Positions 1-64,000 of a DNA stretch of 64,000 nucleotides are shown piece after piece. Made by a program: the position numbers and the translations under genes. How positions within the stretch are numbered: the stretch's first letter is position 1; each line of letters begins with the position of its first letter. A model generated the notes under the pieces. It did no database searches. It saw nothing but the letters and a program-made list of their open reading frames with translations, and had not been told where the DNA came from. Source of the DNA: an uncultured Dokdonella sp. (GTDB lineage Bacteria > Pseudomonadota > Gammaproteobacteria > Xanthomonadales > Rhodanobacteraceae); the NCBI GenBank assembly GCA_934526015.1, contig CAKSZY010000005.1:1-64000 (forward strand), in the 5' to 3' direction.

Positions 1-190
1 CCTGGGATGGCGATATCATCGCCTCAGTGAGCAGGTAATCCACCTATCGGGCTGTTCAGATTTCCGGGGCCACTTCTTCGTGCTTGTGGATGGTGCAACG
101 CTCGCCAGCCTCATGATGGATCATGAGGTCGGTGTGTCGTCGCAGACCATTCGCCTTCCGAAGGTCGACAGTGACTACTTCGATGAGTAG
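1..190 (+). pseudogene. C-terminal fragment of an Mrr-like restriction endonuclease (cut by window edge)
   Basis: An open frame enters from the left edge (codons from base 2) and ends at TAG 188-190, giving 62 residues. The last part reads FVLVDGATLASLMMDHEVGV followed by a tail ending DSDYFDE. This matches how Mrr-family type IV restriction enzymes end: a conserved V-L-I/V-D-G strand, a helix with L-A-x-L-M-I, then the G-V-G-V and D-S-D-Y-F motifs. Mrr proteins cut methylated DNA. The residues upstream of the VLVDG strand do not look like the family, so the copy may be frameshifted or recombined, and whether the full gene is intact cannot be seen. The next ATG (183) overlaps its stop. Family assignment rests on motif memory only. 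Confidence 0.5.
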
Positions 191-443
191 TGCGGCCAGG
201 CAGGAGCTAGCCGCGCTTGGTGGTAAACATGAGCGTGCCGTCGCCATCCTTCAGCAGGAGCGCAACGACGCCGTCTCGGGTCTCGCGGCGGCCAAGTCGA
301 ACGCAGCCGCGCAAAAGATCCGTGCCGACACGCTATAGCGTCAGCAAACGCAGCTATCGGAGCTTGCGGAGACCGTCCGGGGAGCCATCAAGGGAGCATT
401 GCTGGTCGCATCGCCAGAGCAAGCGCCGGGCGGAGACCACTGA
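183..443 (+). pseudogene. Short coiled-coil reading frame interrupted by an amber codon
   Basis: An ATG at 183 overlaps the stop of the preceding Mrr-like frame and opens a frame rich in Ala, Gln, Glu and Arg, predicted to be helical or coiled coil. It meets TAG at 336-338 after 51 residues. In the same frame, helical sequence (SELAETVRGAIKGALLV) continues to TGA at 441-443, so the original product was probably at least 85 residues. I do not recognise the family. The composition suits a plasmid or phage accessory protein or a scaffold. Given the transposase remnant next door, I read it as a decayed gene, although a genuine 51-residue product is possible. Confidence 0.35.
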
Positions 444-542
444 GTGCAGTTCGTCTGCCGCGGACCGAGGCCGGGAAACCGTGCGCCGATCGCTGGCGAC
501 GAACCTGACGCACACCATCACAACTCCCGATGCGACCGCCAC

Positions 543-720
543 ACATGAAGCGGTGGCGATGGCGGTCAATGCGGCGACGTGACCTGGGTGGCCGAACTCC
601 TGCACGGCCAGGAAGAGCACGTGTTCGGCGATGCAGGCTTCACGGGTGCCGAGAAGCATGCCTCCAAGCGCGGCCGAACGTTCTGGATCGCCGAGCGGCG
701 CAGCGCGGCGCCACCCTGCA
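543..720 (+). pseudogene. IS5-family transposase remnant
   Basis: From about 570 the frame reads GDVTWVAELLHGQEEHVFGD and continues A-G-F-T-G-A-E-K, then F-W-I-A-E-R-R-S. This resembles the DDE-domain segment of IS5-group transposases, where D-V-T-x-V-x-x-L-L-H-G-E-E is followed by the catalytic D in G-D-A-G-Y-T-G-x-E-K and then W-x-I-A-x-R-R-S. A TGA at 546-548 closes this frame on the left and the match fades after about 715, so only some 50 of more than 300 residues remain. No terminal inverted repeats could be delimited. It marks an old insertion at the left end of the window. Confidence 0.55.
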
Positions 721-763
721 ATCGCTGCGCCTCGATCCCTCTGCGCCCCTCCCCGAAACCCGC

Positions 764-788
764 GAGGCCGACCCACCGGGCCGGCCTC
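764..788 (-). terminator. Hairpin downstream of the outer-membrane barrel gene
   Basis: GAGGCCG (764-770) pairs with CGGCCTC (782-788) around an 11-base loop. It lies about 30 bp past the stop of the minus-strand gene ending at 819. The run that follows on the minus strand is only weakly T-rich, so termination is plausible rather than certain. Confidence 0.35.
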
Positions 789-818
789 TTGGGTTGCGGA
801 GAGCGGGAAGCGCAGGGA

Positions 819-1352
819 TCAGAAGTCGAAGCGCACCTGCAGCTGGGCGAGGTCGACGTCGACGTCGTCCATCTCGAAGCGGCTGTAGTCGCCGCGCAGG
901 GCGACGCGGTCGCTGAAGCGGTATTGCAGGCCGAGTCCGTAGGTCGGGTCGGATCCGTCGTCGTCGACGCGGCCGATGCCGGCGCTGCGCGCTTCGGCGT
1001 CCCAGTTGTGGATGCCGGCCTTGGCGTAGCCGGAGAACCGTTCGGTGAACGGCAGCGTGCCGACGGCGACCAGCGACCAGCTGTCGGATTCGAGCTTGCC
1101 GACGTTGCCGGTCAGGTCGACTTCGCCGAAATCGGTGTAGGCGGCTTCGACGCCGAAGTAGGGGTTGAACTGGTAGCCGCCGAACACCTGGAAACCGACG
1201 TCTTCGTCATCGGCGAACGGTTCGTCGACCATCGACTGGCCGACGCCGGCACCGGCGTAGAAGCCGCTCGGCTCGGCGGCGTGCAGGCCGGGCGAGAGCG
1301 CGCCGAGGGCGAGGGCGAATGCCGGCGCGAGCAGCAGGGCAGGCTTGTTCAT
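819..1352 (-). CDS. OmpA-like small outer-membrane beta-barrel protein
   Basis: This encodes a 177-residue protein with a clear Sec signal peptide (M-N-K-P, hydrophobic core, L-H-A cleavage region near residue 24). The mature part alternates aromatic and small residues and begins G-F-Y-A-G-A-G-V-G, typical of the eight-stranded OmpA/opacity-type barrels. It has repeated F-G-V-E-A-A-Y-T and Y-R-F-S strands and ends V-R-F-D-F, the terminal Phe that the BAM machinery recognises. There is no C-terminal peptidoglycan-binding OmpA domain. I chose the start at 1352 because AAGGAGCTCC lies just upstream and the signal peptide begins there; longer in-frame extensions lack a ribosome site. The specific role (structural, adhesion or lipid handling) is not inferable. 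Confidence 0.85.
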   Translation of the reverse strand: MNKPALLLAPAFALALGALSPGLHAAEPSGFYAGAGVGQSMVDEPFADDEDVGFQVFGGYQFNPYFGVEAAYTDFGEVDLTGNVGKLESDSWSLVAVGTLPFTERFSGYAKAGIHNWDAEARSAGIGRVDDDGSDPTYGLGLQYRFSDRVALRGDYSRFEMDDVDVDLAQLQVRFDF

Positions 1353-1500
1353 GGAGGAGCTCCTTCTTGGAATGGATGCGAGGGATATCGCTGCCAGGAA
1401 GGATGGGGGCCGGCATCCGCGGGACCAGACGCCGGCATGCGGATGGAGTGTTTCCTGCACGCCGACAATCGATGCGGACGGTGCGGCCGCAGCGTTTGGA

Positions 1501-2397
1501 TCAGGACATGGGTTCGGCCAGCGTGCCGATTCTCGGCGGCAGCGGAATGAACTCCGCGTTGTCGAAGTCCGGCAGTTTCATGCGTCCCTCCGCCCAGTCG
1601 GCGCGCGCCTGCTCGATGCGTTCCTTCGACGAGGAGACGAAGTTCCAGTCGATGTAGCGCGGCCCGACCGGTTCGCCGCCGAGGGCCATGACGACGGCAT
1701 CGCTCCTCGCGGTGATCGTCGCCGCCTTGCCCGCGGCGAGCACGGCCATGCTGCCGGTTTCGATGCGCTGGCCGGCCACCTCGACGTCGCCGCGCGCCAC
1801 GTACACCGCGCGCTCGCCGTACTCGGGCGGCAGCGAGGTGCGCGCTCCGGCTTTCAGTTGCCAGTGCAGGTAGAACTGCGGGGAATCGACCGCGACCGGC
1901 GATTCCACGCCCGCCAGTCGCCCGGCGATCAGCCGTCCGGCAACGCCGTCGGCTTCGAACACCGGCAGCGCGGCGCTCGGGTAGTGCCAGAATCCCGGTT
2001 CGATTTCCTCGCGTTCGTCCGGCAGTGCCACCCAGGCCTGGATGCCGTCGAGCGGACCGCCGTGCCGGCGCAACTCCTCGAAGCGTTCGGAATGGGTGAT
2101 GCCGCGACCGGCCGTCATCCAGTTGACCTCGCCGGGGCGGATCGGCTGCTCCGAGGCGACGCTGTCGCGATGCATGATCTCGCCGTCGAACAGGTAGGTG
2201 ATCGTCGACAGGCCGATGTGCGGATGCGGGCGGACGTCGGCCTCGCGCGGCAGCTGGCCGGCCTCGATCTGCTTGGGTCCCATGCGGTCGAAGAAGATGT
2301 ACGGCCCGACCATGCGCCGCCTGGCGAACGGCAGCACGCGACCGACTTCGAAGGCGCCGAGATCGCGGCAGCGTTGCGGGATGACGAGTTCGATCAT
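1501..2397 (-). CDS. Pirin family protein
   Basis: This 298-residue bicupin protein has the pirin signature. The N-terminal cupin carries H-P-H-I-G-L-S-T-I-T-Y, then M-H-R-D-S, then W-M-T-A-G-R-G-I-T-H-S-E. The two His of HPH plus the later His and Glu are the four metal ligands of the family. The C-terminal pirin domain follows from about residue 170. Bacterial pirins are cytoplasmic; some have quercetin dioxygenase activity and others modulate metabolic enzymes, so the substrate is unknown here. The ATG at 2397 has GGAGAA nine bases upstream and gives the usual family length. It is transcribed divergently from the small gene at 2736. Confidence 0.9.
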   Translation of the reverse strand: MIELVIPQRCRDLGAFEVGRVLPFARRRMVGPYIFFDRMGPKQIEAGQLPREADVRPHPHIGLSTITYLFDGEIMHRDSVASEQPIRPGEVNWMTAGRGITHSERFEELRRHGGPLDGIQAWVALPDEREEIEPGFWHYPSAALPVFEADGVAGRLIAGRLAGVESPVAVDSPQFYLHWQLKAGARTSLPPEYGERAVYVARGDVEVAGQRIETGSMAVLAAGKAATITARSDAVVMALGGEPVGPRYIDWNFVSSSKERIEQARADWAEGRMKLPDFDNAEFIPLPPRIGTLAEPMS

Positions 2398-2735
2398 GAG
2401 CGTTTCTCCGGATGATTCGATCCGACGGCGCTTGCCGGCAAGGCGGCCGCAGCCGTCGCAGGCAGCGCCACGCATCCGGCCCGCTGCCGAGGTTCTTCCT
2501 GCGCGGCGCGCGTTGCCGGCCCACAGTACATCAGCACGCCGCGGGAGGTGTGGCCGCCGACCCGGCGGACATGAACCGGCGATGTCGCCGCTTCGTCGGT
2601 GGCGTTCACGACGAGCGCACGACAATCGGCGCGAACGCGAGCGTCGTGACGAGGGCGACCGAAGCGTTCCGGCGTTGCCGCAACACCTGCCTGCGCGGCG
2701 CCGACGCGCGCATTGCAGCCAACGAGGAGACCGCC
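2398..2735. other. Intergenic region between divergent genes
   Basis: These 338 bp separate the pirin gene (minus) from a small plus-strand gene and must hold both promoters. I could not pick out convincing -35/-10 pairs in this GC-rich sequence. The only clear elements are the ribosome sites at either end. Reading frames inside it lack family-like sequence. Confidence 0.5.
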
Positions 2736-2942
2736 ATGAACGATCGCAGCGGGTCAGCGAACGCCGCAGCCGGCACCGCGACGCACGCGGGAAAGCCGGA
2801 CGATCCGCGCCGGGAGCCGCGCCCCGGCTACGCCGAGCCGGAACTGAAGCCGAAGCGCCATCCACCGAAGGCACCCGGCGAAGGCGGCCCGTTCGAGCCA
2901 CAGAACAATCCGCGCCGCAAGCCCGGCCGGCAGAACGGCTGA
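2736..2942 (+). CDS. Small proline-rich charged protein, unknown function
   Basis: This is a 68-residue reading frame preceded by a good ribosome site (GAGGAGACC, ATG at 2736). The sequence is hydrophilic and apparently disordered: after a Ser/Ala/Gly-rich start it has R-R-E-P-R-P-G-Y, K-P-K-R-H-P-P-K-A-P-G-E-G-G-P and N-N-P-R-R-K-P-G-R. Proline and basic residues dominate and there is no cysteine, signal peptide or membrane segment. I do not recognise a family. The strong Shine-Dalgarno and a start independent of the longer overlapping frame favour a real gene. A nucleic-acid-binding or stress-related small protein would fit, but nothing shows it. Confidence 0.55.
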   Translation: MNDRSGSANAAAGTATHAGKPDDPRREPRPGYAEPELKPKRHPPKAPGEGGPFEPQNNPRRKPGRQNG

Positions 2943-3043
2943 GCCCGGTCTTGCCGTTGTCGTCGGGTCGAAGTCCGTGCCGCGTCGCACGCGTTGAGAT
3001 CGCTGCCACCGAAGGTCGCGCACGTTTCCACAGGGGGAACGTG

Positions 3044-4993
3044 ATGCGGAGCTGCACCGAACCATGGTCGACGCCGGTCGCGCGCGCAAGCGCGCTGCCG
3101 GCCAGCGTGCGCGCGCGGGTGTGGGTGGACGCAGCGCACTTCTTCTCGCGCAGCGATGCGCAGGCGCACGCCTGGTTGTGGCTGCATCGGCAGGATGGCC
3201 GCGTGCAGGCGATCCGCCTGCACCGCGATTGCGCCGGCCACGACGAACGGATTGCAGCCCTGGTCGACGCGCTGGACGCTGCCGGCGGGCGGCCCGGCCC
3301 GCTCGCGCTGGCGGGCGGCCTGCAGGCCTGGCTGCTGCCGGCTGCGCCGGTGGTGCCGGTGCCGCGCTGGCAGGTGTCGTGGGGCCATCCCTTGCAGCGC
3401 GCGATCCGCGCCTTCGCCGCCGGCCTCGATGAGGACGTGCTGCACGCGCTCGGCGATCTCGAAGTGCGCGGCGCGTACTTCGGCTCGGCGGCGAACTACA
3501 ACCGCCTGGCGACGCTGGCGGAACCGGTGCGTTCGCATCGCCTGCAGGCATTGGCCCGCTTCGCACCGCTGGTGGCGCCGGCGCTGCTCGACGGGTTCGA
3601 GCGCGCCGACCTGTTTGCCGACGGCGATCGCGACGGCGGGGCGATGCCGCCGGATGCCGATGCCGAGCTGCTCGATGCGATCGACCGCGGCCGCGACCTG
3701 ATCGGCGCGCTGGCACGCCACCATCGACTGGGCCGTTCGCTGGTGCGCGGTCCCTTGTGCAGCGAGCCCTGGAGCACCGGGGCCATTCCCGCGGATGCCC
3801 TCTACCTGCTCGATGCCCTGCCGGCCACGGCACGGCCGTCGCGCGTGCACGAGGTCGAATCGCGCCTGGAGCCGCTGCGCGCGTTGCCGGTGCCGTTGCG
3901 CAACCGCAGCGACCGGGAATGGCTTGCGCAGTGTTTCCGCCACGGTTGGGAACCGGCCTGGCAGCGCCTGGATGCGCTCGAAGCCAACCTGCCGGCGGCC
4001 ATGCGCGACACCCGCGACTTCCTCAATGCCGCGCTCGACCAGACCCCGTTGCCGGAGCTGCTGGAGGGGCTCGGTCGCGAAGACCTCGCCTGCGCCTGGC
4101 TGGAGCGGCGCGGGCTGGAGTCGCTGCTGCGGGCTTCCGCGCGCTGGCACCGGCAGCCGCTCGAGGAGTTGCCGCTGCCACCCGCGCCGGGACCGGTGGA
4201 GACCCTCGAGCGTGCCTTCGACGAACTCGAACTCGTGGGCGGCCGCATCGAGGAACTGCTGACCCGGGCAGCCCTCGTCGAGGAGGGCGAACGCATGCAT
4301 CACTGCGTGGCCGACTACTGGGACGATTGCATCACCGAAGGCCAGCGCATCGTCCGCCTGGAAGCTCCATGGGGCGAACGCGCCACGGCCACCTTCGAAC
4401 TGCAGACCGTCGCCGGCGGCGAACTGCGCTACCGGCTGGCGCAACTGGGCGGCGTCGGCAACGCGAGGGCTTCGGCCAGCATGGATCATCTCGCCCACCA
4501 GCTCACCGACCTGTTCAACGCCCCGGAACTCCGCCAGCGTCACCGGCGCATCGCCGACGCCGCGGAAGCGGCCCGCCACCATGCCGGCCATTCGCCGCGC
4601 CCGCGACGCAGCGTGCGCCGGCTCGACCGGCGTTCGCGCGACGAACTGGCGCGGGTGCTGGCGTGGTGCGCACGCGAGGGCGCCGCCGCGCACGGCGGTG
4701 AGCCGCTGTTCGCCGGCGCGATCGCCGGTTTCCGCCACGGCGAAGGCGGACGCCTGCTCGGTCGCTTGCGGGTCGGCGATCCGCTCGGCCTCGTGCGCGA
4801 AGCGGACAATCCGCACGACCGGCTCGCCGTGCGCGTCGACTGGCGTGGCCGCAAGCTCGGTTATGTGCCGCGCGCCGACAATGCCGCCATCGCGCGCCTG
4901 CTCGACGCCGGCGAAGCCCTCACGGCGCGGGTCAGCGACCTGCAACCGGCACACACTTGGGATCCGGTGGAGATGGAGATCGACCGCGCCTAG
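3044..4993 (+). CDS. PcfJ-like domain / HIRAN domain fusion protein
   Basis: A 649-residue protein with two recognisable modules. At about residues 415-490 it has E-R-M-H-H-C-V-A-D-Y-W-D, then A-T-A-T-F-E-L, then Y-R-L-A-Q-L-G-G-V-G-N-A. This is the pattern of PcfJ-like proteins (H-C-V-G-x-Y, A-T-x-E-L, Q-x-x-G-x-x-N), a family known from conjugative plasmids and phages whose biochemistry is unsettled. Residues about 555-649 form a HIRAN domain: F-A-G-A-I-A-G-F, D-P-L-G-L-V-R-E-A-D-N-P-H-D, A-V-R-V and K-L-G-Y-V-P-R. HIRAN domains bind single-stranded or 3' DNA ends in HLTF/Rad5 and occur alone in bacteria. The N-terminal 400 residues are leucine- and arginine-rich helical sequence with no family I can name. 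The start at 3044 has GGGGGAAC upstream. The TAG stop lies inside the left arm of an inverted-repeat element. Confidence 0.75.
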   Translation: MRSCTEPWSTPVARASALPASVRARVWVDAAHFFSRSDAQAHAWLWLHRQDGRVQAIRLHRDCAGHDERIAALVDALDAAGGRPGPLALAGGLQAWLLPAAPVVPVPRWQVSWGHPLQRAIRAFAAGLDEDVLHALGDLEVRGAYFGSAANYNRLATLAEPVRSHRLQALARFAPLVAPALLDGFERADLFADGDRDGGAMPPDADAELLDAIDRGRDLIGALARHHRLGRSLVRGPLCSEPWSTGAIPADALYLLDALPATARPSRVHEVESRLEPLRALPVPLRNRSDREWLAQCFRHGWEPAWQRLDALEANLPAAMRDTRDFLNAALDQTPLPELLEGLGREDLACAWLERRGLESLLRASARWHRQPLEELPLPPAPGPVETLERAFDELELVGGRIEELLTRAALVEEGERMHHCVADYWDDCITEGQRIVRLEAPWGERATATFELQTVAGGELRYRLAQLGGVGNARASASMDHLAHQLTDLFNAPELRQRHRRIADAAEAARHHAGHSPRPRRSVRRLDRRSRDELARVLAWCAREGAAAHGGEPLFAGAIAGFRHGEGGRLLGRLRVGDPLGLVREADNPHDRLAVRVDWRGRKLGYVPRADNAAIARLLDAGEALTARVSDLQPAHTWDPVEMEIDRA

Positions 4994-5280
4994 GGATGCT
5001 CTGAACCAGTCTGCGCATGCGGCATGATGTCCACGAGGCTCGCCCGGTGGTGTGCGTGGCGCCGCCCAGGCGGGTTGCCTGGGCAAGCCGCGCGCGCCGG
5101 CGGGAGGGCCTCGTGGACATCACCCCGTCATTGGATTCAAGCAGTTGGGGCCGCACTGCCTGCGCGCAGCTCCGCGGCGGGTCGACTCGACAGACGGCCA
5201 GTCTGCCTTCGTCGCCCCACCTCGATCTGCGCGCAGGCAGTGCGGTGACGCATGTGCAGACTTGTTCAGAACATCCCTAG
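4990..5280. repeat. Intergenic element with 32-bp terminal inverted repeats (MITE-like)
   Basis: The left end 4990-5021 starts CTAGGGATGCTCTGAACCAG. The right end 5249-5280 is its reverse complement with 29 of 32 positions matching, the differences being single substitutions. Two further inverted repeats nest inside. GTCCACGAGGC (5030-5040) pairs with GCCTCGTGGAC (about 5106-5116). GCCGCACTGCCTGCGCGCAG (about 5150-5169) matches a reverse-complement copy near 5229-5248 almost perfectly. No protein is encoded. The element contains the stop codon of the upstream gene and ends about 60 bp before the kinase start. The structure suits a non-autonomous mobile repeat or a folded RNA or terminator. 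No target-site duplication was identified. Confidence 0.75.
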
Positions 5281-5339
5281 AATCCGTTGCCCGCGCCGGC
5301 ATTCTCCGGCGCTCCTCCCTGGCGTACGGGGCCTGCCGC

Positions 5340-8090
5340 GTGACGACACCGTTCCTCGACCGCTACGCCGACGACTTCGAGCGCCTGCGCCTGCTGCCTG
5401 CGGCGCAGCGCGAGGCGGCGCTCGCCGCGCTCGACATGAGCGACGACGAGCGCACGCTGTTGCGCCGCCTGCTCGATGCCGATGCCGACACCCGCGACCC
5501 GCTGGCGCAGTCGCTGGCCGACGGCGCGATGCGCCTCGCCGATGCGCGGGTGGAACGGCTCGGCCCGTACCGCCTGCTGCGCGAGCTCGGCGCCGGCGGC
5601 ATGGGCACGGTGTTCCTCGCCGAACGCGTCGACGGCGGCTTCACCCAGCAGGTGGCGATCAAGCTGCTGCGCGGCTTTCCGACCCGCGAAGGCCTGCGCC
5701 GCCTGCGCCAGGAGCGGCAGATCCTCGCCGGCCTCGATCATCCGAACATCGCCCGCCTGCTCGATGGCGGCGAGACCGGCGAGCAGCAGCCGTGGCTGGC
5801 GCTGGAATACGTCGACGGCCTCGACCTGCTCGATTACGCCGCCCGCCATGCGCCGCGCCTCGCCGCGCGCCTCGCCCTGTTCGATGCGGTGCTCGATGCG
5901 GTCGGCCACGCCCATCGTCACCTGATCGTGCACCGCGACCTCAAGCCGGCCAACGTGCTGGTCAATCGCGCCGGCGAGGTCAAGCTGCTCGACTTCGGCA
6001 TTGCCCGCCTGGTCGATCTCGACGGCGATTCGCAACGCCAGACCTCGACGCGCATCTTCAGCGCCGGCTATGCCAGCCCGGAACAGCGCGACGGTCGCGC
6101 GGTGACCACGGCCAGCGACCTCTACGGCCTCGGCGTGCTGTTGCGCGAACTGGTCGGCGGACGTGATGGCGGCGCGCGCACGCCACCGCCGTTGCCGATC
6201 GACGCCGAACTCGGCGGCATCATCGCCAAGGCGACCGACGAGGAGCCGGCGCGCCGCTACGCGAGCGCCGGCGAGATGCGCGACGACATCGCCGCCTACC
6301 TTGCCGGCCGGCCGGTGCGCGCGGCGCGGATGACGCGCGCCTACCGACTGCGCAAGTTCCTCGGGCGTCACCGCGGCTGGGTGGCGGCCGGCATCGTCGC
6401 ACTGCTCGCACTCGGCCTGTTCGTCTGGCAGCTCGAGCACGAGCGCACGCGCGCGGTCCTCGCCGAAGAGGTGGCGCAGCAGGCGCGAGAGGCCTCCGAG
6501 CGCGACGCGCAACGCGCGCAGGCCGCGCTCGGTTTCCTCACCGAGGCGTTCGCCGCCGCCGCGCCCGACCAGGCCCTGAGTGCCACCGTCAGCGTGCGCG
6601 ACCTGCTCGACCAGGCGCGCGCGAAGCTCGACGCGCAGGGGCTCGATGCATCCGTCGCCCGCTCGATGCAGCGCCTGCTCGGCGGACTCTACGAGGCCCT
6701 CGGCGATACCCGCGAGGCGATCGAGGCGATGACGCGCGGGCTGGCCGGAGTCGAACCGGCGGATCGCGTCGAGGCGCTGGCGCTGGCCGAGGACCTCGAC
6801 CGCTACGCCAACCTGCTCGGCAGCGCCGATCGCCACGAGGAGGCGCGTGCCGCCGTGCAGCGCTCGGCCGGCCTGCGCGCGCGTTTCGCCGCGGGCGACG
6901 TCGACGAGCACGCGCGCAACCTCGTGGCGCAGGCGTTCCTGCTGCACAACGCCGGCGAGGACGCGAAAGCGATCCCGCTGCTGAAGGAAGCGATCCTGCG
7001 CCCGCAGGCGGCAGCGCCGTTGCCGCACGCGCTGGCCATGAAGATCCTGCCGATGCTGGCCTCGCTGCTGGTCGCCAATGGCGACTGCGAGGAAGCGCTG
7101 GCGGTTGCCGCGGACGGGCTCGAGCGGATCGCCATGCTGCCGGCGAACGCGCCGCTGCGGCTGCAGTTGATGCGCGAGCAGGCTTCCGCGCAGCGCGCCT
7201 GCGGACGCGCTGCCGAGGCGGAAGCGATCCTGCGCGATCTCATCGAGCGCCAGCGCACGCTGACCGGCGCCGGCGGCCTGTCGATGATGCAGCTCAGCAA
7301 CGAACTCGCCCTCGCGCTGAAGGACAACGGCCGTTTCCGCGAGGCGGCAGCGATCCTGCTGCAAATGCCGGCGCCGGAGAACGAGGGGCCATTCAACCAG
7401 GCGGTCATCCTCGGCAACCTCGCCAGTTCGCTGGAGGATGCCGGCGACTACGTGCAGGCCATGCGTTTCCATGCGCAGGCCCGCGCCGCGGTCGAACGCG
7501 GCGGCTTCGACGCCGACAGCGACATCCGCCGCCGCGTCGAGCGCAACGAGGCGCGCACCCTGGCGATGGTCGGCCAGGCCGGGCGCGCAGTGGCGATGCT
7601 CGAGGATCTGCGCGGGCGCGCGCGCCGCGTCGACGGCGAAGGCTCGTTCGAGTACGCGATGGTGACCTGGCAGCTCGCCCTCGCCGAGCGACGCGCCGGT
7701 CATCCCGAAGGTGCGCTCGGACTTGCCGAAGAAGCCGAACGGGCCTGGTCGGCGATCGTGCCGCCGGGTCACCGCATCTTCGCCCATGCGCATCGCCTGC
7801 GCGGCGCGCTGGCCATGGACCAGGGCAGGGTGGACGACGCCGAACGCGAGTTCGCTGCGGCCGGCCGCGTGTTCGAGGCCGGCGAGGCGCTGGCCGTCGA
7901 ACTCGCCACCGTGCGCAGCGAGCAGGCCGAGGTCCTGCGTCGCCAGGGCCGGCCCGGCGAGGCACGCGAGCGGATTGCCGCGGCGATGCCGGTGCTGCGC
8001 GAGGCGTACCTGCCGACCCAGCTCTGGCGCGCCGATGCCGAACGCACGGCCGCCGCGCTCGGTATGGCGCCGGCCGCCGCCGGCGAGTGA
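5340..8090 (+). CDS. Membrane-anchored Ser/Thr protein kinase with TPR-type C-terminal region
   Basis: This 916-residue Hanks-type kinase has a glycine loop G-A-G-G-M-G at about residues 80-86, the catalytic Lys in V-A-I-K-L-L, H-R-D-L-K-P-A-N-V-L near residue 197, D-F-G-I-A near 217 and G-Y-A-S-P-E-Q in the activation segment, so all catalytic residues are present. One transmembrane helix (about 345-366, A-G-I-V-A-L-L-A-L-G-L-F-V-W) anchors it in the inner membrane. The remaining 550 residues are Ala/Leu/Glu-rich helical repeats of TPR type, expected on the periplasmic side as a sensor or scaffold. No partner phosphatase or substrate gene is adjacent. The start is GTG at 5340, with only a weak ribosome site, just downstream of the inverted-repeat element; a later Met would remove part of the N-terminal extension. 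Confidence 0.88.
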   Translation: MTTPFLDRYADDFERLRLLPAAQREAALAALDMSDDERTLLRRLLDADADTRDPLAQSLADGAMRLADARVERLGPYRLLRELGAGGMGTVFLAERVDGGFTQQVAIKLLRGFPTREGLRRLRQERQILAGLDHPNIARLLDGGETGEQQPWLALEYVDGLDLLDYAARHAPRLAARLALFDAVLDAVGHAHRHLIVHRDLKPANVLVNRAGEVKLLDFGIARLVDLDGDSQRQTSTRIFSAGYASPEQRDGRAVTTASDLYGLGVLLRELVGGRDGGARTPPPLPIDAELGGIIAKATDEEPARRYASAGEMRDDIAAYLAGRPVRAARMTRAYRLRKFLGRHRGWVAAGIVALLALGLFVWQLEHERTRAVLAEEVAQQAREASERDAQRAQAALGFLTEAFAAAAPDQALSATVSVRDLLDQARAKLDAQGLDASVARSMQRLLGGLYEALGDTREAIEAMTRGLAGVEPADRVEALALAEDLDRYANLLGSADRHEEARAAVQRSAGLRARFAAGDVDEHARNLVAQAFLLHNAGEDAKAIPLLKEAILRPQAAAPLPHALAMKILPMLASLLVANGDCEEALAVAADGLERIAMLPANAPLRLQLMREQASAQRACGRAAEAEAILRDLIERQRTLTGAGGLSMMQLSNELALALKDNGRFREAAAILLQMPAPENEGPFNQAVILGNLASSLEDAGDYVQAMRFHAQARAAVERGGFDADSDIRRRVERNEARTLAMVGQAGRAVAMLEDLRGRARRVDGEGSFEYAMVTWQLALAERRAGHPEGALGLAEEAERAWSAIVPPGHRIFAHAHRLRGALAMDQGRVDDAEREFAAAGRVFEAGEALAVELATVRSEQAEVLRRQGRPGEARERIAAAMPVLREAYLPTQLWRADAERTAAALGMAPAAAGE

Positions 8091-8126
8091 GCGCGCCGCG
8101 ACAGCCCCGCAACCGGAGTCGCGTGC

Positions 8127-10547
8127 TCAGCGCTTGAGGTGGCGCTCGAACAGCACGTGGATGCGGCGGTACTCGTCGTACCAGGCGTCCGGATGGACGA
8201 AGCCGTGGCGTTCGAGCGGATAGCCGGCCAGTTCGAAATCGTCCTTGCGCAGTTCGACGAGGCGCTGGTAGAGGCGCACCGAATCCTGGAACAGCACGTT
8301 GTCGTCGATCATGCCGTGGGCGATCAGCAGGCCGCCCTGCAGGCCTTCGGCGAACTCGATCGGCGACGAGCGGCGATAGGCGAGCGGATCGACCTGCGGG
8401 GTGTTGAGGATGTTCGAGGTGTAGCCGTGGTTGTACGAGGTCCAGTCGGTGACCGGACGCAGCGCCGCGCCGGCGCGGAACACGTCGGGGCGCTTGAACA
8501 TCGCCATCAGGGTCATGAAGCCGCCGTAGGAGCCGCCGTAGAGGCCGACGCGCTGCGCATCGACCGCATGGTTTTTCACCAGCCAGTCGACGCCGTCGAC
8601 GAGGTCCTCGAGTTCGGGAGTGCCCATCTGCCGGTAGATCGCCGTGCGCCAGTCGCGGCCGTAGCCTTCGGAGGCGCGGAAATCCATGTCGAGGACGACG
8701 TAGCCCTGCGCGGTCAGCAGGTTGTGGAACATCTGTTCGCGGAAGTAGTTCGGCCAGCCGAGCTTGGTGTTCTGCAGGTAGCCGGCGCCGTGCACGAACA
8801 GCACCGCCGGATACTTCCGCGCGGGATCGAAGCCGGCCGGCTTGTAGAGTTTCGACCAGATCGTGCGGCCACCCTCGCCCGAGGGCACGCCGACGATTTC
8901 CAGTTCCGGCCACTGCAGCGCCTTGTAGGCCGGCTTGCGGGTGTCGGTCAGCACGCGCGCCTCGCGCGCATCGACCGCCTGCACGGCGAGCTGGGCCGGC
9001 ACGTACGAGGACGACTGCAGCAGGGCGAGGCGGCGGCCGTCCGGGGCGAGGGCGAAGGCGTCGATGCCGCGCGCATGGGTGATGCGCTCGAGCTCGCCAC
9101 CGTCCAACGGCACGCGGTAGACGTCGTAGGCATACGGCGCTTCGGCATTGGCGCGCACGTAGAACTGCCCGTCGGCCGCGAGCTGCGGATCGGACACCTC
9201 GAAGCGGCCGCGGGTCAGCGCGCGTGCCTTGCCGCGCGGCGCCTTGGCGTAGAGGTGCGAGTAGCCGCTCTCCTCCGACAGGTACCACAGCGTCGAGCCG
9301 TCGTCGCTCCAGCCGAACTCGTTGAAGTTCCAGTTGATCCAGGCCGGATCGCTCAGGCGATGCTCGCTGAAGAGCTTCTTCGCGGTGAAATCGACGCCGG
9401 CGATCCAGCGGTCCTTGTTGTCGATCGCGCGCAGCTGCACGGCGACGTGGCGGCCGTCACGGCTCCAGGCGATGCGCATGACTTCCAGCGCGCGTTCGCC
9501 GGCGGCCTTGGCGGCCTTTTCGTCCTTGTCCGCGCGCGCCTTGCGCTTGCCGCCGGCGGATTTCGCCGGCTCGCCGTCCGCGGTCCGCGCGGCTTCGTTC
9601 TCGGCGCGGATCTTCGCCAGCGGATCGTCGCCGATGCCGGGCAGGCCGGCCCAGGCGAGCTTGTCGTGCGTGCCGGCGTCGAGGTCGAGCAGCCACAGGG
9701 TCTGCGCAGCCGGCGGGTTGCGGCCGACCCGCACGCGTTCGTCCTCCTGCTCCTCGTAGCCGGATTCGGTGACGTAGCGCTGCAGCCGGGCGACCTTGCC
9801 GGCGTCGTGGCCCTTCGGCGTCGTCACCACCAGCAGATGGCGGCCATCCGGCGACAGCGAGGTTTCCTCGATCTTCACCTCGTCGCCGAGATGGATCGGC
9901 GCCGGCGCGCGGGTCGGGTCGCCCTTGCGGAACGCTTCGGCATCGGCCTTCCTCGCCTCGCGGTCGGCCTTGATCGTGCGCAGGGTGGAAAACAGGCGCA
10001 ACTGCATCTCGGCCAGATCGTCGGGCCGGACCTCGTCGGAGTCGCGGGTCGCCTCGAGCACGAAGGCCGGTCCGCCGACGCCGCGGGCGAGGTCGTGGCT
10101 GTTCCAGCCGTTGCCGCTGCGGAACTGCACGGCACGGCCATCGGCCGAGAACTGCGGCTGCATCTCCGCCGCCGGCGTGCGCGTGAGCTGCACGAGGCGG
10201 CCGCTGGCGAGGTCGCGCAGGAAGATGTCGCCGTTGCGCGAGAACACCGCGCGGCGGCGCTCGCGGTCCCAGGCGATGTCGGGGCCGTCGACGTCCGCCA
10301 TCGCGGCCGGGTCGATGATCGTGTCGCTGCCGTCGGCGGGATCGATGCGGTGCAGGTCGCGCACGCCGGAGCCGTCCTGCTTGAGCCGGTAGTGGATGGC
10401 CTTGCCGTCGGCGCTCCAGTACGGCGTCTCCACCGGCGGGCCGATCCAGTCCGGATGCGCCATCGCCTGGTCGAGGGTGATCGCCGACGCGGGTGCCGCG
10501 GCGAAGGCGAGCAGGAAGGACAGGCGGGCAGGAAGGAAGCGTTGCAT
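8127..10547 (-). CDS. Exported S9 family (prolyl oligopeptidase/DPP IV-type) serine peptidase
   Basis: An 806-residue protein with an N-terminal signal peptide (M-Q-R-F-L-P-A-R-L-S-F-L-L, Ala-rich cleavage region near residue 22), a long beta-propeller segment with repeated W-S-x-D-G motifs, and a C-terminal alpha/beta hydrolase domain. The catalytic Ser lies in G-L-Y-G-G-S-Y-G-G-F-M (about residue 669), the Asp in I-A-H-G-M-I-D-D-N-V (about 747) and the His in E-R-H-G-F-V-H (about 781), in the S9 order. Such enzymes release dipeptides or cleave oligopeptides in the periplasm. A lysine-rich stretch near residue 340 (K-R-K-A-R-A-D-K-D-E-K) is an unusual insertion in the propeller. I preferred the start at 10547 to an upstream Met because the signal peptide begins there. 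It is divergent from the esterase gene. Confidence 0.92.
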   Translation of the reverse strand: MQRFLPARLSFLLAFAAAPASAITLDQAMAHPDWIGPPVETPYWSADGKAIHYRLKQDGSGVRDLHRIDPADGSDTIIDPAAMADVDGPDIAWDRERRRAVFSRNGDIFLRDLASGRLVQLTRTPAAEMQPQFSADGRAVQFRSGNGWNSHDLARGVGGPAFVLEATRDSDEVRPDDLAEMQLRLFSTLRTIKADREARKADAEAFRKGDPTRAPAPIHLGDEVKIEETSLSPDGRHLLVVTTPKGHDAGKVARLQRYVTESGYEEQEDERVRVGRNPPAAQTLWLLDLDAGTHDKLAWAGLPGIGDDPLAKIRAENEAARTADGEPAKSAGGKRKARADKDEKAAKAAGERALEVMRIAWSRDGRHVAVQLRAIDNKDRWIAGVDFTAKKLFSEHRLSDPAWINWNFNEFGWSDDGSTLWYLSEESGYSHLYAKAPRGKARALTRGRFEVSDPQLAADGQFYVRANAEAPYAYDVYRVPLDGGELERITHARGIDAFALAPDGRRLALLQSSSYVPAQLAVQAVDAREARVLTDTRKPAYKALQWPELEIVGVPSGEGGRTIWSKLYKPAGFDPARKYPAVLFVHGAGYLQNTKLGWPNYFREQMFHNLLTAQGYVVLDMDFRASEGYGRDWRTAIYRQMGTPELEDLVDGVDWLVKNHAVDAQRVGLYGGSYGGFMTLMAMFKRPDVFRAGAALRPVTDWTSYNHGYTSNILNTPQVDPLAYRRSSPIEFAEGLQGGLLIAHGMIDDNVLFQDSVRLYQRLVELRKDDFELAGYPLERHGFVHPDAWYDEYRRIHVLFERHLKR

Positions 10548-10696
10548 CGACAGGATCCCGAACGGAAAAAACGGCCGCCAGCATAGCCGCTCGACGGTGC
10601 CGGGCCATGCGTCGGAAGTCAGCACGGCGGCCCGCGCTGGCAAACCGCCGCGCGCTGGTGCAGCCTCGCGTCCTTCCTTCCGCGGAATGGCCGTCG

Positions 10697-11368
10697 ATGA
10701 CCTTGCCCTGTGTCGAAATCGAAACCGGCGCGAACCCGCGCCATGTCGTCCTCTGGCTGCACGGCCTCGGTGCCGATGGCCACGACTTCGAGCCGATCGT
10801 GCCGGAACTGGTCGCGCCCGGCATGCCGCCGATCCGCTTCGTGTTCCCGCATGCGCCGGTGCGCCCGATCACCGTCAACGGCGGCATGCCGATGCGGGCC
10901 TGGTACGACATTGCCGGTTTCGAGATCGCCCAGCGCCAGGACGAACCCGGCATGCGCGCCTCGCTGCGCGAACTCGAGGCGCTGATCGCGCGCGAGGTCG
11001 CGCGCGGCATCGATCCGGCGCGCATCGTGCTGGCCGGGTTCTCGCAGGGCGCGGCGATGGTCCTCGCCGGCGGCCTGCGCCACGCCGCACGCCTCGCCGG
11101 CATCGTCGCCCTGTCGGGTTATCTGCCGCTGCACGAGCAACTCGCCGCCGAGCGCGCCGCGGCCAATGCCGACGTGCCGATCTTCATGGCCCACGGCAGC
11201 GCCGACCCGGTGGTGCCGCAACCGCTCGGCCTGCTCGCCCGCGATTTCCTGCGCAGCCTCGGTTACGCGATCGAGTGGAAGAGCTACCCGATGGCCCACC
11301 AGGTCTGCGCCGCGGAGATCGCCGATTTGCGCGCGTGGCTGGTGGCCAGGTTGGGGGCTGGGGGCTAG
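10697..11368 (+). CDS. Carboxylesterase/phospholipase (alpha/beta hydrolase)
   Basis: A 223-residue cytoplasmic alpha/beta hydrolase of the carboxylesterase II / acyl-protein thioesterase group. It has L-H-G-L-G-A-D-G-H-D-F near the N-terminus (oxyanion region), the nucleophile in G-F-S-Q-G-A-A-M (Ser about 115), the acid in H-G-S-A-D-P-V-V (about 166) and the His in P-M-A-H-Q (about 198). These enzymes hydrolyse short-chain esters or lysophospholipids. The last residues, L-G-A-G-G, and the TAG stop (11366-11368) are encoded by the G-rich heptamer array of element A, so the natural C-terminus has been replaced or extended by the repeat. The start at 10697 gives the standard family length; a longer frame upstream carries no homologous sequence. 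Confidence 0.9.
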   Translation: MTLPCVEIETGANPRHVVLWLHGLGADGHDFEPIVPELVAPGMPPIRFVFPHAPVRPITVNGGMPMRAWYDIAGFEIAQRQDEPGMRASLRELEALIAREVARGIDPARIVLAGFSQGAAMVLAGGLRHAARLAGIVALSGYLPLHEQLAAERAAANADVPIFMAHGSADPVVPQPLGLLARDFLRSLGYAIEWKSYPMAHQVCAAEIADLRAWLVARLGAGG

Positions 11369-11575
11369 GGGCTAGGGGCTAGGGAGGCGAGGGCGAGGGG
11401 CGGGGGCGAGGGCGCGACAATCGGGCGTCATCGCACCCGGCTGCGTGGCAAAGCCAACGCATCTTGCACCATCGCATGCTTGAGCCGGTATTCGCGCGTC
11501 GAGCCCTCGCCCCTCGCCCTCGCCCCTCGCCCTCGCCCCTAGCCCCTAGCCCCTAGCCCCTAGCCCTCGCCCCGT
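11352..11575. repeat. Heptamer-array palindromic element A
   Basis: The left arm (about 11352-11415) is G-rich, with tandem GGGGCTA units grading into GGGGCGA and GGGCGA variants. The right arm (about 11503-11575) is the complementary C-rich array with four TAGCCCC units. The spacer, read on the minus strand, opens AGGGCTCGA and contains TGCGATGGTGC, shared with elements B, C and E. It covers the stop of the esterase gene and ends about 38 bp before the algZ start. The G4-N3 spacing matches a G-quadruplex motif, and the two arms could pair as one long hairpin. Confidence 0.9.
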
Positions 11576-11612
11576 GCCTTACCATGGCCCGGGGCATGGC
11601 ACGGGGAACACG

Positions 11613-12680
11613 GTGACGACACAGGCGGGCAATGAAGCCGGGCATCGCTGGCTGCCGCAGTTCTGCAGCCTGCCGACGCTGTTCGCGGTCATGGTCGTGG
11701 CCGAACTCGTCGTCATCGTGCTGGCGCTGGCGCCGGCGCGTCCGCTGCGCGAGGCGATCGCCGGACTCGGCCTCGCCACCGTTTTCGTGCAATGGCTGGC
11801 CCTGCTCAACGTCGTCGTGCTGTGCTCGATGCGCGACACCTTCGCGCGCTGGCCGGCGCGCACCGGTTTCGTCGTCGCCTGGCTGCTCGCGGTCGTCACC
11901 ACCGGACTCGGCAGCGCCGTCGTGCATGCGATGGACGCCGCGCTTGGCCTGCGTCTCCTCGACGACCGCGGCGGCGCCTGGCGCTTCGCCATCGGCAATG
12001 CCGCGATCTGCGCCCTGATCGCGGCGGCCCTGCTGCGCTACCTGTACGTGCGCGAGCTGTGGCAGGAGCGCGTGCGCGCGGCGGCCAAGGCCCAGGTCGA
12101 TGCCTTGCAGGCGCGCATCCGCCCGCATTTCCTCTTCAACAGCATGAACACGATCGCCAGCCTCATCCGCACGCGACCGGCCGAGGCCGAGCGCACCGTG
12201 GAGGACCTGTCCGACCTGTTCCGCGCGGCGCTCGGCGCACGCGAAGGCAGCTCGACGCTCGGCGAGGAGCTCGACCTGGTCGGCCATTACCTGCGCATCG
12301 AGGGACTGCGGCTCGGCCAACGGCTCAAGGTCGACAGCCGCATCGAGGCCCTGCCGCGTGCGCTCGTGTTGCCGCCGCTGCTGCTGCAGCCGCTGGTCGA
12401 GAACGCGGTGTACCACGGCGTCCAGCGCCTGCCGGACGGCGGCACGGTCGTCATCGAGGGCATCCATCACGGCGACGCGGTCGAGATCATCGTGCGCAAT
12501 CCCTGTCCGGTCGACGACGCGAAGCCCGGCAACACCCATGCCCTCGCCAACGTGCGTGCGCGCATCGGCTACCATTTCGGCACGCGCGGCGCGCTGCATG
12601 TGGAGCCGGCGCGCGGCGAGTTCGTGGTGCGCGTGCGCCTGCCTGTGGAAGGAAACGATGAAAGTCCTCCTCGTCGATGA
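11613..12680 (+). CDS. algZ: LytS/AlgZ-type sensor histidine kinase
   Basis: This 355-residue inner-membrane kinase has four hydrophobic segments (about residues 15-165), then the His_kinase motif R-P-H-F-L-F-N-S-M-N with the phospho-His near residue 171, and an ATPase domain with L-L-L-Q-P-L-V-E-N-A-V-Y-H-G and a C-terminal G-N-T-H-A-L-A-N-V-R-x-R. This is the LytS/AlgZ (FimS) architecture that pairs with LytTR regulators. Its stop overlaps the algR start by 23 bp. The order algZ-algR-hemC is the arrangement known from Pseudomonas and Xanthomonas, where the pair controls alginate, type IV pili and motility. I chose GTG 11613 because GGGGAA precedes it; a GTG at 11574 abuts the repeat element and has no ribosome site. 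Confidence 0.88.
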   Translation: MTTQAGNEAGHRWLPQFCSLPTLFAVMVVAELVVIVLALAPARPLREAIAGLGLATVFVQWLALLNVVVLCSMRDTFARWPARTGFVVAWLLAVVTTGLGSAVVHAMDAALGLRLLDDRGGAWRFAIGNAAICALIAAALLRYLYVRELWQERVRAAAKAQVDALQARIRPHFLFNSMNTIASLIRTRPAEAERTVEDLSDLFRAALGAREGSSTLGEELDLVGHYLRIEGLRLGQRLKVDSRIEALPRALVLPPLLLQPLVENAVYHGVQRLPDGGTVVIEGIHHGDAVEIIVRNPCPVDDAKPGNTHALANVRARIGYHFGTRGALHVEPARGEFVVRVRLPVEGNDESPPRR

Positions 12681-13392
12681 CGAACCGCTGGCGCGCGAGC
12701 GCCTCGCCGCCCTGCTCGCCGACGCCGGCGGCATCGAGGTGGTCGGCGAAGCCGGCGACGGTTTCGAGGCGGTGGCCGCCGTGGAGCGACTGAAGCCCGA
12801 CGTGGTCCTGCTCGACATCCGCATGCCGCGCATGGACGGACTCGAGGCCGCGCGCCACCTCGCCACCCTCGATCCTGCACCGGCGGTGGTGTTCTGCACC
12901 GCCTACGACGATCACGCCCTGGCCGCGTTCGAGGCCAACGCGGTCGACTACCTGCTGAAGCCGATCCGCAGCGAACGTCTCAACGCCGCGCTCGAACGCG
13001 CGCGCCGCTTCAGCGCCGCCACCCTGGACTCGGTGAGCCGGGCCGAGCCGGGCCGGCGCGCGCGCACGCATCTCTGCGCGCGCGTGCGCGGCAGCCTCGT
13101 GCTGGTGCCGGTCGCCGACATCGATTACCTGCTCGCCGAAGACAAGTACGTGGTGGTCCACCATGGCGGCGGCGAGGTGTTGATCGAGGAGCCGCTGAAG
13201 GCGCTGGAAAGCGAGTTCGCCGACCGTTTCGTGCGCATCCACCGCAACTGCCTGGTCGCCCTCGACAAGCTCGGCGGCCTCGTCCGCCAGGCCGATGGCC
13301 GCGTGTTCGCCAGGCTCGATCGCGTCGACACGCCGCTCGAGGTGAGCCGGCGCAACCTGCCGGCGCTGCGCAAGACGGTGCGTTCGCTGTGA
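12658..13392 (+). CDS. algR: LytTR-family response regulator AlgR
   Basis: A 244-residue regulator. The receiver domain (1-115) has the acidic pair in L-V-D-D-E-P, the phospho-acceptor Asp in [13 protein letters not shown] (about residue 52) and the Lys in Y-L-L-K-P-I. A LytTR DNA-binding domain (about 140-240) follows, with [12 protein letters not shown] and [10 protein letters not shown]. It is the cognate regulator of the kinase gene that it overlaps. The start has GGAAGGAAAC directly upstream, inside the end of algZ. hemC follows with a GTGA overlap, so the three genes look co-transcribed and translationally coupled. Confidence 0.92.
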
Positions 13393-14312
13393 ACCTGCTG
13401 CGCATTGCCACCCGCGAGAGTGCACTGGCCCTGTGGCAGGCCGAACACGTTGCCGCGCGCCTGCGTGCCGCCCATCCCGGTCTCGCCGTGGAACTGGTGC
13501 CGATGACCACGCGCGGCGACCAGGTGCTCGACCGTCCGCTCGCCGCGATCGGCGGCAAGGGCCTGTTCCTCAAGGAACTCGAGGTGGCCATGCTCGAGGG
13601 CCGCGCCGACATCGCCGTGCATTCGCTGAAGGACGTGCCGATGGACCTCGAACCGGGGTTCGCGATCGCCGCGATCCTCGAGCGCGCCGACGCCGCCGAT
13701 GCCTTCGTCAGCAACGACTTCCCGCGTCTCGACGCATTGCCGCCCGGGGCGCGCGTCGGCACCTCGTCGCTGCGCCGCCAGGCCCTGCTGCGCGCGCTGC
13801 GGCCCGACCTCGAGATCGGCGACCTGCGCGGCAACGTCAACACGCGTCTGGCCAAACTCGACGCCGGTCATTACGCGGCGATCATCCTTGCCTGCGCCGG
13901 CCTCGAACGGCTCGGCCTCGGTGCGCGCGTGCGCGCACGCCTGCAGGCCCCGGCGTGGGTTCCGGCCGTCGCCCAGGGAGCGATCGCCATCGAGCAGCGC
14001 CAGGGCGATGCCCGCGTCGCCGCCCTGACCGGCGTGCTCGACGACGCCGACACCCGCCGCTGCGTGGAAGCCGAGCGCGCGATGAACCTCGCCCTGCACG
14101 GCAGCTGCCATGTGCCGGTGGCGGGCTACTGCACGGAAACCGAGCAGGGCCTCGAACTGCTCGGTCTGGTCGGCGATCCGCAGACGGGACGGCTGGTGCG
14201 TGCCGAGGCAGTGTCGATGGCGGACGAGACTTCGGCCGAGCTGGGCCGGCGCGTGGCGGCGATGTTGTTCGAGCGCGGGGCGGGGGAGTTGCTGGCGGCG
14301 CATGGGGGGTAG
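13389..14312 (+). CDS. hemC: Hydroxymethylbilane synthase (porphobilinogen deaminase)
   Basis: A 307-residue enzyme that polymerises four porphobilinogen molecules into hydroxymethylbilane in tetrapyrrole synthesis. Diagnostic features are [13 protein letters not shown] at the N-terminus, F-L-K-E-L-E and [20 protein letters not shown], and L-H-G-S-C-H-V-P-V, whose Cys (about residue 239) carries the dipyrromethane cofactor. The start is GTG at 13389 overlapping the algR stop (GTGA). The length is standard. In this arrangement haem synthesis is coupled to the algZ-algR transcript. Confidence 0.95.
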
Positions 14313-14507
14313 GTCGCGCGCGCGGCTTTGATCCTTTGCTCTCTCTGGGTGACGTTGCCCCCAGGTTCCACTTGCCTCGGCGCCGCTGCAGGAGAGGGAA
14401 GATCCGGAGCCTGCGTTTTGATTGTGCGTGCGGAGCCTGCCGGACTCGATCCGGTGAACGCGTTCGAGCGCCTCGGCAAACGCATTGCCCTGCACCCGCA
14501 AACGAAA

Positions 14508-14528
14508 ACGGGCCCTCGAGAGGCCCGT
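14508..14528 (-). terminator. Rho-independent terminator for the DUF481 gene
   Basis: ACGGGCC (14508-14514) pairs perfectly with GGCCCGT (14522-14528) across a 7-base loop. Read on the minus strand, the stem is followed by TTTTCG, giving a canonical intrinsic terminator about 27 bp past the stop at 14555. Confidence 0.7.
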
Positions 14529-14554
14529 CGTCGTGACGCCGTGGAGCGGTTCGA

Positions 14555-15343
14555 TCAGAAGTTGTAGACGAGGTTCGTGGTGATCAGCTGGTCGGTCTTG
14601 TCGGTGCCGGGGCTGACGTCGCTGTTGTGGCGCACCTGGTAGCCGAGCTTGAGGGCGAGCTTGCTGTTCATGCTGACGGCGAGGCCGGCATCGTTCTGGA
14701 GGAAGGTGTTGTCCGAGCCGGCTTCCACCAGCAGGGCGTTCTCGAACGCGGTGTTGTCGGTGATCTTGTGCTTGAAGGAGACCAGTCCGCGGCCGACCAC
14801 CTGGCCCTCGGCCGAGGGATCGATGATCGTGGCCACCGGCGGCTCGCCGGCCAGGGTGGTGAACGGGCGCTTGTCGAGGCGGCGGTAGCCGGGGCCGACT
14901 TCGAAGGCGAGTTCGGTGCGCTCGTTCTTGATCGCGGTGTAGCCGTAGCCGAGCGAGAAGATGCCCTGGTACTCGTACGGCGAGAAGTCGTCGTTCTCGT
15001 AGCGGATCGCGCCGACGACGTAGCTGCGCTCGTCGAGCTTGTAGCCCGAGGAGGCGCCGAACTCGTAGCGGTTGGCGGTCAGCTGGTAGCTGTCGACGGT
15101 GGCGCCGGCGGCATCGGTCACCTTCACCTCACCCTTGTTGCGCAGGGCGTTGAGGAAGATGTTGTGCTTCCACACCTCGTCTTCCTTCTTGAACGCGAGC
15201 TTGGCGTTGAGGTTCTCGGATTTCGCGTTGCCGCGGCTCATGGCGAAGCCGAGCTCGCCGCTGCCGGACCAGGTGCCGTCTTCGGCCTGCACGACCAGCG
15301 GGAGGGAAAGCAGCAGCGCGCTCGCGATCAGCGTCTTCTTCAT
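14555..15343 (-). CDS. DUF481 (YdiY-like) outer-membrane protein
   Basis: A 262-residue protein with a signal peptide (M-K-K-T-L-I-A-S-A-L-L-L-S-L-P, cleavage after V-Q-A about residue 20). It is a predicted beta-barrel of the DUF481 family: W-S-G-S-G-E-L-G-F near the mature N-terminus, then alternating strands such as Y-E-F-G-A-S-S-G-Y and T-E-L-A-F-E-V-G-P-G-Y-R, ending T-N-L-V-Y-N-F with the terminal Phe. E. coli YdiY belongs to this family; the function is unknown, but the expected site is the outer membrane. The start at 15343 has AAGGAACC upstream. It is a single-gene unit with a strong terminator. Confidence 0.88.
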   Translation of the reverse strand: MKKTLIASALLLSLPLVVQAEDGTWSGSGELGFAMSRGNAKSENLNAKLAFKKEDEVWKHNIFLNALRNKGEVKVTDAAGATVDSYQLTANRYEFGASSGYKLDERSYVVGAIRYENDDFSPYEYQGIFSLGYGYTAIKNERTELAFEVGPGYRRLDKRPFTTLAGEPPVATIIDPSAEGQVVGRGLVSFKHKITDNTAFENALLVEAGSDNTFLQNDAGLAVSMNSKLALKLGYQVRHNSDVSPGTDKTDQLITTNLVYNF

Positions 15344-15453
15344 GGCAAGGTTCCTTGTGGGGCGCCCGCGGCGGATGCGCGCGGGAAAACGAGGGGATGT
15401 TGCAGCGCCGCAGGATGCTAGCCGGGCGGATTGAACGCCGGGTGAATGCGATG

Positions 15454-16398
15454 TCAACCAATTTGCCGCGTGCCGTAGTAACGCATCACCACATGACGCG
15501 CCTCGGCGAAGAACAGCCAGCGTTCGACGAACACGGCGACGGCGGCGGCGATGGTGGCGATGGCGGCGAAGGCGACTCCGGCCGCCGGCAGGACGAGGGC
15601 GGCCAGCGCCGCCAGCGGCACGACGGCGCCGAGCAGCACGAGGGCGATGCGGCGCAGTCGCGCGGCATGCCGCCGGGCCAGCACGAAACCCATCTCGTGG
15701 GTGAGGTAGTTCGCTTCGCTGTGCGGCGCCTCGACGCTGCGCACGTGGCCGTAGCGGTCGAGGCCGGTGGCGGCGCCGGTCCCTGCGGCCGCGCCGGCAT
15801 CGGCCGGGCGACGCCAGTAGGCGAGCTTGCAGGCTGCGGCGACGACTGCGCCGGCGGCGGCGATCAGTGGCCAGGCCGCCAGGGCCAGTCCGCTGGCGGC
15901 CGCCAGCAGCCACCACCAGGTCGCGCCGGTGGCGAAGGCGAGGGCGAGGAAGGCCGGCAGCACGCGCGCATTGCACCAGGCGGCAATGGTCGGCAGCGAG
16001 GTGTAGATGCGCGCCGTGCAGAACACGACGACGACGGCGTTCGCGACGAGCACGATGCCGGCAAGGCGTTGGCTTGCCGCGCTGCCGTCGAACACGAGCA
16101 CGGCGGTGACGATGGCGACGAGCGCGCAGACGATCGCCGCAATGCCTTCACGCGACAGCCAGGAACTGCGCCACTGGCTCAGCGCGCGCCAGGCGCGCAA
16201 CGGTTTGCCGAGATGGCCGACCGAACACAGCAGGCCGGTCGTGGTCAGCACGAAGCCGGTCGCCAGGGCGACGAACATGGGAGCGCGCACGGCGGGATGG
16301 CCCGCATGCACGGCGAGCACGAGGCCGCACAGGAACCACAGGCCGTAGCCGGCGCCCGACAGGGTGGTGAAGAAGAGGATGGAGAGGGCGGGGCGCAT
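15454..16398 (-). CDS. soeC: DmsC/SoeC-like membrane anchor subunit of a molybdoenzyme
   Basis: A 314-residue polytopic protein with eight or nine hydrophobic helices and the DmsC-family pattern: S-I-L-F-F-T-T-L-S-G-A-G-Y-G near the N-terminus, L-L-C-S-V-G-H-L-G-K-P and R-A-W-R-A-L-S-Q-W-R-S-S-W-L-S-R-E. DmsC-type anchors pass electrons between quinones and the iron-sulfur subunit. The gene starts 8 bp after the iron-sulfur subunit gene and its length is close to SoeC, the anchor of cytoplasm-facing sulfite dehydrogenase. Family membership is clear. The sulfite assignment comes from the whole operon and is inferred. Confidence 0.75.
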   Translation of the reverse strand: MRPALSILFFTTLSGAGYGLWFLCGLVLAVHAGHPAVRAPMFVALATGFVLTTTGLLCSVGHLGKPLRAWRALSQWRSSWLSREGIAAIVCALVAIVTAVLVFDGSAASQRLAGIVLVANAVVVVFCTARIYTSLPTIAAWCNARVLPAFLALAFATGATWWWLLAAASGLALAAWPLIAAAGAVVAAACKLAYWRRPADAGAAAGTGAATGLDRYGHVRSVEAPHSEANYLTHEMGFVLARRHAARLRRIALVLLGAVVPLAALAALVLPAAGVAFAAIATIAAAVAVFVERWLFFAEARHVVMRYYGTRQIG

Positions 16399-16406
16399 CG
16401 GCGAAT

Positions 16407-17186
16407 TCAGCGCGACAGCACGCGGTCGAGCCAGCGCAGCATCGGCGGCAGCTGCTCGCGGTCGAGGGTTTCGGGTGCGGGCGTCGCCGGGCTCGCGCTC
16501 CCGTCGCGGCGCGGGCGCGGCGGCAGGTAGCGGTTGACCGGCCGATAGCCGAGTTCCGGCATCAGCGCGTAGCCGTCGCGCTCGGCGACCAGACGCGACA
16601 CCGCCGAGGTTTCGTCACCGAGGTCGCCGAAGTGTCGCGCATGGGTCGGGCAGGCCAGCACGCAGGCCGGCTGGCGGTCGGCCTCGTCGAGCGTCTTGTT
16701 GTAGATGCGGTCGACGCACAGCGTGCATTTCTGCATGGTGCCGTGGCGTGCGCTGAACTCGCGCGCGCCGTACGGACACGCCCAGGCGCAGAGCTGGCAA
16801 CCGATGCACTTGTCCTCGTCGACGAGGACGATGCCGTCCTCGGCCCGCTTGTAGCTCGCTCCGGTCGGACACACCGTCACGCAGGCCGGGGTCTCGCAGT
16901 GCAGGCACGAGCGCGGGAAGTGCACGCTCATCGTCGTCGCGCCGGCCCTCGCCGGCGCCTCGCCGCCGCACTCCGTTGCCGGGCGCGTGACCTCGTAGCT
17001 GTGCACGCGGTTGAACCAGACGCCGAACGGCTCCGCCCCGCGGGTGTTTTCGTCGACGAGCGGACCGAAGTCGCCGCCATCGTTCCATTCCTTGCACGCC
17101 ACCGCGCAGGCATGGCAACCGACGCAGGTGTCGAGATCGATCACCAGGCCGAGCTTCCTCTTCGCGGGGGCGGGCAGGCAGGTCAT
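16407..17186 (-). CDS. soeB: Four-cluster 4Fe-4S ferredoxin subunit (SoeB/DmsB-like)
   Basis: A 259-residue protein with sixteen cysteines in four 4Fe-4S motifs: C-V-G-C-H-A-C-A-V-A-C-K-E-W-N, C-L-H-C-E-T-P-A-C-V-T-V-C-P, C-I-G-C-Q-L-C-A-W-A-C-P-Y-G and C-T-L-C with C-V-L-A-C-P-T-H-A. This is the DmsB/PsrB/SoeB type that wires the molybdenum subunit to the membrane anchor. No Tat signal is present, so the complex faces the cytoplasm. Its ATG overlaps the stop of the methyltransferase gene (ATGA at 17183-17186), so these two are translationally coupled. Confidence 0.8.
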   Translation of the reverse strand: MTCLPAPAKRKLGLVIDLDTCVGCHACAVACKEWNDGGDFGPLVDENTRGAEPFGVWFNRVHSYEVTRPATECGGEAPARAGATTMSVHFPRSCLHCETPACVTVCPTGASYKRAEDGIVLVDEDKCIGCQLCAWACPYGAREFSARHGTMQKCTLCVDRIYNKTLDEADRQPACVLACPTHARHFGDLGDETSAVSRLVAERDGYALMPELGYRPVNRYLPPRPRRDGSASPATPAPETLDREQLPPMLRWLDRVLSR

Positions 17187-18190
17187 GCCGCGTCGCGCTT
17201 CCTCAGCAGGAACGTGTTCGACATCTCGCCGGGACGCATGCCGGTGTAGGTGTCCTCGATCACTTCGACCAGTTCGCAGTCGTGGGCCGAGGCCAGGCGC
17301 ATCACCTCGCGCTGCGGCAGCACGTGCATCTCCATGTCGTGGCCGCCGAGGTTTTCCGCGAGGTAGGCCTCGAGCCCGAAACGGTAGCCGGCGCGATAGG
17401 TCGGCACCTGGAAATAGGCGAGGCCACCCGGGCGCAAGCGGGCGAATGCACGTCCGAGAATGGCGGCGATCACCGGCGGCGGATTGTGCTGCAGGACGAT
17501 GACCGAGAAGAACAGGTCGCAGGCCGGCAGCTTGTCGATGTCCTCGACGCGCTCGAGGCGGACGAGCTCGACGTTGTCCACGCCGCCTGCCTGCAGGTGA
17601 TGCCTGGCCAGTTCGAGGTGGTGGGCGGAAACATCGACGGCGAGCACGCGAGCGGCTTCGGCGGCGAGCCAGTGGGTGATCCGGCCGACCCCGCAGCCGA
17701 GTTCGAACACCACCGCATCCTTCGCCGGCGCGAGGCCGTTGCGGGCGAGCGCCGAATGCATGCGCGCCAGGCTCTGCCGGCCGCTGGCGTGGAACTCCTC
17801 GAGGTAGGCGCCGATCCGGTCCGGCTTGAAGCGCGGGTCGGTGATCACCGAGTAGTGCGGCTCGACCTTGCCCATGTGCGTCCAGGCACCGGCAACGTGG
17901 TCGAGCAGGCGAGCGACCGTGGCCTCGTCCTCGACCCGCTCGATCGCCATCGGCGGCTCGTGTCCGCCGAGCGACGGGCGCGACATGCCGGCGACCGCCT
18001 GCAGGTACTCGGCCGAACCGCCGAAATGCGTGCGCAGTTCCTTCCAGCTGCGCAGGCGGCTGGCGACCTGCTCGACTATGCCCGGGTTTTCCGGTTCGCG
18101 ATTGAGGAACAGGCGGTAGCCCCAGACCACCGCCTCCTCCTCGACGGAAAGCTTGCGGTCGCCCTTGCGCGATGCGGGCCAACGGATCAT
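17183..18190 (-). CDS. SAM-dependent methyltransferase inserted in the molybdoenzyme operon
   Basis: This 335-residue protein has a class I SAM-methyltransferase core in its second half: V-V-F-E-L-G-C-G-V-G-R-I-T at about residues 160-172 (motif I), V-L-A-V-D-V-S (motif II acidic), D-L-F-F-S-V-I-V-L-Q-H-N and L-R-P-G-G-L-A-Y-F-Q-V-P. The N-terminal 130 residues include F-L-N-R-E-P-E-N-P and R-S-W-K-E-L-R, a pattern seen in DUF4214-like and glycosyl/sulfotransferase-associated segments, so it may be a two-part protein. It overlaps soeA by 4 bp and soeB by 4 bp (ATGA at both ends), so it is fully embedded between the catalytic and electron-transfer subunits. The substrate is unknown. A role in modifying a sulfur compound or the enzyme itself is speculation. 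Confidence 0.75.
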   Translation of the reverse strand: MIRWPASRKGDRKLSVEEEAVVWGYRLFLNREPENPGIVEQVASRLRSWKELRTHFGGSAEYLQAVAGMSRPSLGGHEPPMAIERVEDEATVARLLDHVAGAWTHMGKVEPHYSVITDPRFKPDRIGAYLEEFHASGRQSLARMHSALARNGLAPAKDAVVFELGCGVGRITHWLAAEAARVLAVDVSAHHLELARHHLQAGGVDNVELVRLERVEDIDKLPACDLFFSVIVLQHNPPPVIAAILGRAFARLRPGGLAYFQVPTYRAGYRFGLEAYLAENLGGHDMEMHVLPQREVMRLASAHDCELVEVIEDTYTGMRPGEMSNTFLLRKRDAA

Positions 18191-20976
18191 GGGCAGGTTT
18201 CCTTCTTCGGTTCGATGGAGGTTCCGGGGCGTTGCGGCTCGGCATCGGTTTCGATGCGCACGCGCAGGTCGAACCAGGCCGCCTGGCCGGTGACCGGATC
18301 GGCGTTGGCGTAGCGGCCGCCGTCGAGCTGCTCGTCGATGAGGTGATTGAGCAGGAAGCCGTCGCGGCTTTCCGGCGCGTCGGCGGCGAGCTTCCACGCG
18401 CCCTTCGCCTTGCCGATCGCGTTCCACGTCCACAGCGTGCCGGGTGCGGTGGCCGCGTGGAAGCGCGCCTGCACGCGGATGCGCGCAAGCGGCGAGGCCA
18501 GCCGGATCCAGTCGCCGTCGGCGACGCCGTGCGCGCGCGCCGTGTCGGGGTGGAGATAGAGCACGTTGCGGGCGGCGATCTGGCGCAGCCAGGCGTTCTG
18601 CGAACCCCAGGCGTGATACATGAACATCGGCCGCTGGGTGATCGCGGCGAGCGGGTAGGCGCCGTCATCGCCATGGCCGTCGTCGCCGAGGCGGGCGTAC
18701 CACTGCGGCAGCGGATCGAAATGACGCGCCACGCGGGCACGCTCGCGCTCCGGCGGCTGCACCGGACCATGGCCGAGCGCGGCGAGGCGGAAGCGCTGCA
18801 GCGTCTCGCAGTAGAGCTGCAGCACGACCGGCTCGGCGCTGCCGATGAAGCCGAGCCGCTGCGCCCATTCGAGATAGTCGCGATTGGCCATCTTGTAGTA
18901 GCGCGCCGACGCCGGCACGGCGGCATGCCAGTGGCAGCCGTGCTCGACGTAGCGCTCGAGCTGGTGCGGATTGACCGCGCCGCGCCCCTCGCTGCTGCCG
19001 TCGCTGCCGCGCCAGCCGGCGAGCAGGCCGACACCCGGCGTGCGTTCGTGCTCGACCATGTACTGGGCGAATCCGCGCGGGTATTTCGGCCGGCCGGCGT
19101 CGTCGACCATGCCGGGCAGGCCGAGGCGTGCGCCGAGGTCGAGCAGCACGTCCTGGAACGGGCGCACGTCGCGGTCGGGCGCCAGCACCGGCTGGCGGAT
19201 CGCGTCGGCCGCCGCATCGGCGTCGGAGATCGGCCGGTCGAGCATGCTGATGCAGTCGTGACGCTCGAGATAGGTCGTGTCGGGCAGCACGAGGTCGGCG
19301 AAGGCGACCGTTTCCGAGGCGTAGGCATCCGCATAGATGATGTGCGGAATGCGGTACTCGCCGCTGGCCGGATCGCGGTCGCACAGCATGCGGCGCGTGC
19401 CGGTGGTGTTCATCGCCGAGTTCCAGCCCATGTTGGCCATGAACATCAGCAGCGTGTCGATGCGGTACGGATCGCCGGCCCAGGCATTGCGGATCACCGA
19501 ATGCATGAGGCCGTGCGCGGCCAGCGGATGTTCCCAGGAATAGGCCTTGTCGATGCGCCGCGGACGGCCTTCGGCATCGACGAGAAGATCGGCGGGCGCG
19601 TGCACGAAGCCGAGCGGGCCGCCATCGAGCGTGCCGTTGTCGCGGCGCGTGCGGCCGGGCCGGTTCGGCGGCGGAATCGGTTTCGGGTACGGCGGCTGGT
19701 AGCGGAAGCTGCCGGGCGTGTCGATCGCGCCGAGCAGCATCTGCAGCACGTGCAGCGCGCGACAGGTGTGGAAGCCGTTGACGTGGGCGGAGATGCCGCG
19801 CATCGCGTGCATGGCCACCGGCCGCCCGGTCATCGTCGCGTGTTCGCGTCCGCCGGCATCGGTCCAGGGCTGTTCGAGCGTGATGGCCTGGGCGAACGCC
19901 GTATCGGCCAGTTCGGCGGCCAGCCGGCGGATCGTCGCCGCCGGCACGCCGCAGCGTTCCGCCACCGCTTCCGGCGCGAACGACGCGTCGAGATAGCGTT
20001 CGGCCAGCAACTGGAAGGCCGGTACCGCGGTGCGACCGTCGTCGAGCCGGTATTCGCCGACCACCTGTGCGGCAATGCCGGTGGCGCCGGCGTCGACGAT
20101 CCGCGTGCCGTCCTCGCCGCGTGCCGCGCACAGCGCGCGGCCGTCGGCATCGCGCGCGATCAGGCCGTCGCCGGCGCCGCCGGGATCGCGGATGACGAGG
20201 TGGTGGGCGTTGGTGTAGCGCACGAGGAACTCGAAATCGACCCGGTCGGCATGCAGCAGTTCGTGGATGAAGGCACCGGCAAGCAGGCCGTCGGTGCCGG
20301 GCCGGATCGGCACCCATTCATCGGCGATCGCGCCGTAGCCGCTGCGCACCGGATTGATCGCGACGATCTTCGCCCCGCGCGCCTTCAGCTTGCCGAGGCC
20401 GGTCTTGATCGGGTTCGAGTCGTGGTCCTCGGCGACGCCCCAGAGCATGAGGTACTTCGTCAGCTCCCAGTCCGGCTCGCCGAATTCCCAGAAGCTGCCG
20501 CCGAGCGTGTAGAGGCCGGCGGCGGCCATGTTGACCGAGCAGAAGCCGCCGTGGGCGGCGTAGTTGATCGTGCCGAACTGCTGCGCCCACCAGCCGGTCA
20601 GCGCCTGCGACTGGTCGCGGCCGGTGAAGAAGGCGAGTTCGTCGGGATTGCGCGCGCGGATGTCGCCGAGCCATTGCGCGGCGAGCGCCAGCGCCTCGTC
20701 CCATTCGATCTCGCGGAACTCGCCGGCGCCGCGCTCGCCGACCCGCAGCAGCGGCTTCGACAGGCGCGCCGGCGAGTAGTGCTGCTTGATCCCGGCCGAA
20801 CCCTTCGCACAGATCACCCCGCGGTTGACCGGATGCTGCGGGTTGCCGTCGATGTAGCGGACGCGGCCGTCCTTGAGGTGCACCCTGATTCCGCACCTGC
20901 ACGCGCACATGTAGCACGTCGTGGTTTTCACCACGTCGCCGGTCGGCGTGTCGAGTTTCAGTTCGGCGTGCGGCAT
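18187..20976 (-). CDS. soeA: Cytoplasmic molybdopterin oxidoreductase, SoeA-like catalytic subunit
   Basis: A 929-residue molybdenum bis-MGD enzyme. An N-terminal 4Fe-4S motif uses C21, C24, C28 and C56 (C-Y-M-C-A-C-R-C, then V-I-C-A-K-G). The likely Mo ligand is C146 in G-G-F-C-S-V-N-M. The C-terminal cofactor-binding domain ends the protein. There is no Tat signal. With the DmsB- and DmsC-like subunits, this size and order (929, 259 and 314 residues) matches the cytoplasmic sulfite dehydrogenase SoeABC, which oxidises sulfite to sulfate and reduces quinone. Related formate, polysulfide or thiosulfate enzymes cannot be excluded by eye. The start is the Met of M-P-H-A-E-L-K at 20976. The first 86 bp are nearly duplicated 221 bp upstream. 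Confidence 0.7.
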   Translation of the reverse strand: MPHAELKLDTPTGDVVKTTTCYMCACRCGIRVHLKDGRVRYIDGNPQHPVNRGVICAKGSAGIKQHYSPARLSKPLLRVGERGAGEFREIEWDEALALAAQWLGDIRARNPDELAFFTGRDQSQALTGWWAQQFGTINYAAHGGFCSVNMAAAGLYTLGGSFWEFGEPDWELTKYLMLWGVAEDHDSNPIKTGLGKLKARGAKIVAINPVRSGYGAIADEWVPIRPGTDGLLAGAFIHELLHADRVDFEFLVRYTNAHHLVIRDPGGAGDGLIARDADGRALCAARGEDGTRIVDAGATGIAAQVVGEYRLDDGRTAVPAFQLLAERYLDASFAPEAVAERCGVPAATIRRLAAELADTAFAQAITLEQPWTDAGGREHATMTGRPVAMHAMRGISAHVNGFHTCRALHVLQMLLGAIDTPGSFRYQPPYPKPIPPPNRPGRTRRDNGTLDGGPLGFVHAPADLLVDAEGRPRRIDKAYSWEHPLAAHGLMHSVIRNAWAGDPYRIDTLLMFMANMGWNSAMNTTGTRRMLCDRDPASGEYRIPHIIYADAYASETVAFADLVLPDTTYLERHDCISMLDRPISDADAAADAIRQPVLAPDRDVRPFQDVLLDLGARLGLPGMVDDAGRPKYPRGFAQYMVEHERTPGVGLLAGWRGSDGSSEGRGAVNPHQLERYVEHGCHWHAAVPASARYYKMANRDYLEWAQRLGFIGSAEPVVLQLYCETLQRFRLAALGHGPVQPPERERARVARHFDPLPQWYARLGDDGHGDDGAYPLAAITQRPMFMYHAWGSQNAWLRQIAARNVLYLHPDTARAHGVADGDWIRLASPLARIRVQARFHAATAPGTLWTWNAIGKAKGAWKLAADAPESRDGFLLNHLIDEQLDGGRYANADPVTGQAAWFDLRVRIETDAEPQRPGTSIEPKKETCP
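20891..20976 (-). repeat. Direct repeat copy 1: 5' end of soeA
   Basis: This 86-bp segment carries the first codons of soeA, through the iron-sulfur cysteines. It recurs at 21112-21197 with three substitutions, all near the start-codon end. The offset is 221 bp. Confidence 0.9.
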
Positions 20977-21065
20977 GGGCGCGTGCCTGGAGGGCGATGC
21001 TTCCGCCACTGCGAACCGTCCCTGGTGCGTGGCTCCGGCCCGGCCATCCCTGGCCGGTCGCTCGC

Positions 21066-21108
21066 CGGCGCTGGCGATGCCCGACGGCATCGCCAGGGCG
21101 CGCCGGCT
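21066..21108. other. Hairpin between the duplicated soeA 5' ends
   Basis: GGCGATGCC and GGCATCGCC form a perfect 9-bp stem around CGAC near 21073-21094, flanked by further complementary GC-rich bases (GCCGGCGC and GCGCGCCGGC). It lies in the leader of soeA, between the truncated upstream copy and the true start, and could attenuate transcription. No T run follows it. Confidence 0.45.
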
Positions 21109-21111
21109 CGC

Positions 21112-21197
21112 CCGCACCTGCACGCGCACATGTAGCACGTCGTGGTTTTCACCACGTCGCCGGTCGGCGTGTCGAGTTTCAGGTGGGCATGCGGCAT
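21112..21197 (-). repeat. Direct repeat copy 2: truncated duplicate of the soeA 5' end
   Basis: This copy retains a start codon (21195-21197) and codes for M-P-H-A-H-L-K-L-D-T-P-T-G-D and the C-Y-M-C-A-C-R-C motif before diverging into unrelated, out-of-frame sequence. It looks like a partial tandem duplication that left a decoy start and a minileader of about 80 codons ahead of soeA. A recent local recombination event or an assembly artefact would both explain it. Confidence 0.85.
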
Positions 21198-21637
21198 GCG
21201 ACGGGCGGGAAATGCATCGGCGAAGCCCGCGATGGTAGTGGAATCGCCGCTTGCGTGGTCCGCGATCGCGCACGTACGGGCACACGGAACGGCAGGCAGG
21301 GGGCGCTGCACCTGCTTTGTCCGGGGGACACAGGCCCGCATCGTTCGCCATCGGCGACTTCAGCCGCGACGAACATGCCGAGCTCATGATCGGCATTCCC
21401 TGCAGCGATTCCGGCGCCGCCGCGGATGCGGGTTCGATCCAGGCCCCCTACCCGAGCGGGTTCCCCTTCGAGAACGGCTTCGCCCGGGCCGAAGTGCCCG
21501 GCGCCGACAGCAGGGTCGGCGCCGGCTTGTGCATGGTCAGTCGCGCATTCTGCCTGTCGCGCTTGAATCGGGAGTCATGCGCCTTTCCCGAGAAGGTGAA
21601 GAAAGGATTGTGCACGTACTGCGGCCCGCGAGCGGGA

Positions 21638-22210
21638 CTACTGGCCAACCATATCGCAATCTGCCGAAGTGACCGGATCCTGACCCTGCGGCACGCCTCC
21701 ATGGATGTCCCGGATGATCGGCCCCTGCCATTCGCCATGCTGCCAAACCCCGTTCGCGTCCTGCGTCACGGTCCTCGTCCACGTGAGCCGGCGCAACCAG
21801 TTCGGCGCGCCATTCTCGGGAGCGAGGTACATGTCGAACTGCGAAACGTAGGCAGGCACGACGAATGAAGCAGGAGGCGGCGGAGTCGGTGGGAAGACCG
21901 GAACAGTCGGAAGTTCCACGGGAGGATCGCAGATGTTCTGGTCGGGCGCGTACTGCTCGGTGATGTCGCCACCACCGCTTGCGACATAATTCTGCAGATC
22001 GACGTATTTTCTGACCGTCGTCGTGGAGCGGAATTCATTCGTCAGGGTGAATTCGATGACCATCAAGCCACTGCGCATGCGATGAATGAAGTCGGCGTAC
22101 TTCGATGGTTCTCCGAGATCAAGCTTGTCGGTCGACCAGTCATTTGCATGGAGCGGCATGCACAAGGTGGAGAGTGCCAATGCCGAGGCGAGTGTCGAGC
22201 GCAATTTCAT
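21638..22210 (-). CDS. Secreted hypothetical protein with proline-rich linker
   Basis: This encodes 190 residues with a signal peptide (M-K-L-R-S-T-L-A-S-A-L-A-L-S, cleavage after L-H-A near residue 22). The mature part has no family I recognise. There is an N-terminal segment with Y-A-D-F-I-H-R-M-R-S-G and E-F-T-L-T-N-E-F-R, a proline run (V-F-P-P-T-P-P-P-P-A-S) near residue 110, and a C-terminal part with W-L-R-R-L-T-W-T-R-T. Two cysteines (C-D-P-P and A-D-C-D) could form a disulfide. The ATG at 22210 has AAAGGACC upstream. Base composition is less GC-rich than that of neighbours, hinting at transfer or weak constraint. Confidence 0.7.
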   Translation of the reverse strand: MKLRSTLASALALSTLCMPLHANDWSTDKLDLGEPSKYADFIHRMRSGLMVIEFTLTNEFRSTTTVRKYVDLQNYVASGGGDITEQYAPDQNICDPPVELPTVPVFPPTPPPPASFVVPAYVSQFDMYLAPENGAPNWLRRLTWTRTVTQDANGVWQHGEWQGPIIRDIHGGVPQGQDPVTSADCDMVGQ

Positions 22211-22496
22211 TCCAGCAGGTCCTTTTGCTTTCCTTGGAATGGATGAGGGTAGGTGCGCGCGGGGGGGCAGTCAAGCGCACGGCAGAAGTCCCGCAAATGG
22301 CCGGTCAGGCTGCACCCCTTTTCCCCGCTGCTGCGGGGTTGTCGCATTCCCGCACGGCAGCGCGGACGGATTTCCCGCCAGCATGCAGCACCCGGCGAAA
22401 GCGGGGCACGGATGACGGTGCGCCTGGCGACTCCCCGGCACCCGGCAGGCAGGCGATATGCCAAACTCGCCGCATCGCCTTCAACGCAGCGGCGCC

Positions 22497-23480
22497 ATGG
22501 ACCGTTACGAGCGCATCCTGACCCTGCATCGCATCCTCAAGGCTTCGCGCTATCCGGTGCCGCTGACGCGCCTGCGCGAAGAACTGGCCTGCTCGCGGGC
22601 GACGATCTACCGCGACATCGCCTTCCTGCGCGACGCGCTCGGCGCGCCGATCGAGAGCGACACCGAACAGGCGGCGGTGCGCTACGACGCCCGCGAGGCG
22701 GACCGCTTCGAGTTGCCGGGGCTGTGGCTGACCAGCGAGGAACTGGCCTCGCTGCTGGCCCTCAACGAACTGCTCGGCCGTGCCGATCCCGGCGTGCTGG
22801 CCGGCGCGCTGGCGCCGTTCCGCGCGCGCATCGAGGGCCTGCTGTCGGATCAGGCCAGCGGTCGCAAGCTGCCGATCGAGCGCATCCGCGTCATCACCAG
22901 CGGCGCGCGCAAGCTCGACCAGGCGACCTTCCGCGCGGCGGCCGGCGCGCTGCTTTCGCGCAAGCGCCTGCGCTTCGAGTACCGCGCGCGCACCACCAAC
23001 GCGCTGACCACGCGCGAGGTCTCGCCGCAACGCCTGACCCATTACCGCGACAACTGGTATCTGGATGCCTGGGACCACGGTCGCGACGCGCTGCGCAGTT
23101 TCGCCCTCGACCGCATGCGCGAGGCGCACGCGATCGAGGGTGCTGCGCTCGACCGCGAGGTGGCCGAGCTCGACAACCATCTGGCGGCCAGCTACGGCAT
23201 CTTCTCGGGACCGCCGAAGGCCTGGGCGACGCTCCGCTTCTCCGCGCACGCCGCGCGCTGGGTGGCCGACGAGCACTGGCATTCGCAGCAGCAGGGCCAG
23301 TGGCTGCCGGACGGGCGCTACGAGCTGAAGCTGCCGTACAGCAATTCGCGCGAGCTGCTGATGGACGTGCTGAAGTACGGTCCCGAGGCCGAGGTCGTCT
23401 CGCCGGTGTCGCTGCGCGAGGAGATGCGCATCATGCTGCAGCTGGCGATCGGCGCCTACAACGCCGGCGGCGAATCGTGA
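22497..23480 (+). CDS. WYL-domain transcriptional regulator
   Basis: A 327-residue regulator of the DeoR/YafY type. The N-terminal winged helix (1-60) is [15 protein letters not shown] followed by [17 protein letters not shown] domain (about 140-215) contains R-F-E-Y-R-A-R, a W-Y-L motif in D-N-W-Y-L-D-A-W-D and [10 protein letters not shown]-terminal WCX extension follows. WYL proteins bind ligands, often nucleic acids or nucleotides, and control defence or DNA-damage genes among others. Its stop overlaps the GTG of the patatin gene. The start at 22497 matches the family N-terminus. Confidence 0.92.
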
Positions 23481-24454
23481 ACGCAACCGGCCCGACCGGT
23501 GCACCGCCGCCCGGCGCCTGCCGGCGCACGGTCTCGCTGGTGCTCGGTTCCGGTGGCGCGCGCGGCTACGCGCACATCGGCGTGATCGAGGAACTCGAAC
23601 GCCAGGGCTTCGAGATCCGCTCGATCGCCGGCAGTTCGATGGGCGCGCTCGTCGGCGGCGTCTACGCCGCCGGCCAGCTCGAGGCCTGGCGCGACTGGGT
23701 GCTGCCGCTGCACCGCCTCGACGTGCTGCGCATGATCGACTGGACCCTGACCGGCGGCGGCTTCATCAAGGGCGACCGCATCATCAACGTGCTGCGCGAC
23801 CACATCGGCGAGATCGACATCGAGGACCTGCCGATCCGCTACACCGCCGTCGCCGTCGACCTCGACGCCCAGCGCGAGGTGTGGTTCACGCAAGGCTCGT
23901 TGTTCGACGCGATCCGTGCCTCGATCGCCATCCCGACGATCTTCCGCCCGCACCACGTGCAGGGCCGCCTGCTCGTCGATGGCGGCCTGCTCAATCCGTT
24001 GCCGGTGTCGCCGACCCTGAGCGACCGCACCGACATCACCATCGCGGTCGACGTCAATGCGATCGCCGAGCCCCTGCCGGGGGCGGAACCGATGCCGGGA
24101 GACGACCCCTCGCTGCGCGTGCGCACCGATGCCGACAGCGACCTGCCGTTGCGAAGGCAGCGCGCGCGGCGCCTGTTCGGCGCCCTGCTCGGACGTCGCG
24201 AGTCGGCCAGCGTGCGCGAACCGGGCCTGCTCGAACTGTTCTCGCGCACGCTCGATGTCGTGCAGGAAACCGTCACCCGCCTCAAGCTGGCCGCGCAGCC
24301 GCCCGACCTGTTGATCACCATTCCGCGCAATGTCTGCACGTTCTACGACTTCCATCGCGCCGAGGAAGTCATCGAACTCGGCCGTCTGCGCACGCGCGAG
24401 TCCCTCGCCCACTGGTTGCCGCTGCAGCAGCGTCCGCGACGCCCGCAGGGCTGA
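23477..24454 (+). CDS. Patatin-like phospholipase (RssA type)
   Basis: A 325-residue patatin family lipid hydrolase. It has the oxyanion motif G-S-G-G-A-R-G (about residue 25), the nucleophile Ser in A-G-S-S-M-G (about 57) and the catalytic Asp in V-D-G-G-L-L (about 167), the Ser-Asp dyad of the family. Residues 195-245 are an Arg/Pro/Glu-rich linker not typical of RssA. There is no signal peptide, so it is probably cytoplasmic and acts on membrane phospholipids or lysophospholipids. The start is GTG at 23477 in a GTGA overlap with the WYL regulator, so the two are co-translated. Confidence 0.9.
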
Positions 24455-24567
24455 GTGCGCACCGCTGCCGCTGTCCGTGTTGGCGCGCCGCAACAACCAG
24501 GCGCCGTCGGGCCGACCATACTGGGCGTCCGCCGGTCTCGAGCGGACCCGCATCCGCCGGAAACCCG

Positions 24568-25080
24568 ATGATCCCAGCCGCCGCCAGGACCGCATCGCCC
24601 ACCACCGACACGCTCGCCGAACCCGAGCGCGCGACTGTCGCCGCGGTGCTGGCCGAACTCGCCGACCTGCCGGGCGCGTTGCTGCCGGTGCTGCACGGCA
24701 TCCAGGACCGCCTCGGTTTCGTGCCGCCGGCGAGCGTGCCGCTGATCGCGCAGGCGCTGAACATCAGCCGCGCCGACGTCCACGGCGTGGTCAGCTTCTA
24801 CCAGCATTTCCGCGGCGCGAAACCGGGACGCCACGTGCTGCGCCTGTGCCGCGCCGAGGCCTGCCAGGCGATGGGAGCGCGCGCGCTCGAGGCGCGCCTG
24901 CGCGAGACGCTCGGCATCGATTTCCATGAAACCAGCGCCGACGGTGCGATCACCCTCGAGCCGGTGTACTGCCTCGGCAACTGTGCCTGCGCACCGTCGT
25001 TGATGATCGACGAGGAGGTCCACGCGCGCGTCGACGCGGATCGGCTCGACGCGCTGGTCGCGCGCTGCCGGGAGGCCTGA
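24568..25080 (+). CDS. fdsG: NAD-dependent formate dehydrogenase gamma subunit (NuoE-like)
   Basis: A 170-residue thioredoxin-fold 2Fe-2S protein. The four ligands lie in C-R-A-E-A-C and C-L-G-N-C, as in NuoE/HoxE/Fds[12 protein letters not shown] is the family helix. It carries electrons near the FMN site of the diaphorase part of cytoplasmic formate dehydrogenase. It is the first gene of the fds operon, and its stop shares a base with the fdsB start (TGATG). An N-terminal Ala/Thr/Glu-rich extension of about 20 residues is not conserved. Confidence 0.93.
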
Positions 25081-26618
25081 TGGCGATCCGCGTGTACGTC
25101 CCCTGCGACACCACGGCGCTCGCCTGCGGGGCCGAAGCGGTCGCCCGGGCGATCACTGCCGAGGCGGCGCGGCGCGGCCTCGACATCCACCTCGTGCGCA
25201 ACGGCTCGCGCGGCCTGTACTGGCTGGAGCCGCTGGTCGAAGTCGCCACCCCGCGCGGCCGCGTCGGCTATGGCCCGATTCGCGCGACCGACGTGCCGGG
25301 ACTGTTCGACGCCGGCTTCCTCGACGGCGGCGCGCATGCGCTCGGCCACGGCCTCGTCGAGGCGATTCCGTATCTCGCCAGCCAGCAACGCCTGTGCTTC
25401 GCCCGCAACGGCGTGATCGATCCGCTCGATCTCGACGACTACGCCGCGAATGGCGGCTGGAAGGGCCTCGAGGTCGCGCTCGCGCTTTCCCCGGCGGCGA
25501 TCGTCCAGTGCGTGGCCGACTCCGGCCTGCGCGGTCGCGGCGGCGCCGCGTTCCCGGCCGGGATCAAGTGGAAGACCGTGCTCGATGCCGCATCCGCGCG
25601 GAAATGCGTCGTCTGCAATGCCGACGAAGGCGATTCCGGCACATTCTCCGACCGCATGCTGATCGAGGGCGATCCGTATCGCCTGATCGAAGGCATGACG
25701 ATCGCCGGCCTCGGCACCGGCGCGGACATGGGCTACGTCTACCTGCGCAGCGAGTACCCGCTCGCCTTCCGCCTGTTCGGCGAGGCGATCCGGCGCGCAC
25801 GCGCGGCCGGCTGGCTCGGTGCCGATGTCGGCGGCAGCGGCCGTGCCTTCGACATCGACCTGCGCCTCGGCGCCGGTGCCTACATCTGCGGCGAGGAAAC
25901 CGCCCTGCTGGAGAGCCTCGAGGGCAAGCGCGGCCAGGTGCGTTTCCGGCCGCCGTTGCCGGCGCTGAAGGGTCTGTTCGGCCAGCCGACCCTGGTCAAC
26001 AACGTCATCACCTTGGCCTCGGTGCCGGACATCCTCGCCCACGGCGCCGGCGGGTACCGCGACTACGGCGTCGGCCGTTCGCGTGGCACCCTGCCGATCC
26101 AGCTCGGCGGCAACGTGAAGCGCGGCGGCCTGGTCGAGCGCGCCTTCGGCCTGAGCCTGCGCGAACTGCTCTACGACTACGGCGGCGGCAGTGCCAGCGG
26201 CCGGCCGATCCGCGCCGTGCAGGTCGGCGGACCGCTCGGCGCCTACCTGCCCGAGTCGAAGTTCGACACGCCGCTCGACTACGAAGCCTTCGCCGCGGTC
26301 GGCGCGATGCTCGGCCACGGCGGCATCGTCGCCTTCGACGACAGCGTCGACATGCTCGAGCAGGCCCGCTTCGCGATGGAGTTCTGCGCGCTCGAATCCT
26401 GCGGCAAGTGCACGCCATGCCGGATCGGCTCGACCCGCGGCGTCGAGGTCATCGAGCGCATCCGATCCGGTCCGGACCGCGACGGCAGCATCGCCCTGCT
26501 GCGCAGCCTGGCCGACACCATGCAGCACGGCTCGCTGTGCGCGCTCGGCGGCCTCACTCCGTTTCCGGTGCTGAGCGCGCTCGAGCATTTCGCCGAAGAC
26601 TTCGCGCCGCGCACCTGA
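25080..26618 (+). CDS. fdsB: NAD-dependent formate dehydrogenase beta subunit (NuoF-like)
   Basis: A 512-residue diaphorase subunit. The N-terminal thioredoxin-like domain (about 1-110) is the NuoE-type fusion seen in FdsB and HoxF. The NuoF core has G-R-G-G-A-A-F-P-A-G-I-K-W (FMN/NADH loop), C-N-A-D-E-G-D-S-G-T, G-A-G-A-Y-I-C-G-E-E-T-A-L-L and P-T-L-V-N-N-V. The 4Fe-4S motif E-S-C-G-K-C-T-P-C-R plus a later Cys lies near the C-terminus. It passes electrons from formate to NAD. A repeat-filled gap of 313 bp, rather than an overlap, separates it from fdsA. Confidence 0.95.
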   Translation: MAIRVYVPCDTTALACGAEAVARAITAEAARRGLDIHLVRNGSRGLYWLEPLVEVATPRGRVGYGPIRATDVPGLFDAGFLDGGAHALGHGLVEAIPYLASQQRLCFARNGVIDPLDLDDYAANGGWKGLEVALALSPAAIVQCVADSGLRGRGGAAFPAGIKWKTVLDAASARKCVVCNADEGDSGTFSDRMLIEGDPYRLIEGMTIAGLGTGADMGYVYLRSEYPLAFRLFGEAIRRARAAGWLGADVGGSGRAFDIDLRLGAGAYICGEETALLESLEGKRGQVRFRPPLPALKGLFGQPTLVNNVITLASVPDILAHGAGGYRDYGVGRSRGTLPIQLGGNVKRGGLVERAFGLSLRELLYDYGGGSASGRPIRAVQVGGPLGAYLPESKFDTPLDYEAFAAVGAMLGHGGIVAFDDSVDMLEQARFAMEFCALESCGKCTPCRIGSTRGVEVIERIRSGPDRDGSIALLRSLADTMQHGSLCALGGLTPFPVLSALEHFAEDFAPRT

Positions 26619-26931
26619 CTGGCGGAGCCACGGGTGCAGGAAGGACGAGAAGAACTCGAAGAAGGAGCGGGAGATTGAAACACGGAGCACACGGAGCACA
26701 CGGAGGAAAGCACGGGATGCCGTTCGGGTTGCCCTTCGCACTCCTCGTATCCAACGTGATTCAATCTCCCGCCTTCGATGGGAAATGAAGCAACAGGCTG
26801 AAACACCCGGGACACGAAGGGAGCGAAGAAGATCGTCCGGATGACCCGCTCTTTCTCCGTGTGCTCCGTGTTTCCGGCTTCTGCATTGTCACGTTCCAGA
26901 GCGGTTTGAAGCGGGATCGAGGGGGAATCGC
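26619..26931. repeat. Nested inverted-repeat element inside the fds operon
   Basis: The 20-mer GAAACACGGAGCACACGGAG (26677-26696) has a perfect reverse-complement copy at 26855-26874. A 12-bp arm GCGGGAGATTGA (26668-26679) has its complement at 26761-26772. The left side also repeats CACGGAGCA in tandem. No coding potential is apparent. It fills the whole gap between fdsB and fdsA, both plus-strand genes of one operon, so it would be transcribed and should fold strongly. It may be a dispersed intergenic repeat that landed between operon genes. Confidence 0.85.
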
Positions 26932-29832
26932 ATGCGCTCCATCGCCGAACCCGATTACGGCACGCCGGCCATCCAGCCGATCGCGACGCTGAAACCGGTG
27001 CGCGCCGAAATCGACGGCATCGCGGTGAGCGTGCCGCCGGGCACCTCGGTGCTGCGCGCCGCGTCGCTCCACGGCATCGCCATTCCGAAGCTGTGCGCGA
27101 CCGATGCGCTCGACGCCTTCGGTTCGTGCCGGCTGTGCCTGGTCGAGATCGAGGGCATGAAGGGCTATCCGGCTTCGTGCACGACGCCGGTCGCCGAGGG
27201 CATGAAGGTGACGACGCAGACCGCGAAGCTCGCCGAGCTGCGCCGCGGCGTCATGGAGCTCTACATTTCCGACCATCCGCTCGACTGCCTGACCTGTCCG
27301 GCCAACGGCCATTGCGAACTGCAGGACATGGCCGGCGCGGTCGGCCTGCGCGAGGTGCGCTACGGCCACGACGGTGCCAACCACGTGTCCGCGCAGCTCG
27401 CGGACGGCAGCGCCAACCCGCACTTCGCGGCGAAGGACGGCTCCAATCCGTATTTCAGCTTCGATCCGTCGAAATGCATCGTCTGCTCGCGTTGCGTGCG
27501 CGCCTGCGCCGAGGTGCAGGGCACCTTCGCCCTGACCATCGCCGGTCGCGGTTTCGAGTCGAAGGTCGCCGCCGGTCAGGACGAGCCCTTCCTCGATTCC
27601 GAGTGCGTCTCCTGCGGCGCCTGCGTGCAGGCCTGCCCGACGGCGACGCTGAGCGAGAACGCGCTGATCGCGATGGGCCAGCCGCAGCGCAGCGTGGTCA
27701 CCACCTGCGCCTACTGCGGGGTTGGCTGCTCGTTCCGCGCCGAGATGCAGGGTGAGGACATCGTGCGCATGGTGCCCGACGCCAACGGCGGGGCGAACCA
27801 CGGCCATTCCTGCGTCAAGGGCCGCTTCGCGATCGGCTACGCCACCCATCCCGAGCGCATCCTCAAGCCGATGATCCGCGCGCGCATCACCGATGCCTGG
27901 CGCGAGGTGTCGTGGGATGAGGCGATCGCTCATGCCGCCGGCGAGTTCCGTCGCATCCAGGCGCAGTACGGACGCGACTCGATCGGCGGCATCACCTCGT
28001 CGCGCTGCACGAACGAGGAGACCTGGCTCGTGCAGAAGCTCGTGCGCGCCGCGTTCGGCAACAACAACGTCGATACCTGCGCGCGCGTGTGCCATTCACC
28101 GACCGGCTACGGACTCAAGCAGACCCTCGGCGAGTCGGCCGGAACCCAGGATTTCGATTCGGTGATGGATGCCGACGTCATCTTCGTCATCGGCGCGAAC
28201 CCGACCGATGCCCACCCGGTGTTCGCCTCGCAGATGAAGCGTCGCCTGCGCGAGGGCGCGCAGCTGATCGTCGCCGATCCGCGCCGCATCGACCTCGTGC
28301 GCACGCCGCATGTCGAGGCGGCCCACCACCTCGCCCTGCGTCCCGGCACCAATGTCGCCGTGCTGACCGCGATGGCGCATGTCGTCGTCACCGAGGGACT
28401 GGTCGACGAGGCTTTCGTCGCCTTGCGTTGCGAGGCGGAGTCGTTTGCCCGCTGGCGCGACTTCGTCGCCGACCCGGCGCGTTCGCCGGAGGCGGTCGAG
28501 GCCGCGACCGGCGTGCCGGCCGCCGCACTGCGCGCCGCCGCACGCCTCTATGCAACGGCCGGCAATGCGGCGATCTACTACGGCCTCGGCGTCACCGAGC
28601 ACGCGCAGGGATCGACCGCGGTGATGGCGATCGCCAACCTGGCGATGGCGACCGGCAACATCGGTCGCCGCGGCGTCGGCGTGAATCCGCTGCGCGGGCA
28701 GAACAACGTGCAGGGTTCCTGCGACATGGGCTCGTTCCCGCACGAGTTCCCCGGCTATCGCCATGTCGCCGACGACGCCGTGCGCGCCAGTTTCGAGCAG
28801 GCTTGGGACGCGCCGCTGCGCGGCGATCCCGGCCTGCGCATCCCGAACATGTTCGATGCCGCGCTCGACGGCGGTTTCAAGGGCCTCTACATCCAGGGCG
28901 AGGACATCGCCCAGTCCGACCCGAACCTCCAGCACGTCACCGCGGCACTGTCGGCGATGGAGTGCGTGGTCGTGCAGGACCTGTTCCTCAACGAGACGGC
29001 GAAGTACGCCCACGTGTTCCTGCCGGGGTCGACCTTCCTCGAAAAGGACGGCACGTTCACCAATGCCGAGCGGCGCGTCTCGCGCGTGCGCCGGGTGATG
29101 CAGCCGAAAAGCGGACTGGCCGACTGGGAGATCACCCAGCGGCTGGCCAACGCGTTGGGTTATCCGATGGCCTATGCGCATCCGGCCGAAATCATGGACG
29201 AGATCGCCCGCCTGACGCCGACCTTCGCCGGCATCGACTACGCGCGTCTCGACGCGCGCGGCAGCATCCAGTGGCCGTGCAACGACGCGGCCCCGGACGG
29301 CACGCCGACCATGCACGTCGATGCCTTCGTGCGCGGCAAGGGCCGCTTCATGCTGACCGCCTACGTGCCGACCCGCGAGAAGGTCAACGCGCGCTTCCCG
29401 TTGATCCTCACCACCGGGCGCATCCTCAGCCAGTACAACGTCGGTGCGCAGACGCGGCGCACGGCGAACGTCGTCTGGCATGGCGAGGATGTGCTCGACA
29501 TCCACCCGCACGATGCCGAGGCGCGCGGCATCGCCGACGGCGACCGGGTCGGCATCGCCAGCCGCGCCGGCGAGACCGTGCTGCGCGCGCGCATCAGCGA
29601 GCGCTTGCAGCCGGGCGTGGTCTACACCACCTTCCACTTCCCGTCCTCCGGGGCCAACGTCATCACCACCGAAAACTCCGACTGGGCCACCAACTGCCCC
29701 GAATACAAGGTCACCGCCGTCGAAGTGGCGAAGGTCGGCCATCCGTCGGCCTGGCAGCAGCGCCATCGCGCCTTCAGCGCGGCACAGCAGGCCTTGCTCG
29801 ATGCCGGTCGACAGGAGTCCGGGTCGGCATGA
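26932..29832 (+). CDS. fdsA: NAD-dependent formate dehydrogenase alpha (catalytic) subunit
   Basis: A 966-residue molybdenum formate dehydrogenase. In order it has a 2Fe-2S domain (L-C-A-T-D, G-S-C-R-L-C-L-V-E), a His/Cys motif (D-H-P-L-D-C-L-T-C-P), two 4Fe-4S sites (C-I-V-C-S-R-C-V-R-A-C and C-V-S-C-G-A-C-V-Q-A-C-P), the 4Fe-4S near the Mo centre (C-A-Y-C-G-V-G-C-S-F), then the bis-MGD domains. The Mo ligand is Cys387 followed by His388 in C-A-R-V-C-H-S-P-T, so this is a cysteine enzyme that needs no selenocysteine. It oxidises formate to CO2, with NAD reduced through FdsB/FdsG, in the cytoplasm. Its stop overlaps fdhD (ATGA). Confidence 0.96.
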   Translation: MRSIAEPDYGTPAIQPIATLKPVRAEIDGIAVSVPPGTSVLRAASLHGIAIPKLCATDALDAFGSCRLCLVEIEGMKGYPASCTTPVAEGMKVTTQTAKLAELRRGVMELYISDHPLDCLTCPANGHCELQDMAGAVGLREVRYGHDGANHVSAQLADGSANPHFAAKDGSNPYFSFDPSKCIVCSRCVRACAEVQGTFALTIAGRGFESKVAAGQDEPFLDSECVSCGACVQACPTATLSENALIAMGQPQRSVVTTCAYCGVGCSFRAEMQGEDIVRMVPDANGGANHGHSCVKGRFAIGYATHPERILKPMIRARITDAWREVSWDEAIAHAAGEFRRIQAQYGRDSIGGITSSRCTNEETWLVQKLVRAAFGNNNVDTCARVCHSPTGYGLKQTLGESAGTQDFDSVMDADVIFVIGANPTDAHPVFASQMKRRLREGAQLIVADPRRIDLVRTPHVEAAHHLALRPGTNVAVLTAMAHVVVTEGLVDEAFVALRCEAESFARWRDFVADPARSPEAVEAATGVPAAALRAAARLYATAGNAAIYYGLGVTEHAQGSTAVMAIANLAMATGNIGRRGVGVNPLRGQNNVQGSCDMGSFPHEFPGYRHVADDAVRASFEQAWDAPLRGDPGLRIPNMFDAALDGGFKGLYIQGEDIAQSDPNLQHVTAALSAMECVVVQDLFLNETAKYAHVFLPGSTFLEKDGTFTNAERRVSRVRRVMQPKSGLADWEITQRLANALGYPMAYAHPAEIMDEIARLTPTFAGIDYARLDARGSIQWPCNDAAPDGTPTMHVDAFVRGKGRFMLTAYVPTREKVNARFPLILTTGRILSQYNVGAQTRRTANVVWHGEDVLDIHPHDAEARGIADGDRVGIASRAGETVLRARISERLQPGVVYTTFHFPSSGANVITTENSDWATNCPEYKVTAVEVAKVGHPSAWQQRHRAFSAAQQALLDAGRQESGSA

Positions 29833-30635
29833 CCGGCGCAGCGACGAAAGGGGCGGTCCGCCGCTGCGTCGAGCGCCGGCGCCCGCGCGACGCCGGCCCC
29901 GGCGAGGACTGGATCGCCGCGGAAGTGCCGGTGGCGATCCGCTGCAACGACCAGCCGCACGTGGTGATGATGGCGACGCCGTGCGACCTCGGCGATTTCG
30001 CCCTCGGCTTCGCCCTCAGCGAGGGCATCATCGCCACCGCGGATGAACTCGGCGAGGTGGTCGAGACGACCCTGCTCGAGGGCGTGCAACTGTCGCTGCA
30101 CATTCCGCCCGCGCGTGCCGAGGCGGTGGCGCGGCGCCAGCGCAACCTGACCGGCCGCAGCGGCTGCGGCCTGTGCGGCACGCAGGAACTCGAGGATGTC
30201 GTCCGTCATCCGCCGCGGGTCGCTGCGCCGCCGGCGGTCGCCGATGCGGTCCTGCATCGCGCCCTGGATGCGCTGGCCGGTGCGCAGCCGCTCAACGCCC
30301 TGACCGGTGCCGTGCACGCGGCCGCCTGGTCCGATCGCGAAGGTCGGCTGCTGCTCGTGCGCGAGGATGTCGGCCGCCACAATGCGCTGGACAAGCTGAT
30401 CGGCGCGCTGGCGAAGGCCGGACTCGATCCGCAGGCAGGATTTCTGGTCGTCACCAGCCGGGCGAGTTACGAGATGGTGCAGAAGGCCGCCACGGTCGGG
30501 ATCGGATTCATCGCCGCGGTGTCGGCGCCGACCGCGCTGGCCATCCATCTCGCCGAATCGACCGGCGTCACCCTGATCGGCTTCGCCCGCGCCGAAGGCC
30601 ATGTCGTCTACGCGCGCCGGGCCGCGGAGGACTGA
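29829..30635 (+). CDS. fdhD: Formate dehydrogenase accessory sulfurtransferase FdhD (FdsC)
   Basis: A 268-residue FdhD/FdsC chaperone. FdhD transfers sulfur to the molybdenum bis-MGD cofactor before insertion, and without it formate dehydrogenase is inactive. The conserved C-x-x-C pair appears as S-G-C-G-L-C-G (about residue 116), with F-A-L-G-F-A-L-S-E-G, V-R-E-D-V-G-R-H-N-A-L-D-K and T-S-R-A-S-Y-E-M-V-Q-K. It is coupled by ATGA to fdsA and followed after 2 bp by fdsD. It may also serve the SoeA-like enzyme encoded nearby. Confidence 0.93.
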   Translation: MTGAATKGAVRRCVERRRPRDAGPGEDWIAAEVPVAIRCNDQPHVVMMATPCDLGDFALGFALSEGIIATADELGEVVETTLLEGVQLSLHIPPARAEAVARRQRNLTGRSGCGLCGTQELEDVVRHPPRVAAPPAVADAVLHRALDALAGAQPLNALTGAVHAAAWSDREGRLLLVREDVGRHNALDKLIGALAKAGLDPQAGFLVVTSRASYEMVQKAATVGIGFIAAVSAPTALAIHLAESTGVTLIGFARAEGHVVYARRAAED

Positions 30636-30637
30636 GC

Positions 30638-30871
30638 ATGGACATCGGGCGCCTCGTGCAGATGGCCAACGACATCGGCGACTACTTCGCCAGCGAACCC
30701 GATCGCGCCGCCGCCGTGGCCGGCATCGCCAGCCACCTCGAGCGCTTCTGGGAAGCGCGCATGCGCCGGCAGATCCTCGCCCACCTCGCCGCCGGCGGCG
30801 ACGGCCTCGACGACCTGCCGCGCGCGGCGATTGCCGAACTTGCGATGAGGGGGCTAGGGGCTGGGGGCTAG
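30638..30871 (+). CDS. fdsD: Formate dehydrogenase delta subunit
   Basis: A 77-residue FdsD-type small subunit: V-Q-M-A-N-D-I-G-D-Y-F-A-S-E-P followed by A-V-A-G-I-A-S-H-L-E-R-F-W-E-A-R-M-R, which is the family core. FdsD is needed for full activity or assembly of the complex. It is the last gene of the operon. The final residues R-G-L-G-A-G-G and the stop TAG (30869-30871) come from the heptamer array of element B, the same tail as that of the esterase gene ending at 11368, so the C-terminus is repeat-derived. Confidence 0.88.
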   Translation: MDIGRLVQMANDIGDYFASEPDRAAAVAGIASHLERFWEARMRRQILAHLAAGGDGLDDLPRAAIAELAMRGLGAGG

Positions 30872-31097
30872 GGGCGAGGGGCGAGGGGCGAGGGGAGAGG
30901 GCTCGAAACTCGAAGACCGGATCAAGCTTGCGATGGTGCTACAGGGGCTGGCCGTACGAGGGTAACGCGCGTGACGACACCTGGTTGTCGAGCCCTCGCC
31001 CCTCGCCCCTCGCCCTTCCTCTAGCCCCTCGCCCCTCGCCCCTCGCCCTTCCTCTAGCCCCTCGCCCTTCCTCCAGCCCCTAGCCCCTAGCCCCTAG
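30847..31097. repeat. Heptamer-array palindromic element B
   Basis: The G-rich left arm (about 30847-30901) has GGGGCTA followed by GGGGCGA units. The C-rich right arm (about 30992-31097) has TCGCCCC and TAGCCCC units. The spacer opens AGGGCTCGAAACTCGAAGAC, contains CTTGCGATGGTGCTACAG and closes TTGTCGAGCCCT. The element lies between two convergent genes and supplies the TAG stops of both, fdsD on the left and hemJ on the right. Confidence 0.9.
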
Positions 31098-31525
31098 AAA
31101 GGTTTGACCACCACCAGCACGACGATGCCGATCAGCAGCAGCGCCGGCACTTCGTTGTAGATGCGCCACCAGCGGCTCGAGCGCGTGTTGGCGTCGCGGG
31201 CGAATACGCGCACGAAGCGGGCGAGGCTGACGTGGTAGGCGGCCAGCAGCGCGACCAGCAGCAGCTTGAGGTGGAACCAGCCGCCCTGGCGCAAGGTTTC
31301 CGGTGCGTGGGTCAGCCACCACAGGGTCAGGGCGAGGCCGGAGACGAGCGCCAGCGCGCCGCCGATGTGGGTGATGCCGAGCAGGCGCCGCTGCATCGTC
31401 TTGAAGCGCTCGCGCACGAGGGCTTCGGGGGCTTCGCAGTGGTAGACGAACAGGCGCGGCAGGTAGAACAGGCCGGCGAACCAGGTCACGACGAAGATGA
31501 TGTGGAACGCCTTGAGCCAGAGCAT
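31094..31525 (-). CDS. hemJ: HemJ-type protoporphyrinogen IX oxidase (CopD-like membrane protein)
   Basis: A 143-residue membrane protein with four hydrophobic helices. The N-terminus M-L-W-L-K-A-F-H-I-I-F-V-V-T-W-F-A-G-L-F-Y has the conserved His and the L-P-R-L-F-V-Y-H motif of HemJ, which oxidises protoporphyrinogen IX in haem synthesis. T-H-I-G-G and W-F-H-L-K-L follow. An upstream Met (31534) gives M-P-R-M and is a possible alternative start; I chose 31525 for family length. The TAG stop is provided by element B. It gives a second haem step in the window alongside hemC. Confidence 0.8.
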   Translation of the reverse strand: MLWLKAFHIIFVVTWFAGLFYLPRLFVYHCEAPEALVRERFKTMQRRLLGITHIGGALALVSGLALTLWWLTHAPETLRQGGWFHLKLLLVALLAAYHVSLARFVRVFARDANTRSSRWWRIYNEVPALLLIGIVVLVVVKPF

Positions 31526-31679
31526 GCGCGGCATCCGGTGAGCGGGCCGCGAGTATAACCGCGGCACGCACGCGCGCCGGTCGTTGCGGTGTCCTGCGCA
31601 TGCGCAGGCCGCGCAGCCTCCCTTGACGCGACCGGTTCCTGGTGGCAATAAACGGATTCGCTCCGGCCGGCCCTTGCCC

Positions 31680-32393
31680 GTGAATCCTCCGCAGTTCGTC
31701 GTTCGCCAGCTCGATCCCGAGCGCGCGCGCCGCACCCGATTGTTCCTCGCCCTCGCCTGGATCGGCTCGATCGCGATCGCGGTCGTGCTCGCCGCGCTGT
31801 TCGTCTCCCGCCACGAGCGCGACCCGAAGGTCGATGTCGCGGCCAACACCGAGGTCGAGGCGCTGAAGTCGCGCATCGCCGTGCTCGAGCGCTCCGAGCA
31901 GGTCGCCAAGGCCGCCCTCGTCGAGTTGCAGTCGACCTTGCGCGACCGCGAGGAGGAGATTGCCGGCGTGCGTGCCGATCTCGCCTTCTACGGGCGCCTC
32001 GTCGGCGGCGCCCGACGCGAGGGCATCGCCGTGCATGCCCTGACCCTCGAGCCGGTCAGCGGTTCGCGCGCGTGGAACTTCAGCGCCACCCTCACCCAGA
32101 ACTTCCGTCGCGGCAGCGAAACGCGCGGGCGGCTTTCGCTGGCGGTGTCCGGCATCCGTGACGGCCGTCTCGTCACCCTCGGCTGGGCGGAGCTCGTGCA
32201 GCAGCCGCAAGGTTCCGGAATCGAGTATGCGTTCAAGTATTTCCAGCAGATCAACGGCACCATCATGCTGCCCGAGGGTTTCGAGCCGAATCGCGTGCGC
32301 GCGATGGCCGAAGGCGACGGCGGACGGGCCGACCAGGAATTTTCGTGGAACGAAGCGGCCAAGGCCGGGGAGACAGATGATGTTCGGAAGTGA
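31680..32393 (+). CDS. DUF6776-like membrane protein, unknown function
   Basis: A 237-residue protein with an N-terminal cytoplasmic segment, one transmembrane helix (about residues 22-44, L-F-L-A-L-A-W-I-G-S-I-A-I-A-V-V-L), a coiled coil (about 60-105, with V-E-A-L-K-S-R-I-A-V-L-E-R and L-R-D-R-E-E-E-I-A-G) and a beta-rich C-terminal domain (F-Y-G-R-L-V-G, W-N-F-S-A-T-L-T-Q-N-F, Y-A-F-K-Y-F-Q-Q-I-N-G). This layout matches a family commonly sitting beside bactofilin genes in gammaproteobacteria. The C-terminal domain is probably periplasmic. The start is GTG at 31680 with a poor ribosome site, so it is uncertain by a few codons. The end overlaps the bactofilin gene. Confidence 0.7.
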   Translation: MNPPQFVVRQLDPERARRTRLFLALAWIGSIAIAVVLAALFVSRHERDPKVDVAANTEVEALKSRIAVLERSEQVAKAALVELQSTLRDREEEIAGVRADLAFYGRLVGGARREGIAVHALTLEPVSGSRAWNFSATLTQNFRRGSETRGRLSLAVSGIRDGRLVTLGWAELVQQPQGSGIEYAFKYFQQINGTIMLPEGFEPNRVRAMAEGDGGRADQEFSWNEAAKAGETDDVRK

Positions 32394-32796
32394 CAAGCGC
32401 AACGGGCGGACGGGTGCCACGATCACCACGCTGATCGCGCAGGGCACGGTCATCCGTGGCGACGTCGAGTTCGCCGGCGGCCTGCATCTCGACGGCACCG
32501 TCGAGGGTTCGCTGGCCGCGCAGGGCGAGCAGGCGATGTTGACGGTCAGCGACAAGGGGCGCGTCACCGGCGAGATCCGCGCCGCCAATGCCTGCATCAA
32601 CGGCGAGGTGGTCGGCGACATCTTCGTCAGCGGCCGGCTCGAACTGGCCGTGCAGGCACGCGTCGAGGGCAACGTCCACTACAAGGTGCTGGAGATGGCC
32701 GCCGGTGCACAGGTCAACGGCAAGATGGTCCACCAGACCGAACTGCCGCGGCAGATCAGCGGCCCGGTCGCCGCCGGTGAAGCGGCCGGTGCTTGA
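32377..32796 (+). CDS. Bactofilin family cytoskeletal protein
   Basis: A 139-residue bactofilin. After a short basic disordered N-terminus it has the right-handed beta-helix pattern: [43 protein letters not shown] and A-R-V-E-G-N-V. Bactofilins polymerise without nucleotide and localise cell-wall or polar proteins. The ATG at 32377 has GGGGAG upstream; an adjacent ATG at 32380 is also possible. It overlaps the DUF6776-like gene by 17 bp, suggesting they work together at the membrane. Confidence 0.92.
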
Positions 32797-32860
32797 ATCT
32801 GCCGCTTCCGCTACGATCTTGGCCAGGAGCCGGCCTGCCCGCGCCCGCTGGAACGATGCC

Positions 32861-33229
32861 ATGGACACCGCCTTCACCCCGACCTATCTCGATGCCGCCG
32901 AGGCGCCGCTGGTGTTCACCGCGGCGGCTGCCGGCAAGGTCGGCGAACTGATCGCCGAGGAAGGCAATCCGGCCCTGAAGCTGCGCGTCTACATCACCGG
33001 CGGCGGCTGTTCCGGCTTCCAGTACGGTTTCACCTTCGACGAGGAACGCGCCGAGGACGACCTCGCGGTCGAGCGGGATGGCGTCGTCCTGCTGGTCGAT
33101 CCGCTCAGCCTGCAGTACCTCGACGGCGCCGAGATCGATTACGCCGAATCGCTGAGCGGCGCCCAGTTCGTCATCCGCAACCCGAACGCGAAGACGACCT
33201 GCGGCTGCGGTTCGTCGTTCGCGGTCTGA
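32861..33229 (+). CDS. erpA: Iron-sulfur cluster insertion protein ErpA
   Basis: A 122-residue A-type carrier. It has G-G-C-S-G-F-Q-Y near the middle and C-G-C-G-S-S-F near the C-terminus, the three cysteines that bind the cluster for transfer, plus [11 protein letters not shown]. ErpA delivers 4Fe-4S clusters to apoproteins, including formate dehydrogenases and isoprenoid enzymes, so it is relevant to the cluster-rich complexes encoded here. The N-terminal 18 residues ([10 protein letters not shown]) extend the E. coli form slightly. Confidence 0.93.
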
Positions 33230-33240
33230 TCCGCGCCGGC

Positions 33241-34197
33241 GTGAGTGCCGACCTGCGCAGCCGCAACAACGTCTTTTCCGGCCTCGCCCTCGACCGCTGC
33301 GCCGATCGCCGCGGCGATGCGGACTTCGTCGCCGGGCTGCATTCCAGCGATGCGGCGCGGTTCCTCCTGCTGCGTGCCGATGGCAAGGCCGTGGTCGGTT
33401 CCGGCCACGACCGCCTGCACCTGTTCGGGCGGCACGAACTCGATGCCGGCGTGGCGGCGTGCTTCCTCGGCCGCGACGGCGACGGACGCCCGTATTTCGC
33501 CGTGTCGCCGCCGGCCGCAGAGGCCGACCGCGCCGCGGCCGCAGCCGGCGCGGACTTCCTCGACCTGCGTCGTGCCGGCCTTGCCCTGCCGGCCTTCGAG
33601 GCCGGCCTGTTCGCCTATGCCCGCGCCCTGAGCCACTGGCAGTCGCGCACGCGCTGGTGCGGTGCCTGCGGCAGCGCGCTCGTGCTCGAGTGGGCCGGCC
33701 ATCGTGCCCGCTGCAGCGATCCCGCCTGCGGCCTCGAACACTATCCGCGCACCGATCCGGCGATCATCGTCATCGTCACCTGGCGCGATGCCTGCCTGCT
33801 CGGCCGCCAGCCGAACTGGCCGAGCGGACGCTGGTCGACCCTGGCCGGCTTCGTCGAACCCGGCGAAACGCTCGAAGACGCGGTGCGCCGTGAAGTCGCC
33901 GAGGAAGCCGGCGTGCGCGTGGTCGACTGCGATTACCACTCCTCGCAGCCGTGGCCGTTCCCGGCCTCGCTGATGCTCGGTTTCACCGCGCGCGCGGACG
34001 ATCCGTCGATCGCGGTCGGCGACGAACTGGCCGAGGCGCGCTGGTTCGAGGTCGACGAGTTCATCGCCGGCCTGCGTGCGCGCACGCTTGCGCTGCCGCC
34101 GCCGCTGTCGGTTTCGTACCGGCTGATCGAGCACTGGCTGCGCAACGCCGGCGGTCTCGAGCTCGCCGACCACGCCGATCCCGACGCCTGGCGCTGA
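33241..34197 (+). CDS. nudC: NADH pyrophosphatase NudC
   Basis: A 318-residue Nudix hydrolase. A zinc ribbon (C-G-A-C-G-S, then C-S-D-P-A-C) lies at about residues 140-165, the Nudix box G-F-V-E-P-G-E-T-L-E-D-A-V-R-R-E-V-A-E-E follows (within about 202-225), and the NudC-specific S-Q-P-W-P-F-P-A-S comes after it. The enzyme hydrolyses NADH and removes NAD caps from RNA in the cytoplasm. The start is GTG at 33241, 11 bp after erpA, with no strong ribosome site. Confidence 0.94.
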   Translation: MSADLRSRNNVFSGLALDRCADRRGDADFVAGLHSSDAARFLLLRADGKAVVGSGHDRLHLFGRHELDAGVAACFLGRDGDGRPYFAVSPPAAEADRAAAAAGADFLDLRRAGLALPAFEAGLFAYARALSHWQSRTRWCGACGSALVLEWAGHRARCSDPACGLEHYPRTDPAIIVIVTWRDACLLGRQPNWPSGRWSTLAGFVEPGETLEDAVRREVAEEAGVRVVDCDYHSSQPWPFPASLMLGFTARADDPSIAVGDELAEARWFEVDEFIAGLRARTLALPPPLSVSYRLIEHWLRNAGGLELADHADPDAWR

Positions 34198-34260
34198 GCC
34201 TCGGGCACGTTCGCCGCGGCGCGGCTACAATCGCCCGGCAGTCCGCCGCGCGGAGCCACG

Positions 34261-35127
34261 ATGGCCAAGACCTTCATCGCGATCCTGCTGGTCATCGCCA
34301 GCGTGCAGGCATTGCCCGATCTCGCCCGCGTGCGCGGTTTCCCGTGGCTGCGCGACCTGCTCGAGGAGGCGCATGCGCGGCGCAGCGGCCTCGCCGGCGT
34401 GTTTGCCGTGCCGGTCCTGCTGGTGGCCCTGACCGCGCTGATCCAGCACCTGCTGCACGGGGTCTGGTTCGGTTTGCCCGAATTCGCCTTCATGGCGCTG
34501 GTCCTGTTCGCCTGCTGGGGCCCGCGCGACCTCGATGCCGACATCGAGAGCGTGCTGAAGGCGCCCGACAGCGAGCGCCGCCGCGTCGCCGCGCAGGCGC
34601 TGAATGCCGACAGCGGCCTCGGCGAACTCGAGTATTCCGCGCCGGCGCTCGTCGAGGCCGGCTTCCGCGCCGCCCTGTCGCGGCACTTCGGCGTGCTGTT
34701 CTGGTTCGTCGTGCTCGGCCCGGTCGGCGCGATCGGTTACCGCCTCGTGCAGTTGCTGGCGCGTTCGCCGGGCTTTCGCGAAACCACCGGCAGCGCCGCC
34801 GAAACCCTCGAGCGCACGGCGCGCGTGCTCGACTGGGCTCCGGCCCACCTGATGGCCTGGTCGGTCGCGGTGGTCTCCGATTTCGACGCCGTCGCGCGCA
34901 GCTGGCGCGACTACCACGCCGCCCACGGCCGCGGCTGGTTCACCCTCGATCTCGGCTTCCTCGCCGTGATCGCCCGCGCCGGCGTCGATGCCGACGTGGT
35001 CGCCGAAGACGGCAGCACCGCCGACGCCACCGTCGAACTCGCCGACGCCCGCGTCATCCTGCGCCGGGTCATGCTCGCCTGGCTCGCGGTGATCGCGATC
35101 GTGGTGATCGGCGGCTGGGCTGGTTGA
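34261..35127 (+). CDS. ampE: AmpE-like membrane protein
   Basis: A 288-residue membrane protein of the AmpE/CobD-like family. Hydrophobic segments fall at the N-terminus (I-A-I-L-L-V-I-A-S), about 45-80 and 155-175, and a C-terminal helix (L-A-W-L-A-V-I-A-I-V-V-I) ends it. Family-like stretches are F-G-V-L-F-W-F-V-V-L-G-P-V-G-A-I-G-Y-R and L-E-Y-S-A-P-A-L-V-E-A-G-F-R. E. coli AmpE is a putative sensor for beta-lactamase induction, but no ampD neighbour is visible. The TGA stop abuts repeat element C. Confidence 0.8.
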   Translation: MAKTFIAILLVIASVQALPDLARVRGFPWLRDLLEEAHARRSGLAGVFAVPVLLVALTALIQHLLHGVWFGLPEFAFMALVLFACWGPRDLDADIESVLKAPDSERRRVAAQALNADSGLGELEYSAPALVEAGFRAALSRHFGVLFWFVVLGPVGAIGYRLVQLLARSPGFRETTGSAAETLERTARVLDWAPAHLMAWSVAVVSDFDAVARSWRDYHAAHGRGWFTLDLGFLAVIARAGVDADVVAEDGSTADATVELADARVILRRVMLAWLAVIAIVVIGGWAG

Positions 35128-35310
35128 GGGCAGGGGCTAGCAGCCAGGGGCTAGGGGCTAGCGGCTAGGGCTCGAAACCCGGGCACTGGGACTAGCTTGC
35201 GATGATGCTGCAGGAGCTGGCTGCACGCCGTTTCCGCATGCGATGAAGCCGGCTGTCGCGCCCTGGCCCCTGGTCCCTGGCCCCTGGTCCCTAGTCCCTA
35301 GCCCCTAGCT
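35126..35310. repeat. Heptamer-array palindromic element C
   Basis: The left arm is imperfect (GGGGCTA with AGCAGCCA and GCGGCTA variants). The spacer begins AGGGCTCGAAACCCGGGCAC and contains CTTGCGATGATGCTGCAG. The right arm has GGCCCCTGGTCCCTAG units ending TAGCCCCTAG. It lies between the convergent genes ampE and lplT-aas, abutting the ampE stop and providing the TAG of the second. It is more degenerate than D and E, so possibly older. Confidence 0.88.
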
Positions 35311-37188
35311 CCACGCTCCCCGCAACTCGCGCACGCGCTGTTCGAGTTCGGCGGCGCTGGCCTGTTCGGGCGGCAGTGGCGGGCCGGCGATGAAGACGAG
35401 GCGCGAGCGGAAGCGTCGTGGCAGGCGCATGCGCCCGAGGCGGGTGTCCTTGCGGCTGAAGATGCTGCCCCACAGGCCGCGGATCGCGGTCGGCACGACC
35501 GGCACCGGGCGGCGCGCGAGGATGCGTTCGACGCCCGCGCGGAACGGCGCGATGGCGCCGTCGGCGGTGAGTGCGCCTTCGGGGAAGATGCAGACGACGT
35601 CGCCGTCGGCGAGCGCGGCATCGATTTCCTCGAAGGCGCGTTCGAGCAGGGCGGGGTCTTCCTTCGCGCCGGCGATCGGGATGGCGCGCGCGGTGCGGAA
35701 GATGAAGCTCATCACCGGGATGTTGAAGATCTTGTAGTACATGACGAAGCGCGCCGGCCGGCGCACGCTGCCGGCGACGATCAGCGCGTCCATGTAGCTG
35801 ACGTGGTTGCAGACGAGCAGGGCGGGACCTTCCTCGGGGATGTGGTCGAGGCCTTCGGTGCGGATGCGGTAGAGGGTGTTGACGAGGATCCAGCTGAGGA
35901 ACCGCATCAGGAACTCGGGCACCAGCGTGTAGATGTAGATCGCCACCAGCGCATTGAGCACGGCGACGACGAGGAAGATCTGCGGGATGGTCAGGCCGAG
36001 CGCGGTCAGGCCGAGGCCGAGGCCGGCGGCGACGACCATGAACAGCGCGTTGAGGATGTTGTTGCCGGCGATCACCCGCGACAGTTCGCTGCGCTCGGTG
36101 CGGCTCTGCACGAGGGCGAACAGCGGCACGATGAAGAGGCCGGCGAACAGGCCGATCATCACGAGATCGAAGATCACCCGCCCGCTGCCGGCGGCCTGCA
36201 CGAACTCCCACGCGCCGAGCCCGCTCACCCCCGCCGCCAGCGGACGCGCGAACCAGAGGTCGACGGCGAACACGGTCATGCCGATCGAGCCGAACGGCAC
36301 CAGGCCGATCTCGACCTTGCGCCCGGACAGGCGCTCGCACAGAAGCGAACCGATGCCGACGCCGATCGAGAACAGGGCGAGGGCGAAGTTCAGCACCTGC
36401 GGCCCGCCGCCGAGATAGTCGCGCACGTAGGCCGGCAGCTGCGAGGTGAACATCGTGCCGAAAAACCAGAACCACGAGATGCCGAGGATCGCGTTGAAGA
36501 TCGTGCGGTTCTTCGTCACGTAGCGGGTCACCCGCAACGTCTCGCTGAACGGGTTCCAGTTGAAGCGCAGGTGCGGCGCGGTGGCCGGGGCCGGCGGGAT
36601 CGCGCGCGCGGCGAGATAGCCGGCGACGGCGACGCCGACCACCAGCAGCGAGGCGGCGGTCGCGCCCCATTCGCCGAGCGCCATCAGCGAGCCTCCGGCC
36701 ATCATGCCGGCGAGCACGGCCAGCGACGTGCCCATCTCGACGAGACCGTTGCCGCCGACCAGTTCCTCGTTCTTCAGCGCCTGCGGCAGGATCGCGTACT
36801 TGATCGGCCCGAACATCGTCGAATGCAGGCCCATCAGGAACAGCACGACGAACAGCAGCCACACCTGGTGGGCATGGAAGGCGTACACGGCGAGCAGCAT
36901 CGCGCCGATCTCGAACAGCTTCACGTAGCGGATCAGGCGCGTCTTCTCGAACATCTCGGCGAGCTGGCCGGCGCTGGCCGAGAACAGGAAGAACGGCAGG
37001 ATGAAGATCGCCGGCGCGATCATTTCGTGGAAGGCGGCCTGCTGCGAGCTGAAGCCGAGGTAGGCGCCGATCAGCACGATCATGCTCTGGCGGAAGGCGT
37101 TGTCGTTGAACGCGCCGAGCGCCTGGGTGGTGAAGAACGGCGCGAAGCGGCGCGTGCGCAGCAGCTGGAACTGGCTTTGTCCTGACAT
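35305..37188 (-). CDS. Lysophospholipid transporter / acyltransferase fusion (LplT-Aas type)
   Basis: A 627-residue fusion. Residues about 1-410 are a major-facilitator transporter with twelve helices (R-F-A-P-F-F-T-T-Q-A-L-G-A-F-N-D-N-A-F, the LplT signature). Residues about 430-600 are a PlsC-type acyltransferase with N-H-V-S-Y-M-D (HX4D), P-A-R-F-V-M-Y and F-P-E-G-A-L-T. LplT flips lysophospholipids inward and the acyltransferase re-acylates them; here both are one chain. The acyl-ACP/CoA synthetase part found in some Aas fusions is absent. The C-terminal G-A-W-S and stop TAG fall at the edge of element C. Confidence 0.9.
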   Translation of the reverse strand: MSGQSQFQLLRTRRFAPFFTTQALGAFNDNAFRQSMIVLIGAYLGFSSQQAAFHEMIAPAIFILPFFLFSASAGQLAEMFEKTRLIRYVKLFEIGAMLLAVYAFHAHQVWLLFVVLFLMGLHSTMFGPIKYAILPQALKNEELVGGNGLVEMGTSLAVLAGMMAGGSLMALGEWGATAASLLVVGVAVAGYLAARAIPPAPATAPHLRFNWNPFSETLRVTRYVTKNRTIFNAILGISWFWFFGTMFTSQLPAYVRDYLGGGPQVLNFALALFSIGVGIGSLLCERLSGRKVEIGLVPFGSIGMTVFAVDLWFARPLAAGVSGLGAWEFVQAAGSGRVIFDLVMIGLFAGLFIVPLFALVQSRTERSELSRVIAGNNILNALFMVVAAGLGLGLTALGLTIPQIFLVVAVLNALVAIYIYTLVPEFLMRFLSWILVNTLYRIRTEGLDHIPEEGPALLVCNHVSYMDALIVAGSVRRPARFVMYYKIFNIPVMSFIFRTARAIPIAGAKEDPALLERAFEEIDAALADGDVVCIFPEGALTADGAIAPFRAGVERILARRPVPVVPTAIRGLWGSIFSRKDTRLGRMRLPRRFRSRLVFIAGPPLPPEQASAAELEQRVRELRGAWS

Positions 37189-37323
37189 CGGTTCCGATCC
37201 GCGGGAGGCGCCTGCAATCTACTCGATTCCGCCGCGGATGCCGCAGGCGAACGCGATCTGAACGCGCCCGCCGTCCCCAGCCGGTACACTGCGCCCCCCG
37301 AACGATCCGCCACGGTATTGCGC

Positions 37324-39048
37324 ATGAAGCTGAAACTGCTTTCCGGCCTCGCCCTCCTTGCCTTGTCGGCCGGAGTCGCTTCGGCACAGAACCTGCGGCC
37401 GTTGCCGAATCCCGACCTGTCGCGGCTGTCGGCGGCCGAGAGCGCCGAGCTGCGCGAGGCACGGGCGAACTTCGACAAGGCCGTGGTCGGCAAGTCGGGC
37501 GTCACCCTCGCCGAGCTGTACGGCAACCTCGCGGCCGTCTACGCGCGCGCGCGCCTGCTCGACGTGACTCGGGTGGCGATCGACAACGCTGCCCTGGCGG
37601 CGCCGCTCGACGATCGCTGGCCGTACCTGCAGGGAACCCTGGCGCGCATGGACGGCCAGCACGCCCAGGCACGGGCCGCGTTCGAGAAGTCGCTGCGACT
37701 CAACGGCATGTACCTGCCGACCCGCATCGCCCTCGCCGGCGAACTGCTGCGCGCCGACGATGTCGCCGGCGCCGATCGCCTGCTCGCGGCGGCCCTGGCC
37801 GACCACGAACGCCAGCCGGCCCTGCGCGCCATGCTCGCCGATGTCGCCTACCGCCAGCAGCGCTACAAGGACGCGATCGCCTATCTGCAGGAAGCCTTGC
37901 GCCTCGATCCGCGCGCGACGGCGCTGTACGGCGCGCTGGCCCGCGCACACGAAGCGGCCGGCCAGCCGAAGGAGGCCGCCGAGGCGCGCGCCAGGACCGG
38001 GGACGTGCCGCCGTACCTCGAAGATCCGCTGTCGGCGCGCCTGCTGCCGGCGCCGGTGATGAGCAATCTGGCCGCCGCGGCCCGTCAGGCCGGCGCCGCG
38101 CGCGCCGCGCAGCCGGCCGCTCCGGCGGGCGCGCAGCAGGCACCCGATCCGCGTGCCGTGGCGATCGGCGAAGCCAACCAGTTCGCCGCCGCCGGCCGCT
38201 ACGCCGACGCGCGGGCCGCGCTCGACAAGGCGCTGGCAAGCTCGCCGCGCGACGTCAGCGTGCTGTCGACCTATGCCCGCGTCGAGGCGGCGGATCGCCG
38301 CTTCGATGCCGCCAGGGCGCGTGCCACCGAGGCGACCCGAGCCGAGCCGACCTCGGTGCTGGCGTGGATGACCTTCGGTTTCGTCGCTGAAGTCAGTGGC
38401 GACGACGTCGGCGCCGGCAACGCCTACCAGCGGGCGGTGAGTGCCGATCCGAAGGCGACCGCCGGACAGATCGCGCTCGGCAATCTCGCCTTGCGCAGCG
38501 GCCGTGCTGCCGACGCCGTCAGTGCCTACCGCGCCACCACCCTCGCCGAACCCGAAAATGCCGAGAACTGGGCGCGCCTGCTCGCCGCGCAGTTCTCCGC
38601 CGGCCAGTGCGCGGCCGGCCTGCGCGAAGCCGCCGAAAACGCGCGCCAGCATCCGCGCGACCCGTTGTTTGCCGATCTCTACATCCGCGCCGCGAGCACC
38701 TGTCCGGCGGCGACGCCGGCGCAGAAGAAGGCCGTGCTCGGCAACGCCGAGGCCCTGTACCGGCAGGCGCCGGCGACAAGCCTCGCGCAGATCGCCGAAA
38801 CCTACGCGCTCGCACTGGCCGCGAACGGCCGTTGGGACGAGGCCATCCAGACCCAGGGCAGCGCGATCTACGAAACGGCGACGCTCGGCGACCAGGGCGC
38901 CGCGGCGCAGTACCGCGAGGTGTTCCAGCAACTGCAGGCCAAGCGGATGCCGAACCTGCCGTGGGCCGGCTCGCATCCGCTGCTCAAGCCGCAGCGGCCG
39001 GCACCACCGCCGAAGGCCGCGACGGGAGCTCCCGCCGGCAAAAAGTGA
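37324..39048 (+). CDS. Exported TPR-repeat protein
   Basis: A 574-residue protein with a signal peptide (M-K-L-K-L-L-S-G-L-A-L-L-A-L-S, cleavage after A-S-A about residue 21). The rest is mostly tetratricopeptide repeats in two blocks (about 60-225 and 275-480), with units such as A-I-A-Y-L-Q-E-A-L-R-L-D-P and A-L-D-K-A-L-A-S-S-P-R. An Ala/Pro/Gln linker separates them, and the C-terminal tail is P-R/P-K rich. No catalytic domain is visible. The likely role is a periplasmic scaffold, but partners are unknown. ATG 37324 is preferred to a TTG six bases upstream. Confidence 0.8.
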   Translation: MKLKLLSGLALLALSAGVASAQNLRPLPNPDLSRLSAAESAELREARANFDKAVVGKSGVTLAELYGNLAAVYARARLLDVTRVAIDNAALAAPLDDRWPYLQGTLARMDGQHAQARAAFEKSLRLNGMYLPTRIALAGELLRADDVAGADRLLAAALADHERQPALRAMLADVAYRQQRYKDAIAYLQEALRLDPRATALYGALARAHEAAGQPKEAAEARARTGDVPPYLEDPLSARLLPAPVMSNLAAAARQAGAARAAQPAAPAGAQQAPDPRAVAIGEANQFAAAGRYADARAALDKALASSPRDVSVLSTYARVEAADRRFDAARARATEATRAEPTSVLAWMTFGFVAEVSGDDVGAGNAYQRAVSADPKATAGQIALGNLALRSGRAADAVSAYRATTLAEPENAENWARLLAAQFSAGQCAAGLREAAENARQHPRDPLFADLYIRAASTCPAATPAQKKAVLGNAEALYRQAPATSLAQIAETYALALAANGRWDEAIQTQGSAIYETATLGDQGAAAQYREVFQQLQAKRMPNLPWAGSHPLLKPQRPAPPPKAATGAPAGKK

Positions 39049-39106
39049 ACCCGCTCGTTGCCTCGACGCCGCGCCTGTTCCACGATGCGCGGGGGGAGGG
39101 CACGAG

Positions 39107-39574
39107 ATGGGGAAGCGCCACGGATCCGGACAAGCGCGCCAGTCGCGGCGGTGGCGCTACCGTGTCGCGCGTTCGCGCGCCGCGGTCGGCCGCTTTGCCG
39201 ACCGCCTCGATGCCGACCTCGCCGCCGCCGGCATCGAGGCTGCCGCGCGCCATGGCCTCGCCACCGTGCTCGACGAGCTGCTGGCCAACGTCATCATGCA
39301 TGCCGAATCGGCACGCGGCTGCGTCCACGTCACCGTGCGTCGCCAGGCCGGCGACCTGGCCGCGCGCCTGCGCTACCGTGCGCGCGCCTTCGATCCCACC
39401 GCGCAGGCCGCGCCGGAACAGCCCGCCTCGCTGGCCGAGGCCACCGTGGGCGGCGTCGGCATCGCCATGGTGCGTGCGCTGACGCGCCGTTTCGAATGGC
39501 GCCATGCGCGCAGCGAGAACCGCGTCTGCGTGAGTCTCCCCCTGCTGCCCGCGGAGGACGCCGCCGCTTCGTGA
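39107..39574 (+). CDS. Anti-sigma-factor-type ATP-binding protein (RsbW/HATPase_c_2)
   Basis: A 155-residue GHKL ATPase domain. The N-box is D-E-L-L-A-N-V-I-M-H-A and the G-box region is G-G-V-G-I-A-M-V-R-A-L, as in the RsbW/SpoIIAB family of serine kinases that sequester sigma factors or phosphorylate anti-sigma antagonists. A basic N-terminal extension (K-R-H-G-S-G-Q-A-R-Q-S-R-R) is unusual. No antagonist or sigma factor gene is adjacent, so the target is unknown. The start has GGGGGGAGGG upstream. Confidence 0.82.
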   Translation: MGKRHGSGQARQSRRWRYRVARSRAAVGRFADRLDADLAAAGIEAAARHGLATVLDELLANVIMHAESARGCVHVTVRRQAGDLAARLRYRARAFDPTAQAAPEQPASLAEATVGGVGIAMVRALTRRFEWRHARSENRVCVSLPLLPAEDAAAS

Positions 39575-39608
39575 GCGGCGTGATGCCCGTGCTGCGCCGG
39601 ACTTCGCT

Positions 39609-40892
39609 TCAGGACTTCCGCGCGAGCGCGCGGTGGCCGATGTCGCGGCGGAAGAAGCAGCCCTCGAAGCGGACGCTGCGGGCGAGCGCATAGGCGCGCT
39701 CGCGCGCCTGGCCGATGTCGTCGCCGAGTGCGCAGGCGGTCAGCACGCGGCCGCCGGCGCTGAGCACGCGGCCGTCGGCGGCGCGCGTGCCGGCATGGAA
39801 CAGGCGGGTGTCGGCGGGTGGTTCCGCCTCGAGGCCGTCGATGGCGTCGCCGCTGCGCACCCGGCCCGGATAGCCTTGGGCGGCGATGACGATGCCGATC
39901 GCCGGACGCGGATCCCAATCGGCGTGGATGCGGTCGAGGCGGCCCTGCAGCGCGGCTTCGACGAGTTCGACGAGATCGGACTTCAGGCGCAGCAGGATCG
40001 GCTGCGTTTCCGGATCGCCGAAGCGCACGTTGAACTCGATCACCTTCGGGGTTCCGTCCGCCGCGATCATCAGCCCGGCATAGAGGAAACCGATGAATGG
40101 CGCGCCCTCGGCGGCCATGCCGGCGAGGGTCGGCCGGATCACCTCCTCGAGGATGCGCCGCTCGACCTCGGGGGTGACCACCGGTGCCGGTGAATAGGCG
40201 CCCATGCCGCCGGTGTTCGGTCCGGTGTCGGCTTCGCCGACGCGCTTGTGGTCCTGGCTGGTCGCCATCGGCAGGGCATTCTTGCCGTCGGCGATGACGA
40301 TGTAGCTCGCTTCCTCGCCCTCGAGGTATTCCTCGATGACCACGCGCGCCGAAGCTTCGCCGAGCGAATGCGCGCCGAGCATGTCGCGCACGGCCTGTTC
40401 GGCATCGCCGAGGGTGAGGGCGACGACCACGCCCTTGCCGGCAGCGAGCCCGTCCGCCTTGATGACGATCGGCGCGCCGTGCCTGCGCACCCAGGCGAGC
40501 GCCGGCTCGACTTCGCTGAACACGGCATGGCGTGCGGTCGGGATGTTGTGGCGGGCGAGGAAGGCCTTGGCGAAGGCCTTCGAGCCTTCCAGCTGGGCGG
40601 CGATGCGGCGCGGGCCGAAGCAGGCCATTCCGGCGCTGCGGAAGCGGTCGACGATGCCGGCCACCAGCGGCCCTTCCGGACCGACCACGGTCAGCGCGAC
40701 ATCCTCTTCCAGCGCCAGCGTCAGCAGGCCTTCGAGATCGGTCACCGCGACCGCGGCATTGCGCACGCGCGGCTCGCGCGCGGTACCCGCATTGCCCGGC
40801 GCGACGATCACCTCGCCGACATGCGGCGACTGCGCGAGCTTCCAGGCCAGGGCGTGTTCACGGCCGCCGGAACCGATGACGAGGAGTTTCAT
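39609..40892 (-). CDS. purD: Phosphoribosylamine-glycine ligase
   Basis: A 427-residue GARS enzyme: N-terminal V-I-G-S-G-G-R-E-H-A-L-A-W, ATP-grasp G-P-N-T-G-G-M-G-A-Y-S-P, F-N-V-R-F-G-D-P-E-T-Q and A-D-G-L-A-A-G-K-G-V-V-V. It makes glycinamide ribonucleotide in purine synthesis. The initiating ATG is certain from homology, yet it is directly abutted by the C-rich heptamer arm of element D, so no Shine-Dalgarno precedes it. It is the downstream partner of purH across the element. Confidence 0.95.
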   Translation of the reverse strand: MKLLVIGSGGREHALAWKLAQSPHVGEVIVAPGNAGTAREPRVRNAAVAVTDLEGLLTLALEEDVALTVVGPEGPLVAGIVDRFRSAGMACFGPRRIAAQLEGSKAFAKAFLARHNIPTARHAVFSEVEPALAWVRRHGAPIVIKADGLAAGKGVVVALTLGDAEQAVRDMLGAHSLGEASARVVIEEYLEGEEASYIVIADGKNALPMATSQDHKRVGEADTGPNTGGMGAYSPAPVVTPEVERRILEEVIRPTLAGMAAEGAPFIGFLYAGLMIAADGTPKVIEFNVRFGDPETQPILLRLKSDLVELVEAALQGRLDRIHADWDPRPAIGIVIAAQGYPGRVRSGDAIDGLEAEPPADTRLFHAGTRAADGRVLSAGGRVLTACALGDDIGQARERAYALARSVRFEGCFFRRDIGHRALARKS

Positions 40893-41077
40893 GGCTAGGG
40901 GCTAGGGATTAGGGGCTAGGGATTAGGGGCTAGGGATTAGGGGCTAGGGATTAGCGGCTAGGGCACGAAAATCGCGGGGTTGGACATACGGGTTGCTCTA
41001 CAACGTTGCTCGGATGGAACCAAGTGCGGTTTTCGCGCCCTGGCCCCTAGTCCCTAGTCCCTAGTCCCTAGCCCCTC
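40893..41077. repeat. Heptamer-array palindromic element D
   Basis: The left arm (40893 to about 40962) alternates GGGGCTA and GGGATTA, giving a 14-bp period repeated about four times. The right arm (about 41041-41077) has three or more TAGTCCC units and ends TAGCCCC. The spacer differs from A, B, C and E; on the minus strand it begins AGGGCGCGAAAACCGC, like F. It lies between purH and purD, both minus strand, touches the purD start codon and ends about 9 bp from the purH stop. Confidence 0.92.
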
Positions 41078-41085
41078 AATGCCAC

Positions 41086-42663
41086 TCAATGGCGGAAATG
41101 CCGCACGCCGGTGAACACCATGGCGATATCGTGTTCGTCGGCGGCGGCGATGACTTCGCTGTCGCGCATCGAGCCGCCGGGCTGGATCACCGCGCGGATG
41201 CCGGCGGCGGCGGCGGTGTCGATGCCGTCGCGGAACGGGAAGAAGGCATCCGAGGCCATCACGCTGCCGGCCACGTCGAGGTCGGCTTCGGCGGCTTTCA
41301 GCGCGGCGATCCGCGCGCTGATGACGCGGCTCATCTGGCCGGCGCCGACGCCGATCGTGCGACCGCCGCGGGCATAGACGATGGCATTCGACTTGACGAA
41401 CATCGCCACGTGCCAGGCGAACAGCAGGTCGCGCAATTCGCCGGCTTCGGGCACGCGGCGGGTGACCACCTTGAGGTCGCCGAGCAGCAGGGTGTCGCGG
41501 TCGGTGTCCTGCACGAGCAGGCCGCCGGCGATGCGCTTGAAATCGGCATAGGCCGGCATGTGCTCGGGCCAGGCGCCGGCGGCCAGCAGGCGCACGTTCG
41601 GTTTGCGCGCGAACACCTCGACCGCGTCGGCATCGACTTCCGGCGCGATCACCACCTCGACGAACTGGCGGTCGAGGATGCGTGCCGCGGTGGCCGCATC
41701 GAGGCGGTGGTTGAAGGCGATGATGCCGCCGAACGCCGACACCGGGTCGCAGGCGTAGGCGAGGTCGTAGGCGTCGCCGATGCTTTCGCCGAGGGCGACG
41801 CCGCAGGGATTGGCGTGCTTGACGATGACGCAGGCCGGCGTGCGCTGGAACGCCTTGACGCATTCGAGCGCGGCATCGGCATCGGCGAGGTTGTTGAACG
41901 AGAGTTCCTTGCCGGCGAGCACCTGCGCGCCGGCGACGGTGCCGGGCGGCAGTTCGCGCTGCACGTACAAGGCGGCACCCTGGTGCGGGTTCTCGCCGTA
42001 GCGCAACACCTGCTTGCGCTCGAAGCTGAGGTGCAGGGTCGGTGCGAAGGCCTCGCTGGTGTCGCCGCCGATGCGGGCGCCGAGCCAGTTGGCGATGCGG
42101 CCGTCGTAGGCGGCGGTGTGCGCGAAGGCCTTGGCGGCGAGGCGCCGGCGCAGTTCGATCGAGGTGCCGCCGTGGGCCAGCGACTCGAGCACTTCGGCGT
42201 AGTCGGCCGGATCGACGATGACGACGACGTGCTCGTGGTTCTTCGCCGCCGCACGCAGCATCGCCGGGCCGCCGACGTCGATGTTCTCGATCGCCTCGGC
42301 CAGTCCGCAGTCGGGCTGCGCGGTGACCTGCTCGAACGGATAGAGGTTGACCACCAGCAGGTCGATCGGGCGGATGCCGTGTTCGGCCATCACCGCTTCG
42401 TCGATGCCGCGCCGGCCGAGCAGGCCGCCGTGGACGAGCGGATGCAGGGTCTTGACGCGGCCGTCCATGATTTCCGGGAAACCGGTCAGCGCGCTGACCT
42501 CGGTGATCTGCAGGCGCGCGTCGCGCAACACGCCGGCGGTGCCGCCGGTGGAAACGAGGCGGATGCCGAGCGCGTCGAGGCCACGGGCGAAATCGGCCAG
42601 GCCGGTCTTGTCGGAGACGCTCAGCAGGGCACGGCGCGGGTGGACGAGCGAGGCGTCGAACAT
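41086..42663 (-). CDS. purH: Bifunctional AICAR transformylase/IMP cyclohydrolase
   Basis: A 525-residue enzyme for the last two steps of IMP synthesis. The N-terminal cyclohydrolase domain (about 1-200) has [17 protein letters not shown] and [10 protein letters not shown]. The transformylase domain has [19 protein letters not shown] and S-D-A-F-F-P-F-R-D, including the catalytic K-H pair. It lies downstream of fis, as in other gammaproteobacteria. Confidence 0.96.
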
Positions 42664-42712
42664 CGAGCACTCCGGAATCGCAGGCGGGCAGTGGGCACGG
42701 GTTGCCGGACAC

Positions 42713-42747
42713 GATCCGCCGCATGCCGCCGGCCGTGTCGGCGGATC
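42713..42747 (-). terminator. Hairpin after fis
   Basis: GATCCGCCG (42713-42721) and CGGCGGATC (42739-42747) form a 9-bp stem immediately after the fis stop on the minus strand. No T run follows, so it may pause or protect the transcript rather than end it; purH follows in the same direction. Confidence 0.35.
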
Positions 42748-42748
42748 T

Positions 42749-43036
42749 TCAGTTCAGGCCGTAATGCTGCAGCTTCTTGCGCAGGGTCGCGCGATTGATG
42801 CCGAGCGCGGCCGCCGCCTTGCTCTGGTTGCCGCCGTACCAGGCCATCACCTCGCGCAGCAGCGGCTGCTCCACTTCGGCGATCACCAGTGCATGCAGGC
42901 CTTCGCCGGGCTGCGAGTCGACATCGGCGAGATAGCGCCGGACCGCGCGCGCGACGCATTCGCGCAGCGCCGGTTGCAGCGACGGATCCTGCGCGGCATC
43001 GGCACGCAGATGGGCAACGGCATTCACGGCGGACAC
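42749..43036 (-). CDS. fis: DNA-binding protein Fis
   Basis: A 95-residue nucleoid protein: C-terminal helix-turn-helix [20 protein letters not shown] and the Y-G-L-N terminus. The N-terminal part ([13 protein letters not shown]) is the family dimer helix. Fis controls rRNA and growth-phase genes. The start is GTG at 43036 with GGGGAT upstream; a GTG at 43027 is an alternative. Confidence 0.93.
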
Positions 43037-43166
43037 GATCCCCGATGGCTGATGGCGGATGGCTTGGAACAGGACCGTGGCGCAGGCTGGGGTCGCGCAC
43101 GGGGGGGAACGAGTCTACTCCGCACGGGCCGGCGAGTTAAGTGCCGTGCCGGGTGGGTGGACCGTG

Positions 43167-43961
43167 TCAGTCGAAGCTGAACTCGAAAGCCACCGCATTG
43201 CGGCCGGGGTCGACCACCTCGAACACGATCGCCGCATTGGCGCCGGGCGCCAGGCCCTTGCGCAGGCCGGCCTCGTCGGCCACGTATTCCTGCGGCAGGA
43301 AGCGGCGCATGGCGATGCGCTGCTCGTCGAAATCCGACAGCGTCACCTGCACGGCCGGAAACGGCTGGGCGAAGTCGGCGGCGTTGTGCAGGGTGGCCGA
43401 AACGATCAGTGCGCCGGCCACCGACGGATGCGGGCGGATGTCGCGCGAGGCCAGTTCGAGCAGGCCGTCGTCGCGGCGCAGCGGCAGCGCGCAACCGAGC
43501 CGGTCGCAGGCGGCATCGAGCCACGGCCGGATGCGCGCATCATCGATCCAGTGCGCGCGTTCGGCCCAGGCGACCTGTCCGCCGAGGACCAGGGCGAGCA
43601 GCAGGCTGCCGGCGATCCAGCGACCGTTGCGGCGCGCCGCACGCGGGCGTGACGCACGCCGGGCGAACGCCGGCGCACTGCTGCCGTGGCCGCGGCGCGG
43701 GCGGTCCGCGGCGTCGACGAACAGCGAGCCCTGTCCGGGCGGCGTCGGCCGGAACACCGAATGGGTCAACTGCGGCGGCGCTTCCTGCTCGCTGTTGCGC
43801 TCGAGCGTGCCGATCGGCTCCGGCGGCAACTGCTCGCAGAGCGTGGTGAGCGCATCGAACAGCGCGCTGCAATGCCCGCACCGCATCCCGCCGCGCGCCG
43901 CGGCGAGGTCGCTGGCGCCGACCCGGTAGATGGTCAGGCATTCGGGGCATTGCGTGTACAT
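43167..43961 (-). CDS. Zinc-ribbon DUF3426 membrane protein
   Basis: A 264-residue protein. The N-terminal MJ0042-type zinc ribbon is C-P-E-C (residues 5-8) with C-G-H-C about 20 residues later. An Arg/Pro-rich linker, one transmembrane helix (about 118-137, I-A-G-S-L-L-L-A-L-V-L-G-G) and a DUF3426 domain (about 150-264: L-I-V-S-A-T-L-H-N, P-F-P-A-V-Q-V-T-L-S-D, F-L-P-Q-E-Y) follow. This architecture regularly sits between prmA and fis in these genomes; the function is unknown. The start lies about 20 bp from repeat element E. Confidence 0.88.
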   Translation of the reverse strand: MYTQCPECLTIYRVGASDLAAARGGMRCGHCSALFDALTTLCEQLPPEPIGTLERNSEQEAPPQLTHSVFRPTPPGQGSLFVDAADRPRRGHGSSAPAFARRASRPRAARRNGRWIAGSLLLALVLGGQVAWAERAHWIDDARIRPWLDAACDRLGCALPLRRDDGLLELASRDIRPHPSVAGALIVSATLHNAADFAQPFPAVQVTLSDFDEQRIAMRRFLPQEYVADEAGLRKGLAPGANAAIVFEVVDPGRNAVAFEFSFD

Positions 43962-43980
43962 GCGCGCATTGTAGCGAGGA

Positions 43981-44236
43981 GCTGGGGACCAGGGGCTAGG
44001 GACTAGGGGCTAGGGGCTAGGGAGGGATTAGGGGCTAGGGACTAGGGATTAGGGGCTAGGGGCTAGGGGCTAGGGTTCGACAACCGGGTGCCATCGCGCT
44101 CGACAACGTGGTACAGCCTGCCTCTGTAGCACCATCGCAAACTTGTTCCGGTTCTCGAGTTTCGAGCCCTAGCCTCTAGTCCCTAGTCCCTAGTCCCTAG
44201 TCCCTAGTCCCTAGTCCCTAGCCCCTGATCCCTGCG
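43981..44236. repeat. Heptamer-array palindromic element E
   Basis: The left arm (43981 to about 44074) mixes GGGGCTA, GGGACTA and GGGATTA. The right arm (about 44166-44236) is a regular run of about six TAGTCCC units ending TAGCCCC-TGATCCC. The spacer, read on the minus strand, is AGGGCTCGAAACTCGAGAAC, then TTTGCGATGGTGCTACAG, and close to B. It is the longest copy. Its right arm codes for the last residues and the TAG stop of prmA. Confidence 0.92.
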
Positions 44237-45108
44237 ATACGCACCCAATCCTCGCGCTGCACGACCACGAGGTCGTCGAACCATTCCGCGTAGCGCGCGC
44301 ACAGTTCCGCGGCCTGGCCGGCGAGGATGCCGGACAGCACCAGCGCGCCGCCGGGTTTGACGCGGGTGGCGAACAGCGGTGCGAGTTCGTGCAGCGGTCC
44401 GGCGAGGATGTTGGCGAGCAGCACGTCGACCGGCGCGCCGTCGCCGTTGCCGGGTGCAGCCACGGTGATTTCCGCAGCGACGCCGTTGCGTGCGGCATTG
44501 TCGAGCGTGGCGAGCAGGGCCTGCGGATCGTTGTCGATGGCGAGCACGTGGCGCGCGCCGAGGCGCGCGGCGGCGATCGCCAGCACGCCGGAACCGCAGC
44601 CGTAGTCGATCACTTCGCGGTCTTCGAGCACGGCGCCGTCGAGCCATTCCAGGCACAGCGCCGTGGTCGGGTGGGTGCCGGTGCCGAAGGCGAGGCCGGG
44701 ATCGAGGCGCACGACCACGCGGCTGTCGTCGTCGGGCGGCTCGATGTTCCACGGATGGATCCACAGGCGCTCGCCGAAACGCATCGGCTGGAAGCGGTCC
44801 ATCCACACGCGCGTCCAGTCCTGTTCCTCGACCTCGCGGAAGCCGATCTGTTCCGGGGCGAGCTCGGGCAGGAACTCGCCGAGCACATGCACGAGTCCGT
44901 TGCGGTCGACGCCGTCCTCGAACAGCGCAGCCAGGGCGATGGTCGGCCACAACGGCGTCTCGCCGACCGCGGGTTCGAGGATCGCCTGTTCGTTGCCGGT
45001 GTCGGCATCGGCGTCGAGCAGGGTGATCGAGAGCGCGCCGACGTCCTCGAGCGCGGCCTCGACGGCGGCCTGCTGGTCGGGACGCAGGGTCAGCGTGAGT
45101 TCGAACAT
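44218..45108 (-). CDS. prmA: Ribosomal protein L11 methyltransferase
   Basis: A 296-residue SAM methyltransferase that trimethylates L11. It has Q-D-W-T-R-V-W-M-D-R-F-Q-P-M-R-F-G, L-D-P-G-L-A-F-G-T-G-T-H-P-T-T and the SAM motif V-I-D-Y-G-C-G-S-G-V-L-A-I-A, then D-V-L-L-A-N-I-L-A-G-P-L. The end departs from the family: G-I-R-G and the TAG stop (44218-44220) are encoded by the heptamer array of element E. It follows accC by 14 bp. Confidence 0.95.
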   Translation of the reverse strand: MFELTLTLRPDQQAAVEAALEDVGALSITLLDADADTGNEQAILEPAVGETPLWPTIALAALFEDGVDRNGLVHVLGEFLPELAPEQIGFREVEEQDWTRVWMDRFQPMRFGERLWIHPWNIEPPDDDSRVVVRLDPGLAFGTGTHPTTALCLEWLDGAVLEDREVIDYGCGSGVLAIAAARLGARHVLAIDNDPQALLATLDNAARNGVAAEITVAAPGNGDGAPVDVLLANILAGPLHELAPLFATRVKPGGALVLSGILAGQAAELCARYAEWFDDLVVVQREDWVRIAGIRG

Positions 45109-45122
45109 GGAATCGGGCCGGA

Positions 45123-46490
45123 TCAGCCGAGGCCGATGGCCTTCTCGCGCGCCTCGGCCATGCGCTTCTCGAGATAGTGGATGTTCATGCCGCCGGTCTG
45201 GAAGCCGGCGTCGGCCATGATGCGCTGCTGCAGCGACAGGTTGGTCTTCACTCCCTCGATGACGACCTCGGCGAGCGCATTGCGCATGCGCGCAACCGCG
45301 GTCGCGCGGTCGCGGCCGTGCACGATCAGCTTGCCGATCATCGAATCGTAGTTCGGCGGAATGCGGTAGCCGTCGTAGATGTGCGTGTCCATGCGCACGC
45401 CGGGACCGCCGGCGGCGAGGAAGCGCTTCACCGTGCCGGGGCTCGGCATGAAGCTGTCCGGGTCCTCGGCATTGATGCGGCATTCGATCGCGTGCCCGGT
45501 CAGGCGCACGTCCTGCTGGCGGATCGACAGCTTTTCGCCGGCGGCGATCAGCAACTGTTCGCGCACGAGGTCGATGCCGGTGATCATCTCGGTGACCGGA
45601 TGCTCGACCTGGATGCGCGTGTTCATCTCGATGAAGTAGAAGCGGCCGTCCTCGAACAGGAACTCGAAGGTGCCGGCGCCGCGATAGCCGATGCGCAGGC
45701 AGGCATCGACGCAGACGCGGCCGATCTCGGCGCGCAGTTCCTCGGTGATGCCGGGTGCGGGCGCTTCCTCGACGACCTTCTGGTGGCGCCGCTGCATCGA
45801 ACAGTCGCGCTCGCCGAGGTGGACGGCATTGCCCTGGCCGTCGGCGAGCACCTGGATCTCGACGTGGCGCGGATTCTCGAGGAATTTCTCCATGTAGACC
45901 TGGTCGTTGCCGAACGCGGCCTTGGCCTCGCTCTTGGTCATCGCCACCGCATTGGCCAGGTGCGCCTCGGTGTGCACGACGCGCATGCCGCGGCCACCGC
46001 CGCCGCCGGCCGCCTTGACGATGACCGGGTAACCGATGTCGCGGGCGATGCGCGTGTTCTCGGCGACGTCGTCGCCGAGCGGTCCGCCCGAGCCCGGCAC
46101 GCACGGCACGCCGGCCGCCTTCATCGCGCGGATCGCCTCGACCTTGTCGCCCATCATGCGGATCGTGTCCGCGCGCGGGCCGATGAAGATGAAGCCCGAC
46201 TGCTCGACGCGCTCGGCGAAATCGGCGTTTTCGGCGAGGAAGCCGTAGCCCGGATGGATGGCCTGCGCGTCGGTCACCTCGGCGGCGGCGATGATCGCCG
46301 GCACGTTGAGGTAGCTCTCGGCGGCCGGCCCCGGGCCGATGCACACCGACTCGTCGGCCATGCCGACGTGCTTGAGGTTGCGATCGACCGTCGAGTGCAC
46401 GGCCACCGTCTTGATGCCGAGCACATGGCAGGCGCGCAGGATGCGCAGCGCAATCTCGCCGCGGTTGGCGATGACGACTTTATCGAGCAT
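45123..46490 (-). CDS. accC: Acetyl-CoA carboxylase biotin carboxylase subunit
   Basis: A 455-residue ATP-grasp enzyme: [21 protein letters not shown] and [13 protein letters not shown], with standard length. It carboxylates biotin on AccB in fatty acid synthesis. accB lies upstream, separated by element F instead of the usual short gap. Confidence 0.97.
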
Positions 46491-46508
46491 GGGAAGGCGC
46501 CTGGTGCA

Positions 46509-46672
46509 TGGGGGCTGGGGATCAGGGGCTAGGGGCTAGGGACTAGGGGCTAGTGGCCAGGGCACATGGATGGAGGCTTTCGCCAGACTCGGAACTTCTT
46601 TGTGAACCAACGTCGCGATTTTCGCGCCCTGACCACTAGTCCCTGGCCCCTATCCCCCAGCCCCTCGCTCTC
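46509..46672. repeat. Heptamer-array palindromic element F
   Basis: The left arm (46509-46562) has GGGGCTA, GGGACTA and degenerate units. The right arm (about 46627-46672) has ACTAGTCCCTGGCCCCTATC. The spacer on the minus strand starts AGGGCGCGAAAATCGCG and contains TTGGTTC, placing it with D. It separates accB from accC, lying 6 bp past the accB stop and about 19 bp before the accC start. Confidence 0.88.
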
Positions 46673-46677
46673 AAGCA

Positions 46678-47148
46678 TCAGCCGATGACGAACAGGGGTT
46701 CATCGAACTCGACCGGATTGCCGGTTTGCACGAGCACGGCGAGGACGGTGCCGGAGACGTCGGCTTCGATCTGGTTGAACATCTTCATCGCCTCGATGAT
46801 GCCGAGGGTGTCGCCCGCCTTGACGGCCTGGCCGACCTTGACGAATGGCGGCGCCTCGGGATTCGGCGAGGCGTAGAAGGTGCCGACCATCGGCGAGCGC
46901 ACGGTGTGGCCCTCGGGAGTGCCGGGTTGCGCCGCGCTGGCCGGGGCCTGCGCTTCGACGCTGCGCTCGACCGCGCGCGGGGCCTCCACCTGCACGTGTG
47001 CGGCGGGCGCCGACGGCGCATAGCTCGGCGCCATGCCTTTCGGGAAGCGCGACAGGCGCACGATCTCCTCGCCTTCCTTGATCTCGAGTTCGGCGAGGTT
47101 CGACTCTTCGAGCAGATCGATCAGCTTCTTGATCTTGCGCAGGTCCAT
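46678..47148 (-). CDS. accB: Acetyl-CoA carboxylase biotin carboxyl carrier protein
   Basis: A 156-residue carrier. The C-terminal biotinyl domain (about 80-156) has the biotinylated Lys in E-A-M-K-M (about residue 122) and the thumb region S-P-M-V-G-T-F-Y. The N-terminal helix [13 protein letters not shown] and a Pro/Ala linker precede it. It lies between aroQ and accC as in other gammaproteobacteria. Confidence 0.96.
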
Positions 47149-47171
47149 GGAGGGTCTCTTTGCAGGTTGGT

Positions 47172-47189
47172 TGCCCCGCGGACGGGGCA
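47172..47189 (-). other. Small hairpin between aroQ and accB
   Basis: TGCCCC (47172-47177) and GGGGCA (47184-47189) pair around a 6-base loop in the 49-bp gap. No T run is present, so a pause or weak attenuator is the most that can be said. Confidence 0.3.
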
Positions 47190-47197
47190 GGATTCGG

Positions 47198-47644
47198 TCA
47201 GCCGCCGCGCTCGAGGCGCTGGATCGCCGCGGTCAGCGCCAGCCCGTAGCCGATCGGCCCGAGCCCGCAGATCACGCCGACGGCGAGGTCGCTGAGATAA
47301 CTGTGGTGGCGGAACGCTTCGCGCGCGTGGATGTTGGAGAGATGCACTTCGATGAACGGCACCGCCACCGCGGCGAAGGCGTCGCGCAGGGCGATGCTGG
47401 TGTGGGTGAACGCGCCGGGGTTGATCAGGATGAAGTCGACACCGTCCGCCGGCGCACGCTGCACGCGCCCGACCAGGTCGTGTTCGGCGTTCGACTGGAA
47501 GCTCTCGAGCCGGTGCCCGGCCGCACTGGCCCGCGCGGCGAGGTCGCTGTCGATGTCGGCGAGGGTGGCGCGGCCGTAGATCTCCGGCTCGCGCGCGCCG
47601 AGCAGGTTGAGGTTCGGTCCGTGGAGGACGAGGATCGAGGCCAA
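47198..47644 (-). CDS. aroQ: Type II 3-dehydroquinate dehydratase
   Basis: A 148-residue enzyme of the shikimate pathway: [13 protein letters not shown] with the active-site Arg/Tyr region (I-Y-G), [20 protein letters not shown] and [11 protein letters not shown]. It is the first gene of the string running through accB, accC and prmA to purD. Confidence 0.96.
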
Positions 47645-47827
47645 GACGACTCCGCTGCAGCGGCCGGAACGGCGGGTTCAAACGGCGGCGTAGTGTCAGT
47701 CAACGCGCCGACCGTGTCCAGTTCGGCGACGTTCGGCGAAATTGCGGCCCCGGCACCTTCCGGTACGACAGCCGGCGGGCGGGAATCCGCACACGCCGGG
47801 GCGCGCATCGAGGGCGCGCACGGTCGC

Positions 47828-48880
47828 TCAGCCGGCCAGGCTCGCGCAGTCGATCACGAAGCGGTAGCGCACGTCGCCCCGGATGACGCGTTCCCAGGCC
47901 TCGTTGATCTGCGTGATCGGGATCCGTTCGATGTCGGAGGCGACGCCGTGTTCGGCGCAGAAGTCGAGCATTTCCTGGGTCTCGCGGATGCCGCCGATCA
48001 GCGAGCCGACCAGACGGCGGCGACCCATGATGAGCGGGGCGGCGGCCAGCGGCACCGGCTGGTCCGGCATGCCGACGAGGATCATCGTGCCGTCGTGGCG
48101 CAGCAGGTTGAGGCAGGCGTTGTAGTCGTGCGGCGCCGAGACGGTGTCGAGGATGAAGTCGAACTGGCCGGCCAGGCGCTTGAAGGTGTCCTTGTCGGAG
48201 GTCGCCGCGAAGTCGTCGGCGCCGAGGCGCCGGGCATCGTCGCGCTTCGACGGCGAGGTACTCAGCACGGTCACCTTCGCGCCCATCGCCTTGGCAATCT
48301 TGACGCCCATGTGGCCGAGGCCGCCGAGGCCGACCACGGCGACGCGGTCGCCGGCCTCGACGCCGAAGTGGCGCAGCGGCGAGTAGGTGGTGATGCCGGC
48401 GCACAGCAGGGGTGCGGCACGATCGAGCGGAATCGCGTCCGGCACGCGCAGCACGTAGGCCTGGTCGACGACGATGCGCGTCGAGTAGCCGCCCCAGGTC
48501 GGCGTGCGGCCGTCGCGCTCGTGGCTGTTGTAGGTCGCCACCATGCCCTGCGTGCAGTACTGCTCCTCGCCCTCGCGGCAGGCTGCGCATTCGCGGCAGG
48601 AATCGACGAAGCAGCCGACGCCGACCGCATCGCCGGCCCGGAAACGGGTGACCGCGCTGCCGGTGGCGGCGACATGACCGACGATCTCGTGGCCCGGCAC
48701 CATCGGGAAGATGCCGCCGCCCCATTCGCCGCGCGCCTGGTGGATGTCCGAATGGCAGACCCCGCAATAGCGGATGTCGATGACGACATCGGCCGGCCCG
48801 GGTTCGCGCCGGTGGATCCGGAAAGGGGCCAGCGCGGCGCGGGCTTCGCTCGCGGCATAGGCGGGGACGGTCTGGGACAT
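47828..48880 (-). CDS. Zinc-dependent alcohol dehydrogenase (NADP type, YahK/AdhC-like)
   Basis: A 350-residue medium-chain dehydrogenase. The catalytic zinc ligands are C-G-V-C-H-S-D (Cys about 39) and G-H-E (about 64), and the structural zinc cysteines are in [15 protein letters not shown]. The nucleotide fold has [11 protein letters not shown]. The L-S-T-S-P-S-K tail after the second strand suggests NADPH preference. It resembles YahK/cinnamyl-alcohol dehydrogenases that reduce broad aldehydes. The start at 48880 follows the family; the substrate is uncertain. Confidence 0.9.
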
Positions 48881-49146
48881 GGGCAGGCTCCGGGCGGTGG
48901 CGGTCGCCGGATGATCGGCGCGGCCGGTGGGTACAGCAGAACCCATGCGCGTGCGTTCGGCAAGGTGGCACGCGCCATGCGCGCCCGGCGCCGGATCGGC
49001 GCCGGCACAAACGTCAAACATCCTGAATCCGGGGATTTTCCGCGGCCGCAGGCCGGATGTGGCAGGCCGCTTGCATCGCTGTGCGGGTCGCGTCTTCCTG
49101 TCCCTCCGGCCGGAGCGGCGGCGCGTCGAGGACCCCCGAGCCCGTG

Positions 49147-50133
49147 ATGGCCGATTCACCGAAGTTCCCTGCCGCCCCGGGCGCCGCCGATCCGCCGGGC
49201 CGGAACCGCCCGGATGTCGGCATCCAGCTCGCGATCGGCAGCCTGGCGATGGCCGAGCGGAAGCTCGTGCGCGCCATGCTCGGCCTCCTGGCGACCCGCC
49301 TCGGCGCGTATTTCCGCACCTGCGATGCGCGCGAAGCCGAGGTCATCCTGGAGCCCGATCCCGAAGGCGACGCCGGATTCCTCCTGCGCGCGCAAGGCGC
49401 CGCTGCCGGGACATGCGTGCGGTTGGCGCAGCCGCTGCGGCTGGGTGCGCTGGCCGCCGGCCTCAATGCGATGGCCGATGCGCTGCGCCCGCCGCAAGCG
49501 GTTGCTGCCGCCGCGGCGCCGGGCCCCGGTCTCGCCGGCGAACTCGCCTGCGCGCCGACACGGCCGCGGCGCCTGCAGGGCGCATGGGGCGAATGTGTGC
49601 AGTCGCCGGATTGCGAAGTGATCGCCTTCGACCGGCCGCTGGACGCGATCGCCCGCGCCCTGGCCGAGGATGCCCGCGTGCAGCATGCCGCGACGATCAG
49701 CGCGGAGATCGCCGAGACCCTGCGCGCCGCTGCCGCGGTCCGCCTGCGTGCCGACGAGGTCGACTGGCTGTGTGGACCGGATGCCGGATTCGAACGCGAG
49801 GTCGCGGTCAAGCTCGCCCATCCGGATGCGTTCCTGCGCCTCGCGAGCTGGCCGAACCTGGCGCGCCTGCCCGATCATCGGCGCTGGATCGGCCTGTTCG
49901 CGCGCCTGCAGCGCGGCGCGCCGATGGCGGCGGCGCTCGACACCGCGGCGGTCGAAGGGCTCGCCGAGTCCGCCGTGCGCCGCGCCATGTACCGGATGCT
50001 GCAACGCGGCCACCTGCAACTCGAGTTGCGTCCGCGGGTGCCGCCGGCGCGTCGGGAGCCGGCGGAAATTCCGTCGCCGTCGTTCATGCAGCATCTTCGC
50101 CAGCGCCTCCACCAGCTCGGGGAGTCGCCGTGA
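49147..50133 (+). CDS. Hypothetical protein encoded with a pseudo-GTPase
   Basis: A 328-residue Ala/Arg/Leu-rich protein without signal peptide or membrane segments, and with no family I recognise. Its C-terminal part (about 220-310) holds helical blocks [16 protein letters not shown] and [19 protein letters not shown], the latter shaped like a winged helix. In many Xanthomonadales, unknown proteins of this size precede a small GTPase gene, and here the stop overlaps the GTG of such a gene. It may be a regulator or effector of the GTPase-like partner. ATG 49147 is chosen; GTG 49144 is also possible. Confidence 0.6.
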
Positions 50134-50675
50134 ACGAACACGCCCTGCTGTTCGTCGACACCGGGTCCGACGGCACGGCGGCGCCGCTGCGTGCGGTCGG
50201 CGGATCCGCGCCGGACACCCTGTGCGTGCGCACCGCCGTCGTCGCCGGCGCGGCGCCGGCATTCGTCGAATGCACGCAATTGATCCTCGCCGACGACGAC
50301 GTGCTGCACCTGTACGGCGTGTCCGCGCAGGAATGCTTCGAACGCGTGCGGCCGCTCGTCGGCGATGCGGTGATGGGCGTGGTGATCGTCGTCGACGACA
50401 CCCGCCCGGATGCGCTGGCCGCGCTGGACGACGGCCTGGTCCGTTTCGCCGCGCTGGTCGCCGAGGTTCCGCTCATCGTCGGCATCTGCCGCTTGCGTGC
50501 CGCGGGCGCAAGCGGCCTCGACGAATACGCACGCCATCTCGCCGGCCGCGGTCTCGATGCGGCCGTGGTCGCGATCGATCCCTGCGCGCGCGAGGATGTG
50601 CTCTACCTGGTCAACATGATGGTCGCCCTGGTCGACAGCGCCCAGGCCGACGGAGCGCGACCCGGCGCGGCCTGA
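50130..50675 (+). CDS. Ras/MglA-like small GTPase homologue with degenerate nucleotide-binding motifs
   Basis: A 181-residue protein. Its second half follows the small-GTPase pattern seen in MglA-like and Xanthomonadales GTP-binding proteins: V-I-V-V-D-D-T-R-P-D, then R-F-A-A-L-V, I-V-G-I-C-R-L-R and a C-terminal helix. In its N-terminal half the P-loop region reads F-V-D-T-G-S-D-G-T-A, where G-x-x-x-x-G-K-T is expected, and the switch II region reads L-Y-G-V-S-A-Q-E-C-F where family members have T-P-G-Q-E-R-F. The essential Lys and other contacts are missing, so GTP binding or hydrolysis is doubtful. Coupling by GTGA to the unknown upstream gene suggests a protein pair. Confidence 0.6.
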   Translation: MNEHALLFVDTGSDGTAAPLRAVGGSAPDTLCVRTAVVAGAAPAFVECTQLILADDDVLHLYGVSAQECFERVRPLVGDAVMGVVIVVDDTRPDALAALDDGLVRFAALVAEVPLIVGICRLRAAGASGLDEYARHLAGRGLDAAVVAIDPCAREDVLYLVNMMVALVDSAQADGARPGAA

Positions 50676-50687
50676 GCCGCCGGCGCG

Positions 50688-51254
50688 TTACAGGTGCGGT
50701 GCCAGCCAGCGCTCCAGCCCGGCCTCGTCGAAGTTGCCGACGCGGCTGGCGAGGATGCGGCCGTCGCGGCCGATCAGCACGTTGAACGGCAGCACGCTGC
50801 GGGTGTTGCCGAAACGCAGCGAGACATCGGGCGATGCGCCCGGCGCATCGATGAGGATCGCGTAGTCGACCGGATGCCGGTCGAGGAAGGCGAGCGCGGG
50901 TTCGGCATCCTCGGCGGCGACGCCGATCACCGCCAGACCCTTGTCGGCGTGTCGCGTCTGGGCGCGGTCGAGCAGCGGCATCTCTTCGCGGCAGGGTCCG
51001 CACCAGCTGGCCCAGAAGTTGAGCAGCACCAGCCGGCCGTCCCATTCCGACAGGCGGCGCTGCCGGCCTTCGCGGTCGGGCAGGACGACATCCTCGCGCA
51101 GGTCGCCGATGGCGAGCGTGGCCGCGGGTGCGGTGACCGTCACTCCCGGTGCCGGCGCGGCCGGGCGCAACCACAGGCTCAAGCCGAGGCCGCCCAGCGC
51201 ACCGGCCATGGCGAGGACGACGATCAGCAGGGTGCCGCGATCCGGCAGGGCCAT
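50688..51254 (-). CDS. TlpA-like periplasmic thiol-disulfide protein
   Basis: A 188-residue thioredoxin-fold protein anchored by an N-terminal helix (about 10-30, L-L-I-V-V-L-A-M-A-G-A-L-G-G), with F-W-A-S-W-C-G-P-C-R (the CxxC active site about residue 85) and V-L-P-F-N-V-L-I-G-R-D-G. TlpA/ResA-type proteins reduce periplasmic disulfides, often for cytochrome c or copper-site assembly. It follows dsbD by 3 bp, so DsbD probably supplies its electrons. Confidence 0.88.
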   Translation of the reverse strand: MALPDRGTLLIVVLAMAGALGGLGLSLWLRPAAPAPGVTVTAPAATLAIGDLREDVVLPDREGRQRRLSEWDGRLVLLNFWASWCGPCREEMPLLDRAQTRHADKGLAVIGVAAEDAEPALAFLDRHPVDYAILIDAPGASPDVSLRFGNTRSVLPFNVLIGRDGRILASRVGNFDEAGLERWLAPHL

Positions 51255-51257
51255 CGG

Positions 51258-53486
51258 TCAGCGCGCGCCGGCAGTGGCCAGCGCCTCCTCGACGATGCCG
51301 CGGGTCAGCAGGGTCGGCAGGACCTGGCCGGGACCGTCGCGATCGCCGAAGACGACATACAGCGGCACGCCGACCGCCTTGTGCTGCTGCAGGAAGGCGG
51401 TGATCGCCGGATCGACATTGGTCCAGTCGCCTTTCATGTAGACCGCGCCGGCGCGCCCGAGCGCGTCGCGGAAGGCGTCGGTATCGAGCACGTTCTTCTC
51501 GTTCGCCTTGCAGGTCACGCACCAGTCGGCGGTCATGTTGACGAACACGATGCGCCCGTCCGCGCGCAGGCGGGCGAGCGCATCCGCGGAGTAGGCGACC
51601 GAACCATCGCTGCTTTCGGCGGCGATCCGCGCCGGTGCTTCCAGCTGGCTGACCTTCCACAGCGGCCACAGCGCGGCGAGGAAGACGAGGCCGGCGAGCA
51701 CGCGACCGAGCGTGCGGCCGTTCCAGCGGCTGCGTTCGTGCCACCACAGGGCGAGCGCGAGCACCACCGCGCCGGCCAGCACCCAGCCGATCGCATCGAC
51801 GCCGCGCTGCTTGCCGAGCACCCAGGCCAGCCACACCGCGGTCGCGTACATCGGGAACGCCAGCACCTGCTTGAAGGTTTCCATCCAGGCACCCGGCTTC
51901 GGCAGCCGCGTGGCCAGCGCCGGCACGAAACCGACGACTAGGAACGGCAGGGCAAGACCGAAGCCGAGGGCGAGGAAGATGAGCAGGGCGACGATCGGCG
52001 ACGAAGCGAATGCAAAGGCGAGGGCCGGACCCATGAACGGTGCCGTGCACGGACTGGCGACGACGCAGGCGAGCAGGCCGGTGAAGAAATCGCCGGCGGG
52101 GCCCGACTTGCCGGCCAGCGACTGGCCGGCACCGGCGAGTCCTGCGCCGATGGTGAACACGCCGGAGAGGCTCAGGCCGACCGCGAACAGCACGTAGACG
52201 AGCACGGCGACGAAACCGGGTTGCTGCAGCTGGAATCCCCAGCCGAGCGCCTGGCCGACGCTGCGCAGGGCAATCACCGCGAGGCCGACCACGGCGAAGC
52301 CGGACAACACGCCGGCGGTGTACCAGAGTGCGTGGCGGCGCGCCTTGGCCAGGCTCTCGCCGCTGGCGGCGAGGCCGAGCACCTTCAGCGAAAGCACCGG
52401 CAGCACGCACGGCATCAGGTTGAGGATCAGGCCGCCGAGCACGGCGAACAGCAGTGCGGCGAGGACGCTGATGTCGGCCGCCTGCGGCGGCGTCGAGCGC
52501 AGCGCATTGTCGGCCGAGGCATCGGCGACGGACGCGGTCGCGGCGGGCGCCGCGACGAATCCGGCGGCGGCGACGGCGAGTTGTTCGGCCGTCGCCGCCG
52601 GCAGGTCGACCAGCACGTCGCGTTGCATGACCGGATAGCAGATGCCGTTTTCCTTGCAGCCCTGGAACTCGCCGCGCACGGTGATCGGGCCGGCCGCGCC
52701 GTCGGCGCGGCGCAGCGCCAGCGGCAGCTCGACCTGGCCGTAGTAGACGACCACCGAACCGAAGTGCTCGTCCTCGTGGTCGACGCCGGTGGGCCAGCGC
52801 GGCGCGCCGATCTCGACCCCGGCGCCTTCGACGAGGTCGACGCGGCTGCGGTCGCGATAGAGGTAATAGCCCTTCGGCATGGTCCAGCGCGCCAGCACTT
52901 CGCTCGGACCGGTCGCGATCGCCTCGAACACGAAGGCCTGTTCGGCCGGCAACGCTTCGTCATCGGTCAGCGACGGCGCGCCGAGGCCGAGCAGGCCGCC
53001 GGCGGGTGCGCTTCCCTGCAGCGGCGCGTCGATGGCGGCCGCGGCGGTCGCCGGCAGGGCGAGCGCCAACCGGGTCGGATGCGGCGGGTAGCAGATCTTC
53101 GGGTCGACCTCGTGGCAACCCTGCACGGTGACGGTCAGCTCGAGGGTCGTCGTCGCCGGGTCGGCTTCGTAGGCGAGGCGGCCGTCGACGGCGTCGTGGT
53201 AGATCTCGACGTCGCCGAAGAACTCGTCATGGCGTTCGATGCCGGGCGGCAGTTCGAGCGTGCCGAGGCGGGTTCCCGGCTGGGTCGATTTCGCGCTGAT
53301 GCGCGACTTGTAGAGGTAATAGTTGCGGGCGATGTCCCAGTGCAGGTCGATGCGCCCGGGTTCGCGCACTTCGGCACGCAGCACGAAGGCCTGCTCGACC
53401 GGCAGCAGACCGTCCTGTTCCTGTGCACCGGCGGCCGGCGGAAGGGCGCATGCGGCCAGCAGGCCGGCCAGAAGGATTCGCAACAC
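51258..53486 (-). CDS. dsbD: Thiol:disulfide interchange protein DsbD with tandem alpha domains
   Basis: A 742-residue protein. After a signal peptide there are two successive DsbD alpha-type domains (about 25-150 and 170-300), each with a Q-G-C...C-Y-P cysteine pair (C-H-E-V-D-P-K-I-C-Y-P-P; C-K-E-N-G-I-C-Y-P). The membrane domain has M-P-C-V-L-P-V-L and S-P-C-T-A-P (its cysteine pair), and the C-terminal thioredoxin domain has W-C-V-T-C-K-A-N. It carries electrons from cytoplasmic thioredoxin to the periplasm. E. coli DsbD has one alpha domain and about 565 residues, so the duplication explains the extra length. It lies between cutA and tlpA. Confidence 0.94.
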   Translation of the reverse strand: MLRILLAGLLAACALPPAAGAQEQDGLLPVEQAFVLRAEVREPGRIDLHWDIARNYYLYKSRISAKSTQPGTRLGTLELPPGIERHDEFFGDVEIYHDAVDGRLAYEADPATTTLELTVTVQGCHEVDPKICYPPHPTRLALALPATAAAAIDAPLQGSAPAGGLLGLGAPSLTDDEALPAEQAFVFEAIATGPSEVLARWTMPKGYYLYRDRSRVDLVEGAGVEIGAPRWPTGVDHEDEHFGSVVVYYGQVELPLALRRADGAAGPITVRGEFQGCKENGICYPVMQRDVLVDLPAATAEQLAVAAAGFVAAPAATASVADASADNALRSTPPQAADISVLAALLFAVLGGLILNLMPCVLPVLSLKVLGLAASGESLAKARRHALWYTAGVLSGFAVVGLAVIALRSVGQALGWGFQLQQPGFVAVLVYVLFAVGLSLSGVFTIGAGLAGAGQSLAGKSGPAGDFFTGLLACVVASPCTAPFMGPALAFAFASSPIVALLIFLALGFGLALPFLVVGFVPALATRLPKPGAWMETFKQVLAFPMYATAVWLAWVLGKQRGVDAIGWVLAGAVVLALALWWHERSRWNGRTLGRVLAGLVFLAALWPLWKVSQLEAPARIAAESSDGSVAYSADALARLRADGRIVFVNMTADWCVTCKANEKNVLDTDAFRDALGRAGAVYMKGDWTNVDPAITAFLQQHKAVGVPLYVVFGDRDGPGQVLPTLLTRGIVEEALATAGAR

Positions 53487-53508
53487 GGGCAGCTCCGCTT
53501 CGGACGTT

Positions 53509-53838
53509 TCAGGGCGACCGGTCGGCGCGCGTGGAACCCGCGATCCACTCCAGGTACGCGGCGTGGCCGGCGTCGGCTTCGACCGCGATTATCTCCGGCA
53601 GTTCATATGGATGCACGGCCAGCAGGCGTTCGCGCAGCGCCGCGAAGCGCTCGCGGGTGGTCTTGGCGAGCAGCAGGACCTCGGTTTCCTCCTGCACGGC
53701 CTCGTCCCAGTGGTAGGTGGAGACGAGGCCGCCGAGGCGGCTGACGCAGGCGGCGAGGCGCTCCTCGACGAGCAGGCGCGCCGCCGCGGCCGCGCTCGCT
53801 TCGTCGGGAAAGGTGCTGAAGACGAGCAGTGCGCTCAT
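53509..53838 (-). CDS. cutA: Divalent cation tolerance protein CutA
   Basis: A 109-residue trimeric CutA: V-F-S-T-F-P-D-E-A-S-A near the N-terminus, L-A-A-C-V, E-V-L-L-L-A-K-T-T and H-P-Y-E-L-P-E-I. It is linked to copper tolerance and thiol homeostasis, and lies 22 bp ahead of dsbD as in E. coli. Confidence 0.95.
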   Translation of the reverse strand: MSALLVFSTFPDEASAAAAARLLVEERLAACVSRLGGLVSTYHWDEAVQEETEVLLLAKTTRERFAALRERLLAVHPYELPEIIAVEADAGHAAYLEWIAGSTRADRSP

Positions 53839-53920
53839 GCCGGCCGCCGCCCGTGCGCAAGCCGTCGCGCACGTGCGGAGCCCGGCCGGTTGCCGGTTGC
53901 ACCGCGCGTGCGCGTCTTCG

Positions 53921-56176
53921 TCACGGCGTGGCCGACTCGAAACCGTCGGCGAAGATGAGATCGACCGACAGCGGTTCGCAGACCGCCGGATTGACCGACT
54001 CGAACAGCGCGCGGGTGGCCCAGTCCGGATGATCGACGAACGGATTGCGGTTGCCCTGGAAGGCCTGGATGGTGTCGTTGCGCGCGCGCTCCTCGGCGTC
54101 CGGCGGATCGCCGACGTGCCAGGCGAGCAGGTCGGTCAGCAGGCCCATGTACGAGGTGCTGCCGCTGCCGATCTGGCCGCGGATGTCGGTCAGTTCGAGC
54201 TGCGGCTCGCTCTGTCCGCTGAGCGGGTCGGTGCCGCCTTCGTAGCGGATCGCCATGTAGAAGATCGCGCGCGCCATCTCGCCCTTGCGGTGGTTCCACA
54301 CCTCGAACGAACCCTGGTTGCCGTCCGGCGTGCGCACCCAGTTGGAGTTGCCGGGATAGGTGCCGCTGCCGCCGCCGACGCCGCCATTGGATTCGGTGAC
54401 GCGCTCGCCGCAGCCGCTCGAGCAGAACGCGAACGGCTTGTTGCCGCGGTCCGAGTTCCACTGCGTGTCGGACAGCCACAGCATGTGGGTGTCGGTGTAG
54501 GGCGCGTTCGGGAAACCGAGGTTGCCGGTCTGGCTGGGGAAGCCGAGCGAGTTCGGCCAGGTGTGCTCGCGGTTGTAGGTCAGTCCCGAACCGGTGCCGG
54601 CGCGGTCGCTGATCGTGTTGTAGGCGCGGTTGCGGTAGACGTCGATGACCTTGGACGGATTGCCCGGCATCGCCTGGGCGGTTTCGAGGATCGTCCAGGT
54701 GTTGGTGGTGGCGCCGCTGTACGGGTACATGACGTGGCCACGCAGCAGCTGGTGCAGGGTGCAGCGCAGCTGGTCCGGGCTGGAGGTGTTGACCGTTGCG
54801 TAGTGGACCGCCGCGTCGTACGCCGGGGCGACGCTGAAGGCGAGGACGATGTCGTCGTTCATCGGCACGCCGTTGCTGTTGGTGACCGCGGCGGCGGTGA
54901 TGCTGAAGCTGCAGGCCGCGCCGACCGGCATCAGGCTGGCCGGCGTCAGCGTGCGGTTGTTGCCGGCACCGGCCGTGGCCAGCGCGATCGGGGTGCCGTT
55001 GCAGCTCAGCGCGAATGCGTTCGCTGCGGTGGTCACCGCGGTGTCGAATACGGCACGCAGGTCGCTCGCCCGCGGCATCGCCGTGGCGCCCTGGCTCGGC
55101 AGCGACCAGATCAGGTTCGGGCCCGGGCCGCCGGTCGAATTCGACAGGGTGAAGCCGATCGTGTGGTCGGCGGCCATCGGGTCGGGGCTGCCGTCGAGGT
55201 CGGTGACCGCACTGGCAAGGATCGTCAGCGTGCAGGATTCACCGGTGACGAACGCCGGCGTGTGGCTCAGCGCCCAGCTGGTCGCGCCGCCGGAAATGCC
55301 GACCGTGTGCGTGCCCGAACCGGTGCACTGCAGGGTGGCGCCGCCGGCGGTGAACTTGACCGGCTCGCTGAAGCTGACCGCCAGCGGCGTCGCAAGCGGC
55401 ACGTTGCTCGCGCCGTTGGCCGGCGTGGTCCCTGCCACCGTCGGCGGCAGGTCCTGCGGCGGGTCGCCGGAAATGCCGAAGCTGGCATCGTCGATGGCGA
55501 GGCCGTCGTCGGCGCCGGTGACATCGACGTCGAGCCAGCGCACGAACAGGGTGGCGTCGGCGGCGAGGCTGAAGCCGGTGATCGTCGCACTGAGGGTGGT
55601 GCGGTTGGCGGCGGCATTGCCGTCGAGCGCGCCGGTGGCGCCGGCGGAAACCGGGCCGGTGAAATCGAGTGCGTCGACATCGATCCAGGTCGCGGCGGCA
55701 TCGCTGACCGAGGTCGCGTCGAGGCTGTACTGGAAGTCGAGGCGGTCGCTGCGCCCGGCGGTGCCGAGGCGCCACTGCTCGCCGGTGTAGGTGACGGTGA
55801 GGTCGCCGATGGTGGCGCCGCTGTCGTTGCGCAGGCGCGCACCGACCGTCGGCACCAGCGAATTCGAACGCAGCAGGCCGAGCGCGCGCTCGCTGGAAGC
55901 GTCGCTGCCGTAGCTGTAGGTGTTGCCGCTGTTGAGGCCGCCGGTGTCCGCCGCATAGGTCGCATTGGCGTTCGATCCGCTTTCCGAGAACACCCAGCCG
56001 GTCGGCATCGCCGAGCCGGTGCCGGCAGCGGCCAGGGTGTCGAAGGTCTGCACGGCTGCCGGGCCGCCGACCAGCGGCACGCTGCCGTCCTGGGCCAGCG
56101 CGGGAGTGGTCGCCGCGGCGGCGAGGAGAATGATGGCGCCGGAGAGGACGCGACGGGCGGGCAGGAATGTCTTCAC
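53921..56176 (-). CDS. Secreted endonuclease I family nuclease with Ig-like repeats
   Basis: A 751-residue protein with a signal peptide (V-K-T-F-L-P-A-R-R-V-L-S-G, A-L-A cleavage about residue 29). Residues about 35-245 are a beta-rich jelly-roll-like region. Two bacterial Ig-like domains (about 250-460) begin P-P-T-V-A-G-T-T-P-A-N-G-A-S and S-L-P-S-Q-G-A-T. The C-terminal endonuclease I domain (about 480-735) has Y-N-R-E-H-T-W-P-N-S and K-G-E-M-A-R-A-I-F-Y-M, the His-metal motifs. It ends D-L-I-F-A-D-G-F-E, a short tail I remember from many secreted Xanthomonadales proteins that may be a sorting tag. Likely an extracellular DNase/RNase for nutrient acquisition. The start is GTG at 56176. 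Confidence 0.85.
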   Translation of the reverse strand: MKTFLPARRVLSGAIILLAAAATTPALAQDGSVPLVGGPAAVQTFDTLAAAGTGSAMPTGWVFSESGSNANATYAADTGGLNSGNTYSYGSDASSERALGLLRSNSLVPTVGARLRNDSGATIGDLTVTYTGEQWRLGTAGRSDRLDFQYSLDATSVSDAAATWIDVDALDFTGPVSAGATGALDGNAAANRTTLSATITGFSLAADATLFVRWLDVDVTGADDGLAIDDASFGISGDPPQDLPPTVAGTTPANGASNVPLATPLAVSFSEPVKFTAGGATLQCTGSGTHTVGISGGATSWALSHTPAFVTGESCTLTILASAVTDLDGSPDPMAADHTIGFTLSNSTGGPGPNLIWSLPSQGATAMPRASDLRAVFDTAVTTAANAFALSCNGTPIALATAGAGNNRTLTPASLMPVGAACSFSITAAAVTNSNGVPMNDDIVLAFSVAPAYDAAVHYATVNTSSPDQLRCTLHQLLRGHVMYPYSGATTNTWTILETAQAMPGNPSKVIDVYRNRAYNTISDRAGTGSGLTYNREHTWPNSLGFPSQTGNLGFPNAPYTDTHMLWLSDTQWNSDRGNKPFAFCSSGCGERVTESNGGVGGGSGTYPGNSNWVRTPDGNQGSFEVWNHRKGEMARAIFYMAIRYEGGTDPLSGQSEPQLELTDIRGQIGSGSTSYMGLLTDLLAWHVGDPPDAEERARNDTIQAFQGNRNPFVDHPDWATRALFESVNPAVCEPLSVDLIFADGFESATP

Positions 56177-56270
56177 GGGGGCCTCTGGACTGTGCTGCGC
56201 AGGTGACGGTCGAAGGAAGCCGGCAACTATAGCCGACCCGGATGACGTTTCCGATGCGGTCGCCGCGCCG

Positions 56271-58886
56271 TCAGCAGCGGTCGTGGCGGCCGTGGACGGC
56301 GTTGGCAGGCAGGTTCCGGCAGCGCCCGGTGGGGTCTTCGGCATGGTGCCAGGGACCGGTGCGCGCATGCACGGCGTGCTCGAGGGCGGCCCGCGAGGGC
56401 GCATTGAACAGCGGTGCGTTCTCGCGCATGGTCGATTCGAAGCTCGGCCGGTAGGCGCCGCCGGGATGGTAGTCGGCGCCGGCAAACACGCCGAGGCCGC
56501 CGTCCATGCCGAAATCCGGTGCCGTCGCGCCGGATGCCAGCCAGCCGGCCCAGGGCACGCGCAGCGGATCGGCGACGAAGGCCACGTTCGGACAATGGAA
56601 CGTGTCGACGCCATGCCGGGGGTGCACCCCCGTGTACTCGTCGTATTCGTCACAGAGGATGCCGATGGAGTGCCCCATTTCGTGCGAAGGCGCGGACTCC
56701 AGGTGCCGGCGCCGACCCGCGCCGGACGGCCAGGTCAACGTCCCGGTCGGGCCGATGAACACATTGCCGCGCGCGCCGCTTTCGACCGGCTGGTTGACGA
56801 GAATGATGACGTGGTCGACTTCCGGCAGGAGCGCAAGCGCGCGCTGGATGGCGGCGGGGCGGTCGACCAGCATCAAGGCGCGCGGCAGCACGAAGTTCGC
56901 TCCATAGCGCGTGTCGCGCTGGAGCGTGCGCGTGCCGTCGGCCTGGGTGATGTCGAAACCGGCCTGTGCGGACGGCTCGAACAACAGCCAGGCATTGAAG
57001 GCATGCTGGTGCTCGTTCCAGAAATCGGCGCCGAGCATCGCGCGCATGAAATCGCGCGCGTTCAGTTCGAACTCGGCGGCCTCGCCGCGGTTGAGGATGC
57101 CGTCGCCGTTGCTGTCGACGAACGGCTCGTTGCCCGACGCCGGATCGGGCGTGTCGAGCAATGCCAGGTCGGGCGAGCCGAAGATGCGGTAGCGGTCGCC
57201 GAGGACTCCGTCGCCGTCGACATCGAAGACCCCGTTGCCATTCACGTCGAGCCAGAAGATGCCGTCCCAGCTGCCGTTGCCGTTGCTGTCGGTCCAGCTT
57301 TCATCGCCCGCGACATAGCCTTCGGCGAGGAACAGGAAGTTGAAGCGGCTCCCCCGTTCGCCGTCGCCATGGATGCGGATCAGCCCGGAATCGAGGATGC
57401 TCTCGTGCGCCACTTCGTCGAAGCGGACCGTGGTCGGCAGCGGGCGGCCGTCGAGGATGAAGCTCTTGCGCGCTTCGCTGGCCTCGACATGGGTGGGGTC
57501 GAAATTGACGACCCATCCCGGCGTGTACGGAATCTCGAAGTCCGCATCGCCCTCGAATCCGGAGAACCGCCACCACCACAACCCGTTGAGGCGGTCGGCC
57601 ACGGTCACCAGGAACTGGTCCGCCGGCTCGCCGTCGGCACCGAGCACGCGGCCGCGCCAGACGAGGGTGCGCGCGGCCAGGGTGAAGCGGTGGCTGCGCG
57701 AGGTCGTCGCCCCGCTGCGGACGTTGACCGTGTCGATGTCCACCGGCATCCAGCCCGGCAGGGAGAACTGGAAGGAGTAGTCGCCCGGCGTCAGCTGCAG
57801 GCGGTAGCGCGCCGAACAGTACTGCGCGGTCGATGCGGGATCGGGCGGGGTGACCTGCATGCGTGCGCTGGCCTGGAAGTGGCGGCGGAAGAAGCGCTCG
57901 CCGCGCGCGGTGCCGACCTCGATCGCCGGGGTGTAGGCCAGCGGCGTGTGGTACGGGTGCGGCTGCAGCGCCAGCGCGCACGGCAGGTCGGCGACGAACT
58001 CGAACCAGCCGGCGTCCTCGACCGCGGCGATGGCCGGCACTTCCATGTCGCCCTGCACGACCACCGGCCCGCTGCGTGCCGGGGACCGGTAGAAGTACGG
58101 CGTGACCACGTCCAGGCGGTTGTCGTCGATCTCGAACTCGTAGCGGCCGGACGGCAGCGGCACCTCGAAGCGGCCGTTCGCCGGATCGGCCTCGGTCGAC
58201 ACCACGAAGCGGCCCGTGTCCGCCTCGAACACGCGGACCTCGTAGCGGTCGGTCGATGCCTGGCCGGTCACGCGATGCATCGGGGCATTGCCGCCTTTTG
58301 CCGGAGCGGCCTTGTGCGGCGCGGCGCGGCGCGTGTCGGGCGCGCGCATGTCCGGCATCGGCGATGGCCATGCCGGTTCCCGCGCGGCGGCGCCGGCCGG
58401 CGCGTTGGCGGCGCGCTTGCGGCGGTCCTCGTGCAGCTGCCGGGTCGACTCGAGGGCCTTGCGCACATCCCTGGCCAGCAGCGCGCCGGCCTCGCGCGCC
58501 GCTGCCAGCAGGGCTTCGTCGACGACGCGGGTCCAGCGCACGGCGTCGGTGTCGTCGTGGATCGTCAGGCGCACACCGGCGGCGATGGCCGGAACCGCCA
58601 CGGTGAAACCGGGCGTATCGTTTTCCCCGCCGTGGAAGCGCTTCGGCGCAGCAAACGCGCGTGTCCACAAGGCGCGCCCGTCACTGCCGGCGGCCTCGAT
58701 GCGCCACTGCACGCCGGCACCCGGGCGCGCCGCGGACACGCGGTCGATCGTGGCGATCGACTGCAGCTGCAACTCGCGCCCGCTGGATGCCGCCAGTTCC
58801 AGCACGAGGCCGTCGGGCGCCGCCGCGGCGGGGCGGGTGCCGCAAAGGCATGCGATCAGCGCGATCCACGGGATGAAGTTCCGCAT
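56271..58886 (-). CDS. Secreted M64 family metallopeptidase with Ca-loop insert
   Basis: An 871-residue protein with a signal peptide (M-R-N-F-I-P-W-I-A-L-I-A-C-L-C-G, cleavage after A-A-A about residue 23). The long N-terminal half is beta-rich (fibronectin/carbohydrate-like). The peptidase domain has F-L-A-E-G-Y and S-H-E-M-G-H-S-I-G (about residue 732), the HExGH zinc motif of M64 (IgA peptidase-like) enzymes, plus C-D-E-Y-D-E-Y. Between them, D-S-N-G-N-G-S-W-D-G, D-V-N-G-N-G-V-F-D and D-S-N-G-D-G-I-L-N are EF-hand/dockerin-like calcium loops. Four C-terminal cysteines (two in the last 20 residues) may form disulfides. It is a probable secreted protease. Confidence 0.88.
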   Translation of the reverse strand: MRNFIPWIALIACLCGTRPAAAAPDGLVLELAASSGRELQLQSIATIDRVSAARPGAGVQWRIEAAGSDGRALWTRAFAAPKRFHGGENDTPGFTVAVPAIAAGVRLTIHDDTDAVRWTRVVDEALLAAAREAGALLARDVRKALESTRQLHEDRRKRAANAPAGAAAREPAWPSPMPDMRAPDTRRAAPHKAAPAKGGNAPMHRVTGQASTDRYEVRVFEADTGRFVVSTEADPANGRFEVPLPSGRYEFEIDDNRLDVVTPYFYRSPARSGPVVVQGDMEVPAIAAVEDAGWFEFVADLPCALALQPHPYHTPLAYTPAIEVGTARGERFFRRHFQASARMQVTPPDPASTAQYCSARYRLQLTPGDYSFQFSLPGWMPVDIDTVNVRSGATTSRSHRFTLAARTLVWRGRVLGADGEPADQFLVTVADRLNGLWWWRFSGFEGDADFEIPYTPGWVVNFDPTHVEASEARKSFILDGRPLPTTVRFDEVAHESILDSGLIRIHGDGERGSRFNFLFLAEGYVAGDESWTDSNGNGSWDGIFWLDVNGNGVFDVDGDGVLGDRYRIFGSPDLALLDTPDPASGNEPFVDSNGDGILNRGEAAEFELNARDFMRAMLGADFWNEHQHAFNAWLLFEPSAQAGFDITQADGTRTLQRDTRYGANFVLPRALMLVDRPAAIQRALALLPEVDHVIILVNQPVESGARGNVFIGPTGTLTWPSGAGRRRHLESAPSHEMGHSIGILCDEYDEYTGVHPRHGVDTFHCPNVAFVADPLRVPWAGWLASGATAPDFGMDGGLGVFAGADYHPGGAYRPSFESTMRENAPLFNAPSRAALEHAVHARTGPWHHAEDPTGRCRNLPANAVHGRHDRC

Positions 58887-58962
58887 CGGGCAGCTCCTGA
58901 AGGACGAACCCCGACCCTAGCTTTCCCGGCGCCGCCAGTTCAACCGACCCGCCTGCAAAGCC

Positions 58963-59043
58963 CTTGAAACGTCGCCCCGAGGCGCCACCTGTCGGGACAG
59001 CCGGCGACGCGGGCTTCCCTGCGGGAAACTGCGCCGCTAGAAT
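58963..59043 (+). promoter_or_regulatory. groES-groEL promoter region
   Basis: TTCCCT (59015-59020) and TAGAAT (59038-59043) are 17 bp apart and form a plausible sigma-70 promoter, its -10 abutting the CIRCE. CTTGAAA at 58963-58969 resembles the -35 of a heat-shock sigma-32 promoter, but no good -10 follows at the right spacing. Assignment by eye only. Confidence 0.45.
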
Positions 59044-59069
59044 TGGCACTCATCTGCGCCGAGTGCTAG
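59043..59069 (+). promoter_or_regulatory. CIRCE operator (HrcA binding site)
   Basis: TTGGCACTC (59043-59051), a 9-base spacer and GAGTGCTAG (59061-59069) match the CIRCE inverted repeat TTAGCACTC-N9-GAGTGCTAA with two differences. HrcA binding here represses groES-groEL and heat lifts it. It overlaps the presumed -10 region and leader, about 49 bp before the groES start. Confidence 0.88.
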
Positions 59070-59117
59070 CAGCCCGGCATGAATTCCAATCCCGTCAACC
59101 TGTTGAAGGAAGAACCC

Positions 59118-61117
<2,000 letters not shown>

Positions 61118-61142
61118 TCCCCGCAGTCCATCGAGCGTGACC

Positions 61143-61171
61143 ACAACGCCCGGCCCCGCGCCGGGCGTTGT
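61143..61171 (+). terminator. Hairpin after groEL
   Basis: ACAACGCCCGGC (61143-61154) and GCCGGGCGTTGT (61160-61171) form a perfect 12-bp stem with a 5-base loop about 25 bp past the groEL stop. The tail GCATTCC has only two T bases, so termination efficiency is uncertain. Confidence 0.65.
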
Positions 61172-61299
61172 GCATTCCGGGATCGGCTGCGGGAAGAGCG
61201 CAACGACATCGGAGAGCGCCGAAGCAAACCGGCAACCGTGCAGATGGGCGCCTATACTCGCCCCTCAAGTTGCGCAAGGCGCCGTCCCGAGTCGAGGTG

Positions 61300-61830
61300 A
61301 TGGATCCGTCCATGTCCAGGAACGTCGCACGCCGCCGCTGGCTCACCGGGCTGGCGGCCCTGCTGCTGCCGATGCTGTTGGCGGCTCCGGTGGTGTGGAT
61401 ATTGAATCGGCAAGCGGCGGACCTGCGCGGCGAAGAACGGCAACTGCGAAACGAGATCCTGCGCCTGGATCGCGCCCTCGTCGAGATCGAGGCGCTCGAC
61501 CGGGTGAGGGCAACGATTCTTGCGCGCAAGTCGATCGTCGAGACGCTGGATGAACGGCGGTCGCGCGCGGTGCGCCTGCTCAACGCGCTCGGCGCGCTGC
61601 CCGGCGGAGTGCAACTGGGCACGGTGACGGCCCGAGGTGACAGCGTGACCTTGACCGGTGTCGCCGTGGTACCGATCGAGGGAGCGATGATGGCGCTTGC
61701 GACCGCCGGACTGGACGACGTCAGGGTGGAGCCCGCCGCCGCCGTGCCGCCGGGCGTGCCCGTACCCTTCGAGATCCGCGCAAGCGTCCCGGGCACGCTG
61801 CGCGCGGACGCCGGCCCGCCCTCGCCATGA
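61300..61830 (+). CDS. PilN-like type IV pilus assembly protein
   Basis: A 176-residue protein with a short cytoplasmic N-terminus (R-N-V-A-R-R-R-W), one helix (about 15-38, L-T-G-L-A-A-L-L-L-P-M-L-L), a coiled coil (about 40-85, L-R-G-E-E-R-Q-L-R-N-E-I-L) and a small C-terminal domain with D-S-V-T-L-T-G-V-A. This is the PilN layout, where the protein forms the periplasmic alignment complex with PilO and PilP. The canonical N-terminal I-N-L-L-P-W motif that binds PilM is not visible, and no pilM lies upstream, where groEL sits. The start at 61300 (GAGGTG upstream) is approximate. Confidence 0.6.
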   Translation: MDPSMSRNVARRRWLTGLAALLLPMLLAAPVVWILNRQAADLRGEERQLRNEILRLDRALVEIEALDRVRATILARKSIVETLDERRSRAVRLLNALGALPGGVQLGTVTARGDSVTLTGVAVVPIEGAMMALATAGLDDVRVEPAAAVPPGVPVPFEIRASVPGTLRADAGPPSP

Positions 61831-62411
61831 ACGCGATCGACGCGCCGGCTTCCATGCGCAGCGGCGGAGTGCCCTGGGCCGGCGCCGTGGTCGGCGTGCT
61901 GCTGGCCGCGGTGTGGATCGGCGCAGCCATCGAAGCCCGCGGCGTGGTGCAGAAGGATCTGCTTGCGGCGCGCCACGAGTTCGAGGAGAAGCAGGCGAGG
62001 GCAACGAATCTCGAGAGCTTGAAGCTGCAGCTCCGGGAACTCGAATTCCTGTCCGAATCGCTGGTGCATCGACTGCCGTCGCGTTTCGACGCGGCGCTCG
62101 TTGATGACGGGCTGCGCGGGCTGGCGAACGAGGCGGGTGTCGAGATCCTGCAGGCAACCGACGGCGATGAGCGCAGGAAGGAGTTCTACGCCGAGCGCGA
62201 CGTCGAGGTGCAGCTGCGCGGTCCTTCCCGGTCGATCTACCGCTATCTGGACGGCCTCGTCCGGTGGACGCTGACGAAGAACCTGCGCTCGCTGGAGCTG
62301 AGCGCCGAGAGTCCAACCGGCACGACCTTGCAGGCCCGCTTGCGCGTGACGTTCTACCGGTTCCTCGACGACGACGAAGTGACGCAAGGTGCCGCACATG
62401 CCGCGCGCTGA
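61827..62411 (+). CDS. PilO-like type IV pilus assembly protein
   Basis: A 194-residue protein with an N-terminal membrane helix (about 15-38), a coiled coil (R-H-E-F-E-E-K-Q-A-R-A-T-N-L-E) and a periplasmic PilO fold: L-P-S-R-F-D-A-A-L-V-D-D-G-L, A-N-E-A-G-V-E-I-L, K-E-F-Y-A-E-R-D-V-E-V-Q-L-R-G. This parallels PilO, where K-D-F-Y-A-E-L-P-I-x-I is typical. It is coupled to the PilN-like gene by an ATGA overlap and to the next gene by overlap. Confidence 0.72.
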   Translation: MNAIDAPASMRSGGVPWAGAVVGVLLAAVWIGAAIEARGVVQKDLLAARHEFEEKQARATNLESLKLQLRELEFLSESLVHRLPSRFDAALVDDGLRGLANEAGVEILQATDGDERRKEFYAERDVEVQLRGPSRSIYRYLDGLVRWTLTKNLRSLELSAESPTGTTLQARLRVTFYRFLDDDEVTQGAAHAAR

Positions 62412-62676
62412 TCGACTGTGGAAGATTCTCGCCGCGATCGCGTTCGTGATGGGTTACGGCGCGTTGCTCGGCTGGTTGACTCTCGGCTCACCCGCGCACG
62501 ACGAAGCCCGCGTGCAGCAGTACATGGACCATGTCCGAGCGCGCATGGCGCCGCCGCTTGAACCGCTGCCGATGGTGCGCGTGCCGGAAACCACGGAACT
62601 GGCGATGCAGCGGGATCCGTTCGAGCCGCTTCGGGCGAGAACGCCCGACGAAGCGCTTCGCCACGATCGCCATTGA
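62398..62676 (+). CDS. Short PilP-like protein
   Basis: A 92-residue protein with one N-terminal hydrophobic helix (K-I-L-A-A-I-A-F-V-M-G-Y-G-A-L-L-G-W) and the Q-R-D-P-F-E-P motif characteristic of PilP. PilP proper is a lipoprotein of about 170 residues with a C-terminal beta domain. Here there is no lipobox, and the frame stops soon after the RDPF motif, so the secretin-binding domain is missing: a truncated gene or a distinct minimal variant. AAGGTG precedes ATG 62398. No pilQ follows; the next gene is convergent. Confidence 0.5.
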   Translation: MPRADRLWKILAAIAFVMGYGALLGWLTLGSPAHDEARVQQYMDHVRARMAPPLEPLPMVRVPETTELAMQRDPFEPLRARTPDEALRHDRH

Positions 62677-62967
62677 CGGGGTGCGGCCGGCAGCAGCGCC
62701 GCCGTCATCCAGCATGACCCCGTCCGGATCAAGTTCGTCTCCTGCAAGCCTTGCAGAAGCCCACGTCGAAGCGGGGCACCGGATCCGCTTCGAGTACATC
62801 TCCGCGGGTGGCCACCATGGCAGCATGCTGGTCGAGTGCGTTTCGATCCGCACGCACGGTGACGCCGGGGACGTGCACCAGGCGGCGCGGCCGGTCGGCG
62901 TAGCGGCGGCAGACCTGTCGGCGCGCACGGAGCGGAGTTCTGCCCCGTGCGCGCCGGCACATCGTGC
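62677..62967. other. Gap between the pil-like trio and the convergent gene
   Basis: These 291 bp show no recognisable protein, repeat or terminator. A plus-frame stretch past the PilP-like stop has no similarity to the missing PilP domain that I can see. The two flanking genes converge here. Confidence 0.4.
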
Positions 62968-64000
62968 TCAGTCGAAGCCGTCATCGAGCAGGCCGTCGGC
63001 GCGCAGGCGCACGGCGACGAACTCGTCCTGGTTGTAGCCGCTGCGTGCGCTGCCGGCGGCGTGGAGGTGATCGTCGTGCCATGCCAGGGCGTCGAGGCGG
63101 TCCATGTTGCCGGACACTCCACCGAGGTCGACGGCGCCGATGTAGCGGCCATTGCCGCGGTTGCCGAAGCCGCGGTCGATGCGGCCGTCCGGCCACAGGC
63201 GCACGGCGGCGAGATCGTTGCCCGCTTCCGGAACGTCGTGATTGCGCGAGACGCCGGCGGCGACGAGGCGACCGTCGGGCTGCGCGGCGAGGGCCGTGCA
63301 GTGCGCGTCGCTGGCGGCGCCGGTCTCGAAGGCGATGCGCAGGATGCCGCCATCGCCGTAGCCCGCATCGACGTCGCCTTGGGCATCGAGCCGTGCGAGT
63401 GCGCATTCGAAGTGCGAAGCGGGAGCCGTTCCGACGAGCGCGTGGCCGCCGAGGTAGGAACTTCCGTCCGCAGCCACGGCGAGCGCCCGCGCCTCGACCG
63501 GCAACGAGACGGGCAGGCGGCGTGCACCGCCTTCGCCGAACGCGGTGTCGATCTGCCCGCTGGCGAGCAGGCGGGCGGCGGCAAACACCGGCGTGCCGTC
63601 GCCGTCGACGGCACGCGGCAGCGAAGTCGCCGCAATGACGATGCGTCCTCCGGCATCGACGGCGATGCCGGCTGCGGTCTCGCGCGTGACCTGCCCGGCC
63701 AGTTCGTCGAAACGCGTGAGGAGGACCGCGCCGTCGTCGCCGAAATCCGCATCGGGGCTGCCGTCGGCATGCCAGCGCGCGACCGCCAGGTCGGTGTTGA
63801 GGGAGAACGCCGGCGGCCCGACCGAAGCGAGGCTGAGGATCCGTCCCTGCCCGTCGGACGCGGCGGCCATCGGGCCGAAGCGGAAGATCAGGCCGGGCGG
63901 GGCCGGCAGGCGCATGCAGGCACCTTCCGGCGTGCCGGTCGCGGCGACCCGGCACAGCAGCAGGGCGCCGGCATCGTCGAATGACGCCGACGCGAGCAGC
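62968..64000 (-). CDS. Delta-60 repeat protein, C-terminal part (5' end beyond the window)
   Basis: The frame is open to the right edge, so 344 residues of the C-terminus are visible. It consists of beta-propeller-like repeats of about 60 residues with the delta-60 pattern: D-A-D-F-G-D-D-G-A-V, D-T-A-F-G-E-G-G-A-R, D-A-G-Y-G-D-G-G-I-L and D-R-G-F-G-N-R-G, each followed by A-V-A-A-D-G or A-A-Q-P-D-G-R-L-V-A-A-G. Such proteins are usually exported; the signal peptide is outside the window. The function is unknown. It converges on the PilP-like gene. Confidence 0.85.
   Translation of the reverse strand, partial: LLASASFDDAGALLLCRVAATGTPEGACMRLPAPPGLIFRFGPMAAASDGQGRILSLASVGPPAFSLNTDLAVARWHADGSPDADFGDDGAVLLTRFDELAGQVTRETAAGIAVDAGGRIVIAATSLPRAVDGDGTPVFAAARLLASGQIDTAFGEGGARRLPVSLPVEARALAVAADGSSYLGGHALVGTAPASHFECALARLDAQGDVDAGYGDGGILRIAFETGAASDAHCTALAAQPDGRLVAAGVSRNHDVPEAGNDLAAVRLWPDGRIDRGFGNRGNGRYIGAVDLGGVSGNMDRLDALAWHDDHLHAAGSARSGYNQDEFVAVRLRADGLLDDGFD

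Follow-up and report, generated by a model that had tools for sequence, protein, structure and literature searches.

We identified six intergenic elements (A to F) in a 64-kb window, the whole stretch of DNA that was analyzed, each consisting of a G-rich array of 7-bp units, a spacer and the complementary array. We favour the explanation that A-F belong, as members without a gene, to a family of S23 elements that resemble rRNA intervening sequences (IVS) but are not located in rRNA; a cognate S23/Avd-like protein probably spreads or maintains them. The full form of the element, an array of 7-bp units followed by an S23 gene (PF05635) and the complementary array, is found across three phyla. 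The window elements would then correspond to the non-autonomous mobile unit that an earlier note on this DNA had offered as one option. All six palindromes described in that note were found, with the plan and the positions that it gave:

Element A, 11352..11575: G-rich array ~11352-11415; class-1 spacer core 11404-11514 (- strand); C-rich array ~11503-11575.
Element B, 30847..31097: G-rich array ~30847-30905; class-1 core 30891-31001 (+ strand); C-rich array ~30992-31097.
Element C, 35126..35310: G-rich array ~35126-35170; class-1 core 35160-35269 (+ strand); C-rich array ~35260-35310.
Element D, 40893..41077, in the purH/purD gap: G-rich array ~40893-40963; spacer of another class; C-rich array ~41038-41077.
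Element E, 43981..44236, in the gap between prmA and a DUF3426 gene: G-rich array ~43981-44077; class-1 core 44067-44177 (- strand); C-rich array ~44167-44236.
Element F, 46509..46672, in the accB/accC gap: G-rich array ~46509-46562; spacer of another class; C-rich array ~46629-46672.

As had been claimed, the elements share a single plan of intergenic repeat: the arms are inverted, and the G-rich one is met first from either side. The main arm units in the window are GGGGCTA (27), GGGGCGA (12), GGGACTA (12) and GGGATTA (5). With a strict rule (at least three GGG and at least three CCC tracts at period 7), seven convergent array pairs were detected in the window, covering A, B, D, E and F; there were no pairs in the opposite C-then-G order, none at periods 5, 8, 9 or 10, and two at period 6. 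Element C was missed because its left arm has only two regular tracts. A looser rule gave nine convergent pairs covering all six elements, no opposite-order pairs, none at periods 5, 8 and 9, and one at period 6. Few strict pairs were seen in the survey stretches of two other genomes (G005 and G041). Upon RNA folding, every element, on either strand, scored below the average of 30 dinucleotide shuffles (z -2.8 to -19.6), and the terminal inverted repeats of all six could form a stem. Assembly error, which the earlier note had named as a possible undoing of the elements, is unlikely, since the same operon gaps carry this plan in relatives that were sequenced independently. We also considered mutual correction between the two arms of a locus and rejected it: within-locus arm scores were not above between-locus scores in the genomes G097 and G130, and were slightly above them in the window.

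A TAG in element A (11366-11368) is the stop codon of the upstream carboxylesterase-like gene, both convergent neighbours of element B (an FdsD-domain gene and a UPF0093 gene) take their TAG stops from it, and so does a - strand MFS/acyltransferase gene from element C. The prmA stop codon (44218-44220) is provided by element E, and the purD start codon directly adjoins element D.

The paired-arm plan had been thought undescribed. It is not new, since inverted array pairs have already been reported in Xanthomonas: the sections of Rehm et al. 2015 (PMC4692102) drawn on here count 70 inverted heptamer pairs in Xcc and 75 in Xac. Like A-F, the GGGNATC and GGGGA(C/T)T heptamers of Xanthomonas and Nostoc form G-rich 7-bp arrays that are mostly intergenic, lie near stop codons and include many convergent inverted pairs; their position is largely common to two species, with 83% of those in Xcc having the same context in Xac. 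The window likewise has tandem GGGN3-4 heptamers, intergenic and in part as inverted pairs, with a unit different from GGGNATC. Those sections name no partner gene or gene-bearing form, and our additions to them are the S23 link, dialects without GGG and a conserved class-1 core. The S23 partner gene appears to be what is new; our search of open-licence PubMed Central papers found no link between S23 and dispersed heptamer arrays, which is not proof of absence.

The partner gene is not visible from the window, in which no S23 match was found, a point against the S23-element reading. Of 17 relatives compared, 9 carry an insertion of 422-462 bp in the accB|accC gap, the site of element F, and where checked this was an S23 (23S-rRNA-IVP) gene between such arms. 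The gene-bearing counterparts at the F gap contain the S23 ORF that A-F lack. The accB|accC gap was short in 21 of the 33 genomes in which it was readable (10-25 bp, i.e., empty); the relatives with empty gaps are too diverged for the comparison with occupied gaps to resolve target duplications. Across genomes, inverted arms flanked 72 of the 100 S23 loci read (46/62 in Pseudomonadota, 17/25 in Cyanobacteriota and 9/13 in Gemmatimonadota), compared with none of 136 displaced controls (0/60, 0/50 and 0/26) and 6 of 600 small ORFs. The S23 arms were self-similar at lag 7 (0.70 and 0.73). The remaining 28 S23 loci had no clear arms, which counts against the S23-element reading. Among 147 genomes, 19 had arrays but no detected S23 and 19 had S23 but no GGG arrays, which likewise counts against it. 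No S23 match was found in phage records at E 1e-5, and an Rfam scan of 19 S23 loci returned one SRP RNA only.

The gene-bearing form recalls the IVS of 23S rRNA genes. Published IVS, in the part of the source used here, contain an S23 ORF and heptamers of variable number, are bounded by terminal inverted repeats and are excised by RNase III (PMC4990558); in Coxiella, the S23p ORF lies between terminal inverted repeats and is preceded by tandem heptamers of variable number, as in the S23 elements (PMC4990558). Unlike these IVS, the elements described here, A-F included, are located between protein genes rather than in the 23S rRNA gene, and most copies are gene-less.

The arms had been proposed to fit a G-quadruplex motif. 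Those of the window do, but the motif is not conserved in the wider family: four or more GGG tracts were absent from 46 of 63 S23 arms, therefore G-quadruplexes are not the common denominator, and 18 of the 63 had no GGG at all, with the 7-bp period still present. These numbers bear on the view that slippage, together with selection for G-quadruplexes at the ends of genes, maintains the arrays as simple sequence repeats, pairing and S23 being incidental. The published formation of G-quadruplexes in vitro, with a preference for four units (PMC4692102, in part), and the fit of the window arms would agree with it; however, the period of arms without GGG, the exclusively convergent pairs of the window and the arms around S23 genes count against it, and we regard it as very unlikely.

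The arms come in dialects, and the arm dialect follows the S23 protein tree: in statistics that ignore phylogeny, it changed 12 times on the tree (the minimum is 9; shuffles averaged 35.5, and none of 200 went as low), at least 10 sites with the arm pattern of the GAGTGAG S23 type were present in 6/6 genomes with that type versus 4/29 others (p=1.3e-4), and GGGAAT/GGGATT arrays were present in 18/24 genomes with that S23 clade versus 3/23 with other S23s. Arms that follow their gene are expected from linkage alone as well, which weakens the argument from the tree. Gene-less elements elsewhere in a genome also tend to carry the dialect of its S23, with arms that can match the S23 arm of that genome at every position (36/36 bases). 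When the window arms were compared with S23 arms, the close relative G130 ranked first of 50. The closest relative, G047 (AccC 96%), has an S23 of another dialect; both G047 and G097 have class-1 cores yet S23s of other dialects, which counts against a cognate pairing, and only the S23 of G130 fits.

Another possibility is that the paired arms are domesticated RNA hairpins that serve the host at gene ends, as RNase III sites, in attenuation or by protecting 3' ends; their sequence would turn over while position is kept, with S23 perhaps a passenger. The occupation of the same operon gaps across genera, the location at stop codons, the strong folding and the shared context of Xcc and Xac repeats noted above (PMC4692102, in part) are consistent with this. 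On the other hand, empty gaps are common, as seen at accB|accC, several genomes have no arrays, and the dialect at one gap varies between genomes and tracks S23. We consider this explanation rather improbable, though the strongest of the alternatives.

Under the favoured explanation, gene-less copies kept by a cognate S23 protein, we infer that the elements are mobile, cut by RNase III and bound by S23. The S23 protein would recognize, in DNA or RNA form, the hairpin that its own arms make, and could act in trans to spread or maintain both gene-bearing and gene-less copies. Copies would survive at gene ends, where RNase III could cut the transcribed hairpin with little harm to the flanking messages, as in the classical IVS; in the window dialect, the TAG in the arms also gives flanking genes their stop codons.

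In REPIN-RAYT systems, one trans-acting gene accompanies many short palindromes of cognate sequence, and the S23 family has the same two-tier plan with S23 in place of the Y1 transposase. Mobilization of the arms by a Y1 (TnpA-REP) transposase could draw on this likeness and on the presence of Y1_Tnp in 98/147 genomes; yet Y1_Tnp was not associated with arrays (38/53 array genomes versus 60/94 others, p=0.37), and three array-rich genomes (G011, G013 and G017) had no Y1_Tnp match. On this ground we rejected a RAYT-like mechanism as exceedingly improbable. MITEs, too, are short and gene-less, end in inverted repeats and have a gene-bearing counterpart; in contrast to them, the arms here are tandem heptamer arrays, with no target duplication established and no transposase known.

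S23 is a four-helix-bundle protein related to Avd of diversity-generating retroelements, and Avd is essential to their retrohoming (PMC10053308, in part). More tentatively, the heptamer palindromes of bacteria, stand-alone S23 genes and rRNA IVS might all belong to a single superfamily of minimal mobile elements. One Avd-like four-helix protein would propagate them: it would read hairpins of its own 7-bp dialect and, having neither transposase nor nuclease, would borrow enzymes of the host (possibly RNase III and a reverse transcriptase in trans), while the gene-less copies would depend on it as non-autonomous members. So far, no accepted explanation exists for stand-alone S23 genes, for rRNA intervening sequences or for the heptanucleotide repeats enriched in Xanthomonas and Nostoc. 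A common architecture would unite the three and allow tests of which arm is read by which protein and of how an element spreads with no known transposase; a long-unexplained class of bacterial repeats would gain a partner gene.

The spacer core that the earlier note took as conserved holds for A, B, C and E (81-91 bits, with a class-1 model built partly from these same elements) but not for D (19 bits) or F (no match), which have only their inner ends in common with the other elements; there is no single spacer core among the six. The class-1 core was rejected as a relic of an S23 gene, its alignments to S23 genes not being clearly beyond shuffles, and this dissimilarity counts against the S23-element reading. 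A conserved RNA fold of the core was not convincing (five single folds, z 0.2 to -3.6). Rfam gave nothing at gathering score in the window; at a lax threshold, low-scoring miRNA-type hairpins and one IRES model appeared, all under gathering score. A distant DNA search of plasmids with a window operon returned mainly housekeeping-gene matches among the five matches listed. Searching relatives with the spacer consensus, as the note had suggested, identified strong core matches outside the window in G097, G130 and G047 among 233 family genomes, and a single weak match (E 7e-5 to 1e-3) in each of 13 further genomes of this set.

Re-reading the window sequence, we recovered all six elements that the earlier note had described, at the following positions and with the plan it gave (G-rich array, spacer, complementary array):

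11352-11575: element A; arm supplies the TAG stop of the gene before it
30847-31097: element B; arms supply the TAG stops of both neighbours
35126-35310: element C; arm supplies the TAG stop of the right neighbour
40893-41077: element D, between purH and purD; adjoins the purD start codon
43981-44236: element E, between prmA and a DUF3426 gene; arm supplies the TAG stop of prmA
46509-46672: element F, between accB and accC

All are situated at gene ends, and their arms supply a neighbour's TAG stop in five places. A strict rule returned seven convergent period-7 array pairs, covering five of the six elements, and a looser rule returned nine, covering all six; the opposite order was found zero times under either rule. 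The arm units were GGGGCTA (27), GGGGCGA (12), GGGACTA (12) and GGGATTA (5). No ribosome-binding site upstream of purD was seen by eye at the edge of D in the window. The empty D gap of L001 (L, loci fetched from other genomes or plasmids) seemingly has one, and start choice or initiation may differ there.

The paired-arm plan, which had been thought undescribed, is already known, since convergent pairs have been published for Xanthomonas: the excerpts available of Rehm et al. 2015 (PMC4692102) report GGGAATC arrays, with their function left open, and 70 and 75 convergent array pairs. The conserved spacer core claimed for the family held for A, B, C and E (81-91 bits, all four having been used, with three spacers from relative G097, to build this class-1 model); D matched weakly and F not at all. 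Among the candidates scored in 233 family genomes (at most 16 per genome), strong matches occurred only in G097 (at least 16), G130 (at least 15) and G047 (at least 5), with one weak match in each of 13 further genomes. The core showed no similarity to S23 genes (PF05635, 23S-rRNA-IVP).

Such genes occupy the F gap in relatives. A PrmA scan placed the window close to Dokdonella, within the Lysobacterales. Orthologous operon gaps in relatives held other-dialect elements (dialect, the sequence type of the 7-bp arm unit) or were empty. Seventeen relatives had readable F gaps: nine with a 422-462 bp insertion and heptamer arms, three short (91-93 bp) and five empty (7-15 bp). PF05635 matched at this gap in the insertion bearers G001, G004, G005, G047, G073, G097, G139 and G149, and likewise in G129 and G148; the 422-bp insertion of G119 gave no PF05635 match and is presumably a decayed copy. 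With tblastn, S23 was located at the F gap of L002, L005, L006, L014, L023 and L008 (in two pieces in the last). Among 33 named loci with readable F gaps, six were S23-bearing (441-462 bp), 21 measured 10-25 bp and six 66-148 bp. The intermediate gaps included clear gene-less inverted elements in L003 and L025; in L019 one end matches the S23 dialect of its own genome, at an arm score of only 11.5. The relative with a solved structure is X. campestris XCC0516 (2gsc; E 1e-40). Arms appeared doubled or nested at the D and E gaps of L006 and at L346, resembling the insertion of an element into, or next to, an existing one.

S23 was present in 53 of 147 family genomes (65 matches, one or two per genome, none with an internal stop) and in 62 of 398 genomes drawn phylum-wide. 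Calling arms at an inverted-repeat score of at least 16, we found them at most S23 loci:

Table. S23 loci with flanking arms
Family: 46/62 (26/30 in the first batch; two G007 fragments and one weak G085 match omitted from the 65); controls 0/60 displaced intervals, 6/600 small ORFs
Phylum-wide: 17/25 (those long enough of 29 fetched); controls 0/50
Plasmids: 9/13 (of 35 S23-bearing records, 12 of them Nostoc); controls 0/26, top control score 15

By this score, clear arms were not detected at 28 of 100 S23 loci. Arm self-similarity peaked at lag 7 (0.70 in the family, 0.73 phylum-wide; at most 0.38 at other lags except 14). Example units are:

Nostoc edaphicum: GGGAGTA
Calothrix brevissima: AGGGTGT
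Anabaena sp. 90: AGGTGAC

GGG was absent from 18 of 63 S23 arms, and 46 of 63 lacked four GGG tracts. Gemmatirosa arms have period 8, unlike the usual 7, and some arms in L353, L364 and L393 look nearer an 8-bp or mixed period.

Dialect follows the gene. The S23 tree (60 stretches, two short ones dropped, seven rows unlabelled, dialects labelled by eye and a few on weak arms) required 12 dialect changes (minimum 9; shuffled mean 35.5; 0/200 shuffles as low), and genomes with two S23 genes often had two dialects (G143, G145, G005, G097, G013, G024, G123). Because arms are linked to the S23 gene, gene-less copies test the match more stringently. We derived a 19-base pattern from the arms of five S23 loci of GAGTGAG type. 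It had at least 10 sites in 6/6 searched genomes with that S23 type (G094 being the only one of the six that had not contributed to the pattern) vs 4/29 others (p=1.3e-4; two of the four, G135 and G056, carry S23s of other types, and G046 and G136 carry none), many sites being arranged as close convergent pairs. GGGAAT/GGGATT arrays (at least 20) occurred in 18/24 genomes whose S23 belongs to the clade of this arm type vs 3/23 whose S23s are different, with an AAT:ATT ratio that tracked S23 dialect (p=4e-4); this test covered 47 of the 53 S23 genomes, and seven other searched genomes fell outside it, including G041 and G043, array-rich with no S23 detected. One short element of G143 has an arm that equals the S23 arm at all of 36 bases, a short loop replacing the gene. 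In L003 the short F-gap element is of GGTGAGC dialect, as is an S23 elsewhere in its genome, G002. When S23 arms were compared with the window's inner arms, G130 (AccC 94% identical) ranked first of 50, followed by the other three of its dialect.

We infer that the S23 protein may recognise the hairpin of its own arms, that gene-bearing and gene-less copies would spread or persist in trans, by a step at either the RNA or the DNA level, and that copies would survive at gene ends. Excerpts of PMC4990558 describe a Coxiella 23S IVS that RNase III excises: it has an S23 ORF, variable-number tandem heptamers ahead of it, and terminal inverted repeats that pair into a stem of 28 bp; a mobile origin of IVSs was proposed earlier. 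PF05635 resembles Avd, essential to retrohoming, according to passages of PMC10053308. Part of this would also fit hairpins that have come to act as sites of RNA processing for the host, a reading we consider less likely.

Several results weigh against the S23-element reading, among them the 28 loci without clear arms and the dissimilarity of the class-1 core to S23. Arrays and S23 were associated across 147 genomes (34 had both, 19 had arrays without S23, 19 had S23 without arrays and 75 had neither; p=1.5e-7, phylogeny ignored), and the discordant genomes are many (38/147); some S23-only cases arise because their dialects lack GGG. G047, the nearest relative by AccC (96%), and G097 carry class-1 cores but only other-dialect S23 genes. 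No target duplication was established at the compared gaps, where empty-gap relatives are highly diverged. Y1_Tnp showed no association with arrays (p=0.37); the 18 matches in G034, many of them near-identical genes, are an unrelated IS200-like burst.

Of 147 family genomes, 104 matched a lax array pattern; counts per genome ranged between 0 and >1000, and backward-read controls were sizeable in some; the exact three-unit TAGGGRY form of the window dialect occurred in 4 of 233. Two genomes carry the label Dokdonella fugitiva: in A3 (G004) GGGAAT arrays matched 97 times and S23 is present, and in RH2WT43 (G003) there were 0 matches and S23 was not found. One-sided matches above 1000 and 3000 in G005 and G015 suggest very large tandem arrays. 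On plasmids of Anabaena sp. 90 and Pseudanabaena galeata (L382, L390), arm-flanked S23 lies between cas6 and cas4, as though the element had inserted into a CRISPR-Cas operon, and on Nostoc edaphicum plasmid pNe_5 (L384) the two genes flanking a GGGAGTA-armed S23 are annotated as the beta and the alpha-type subunit of ribonucleotide reductase.
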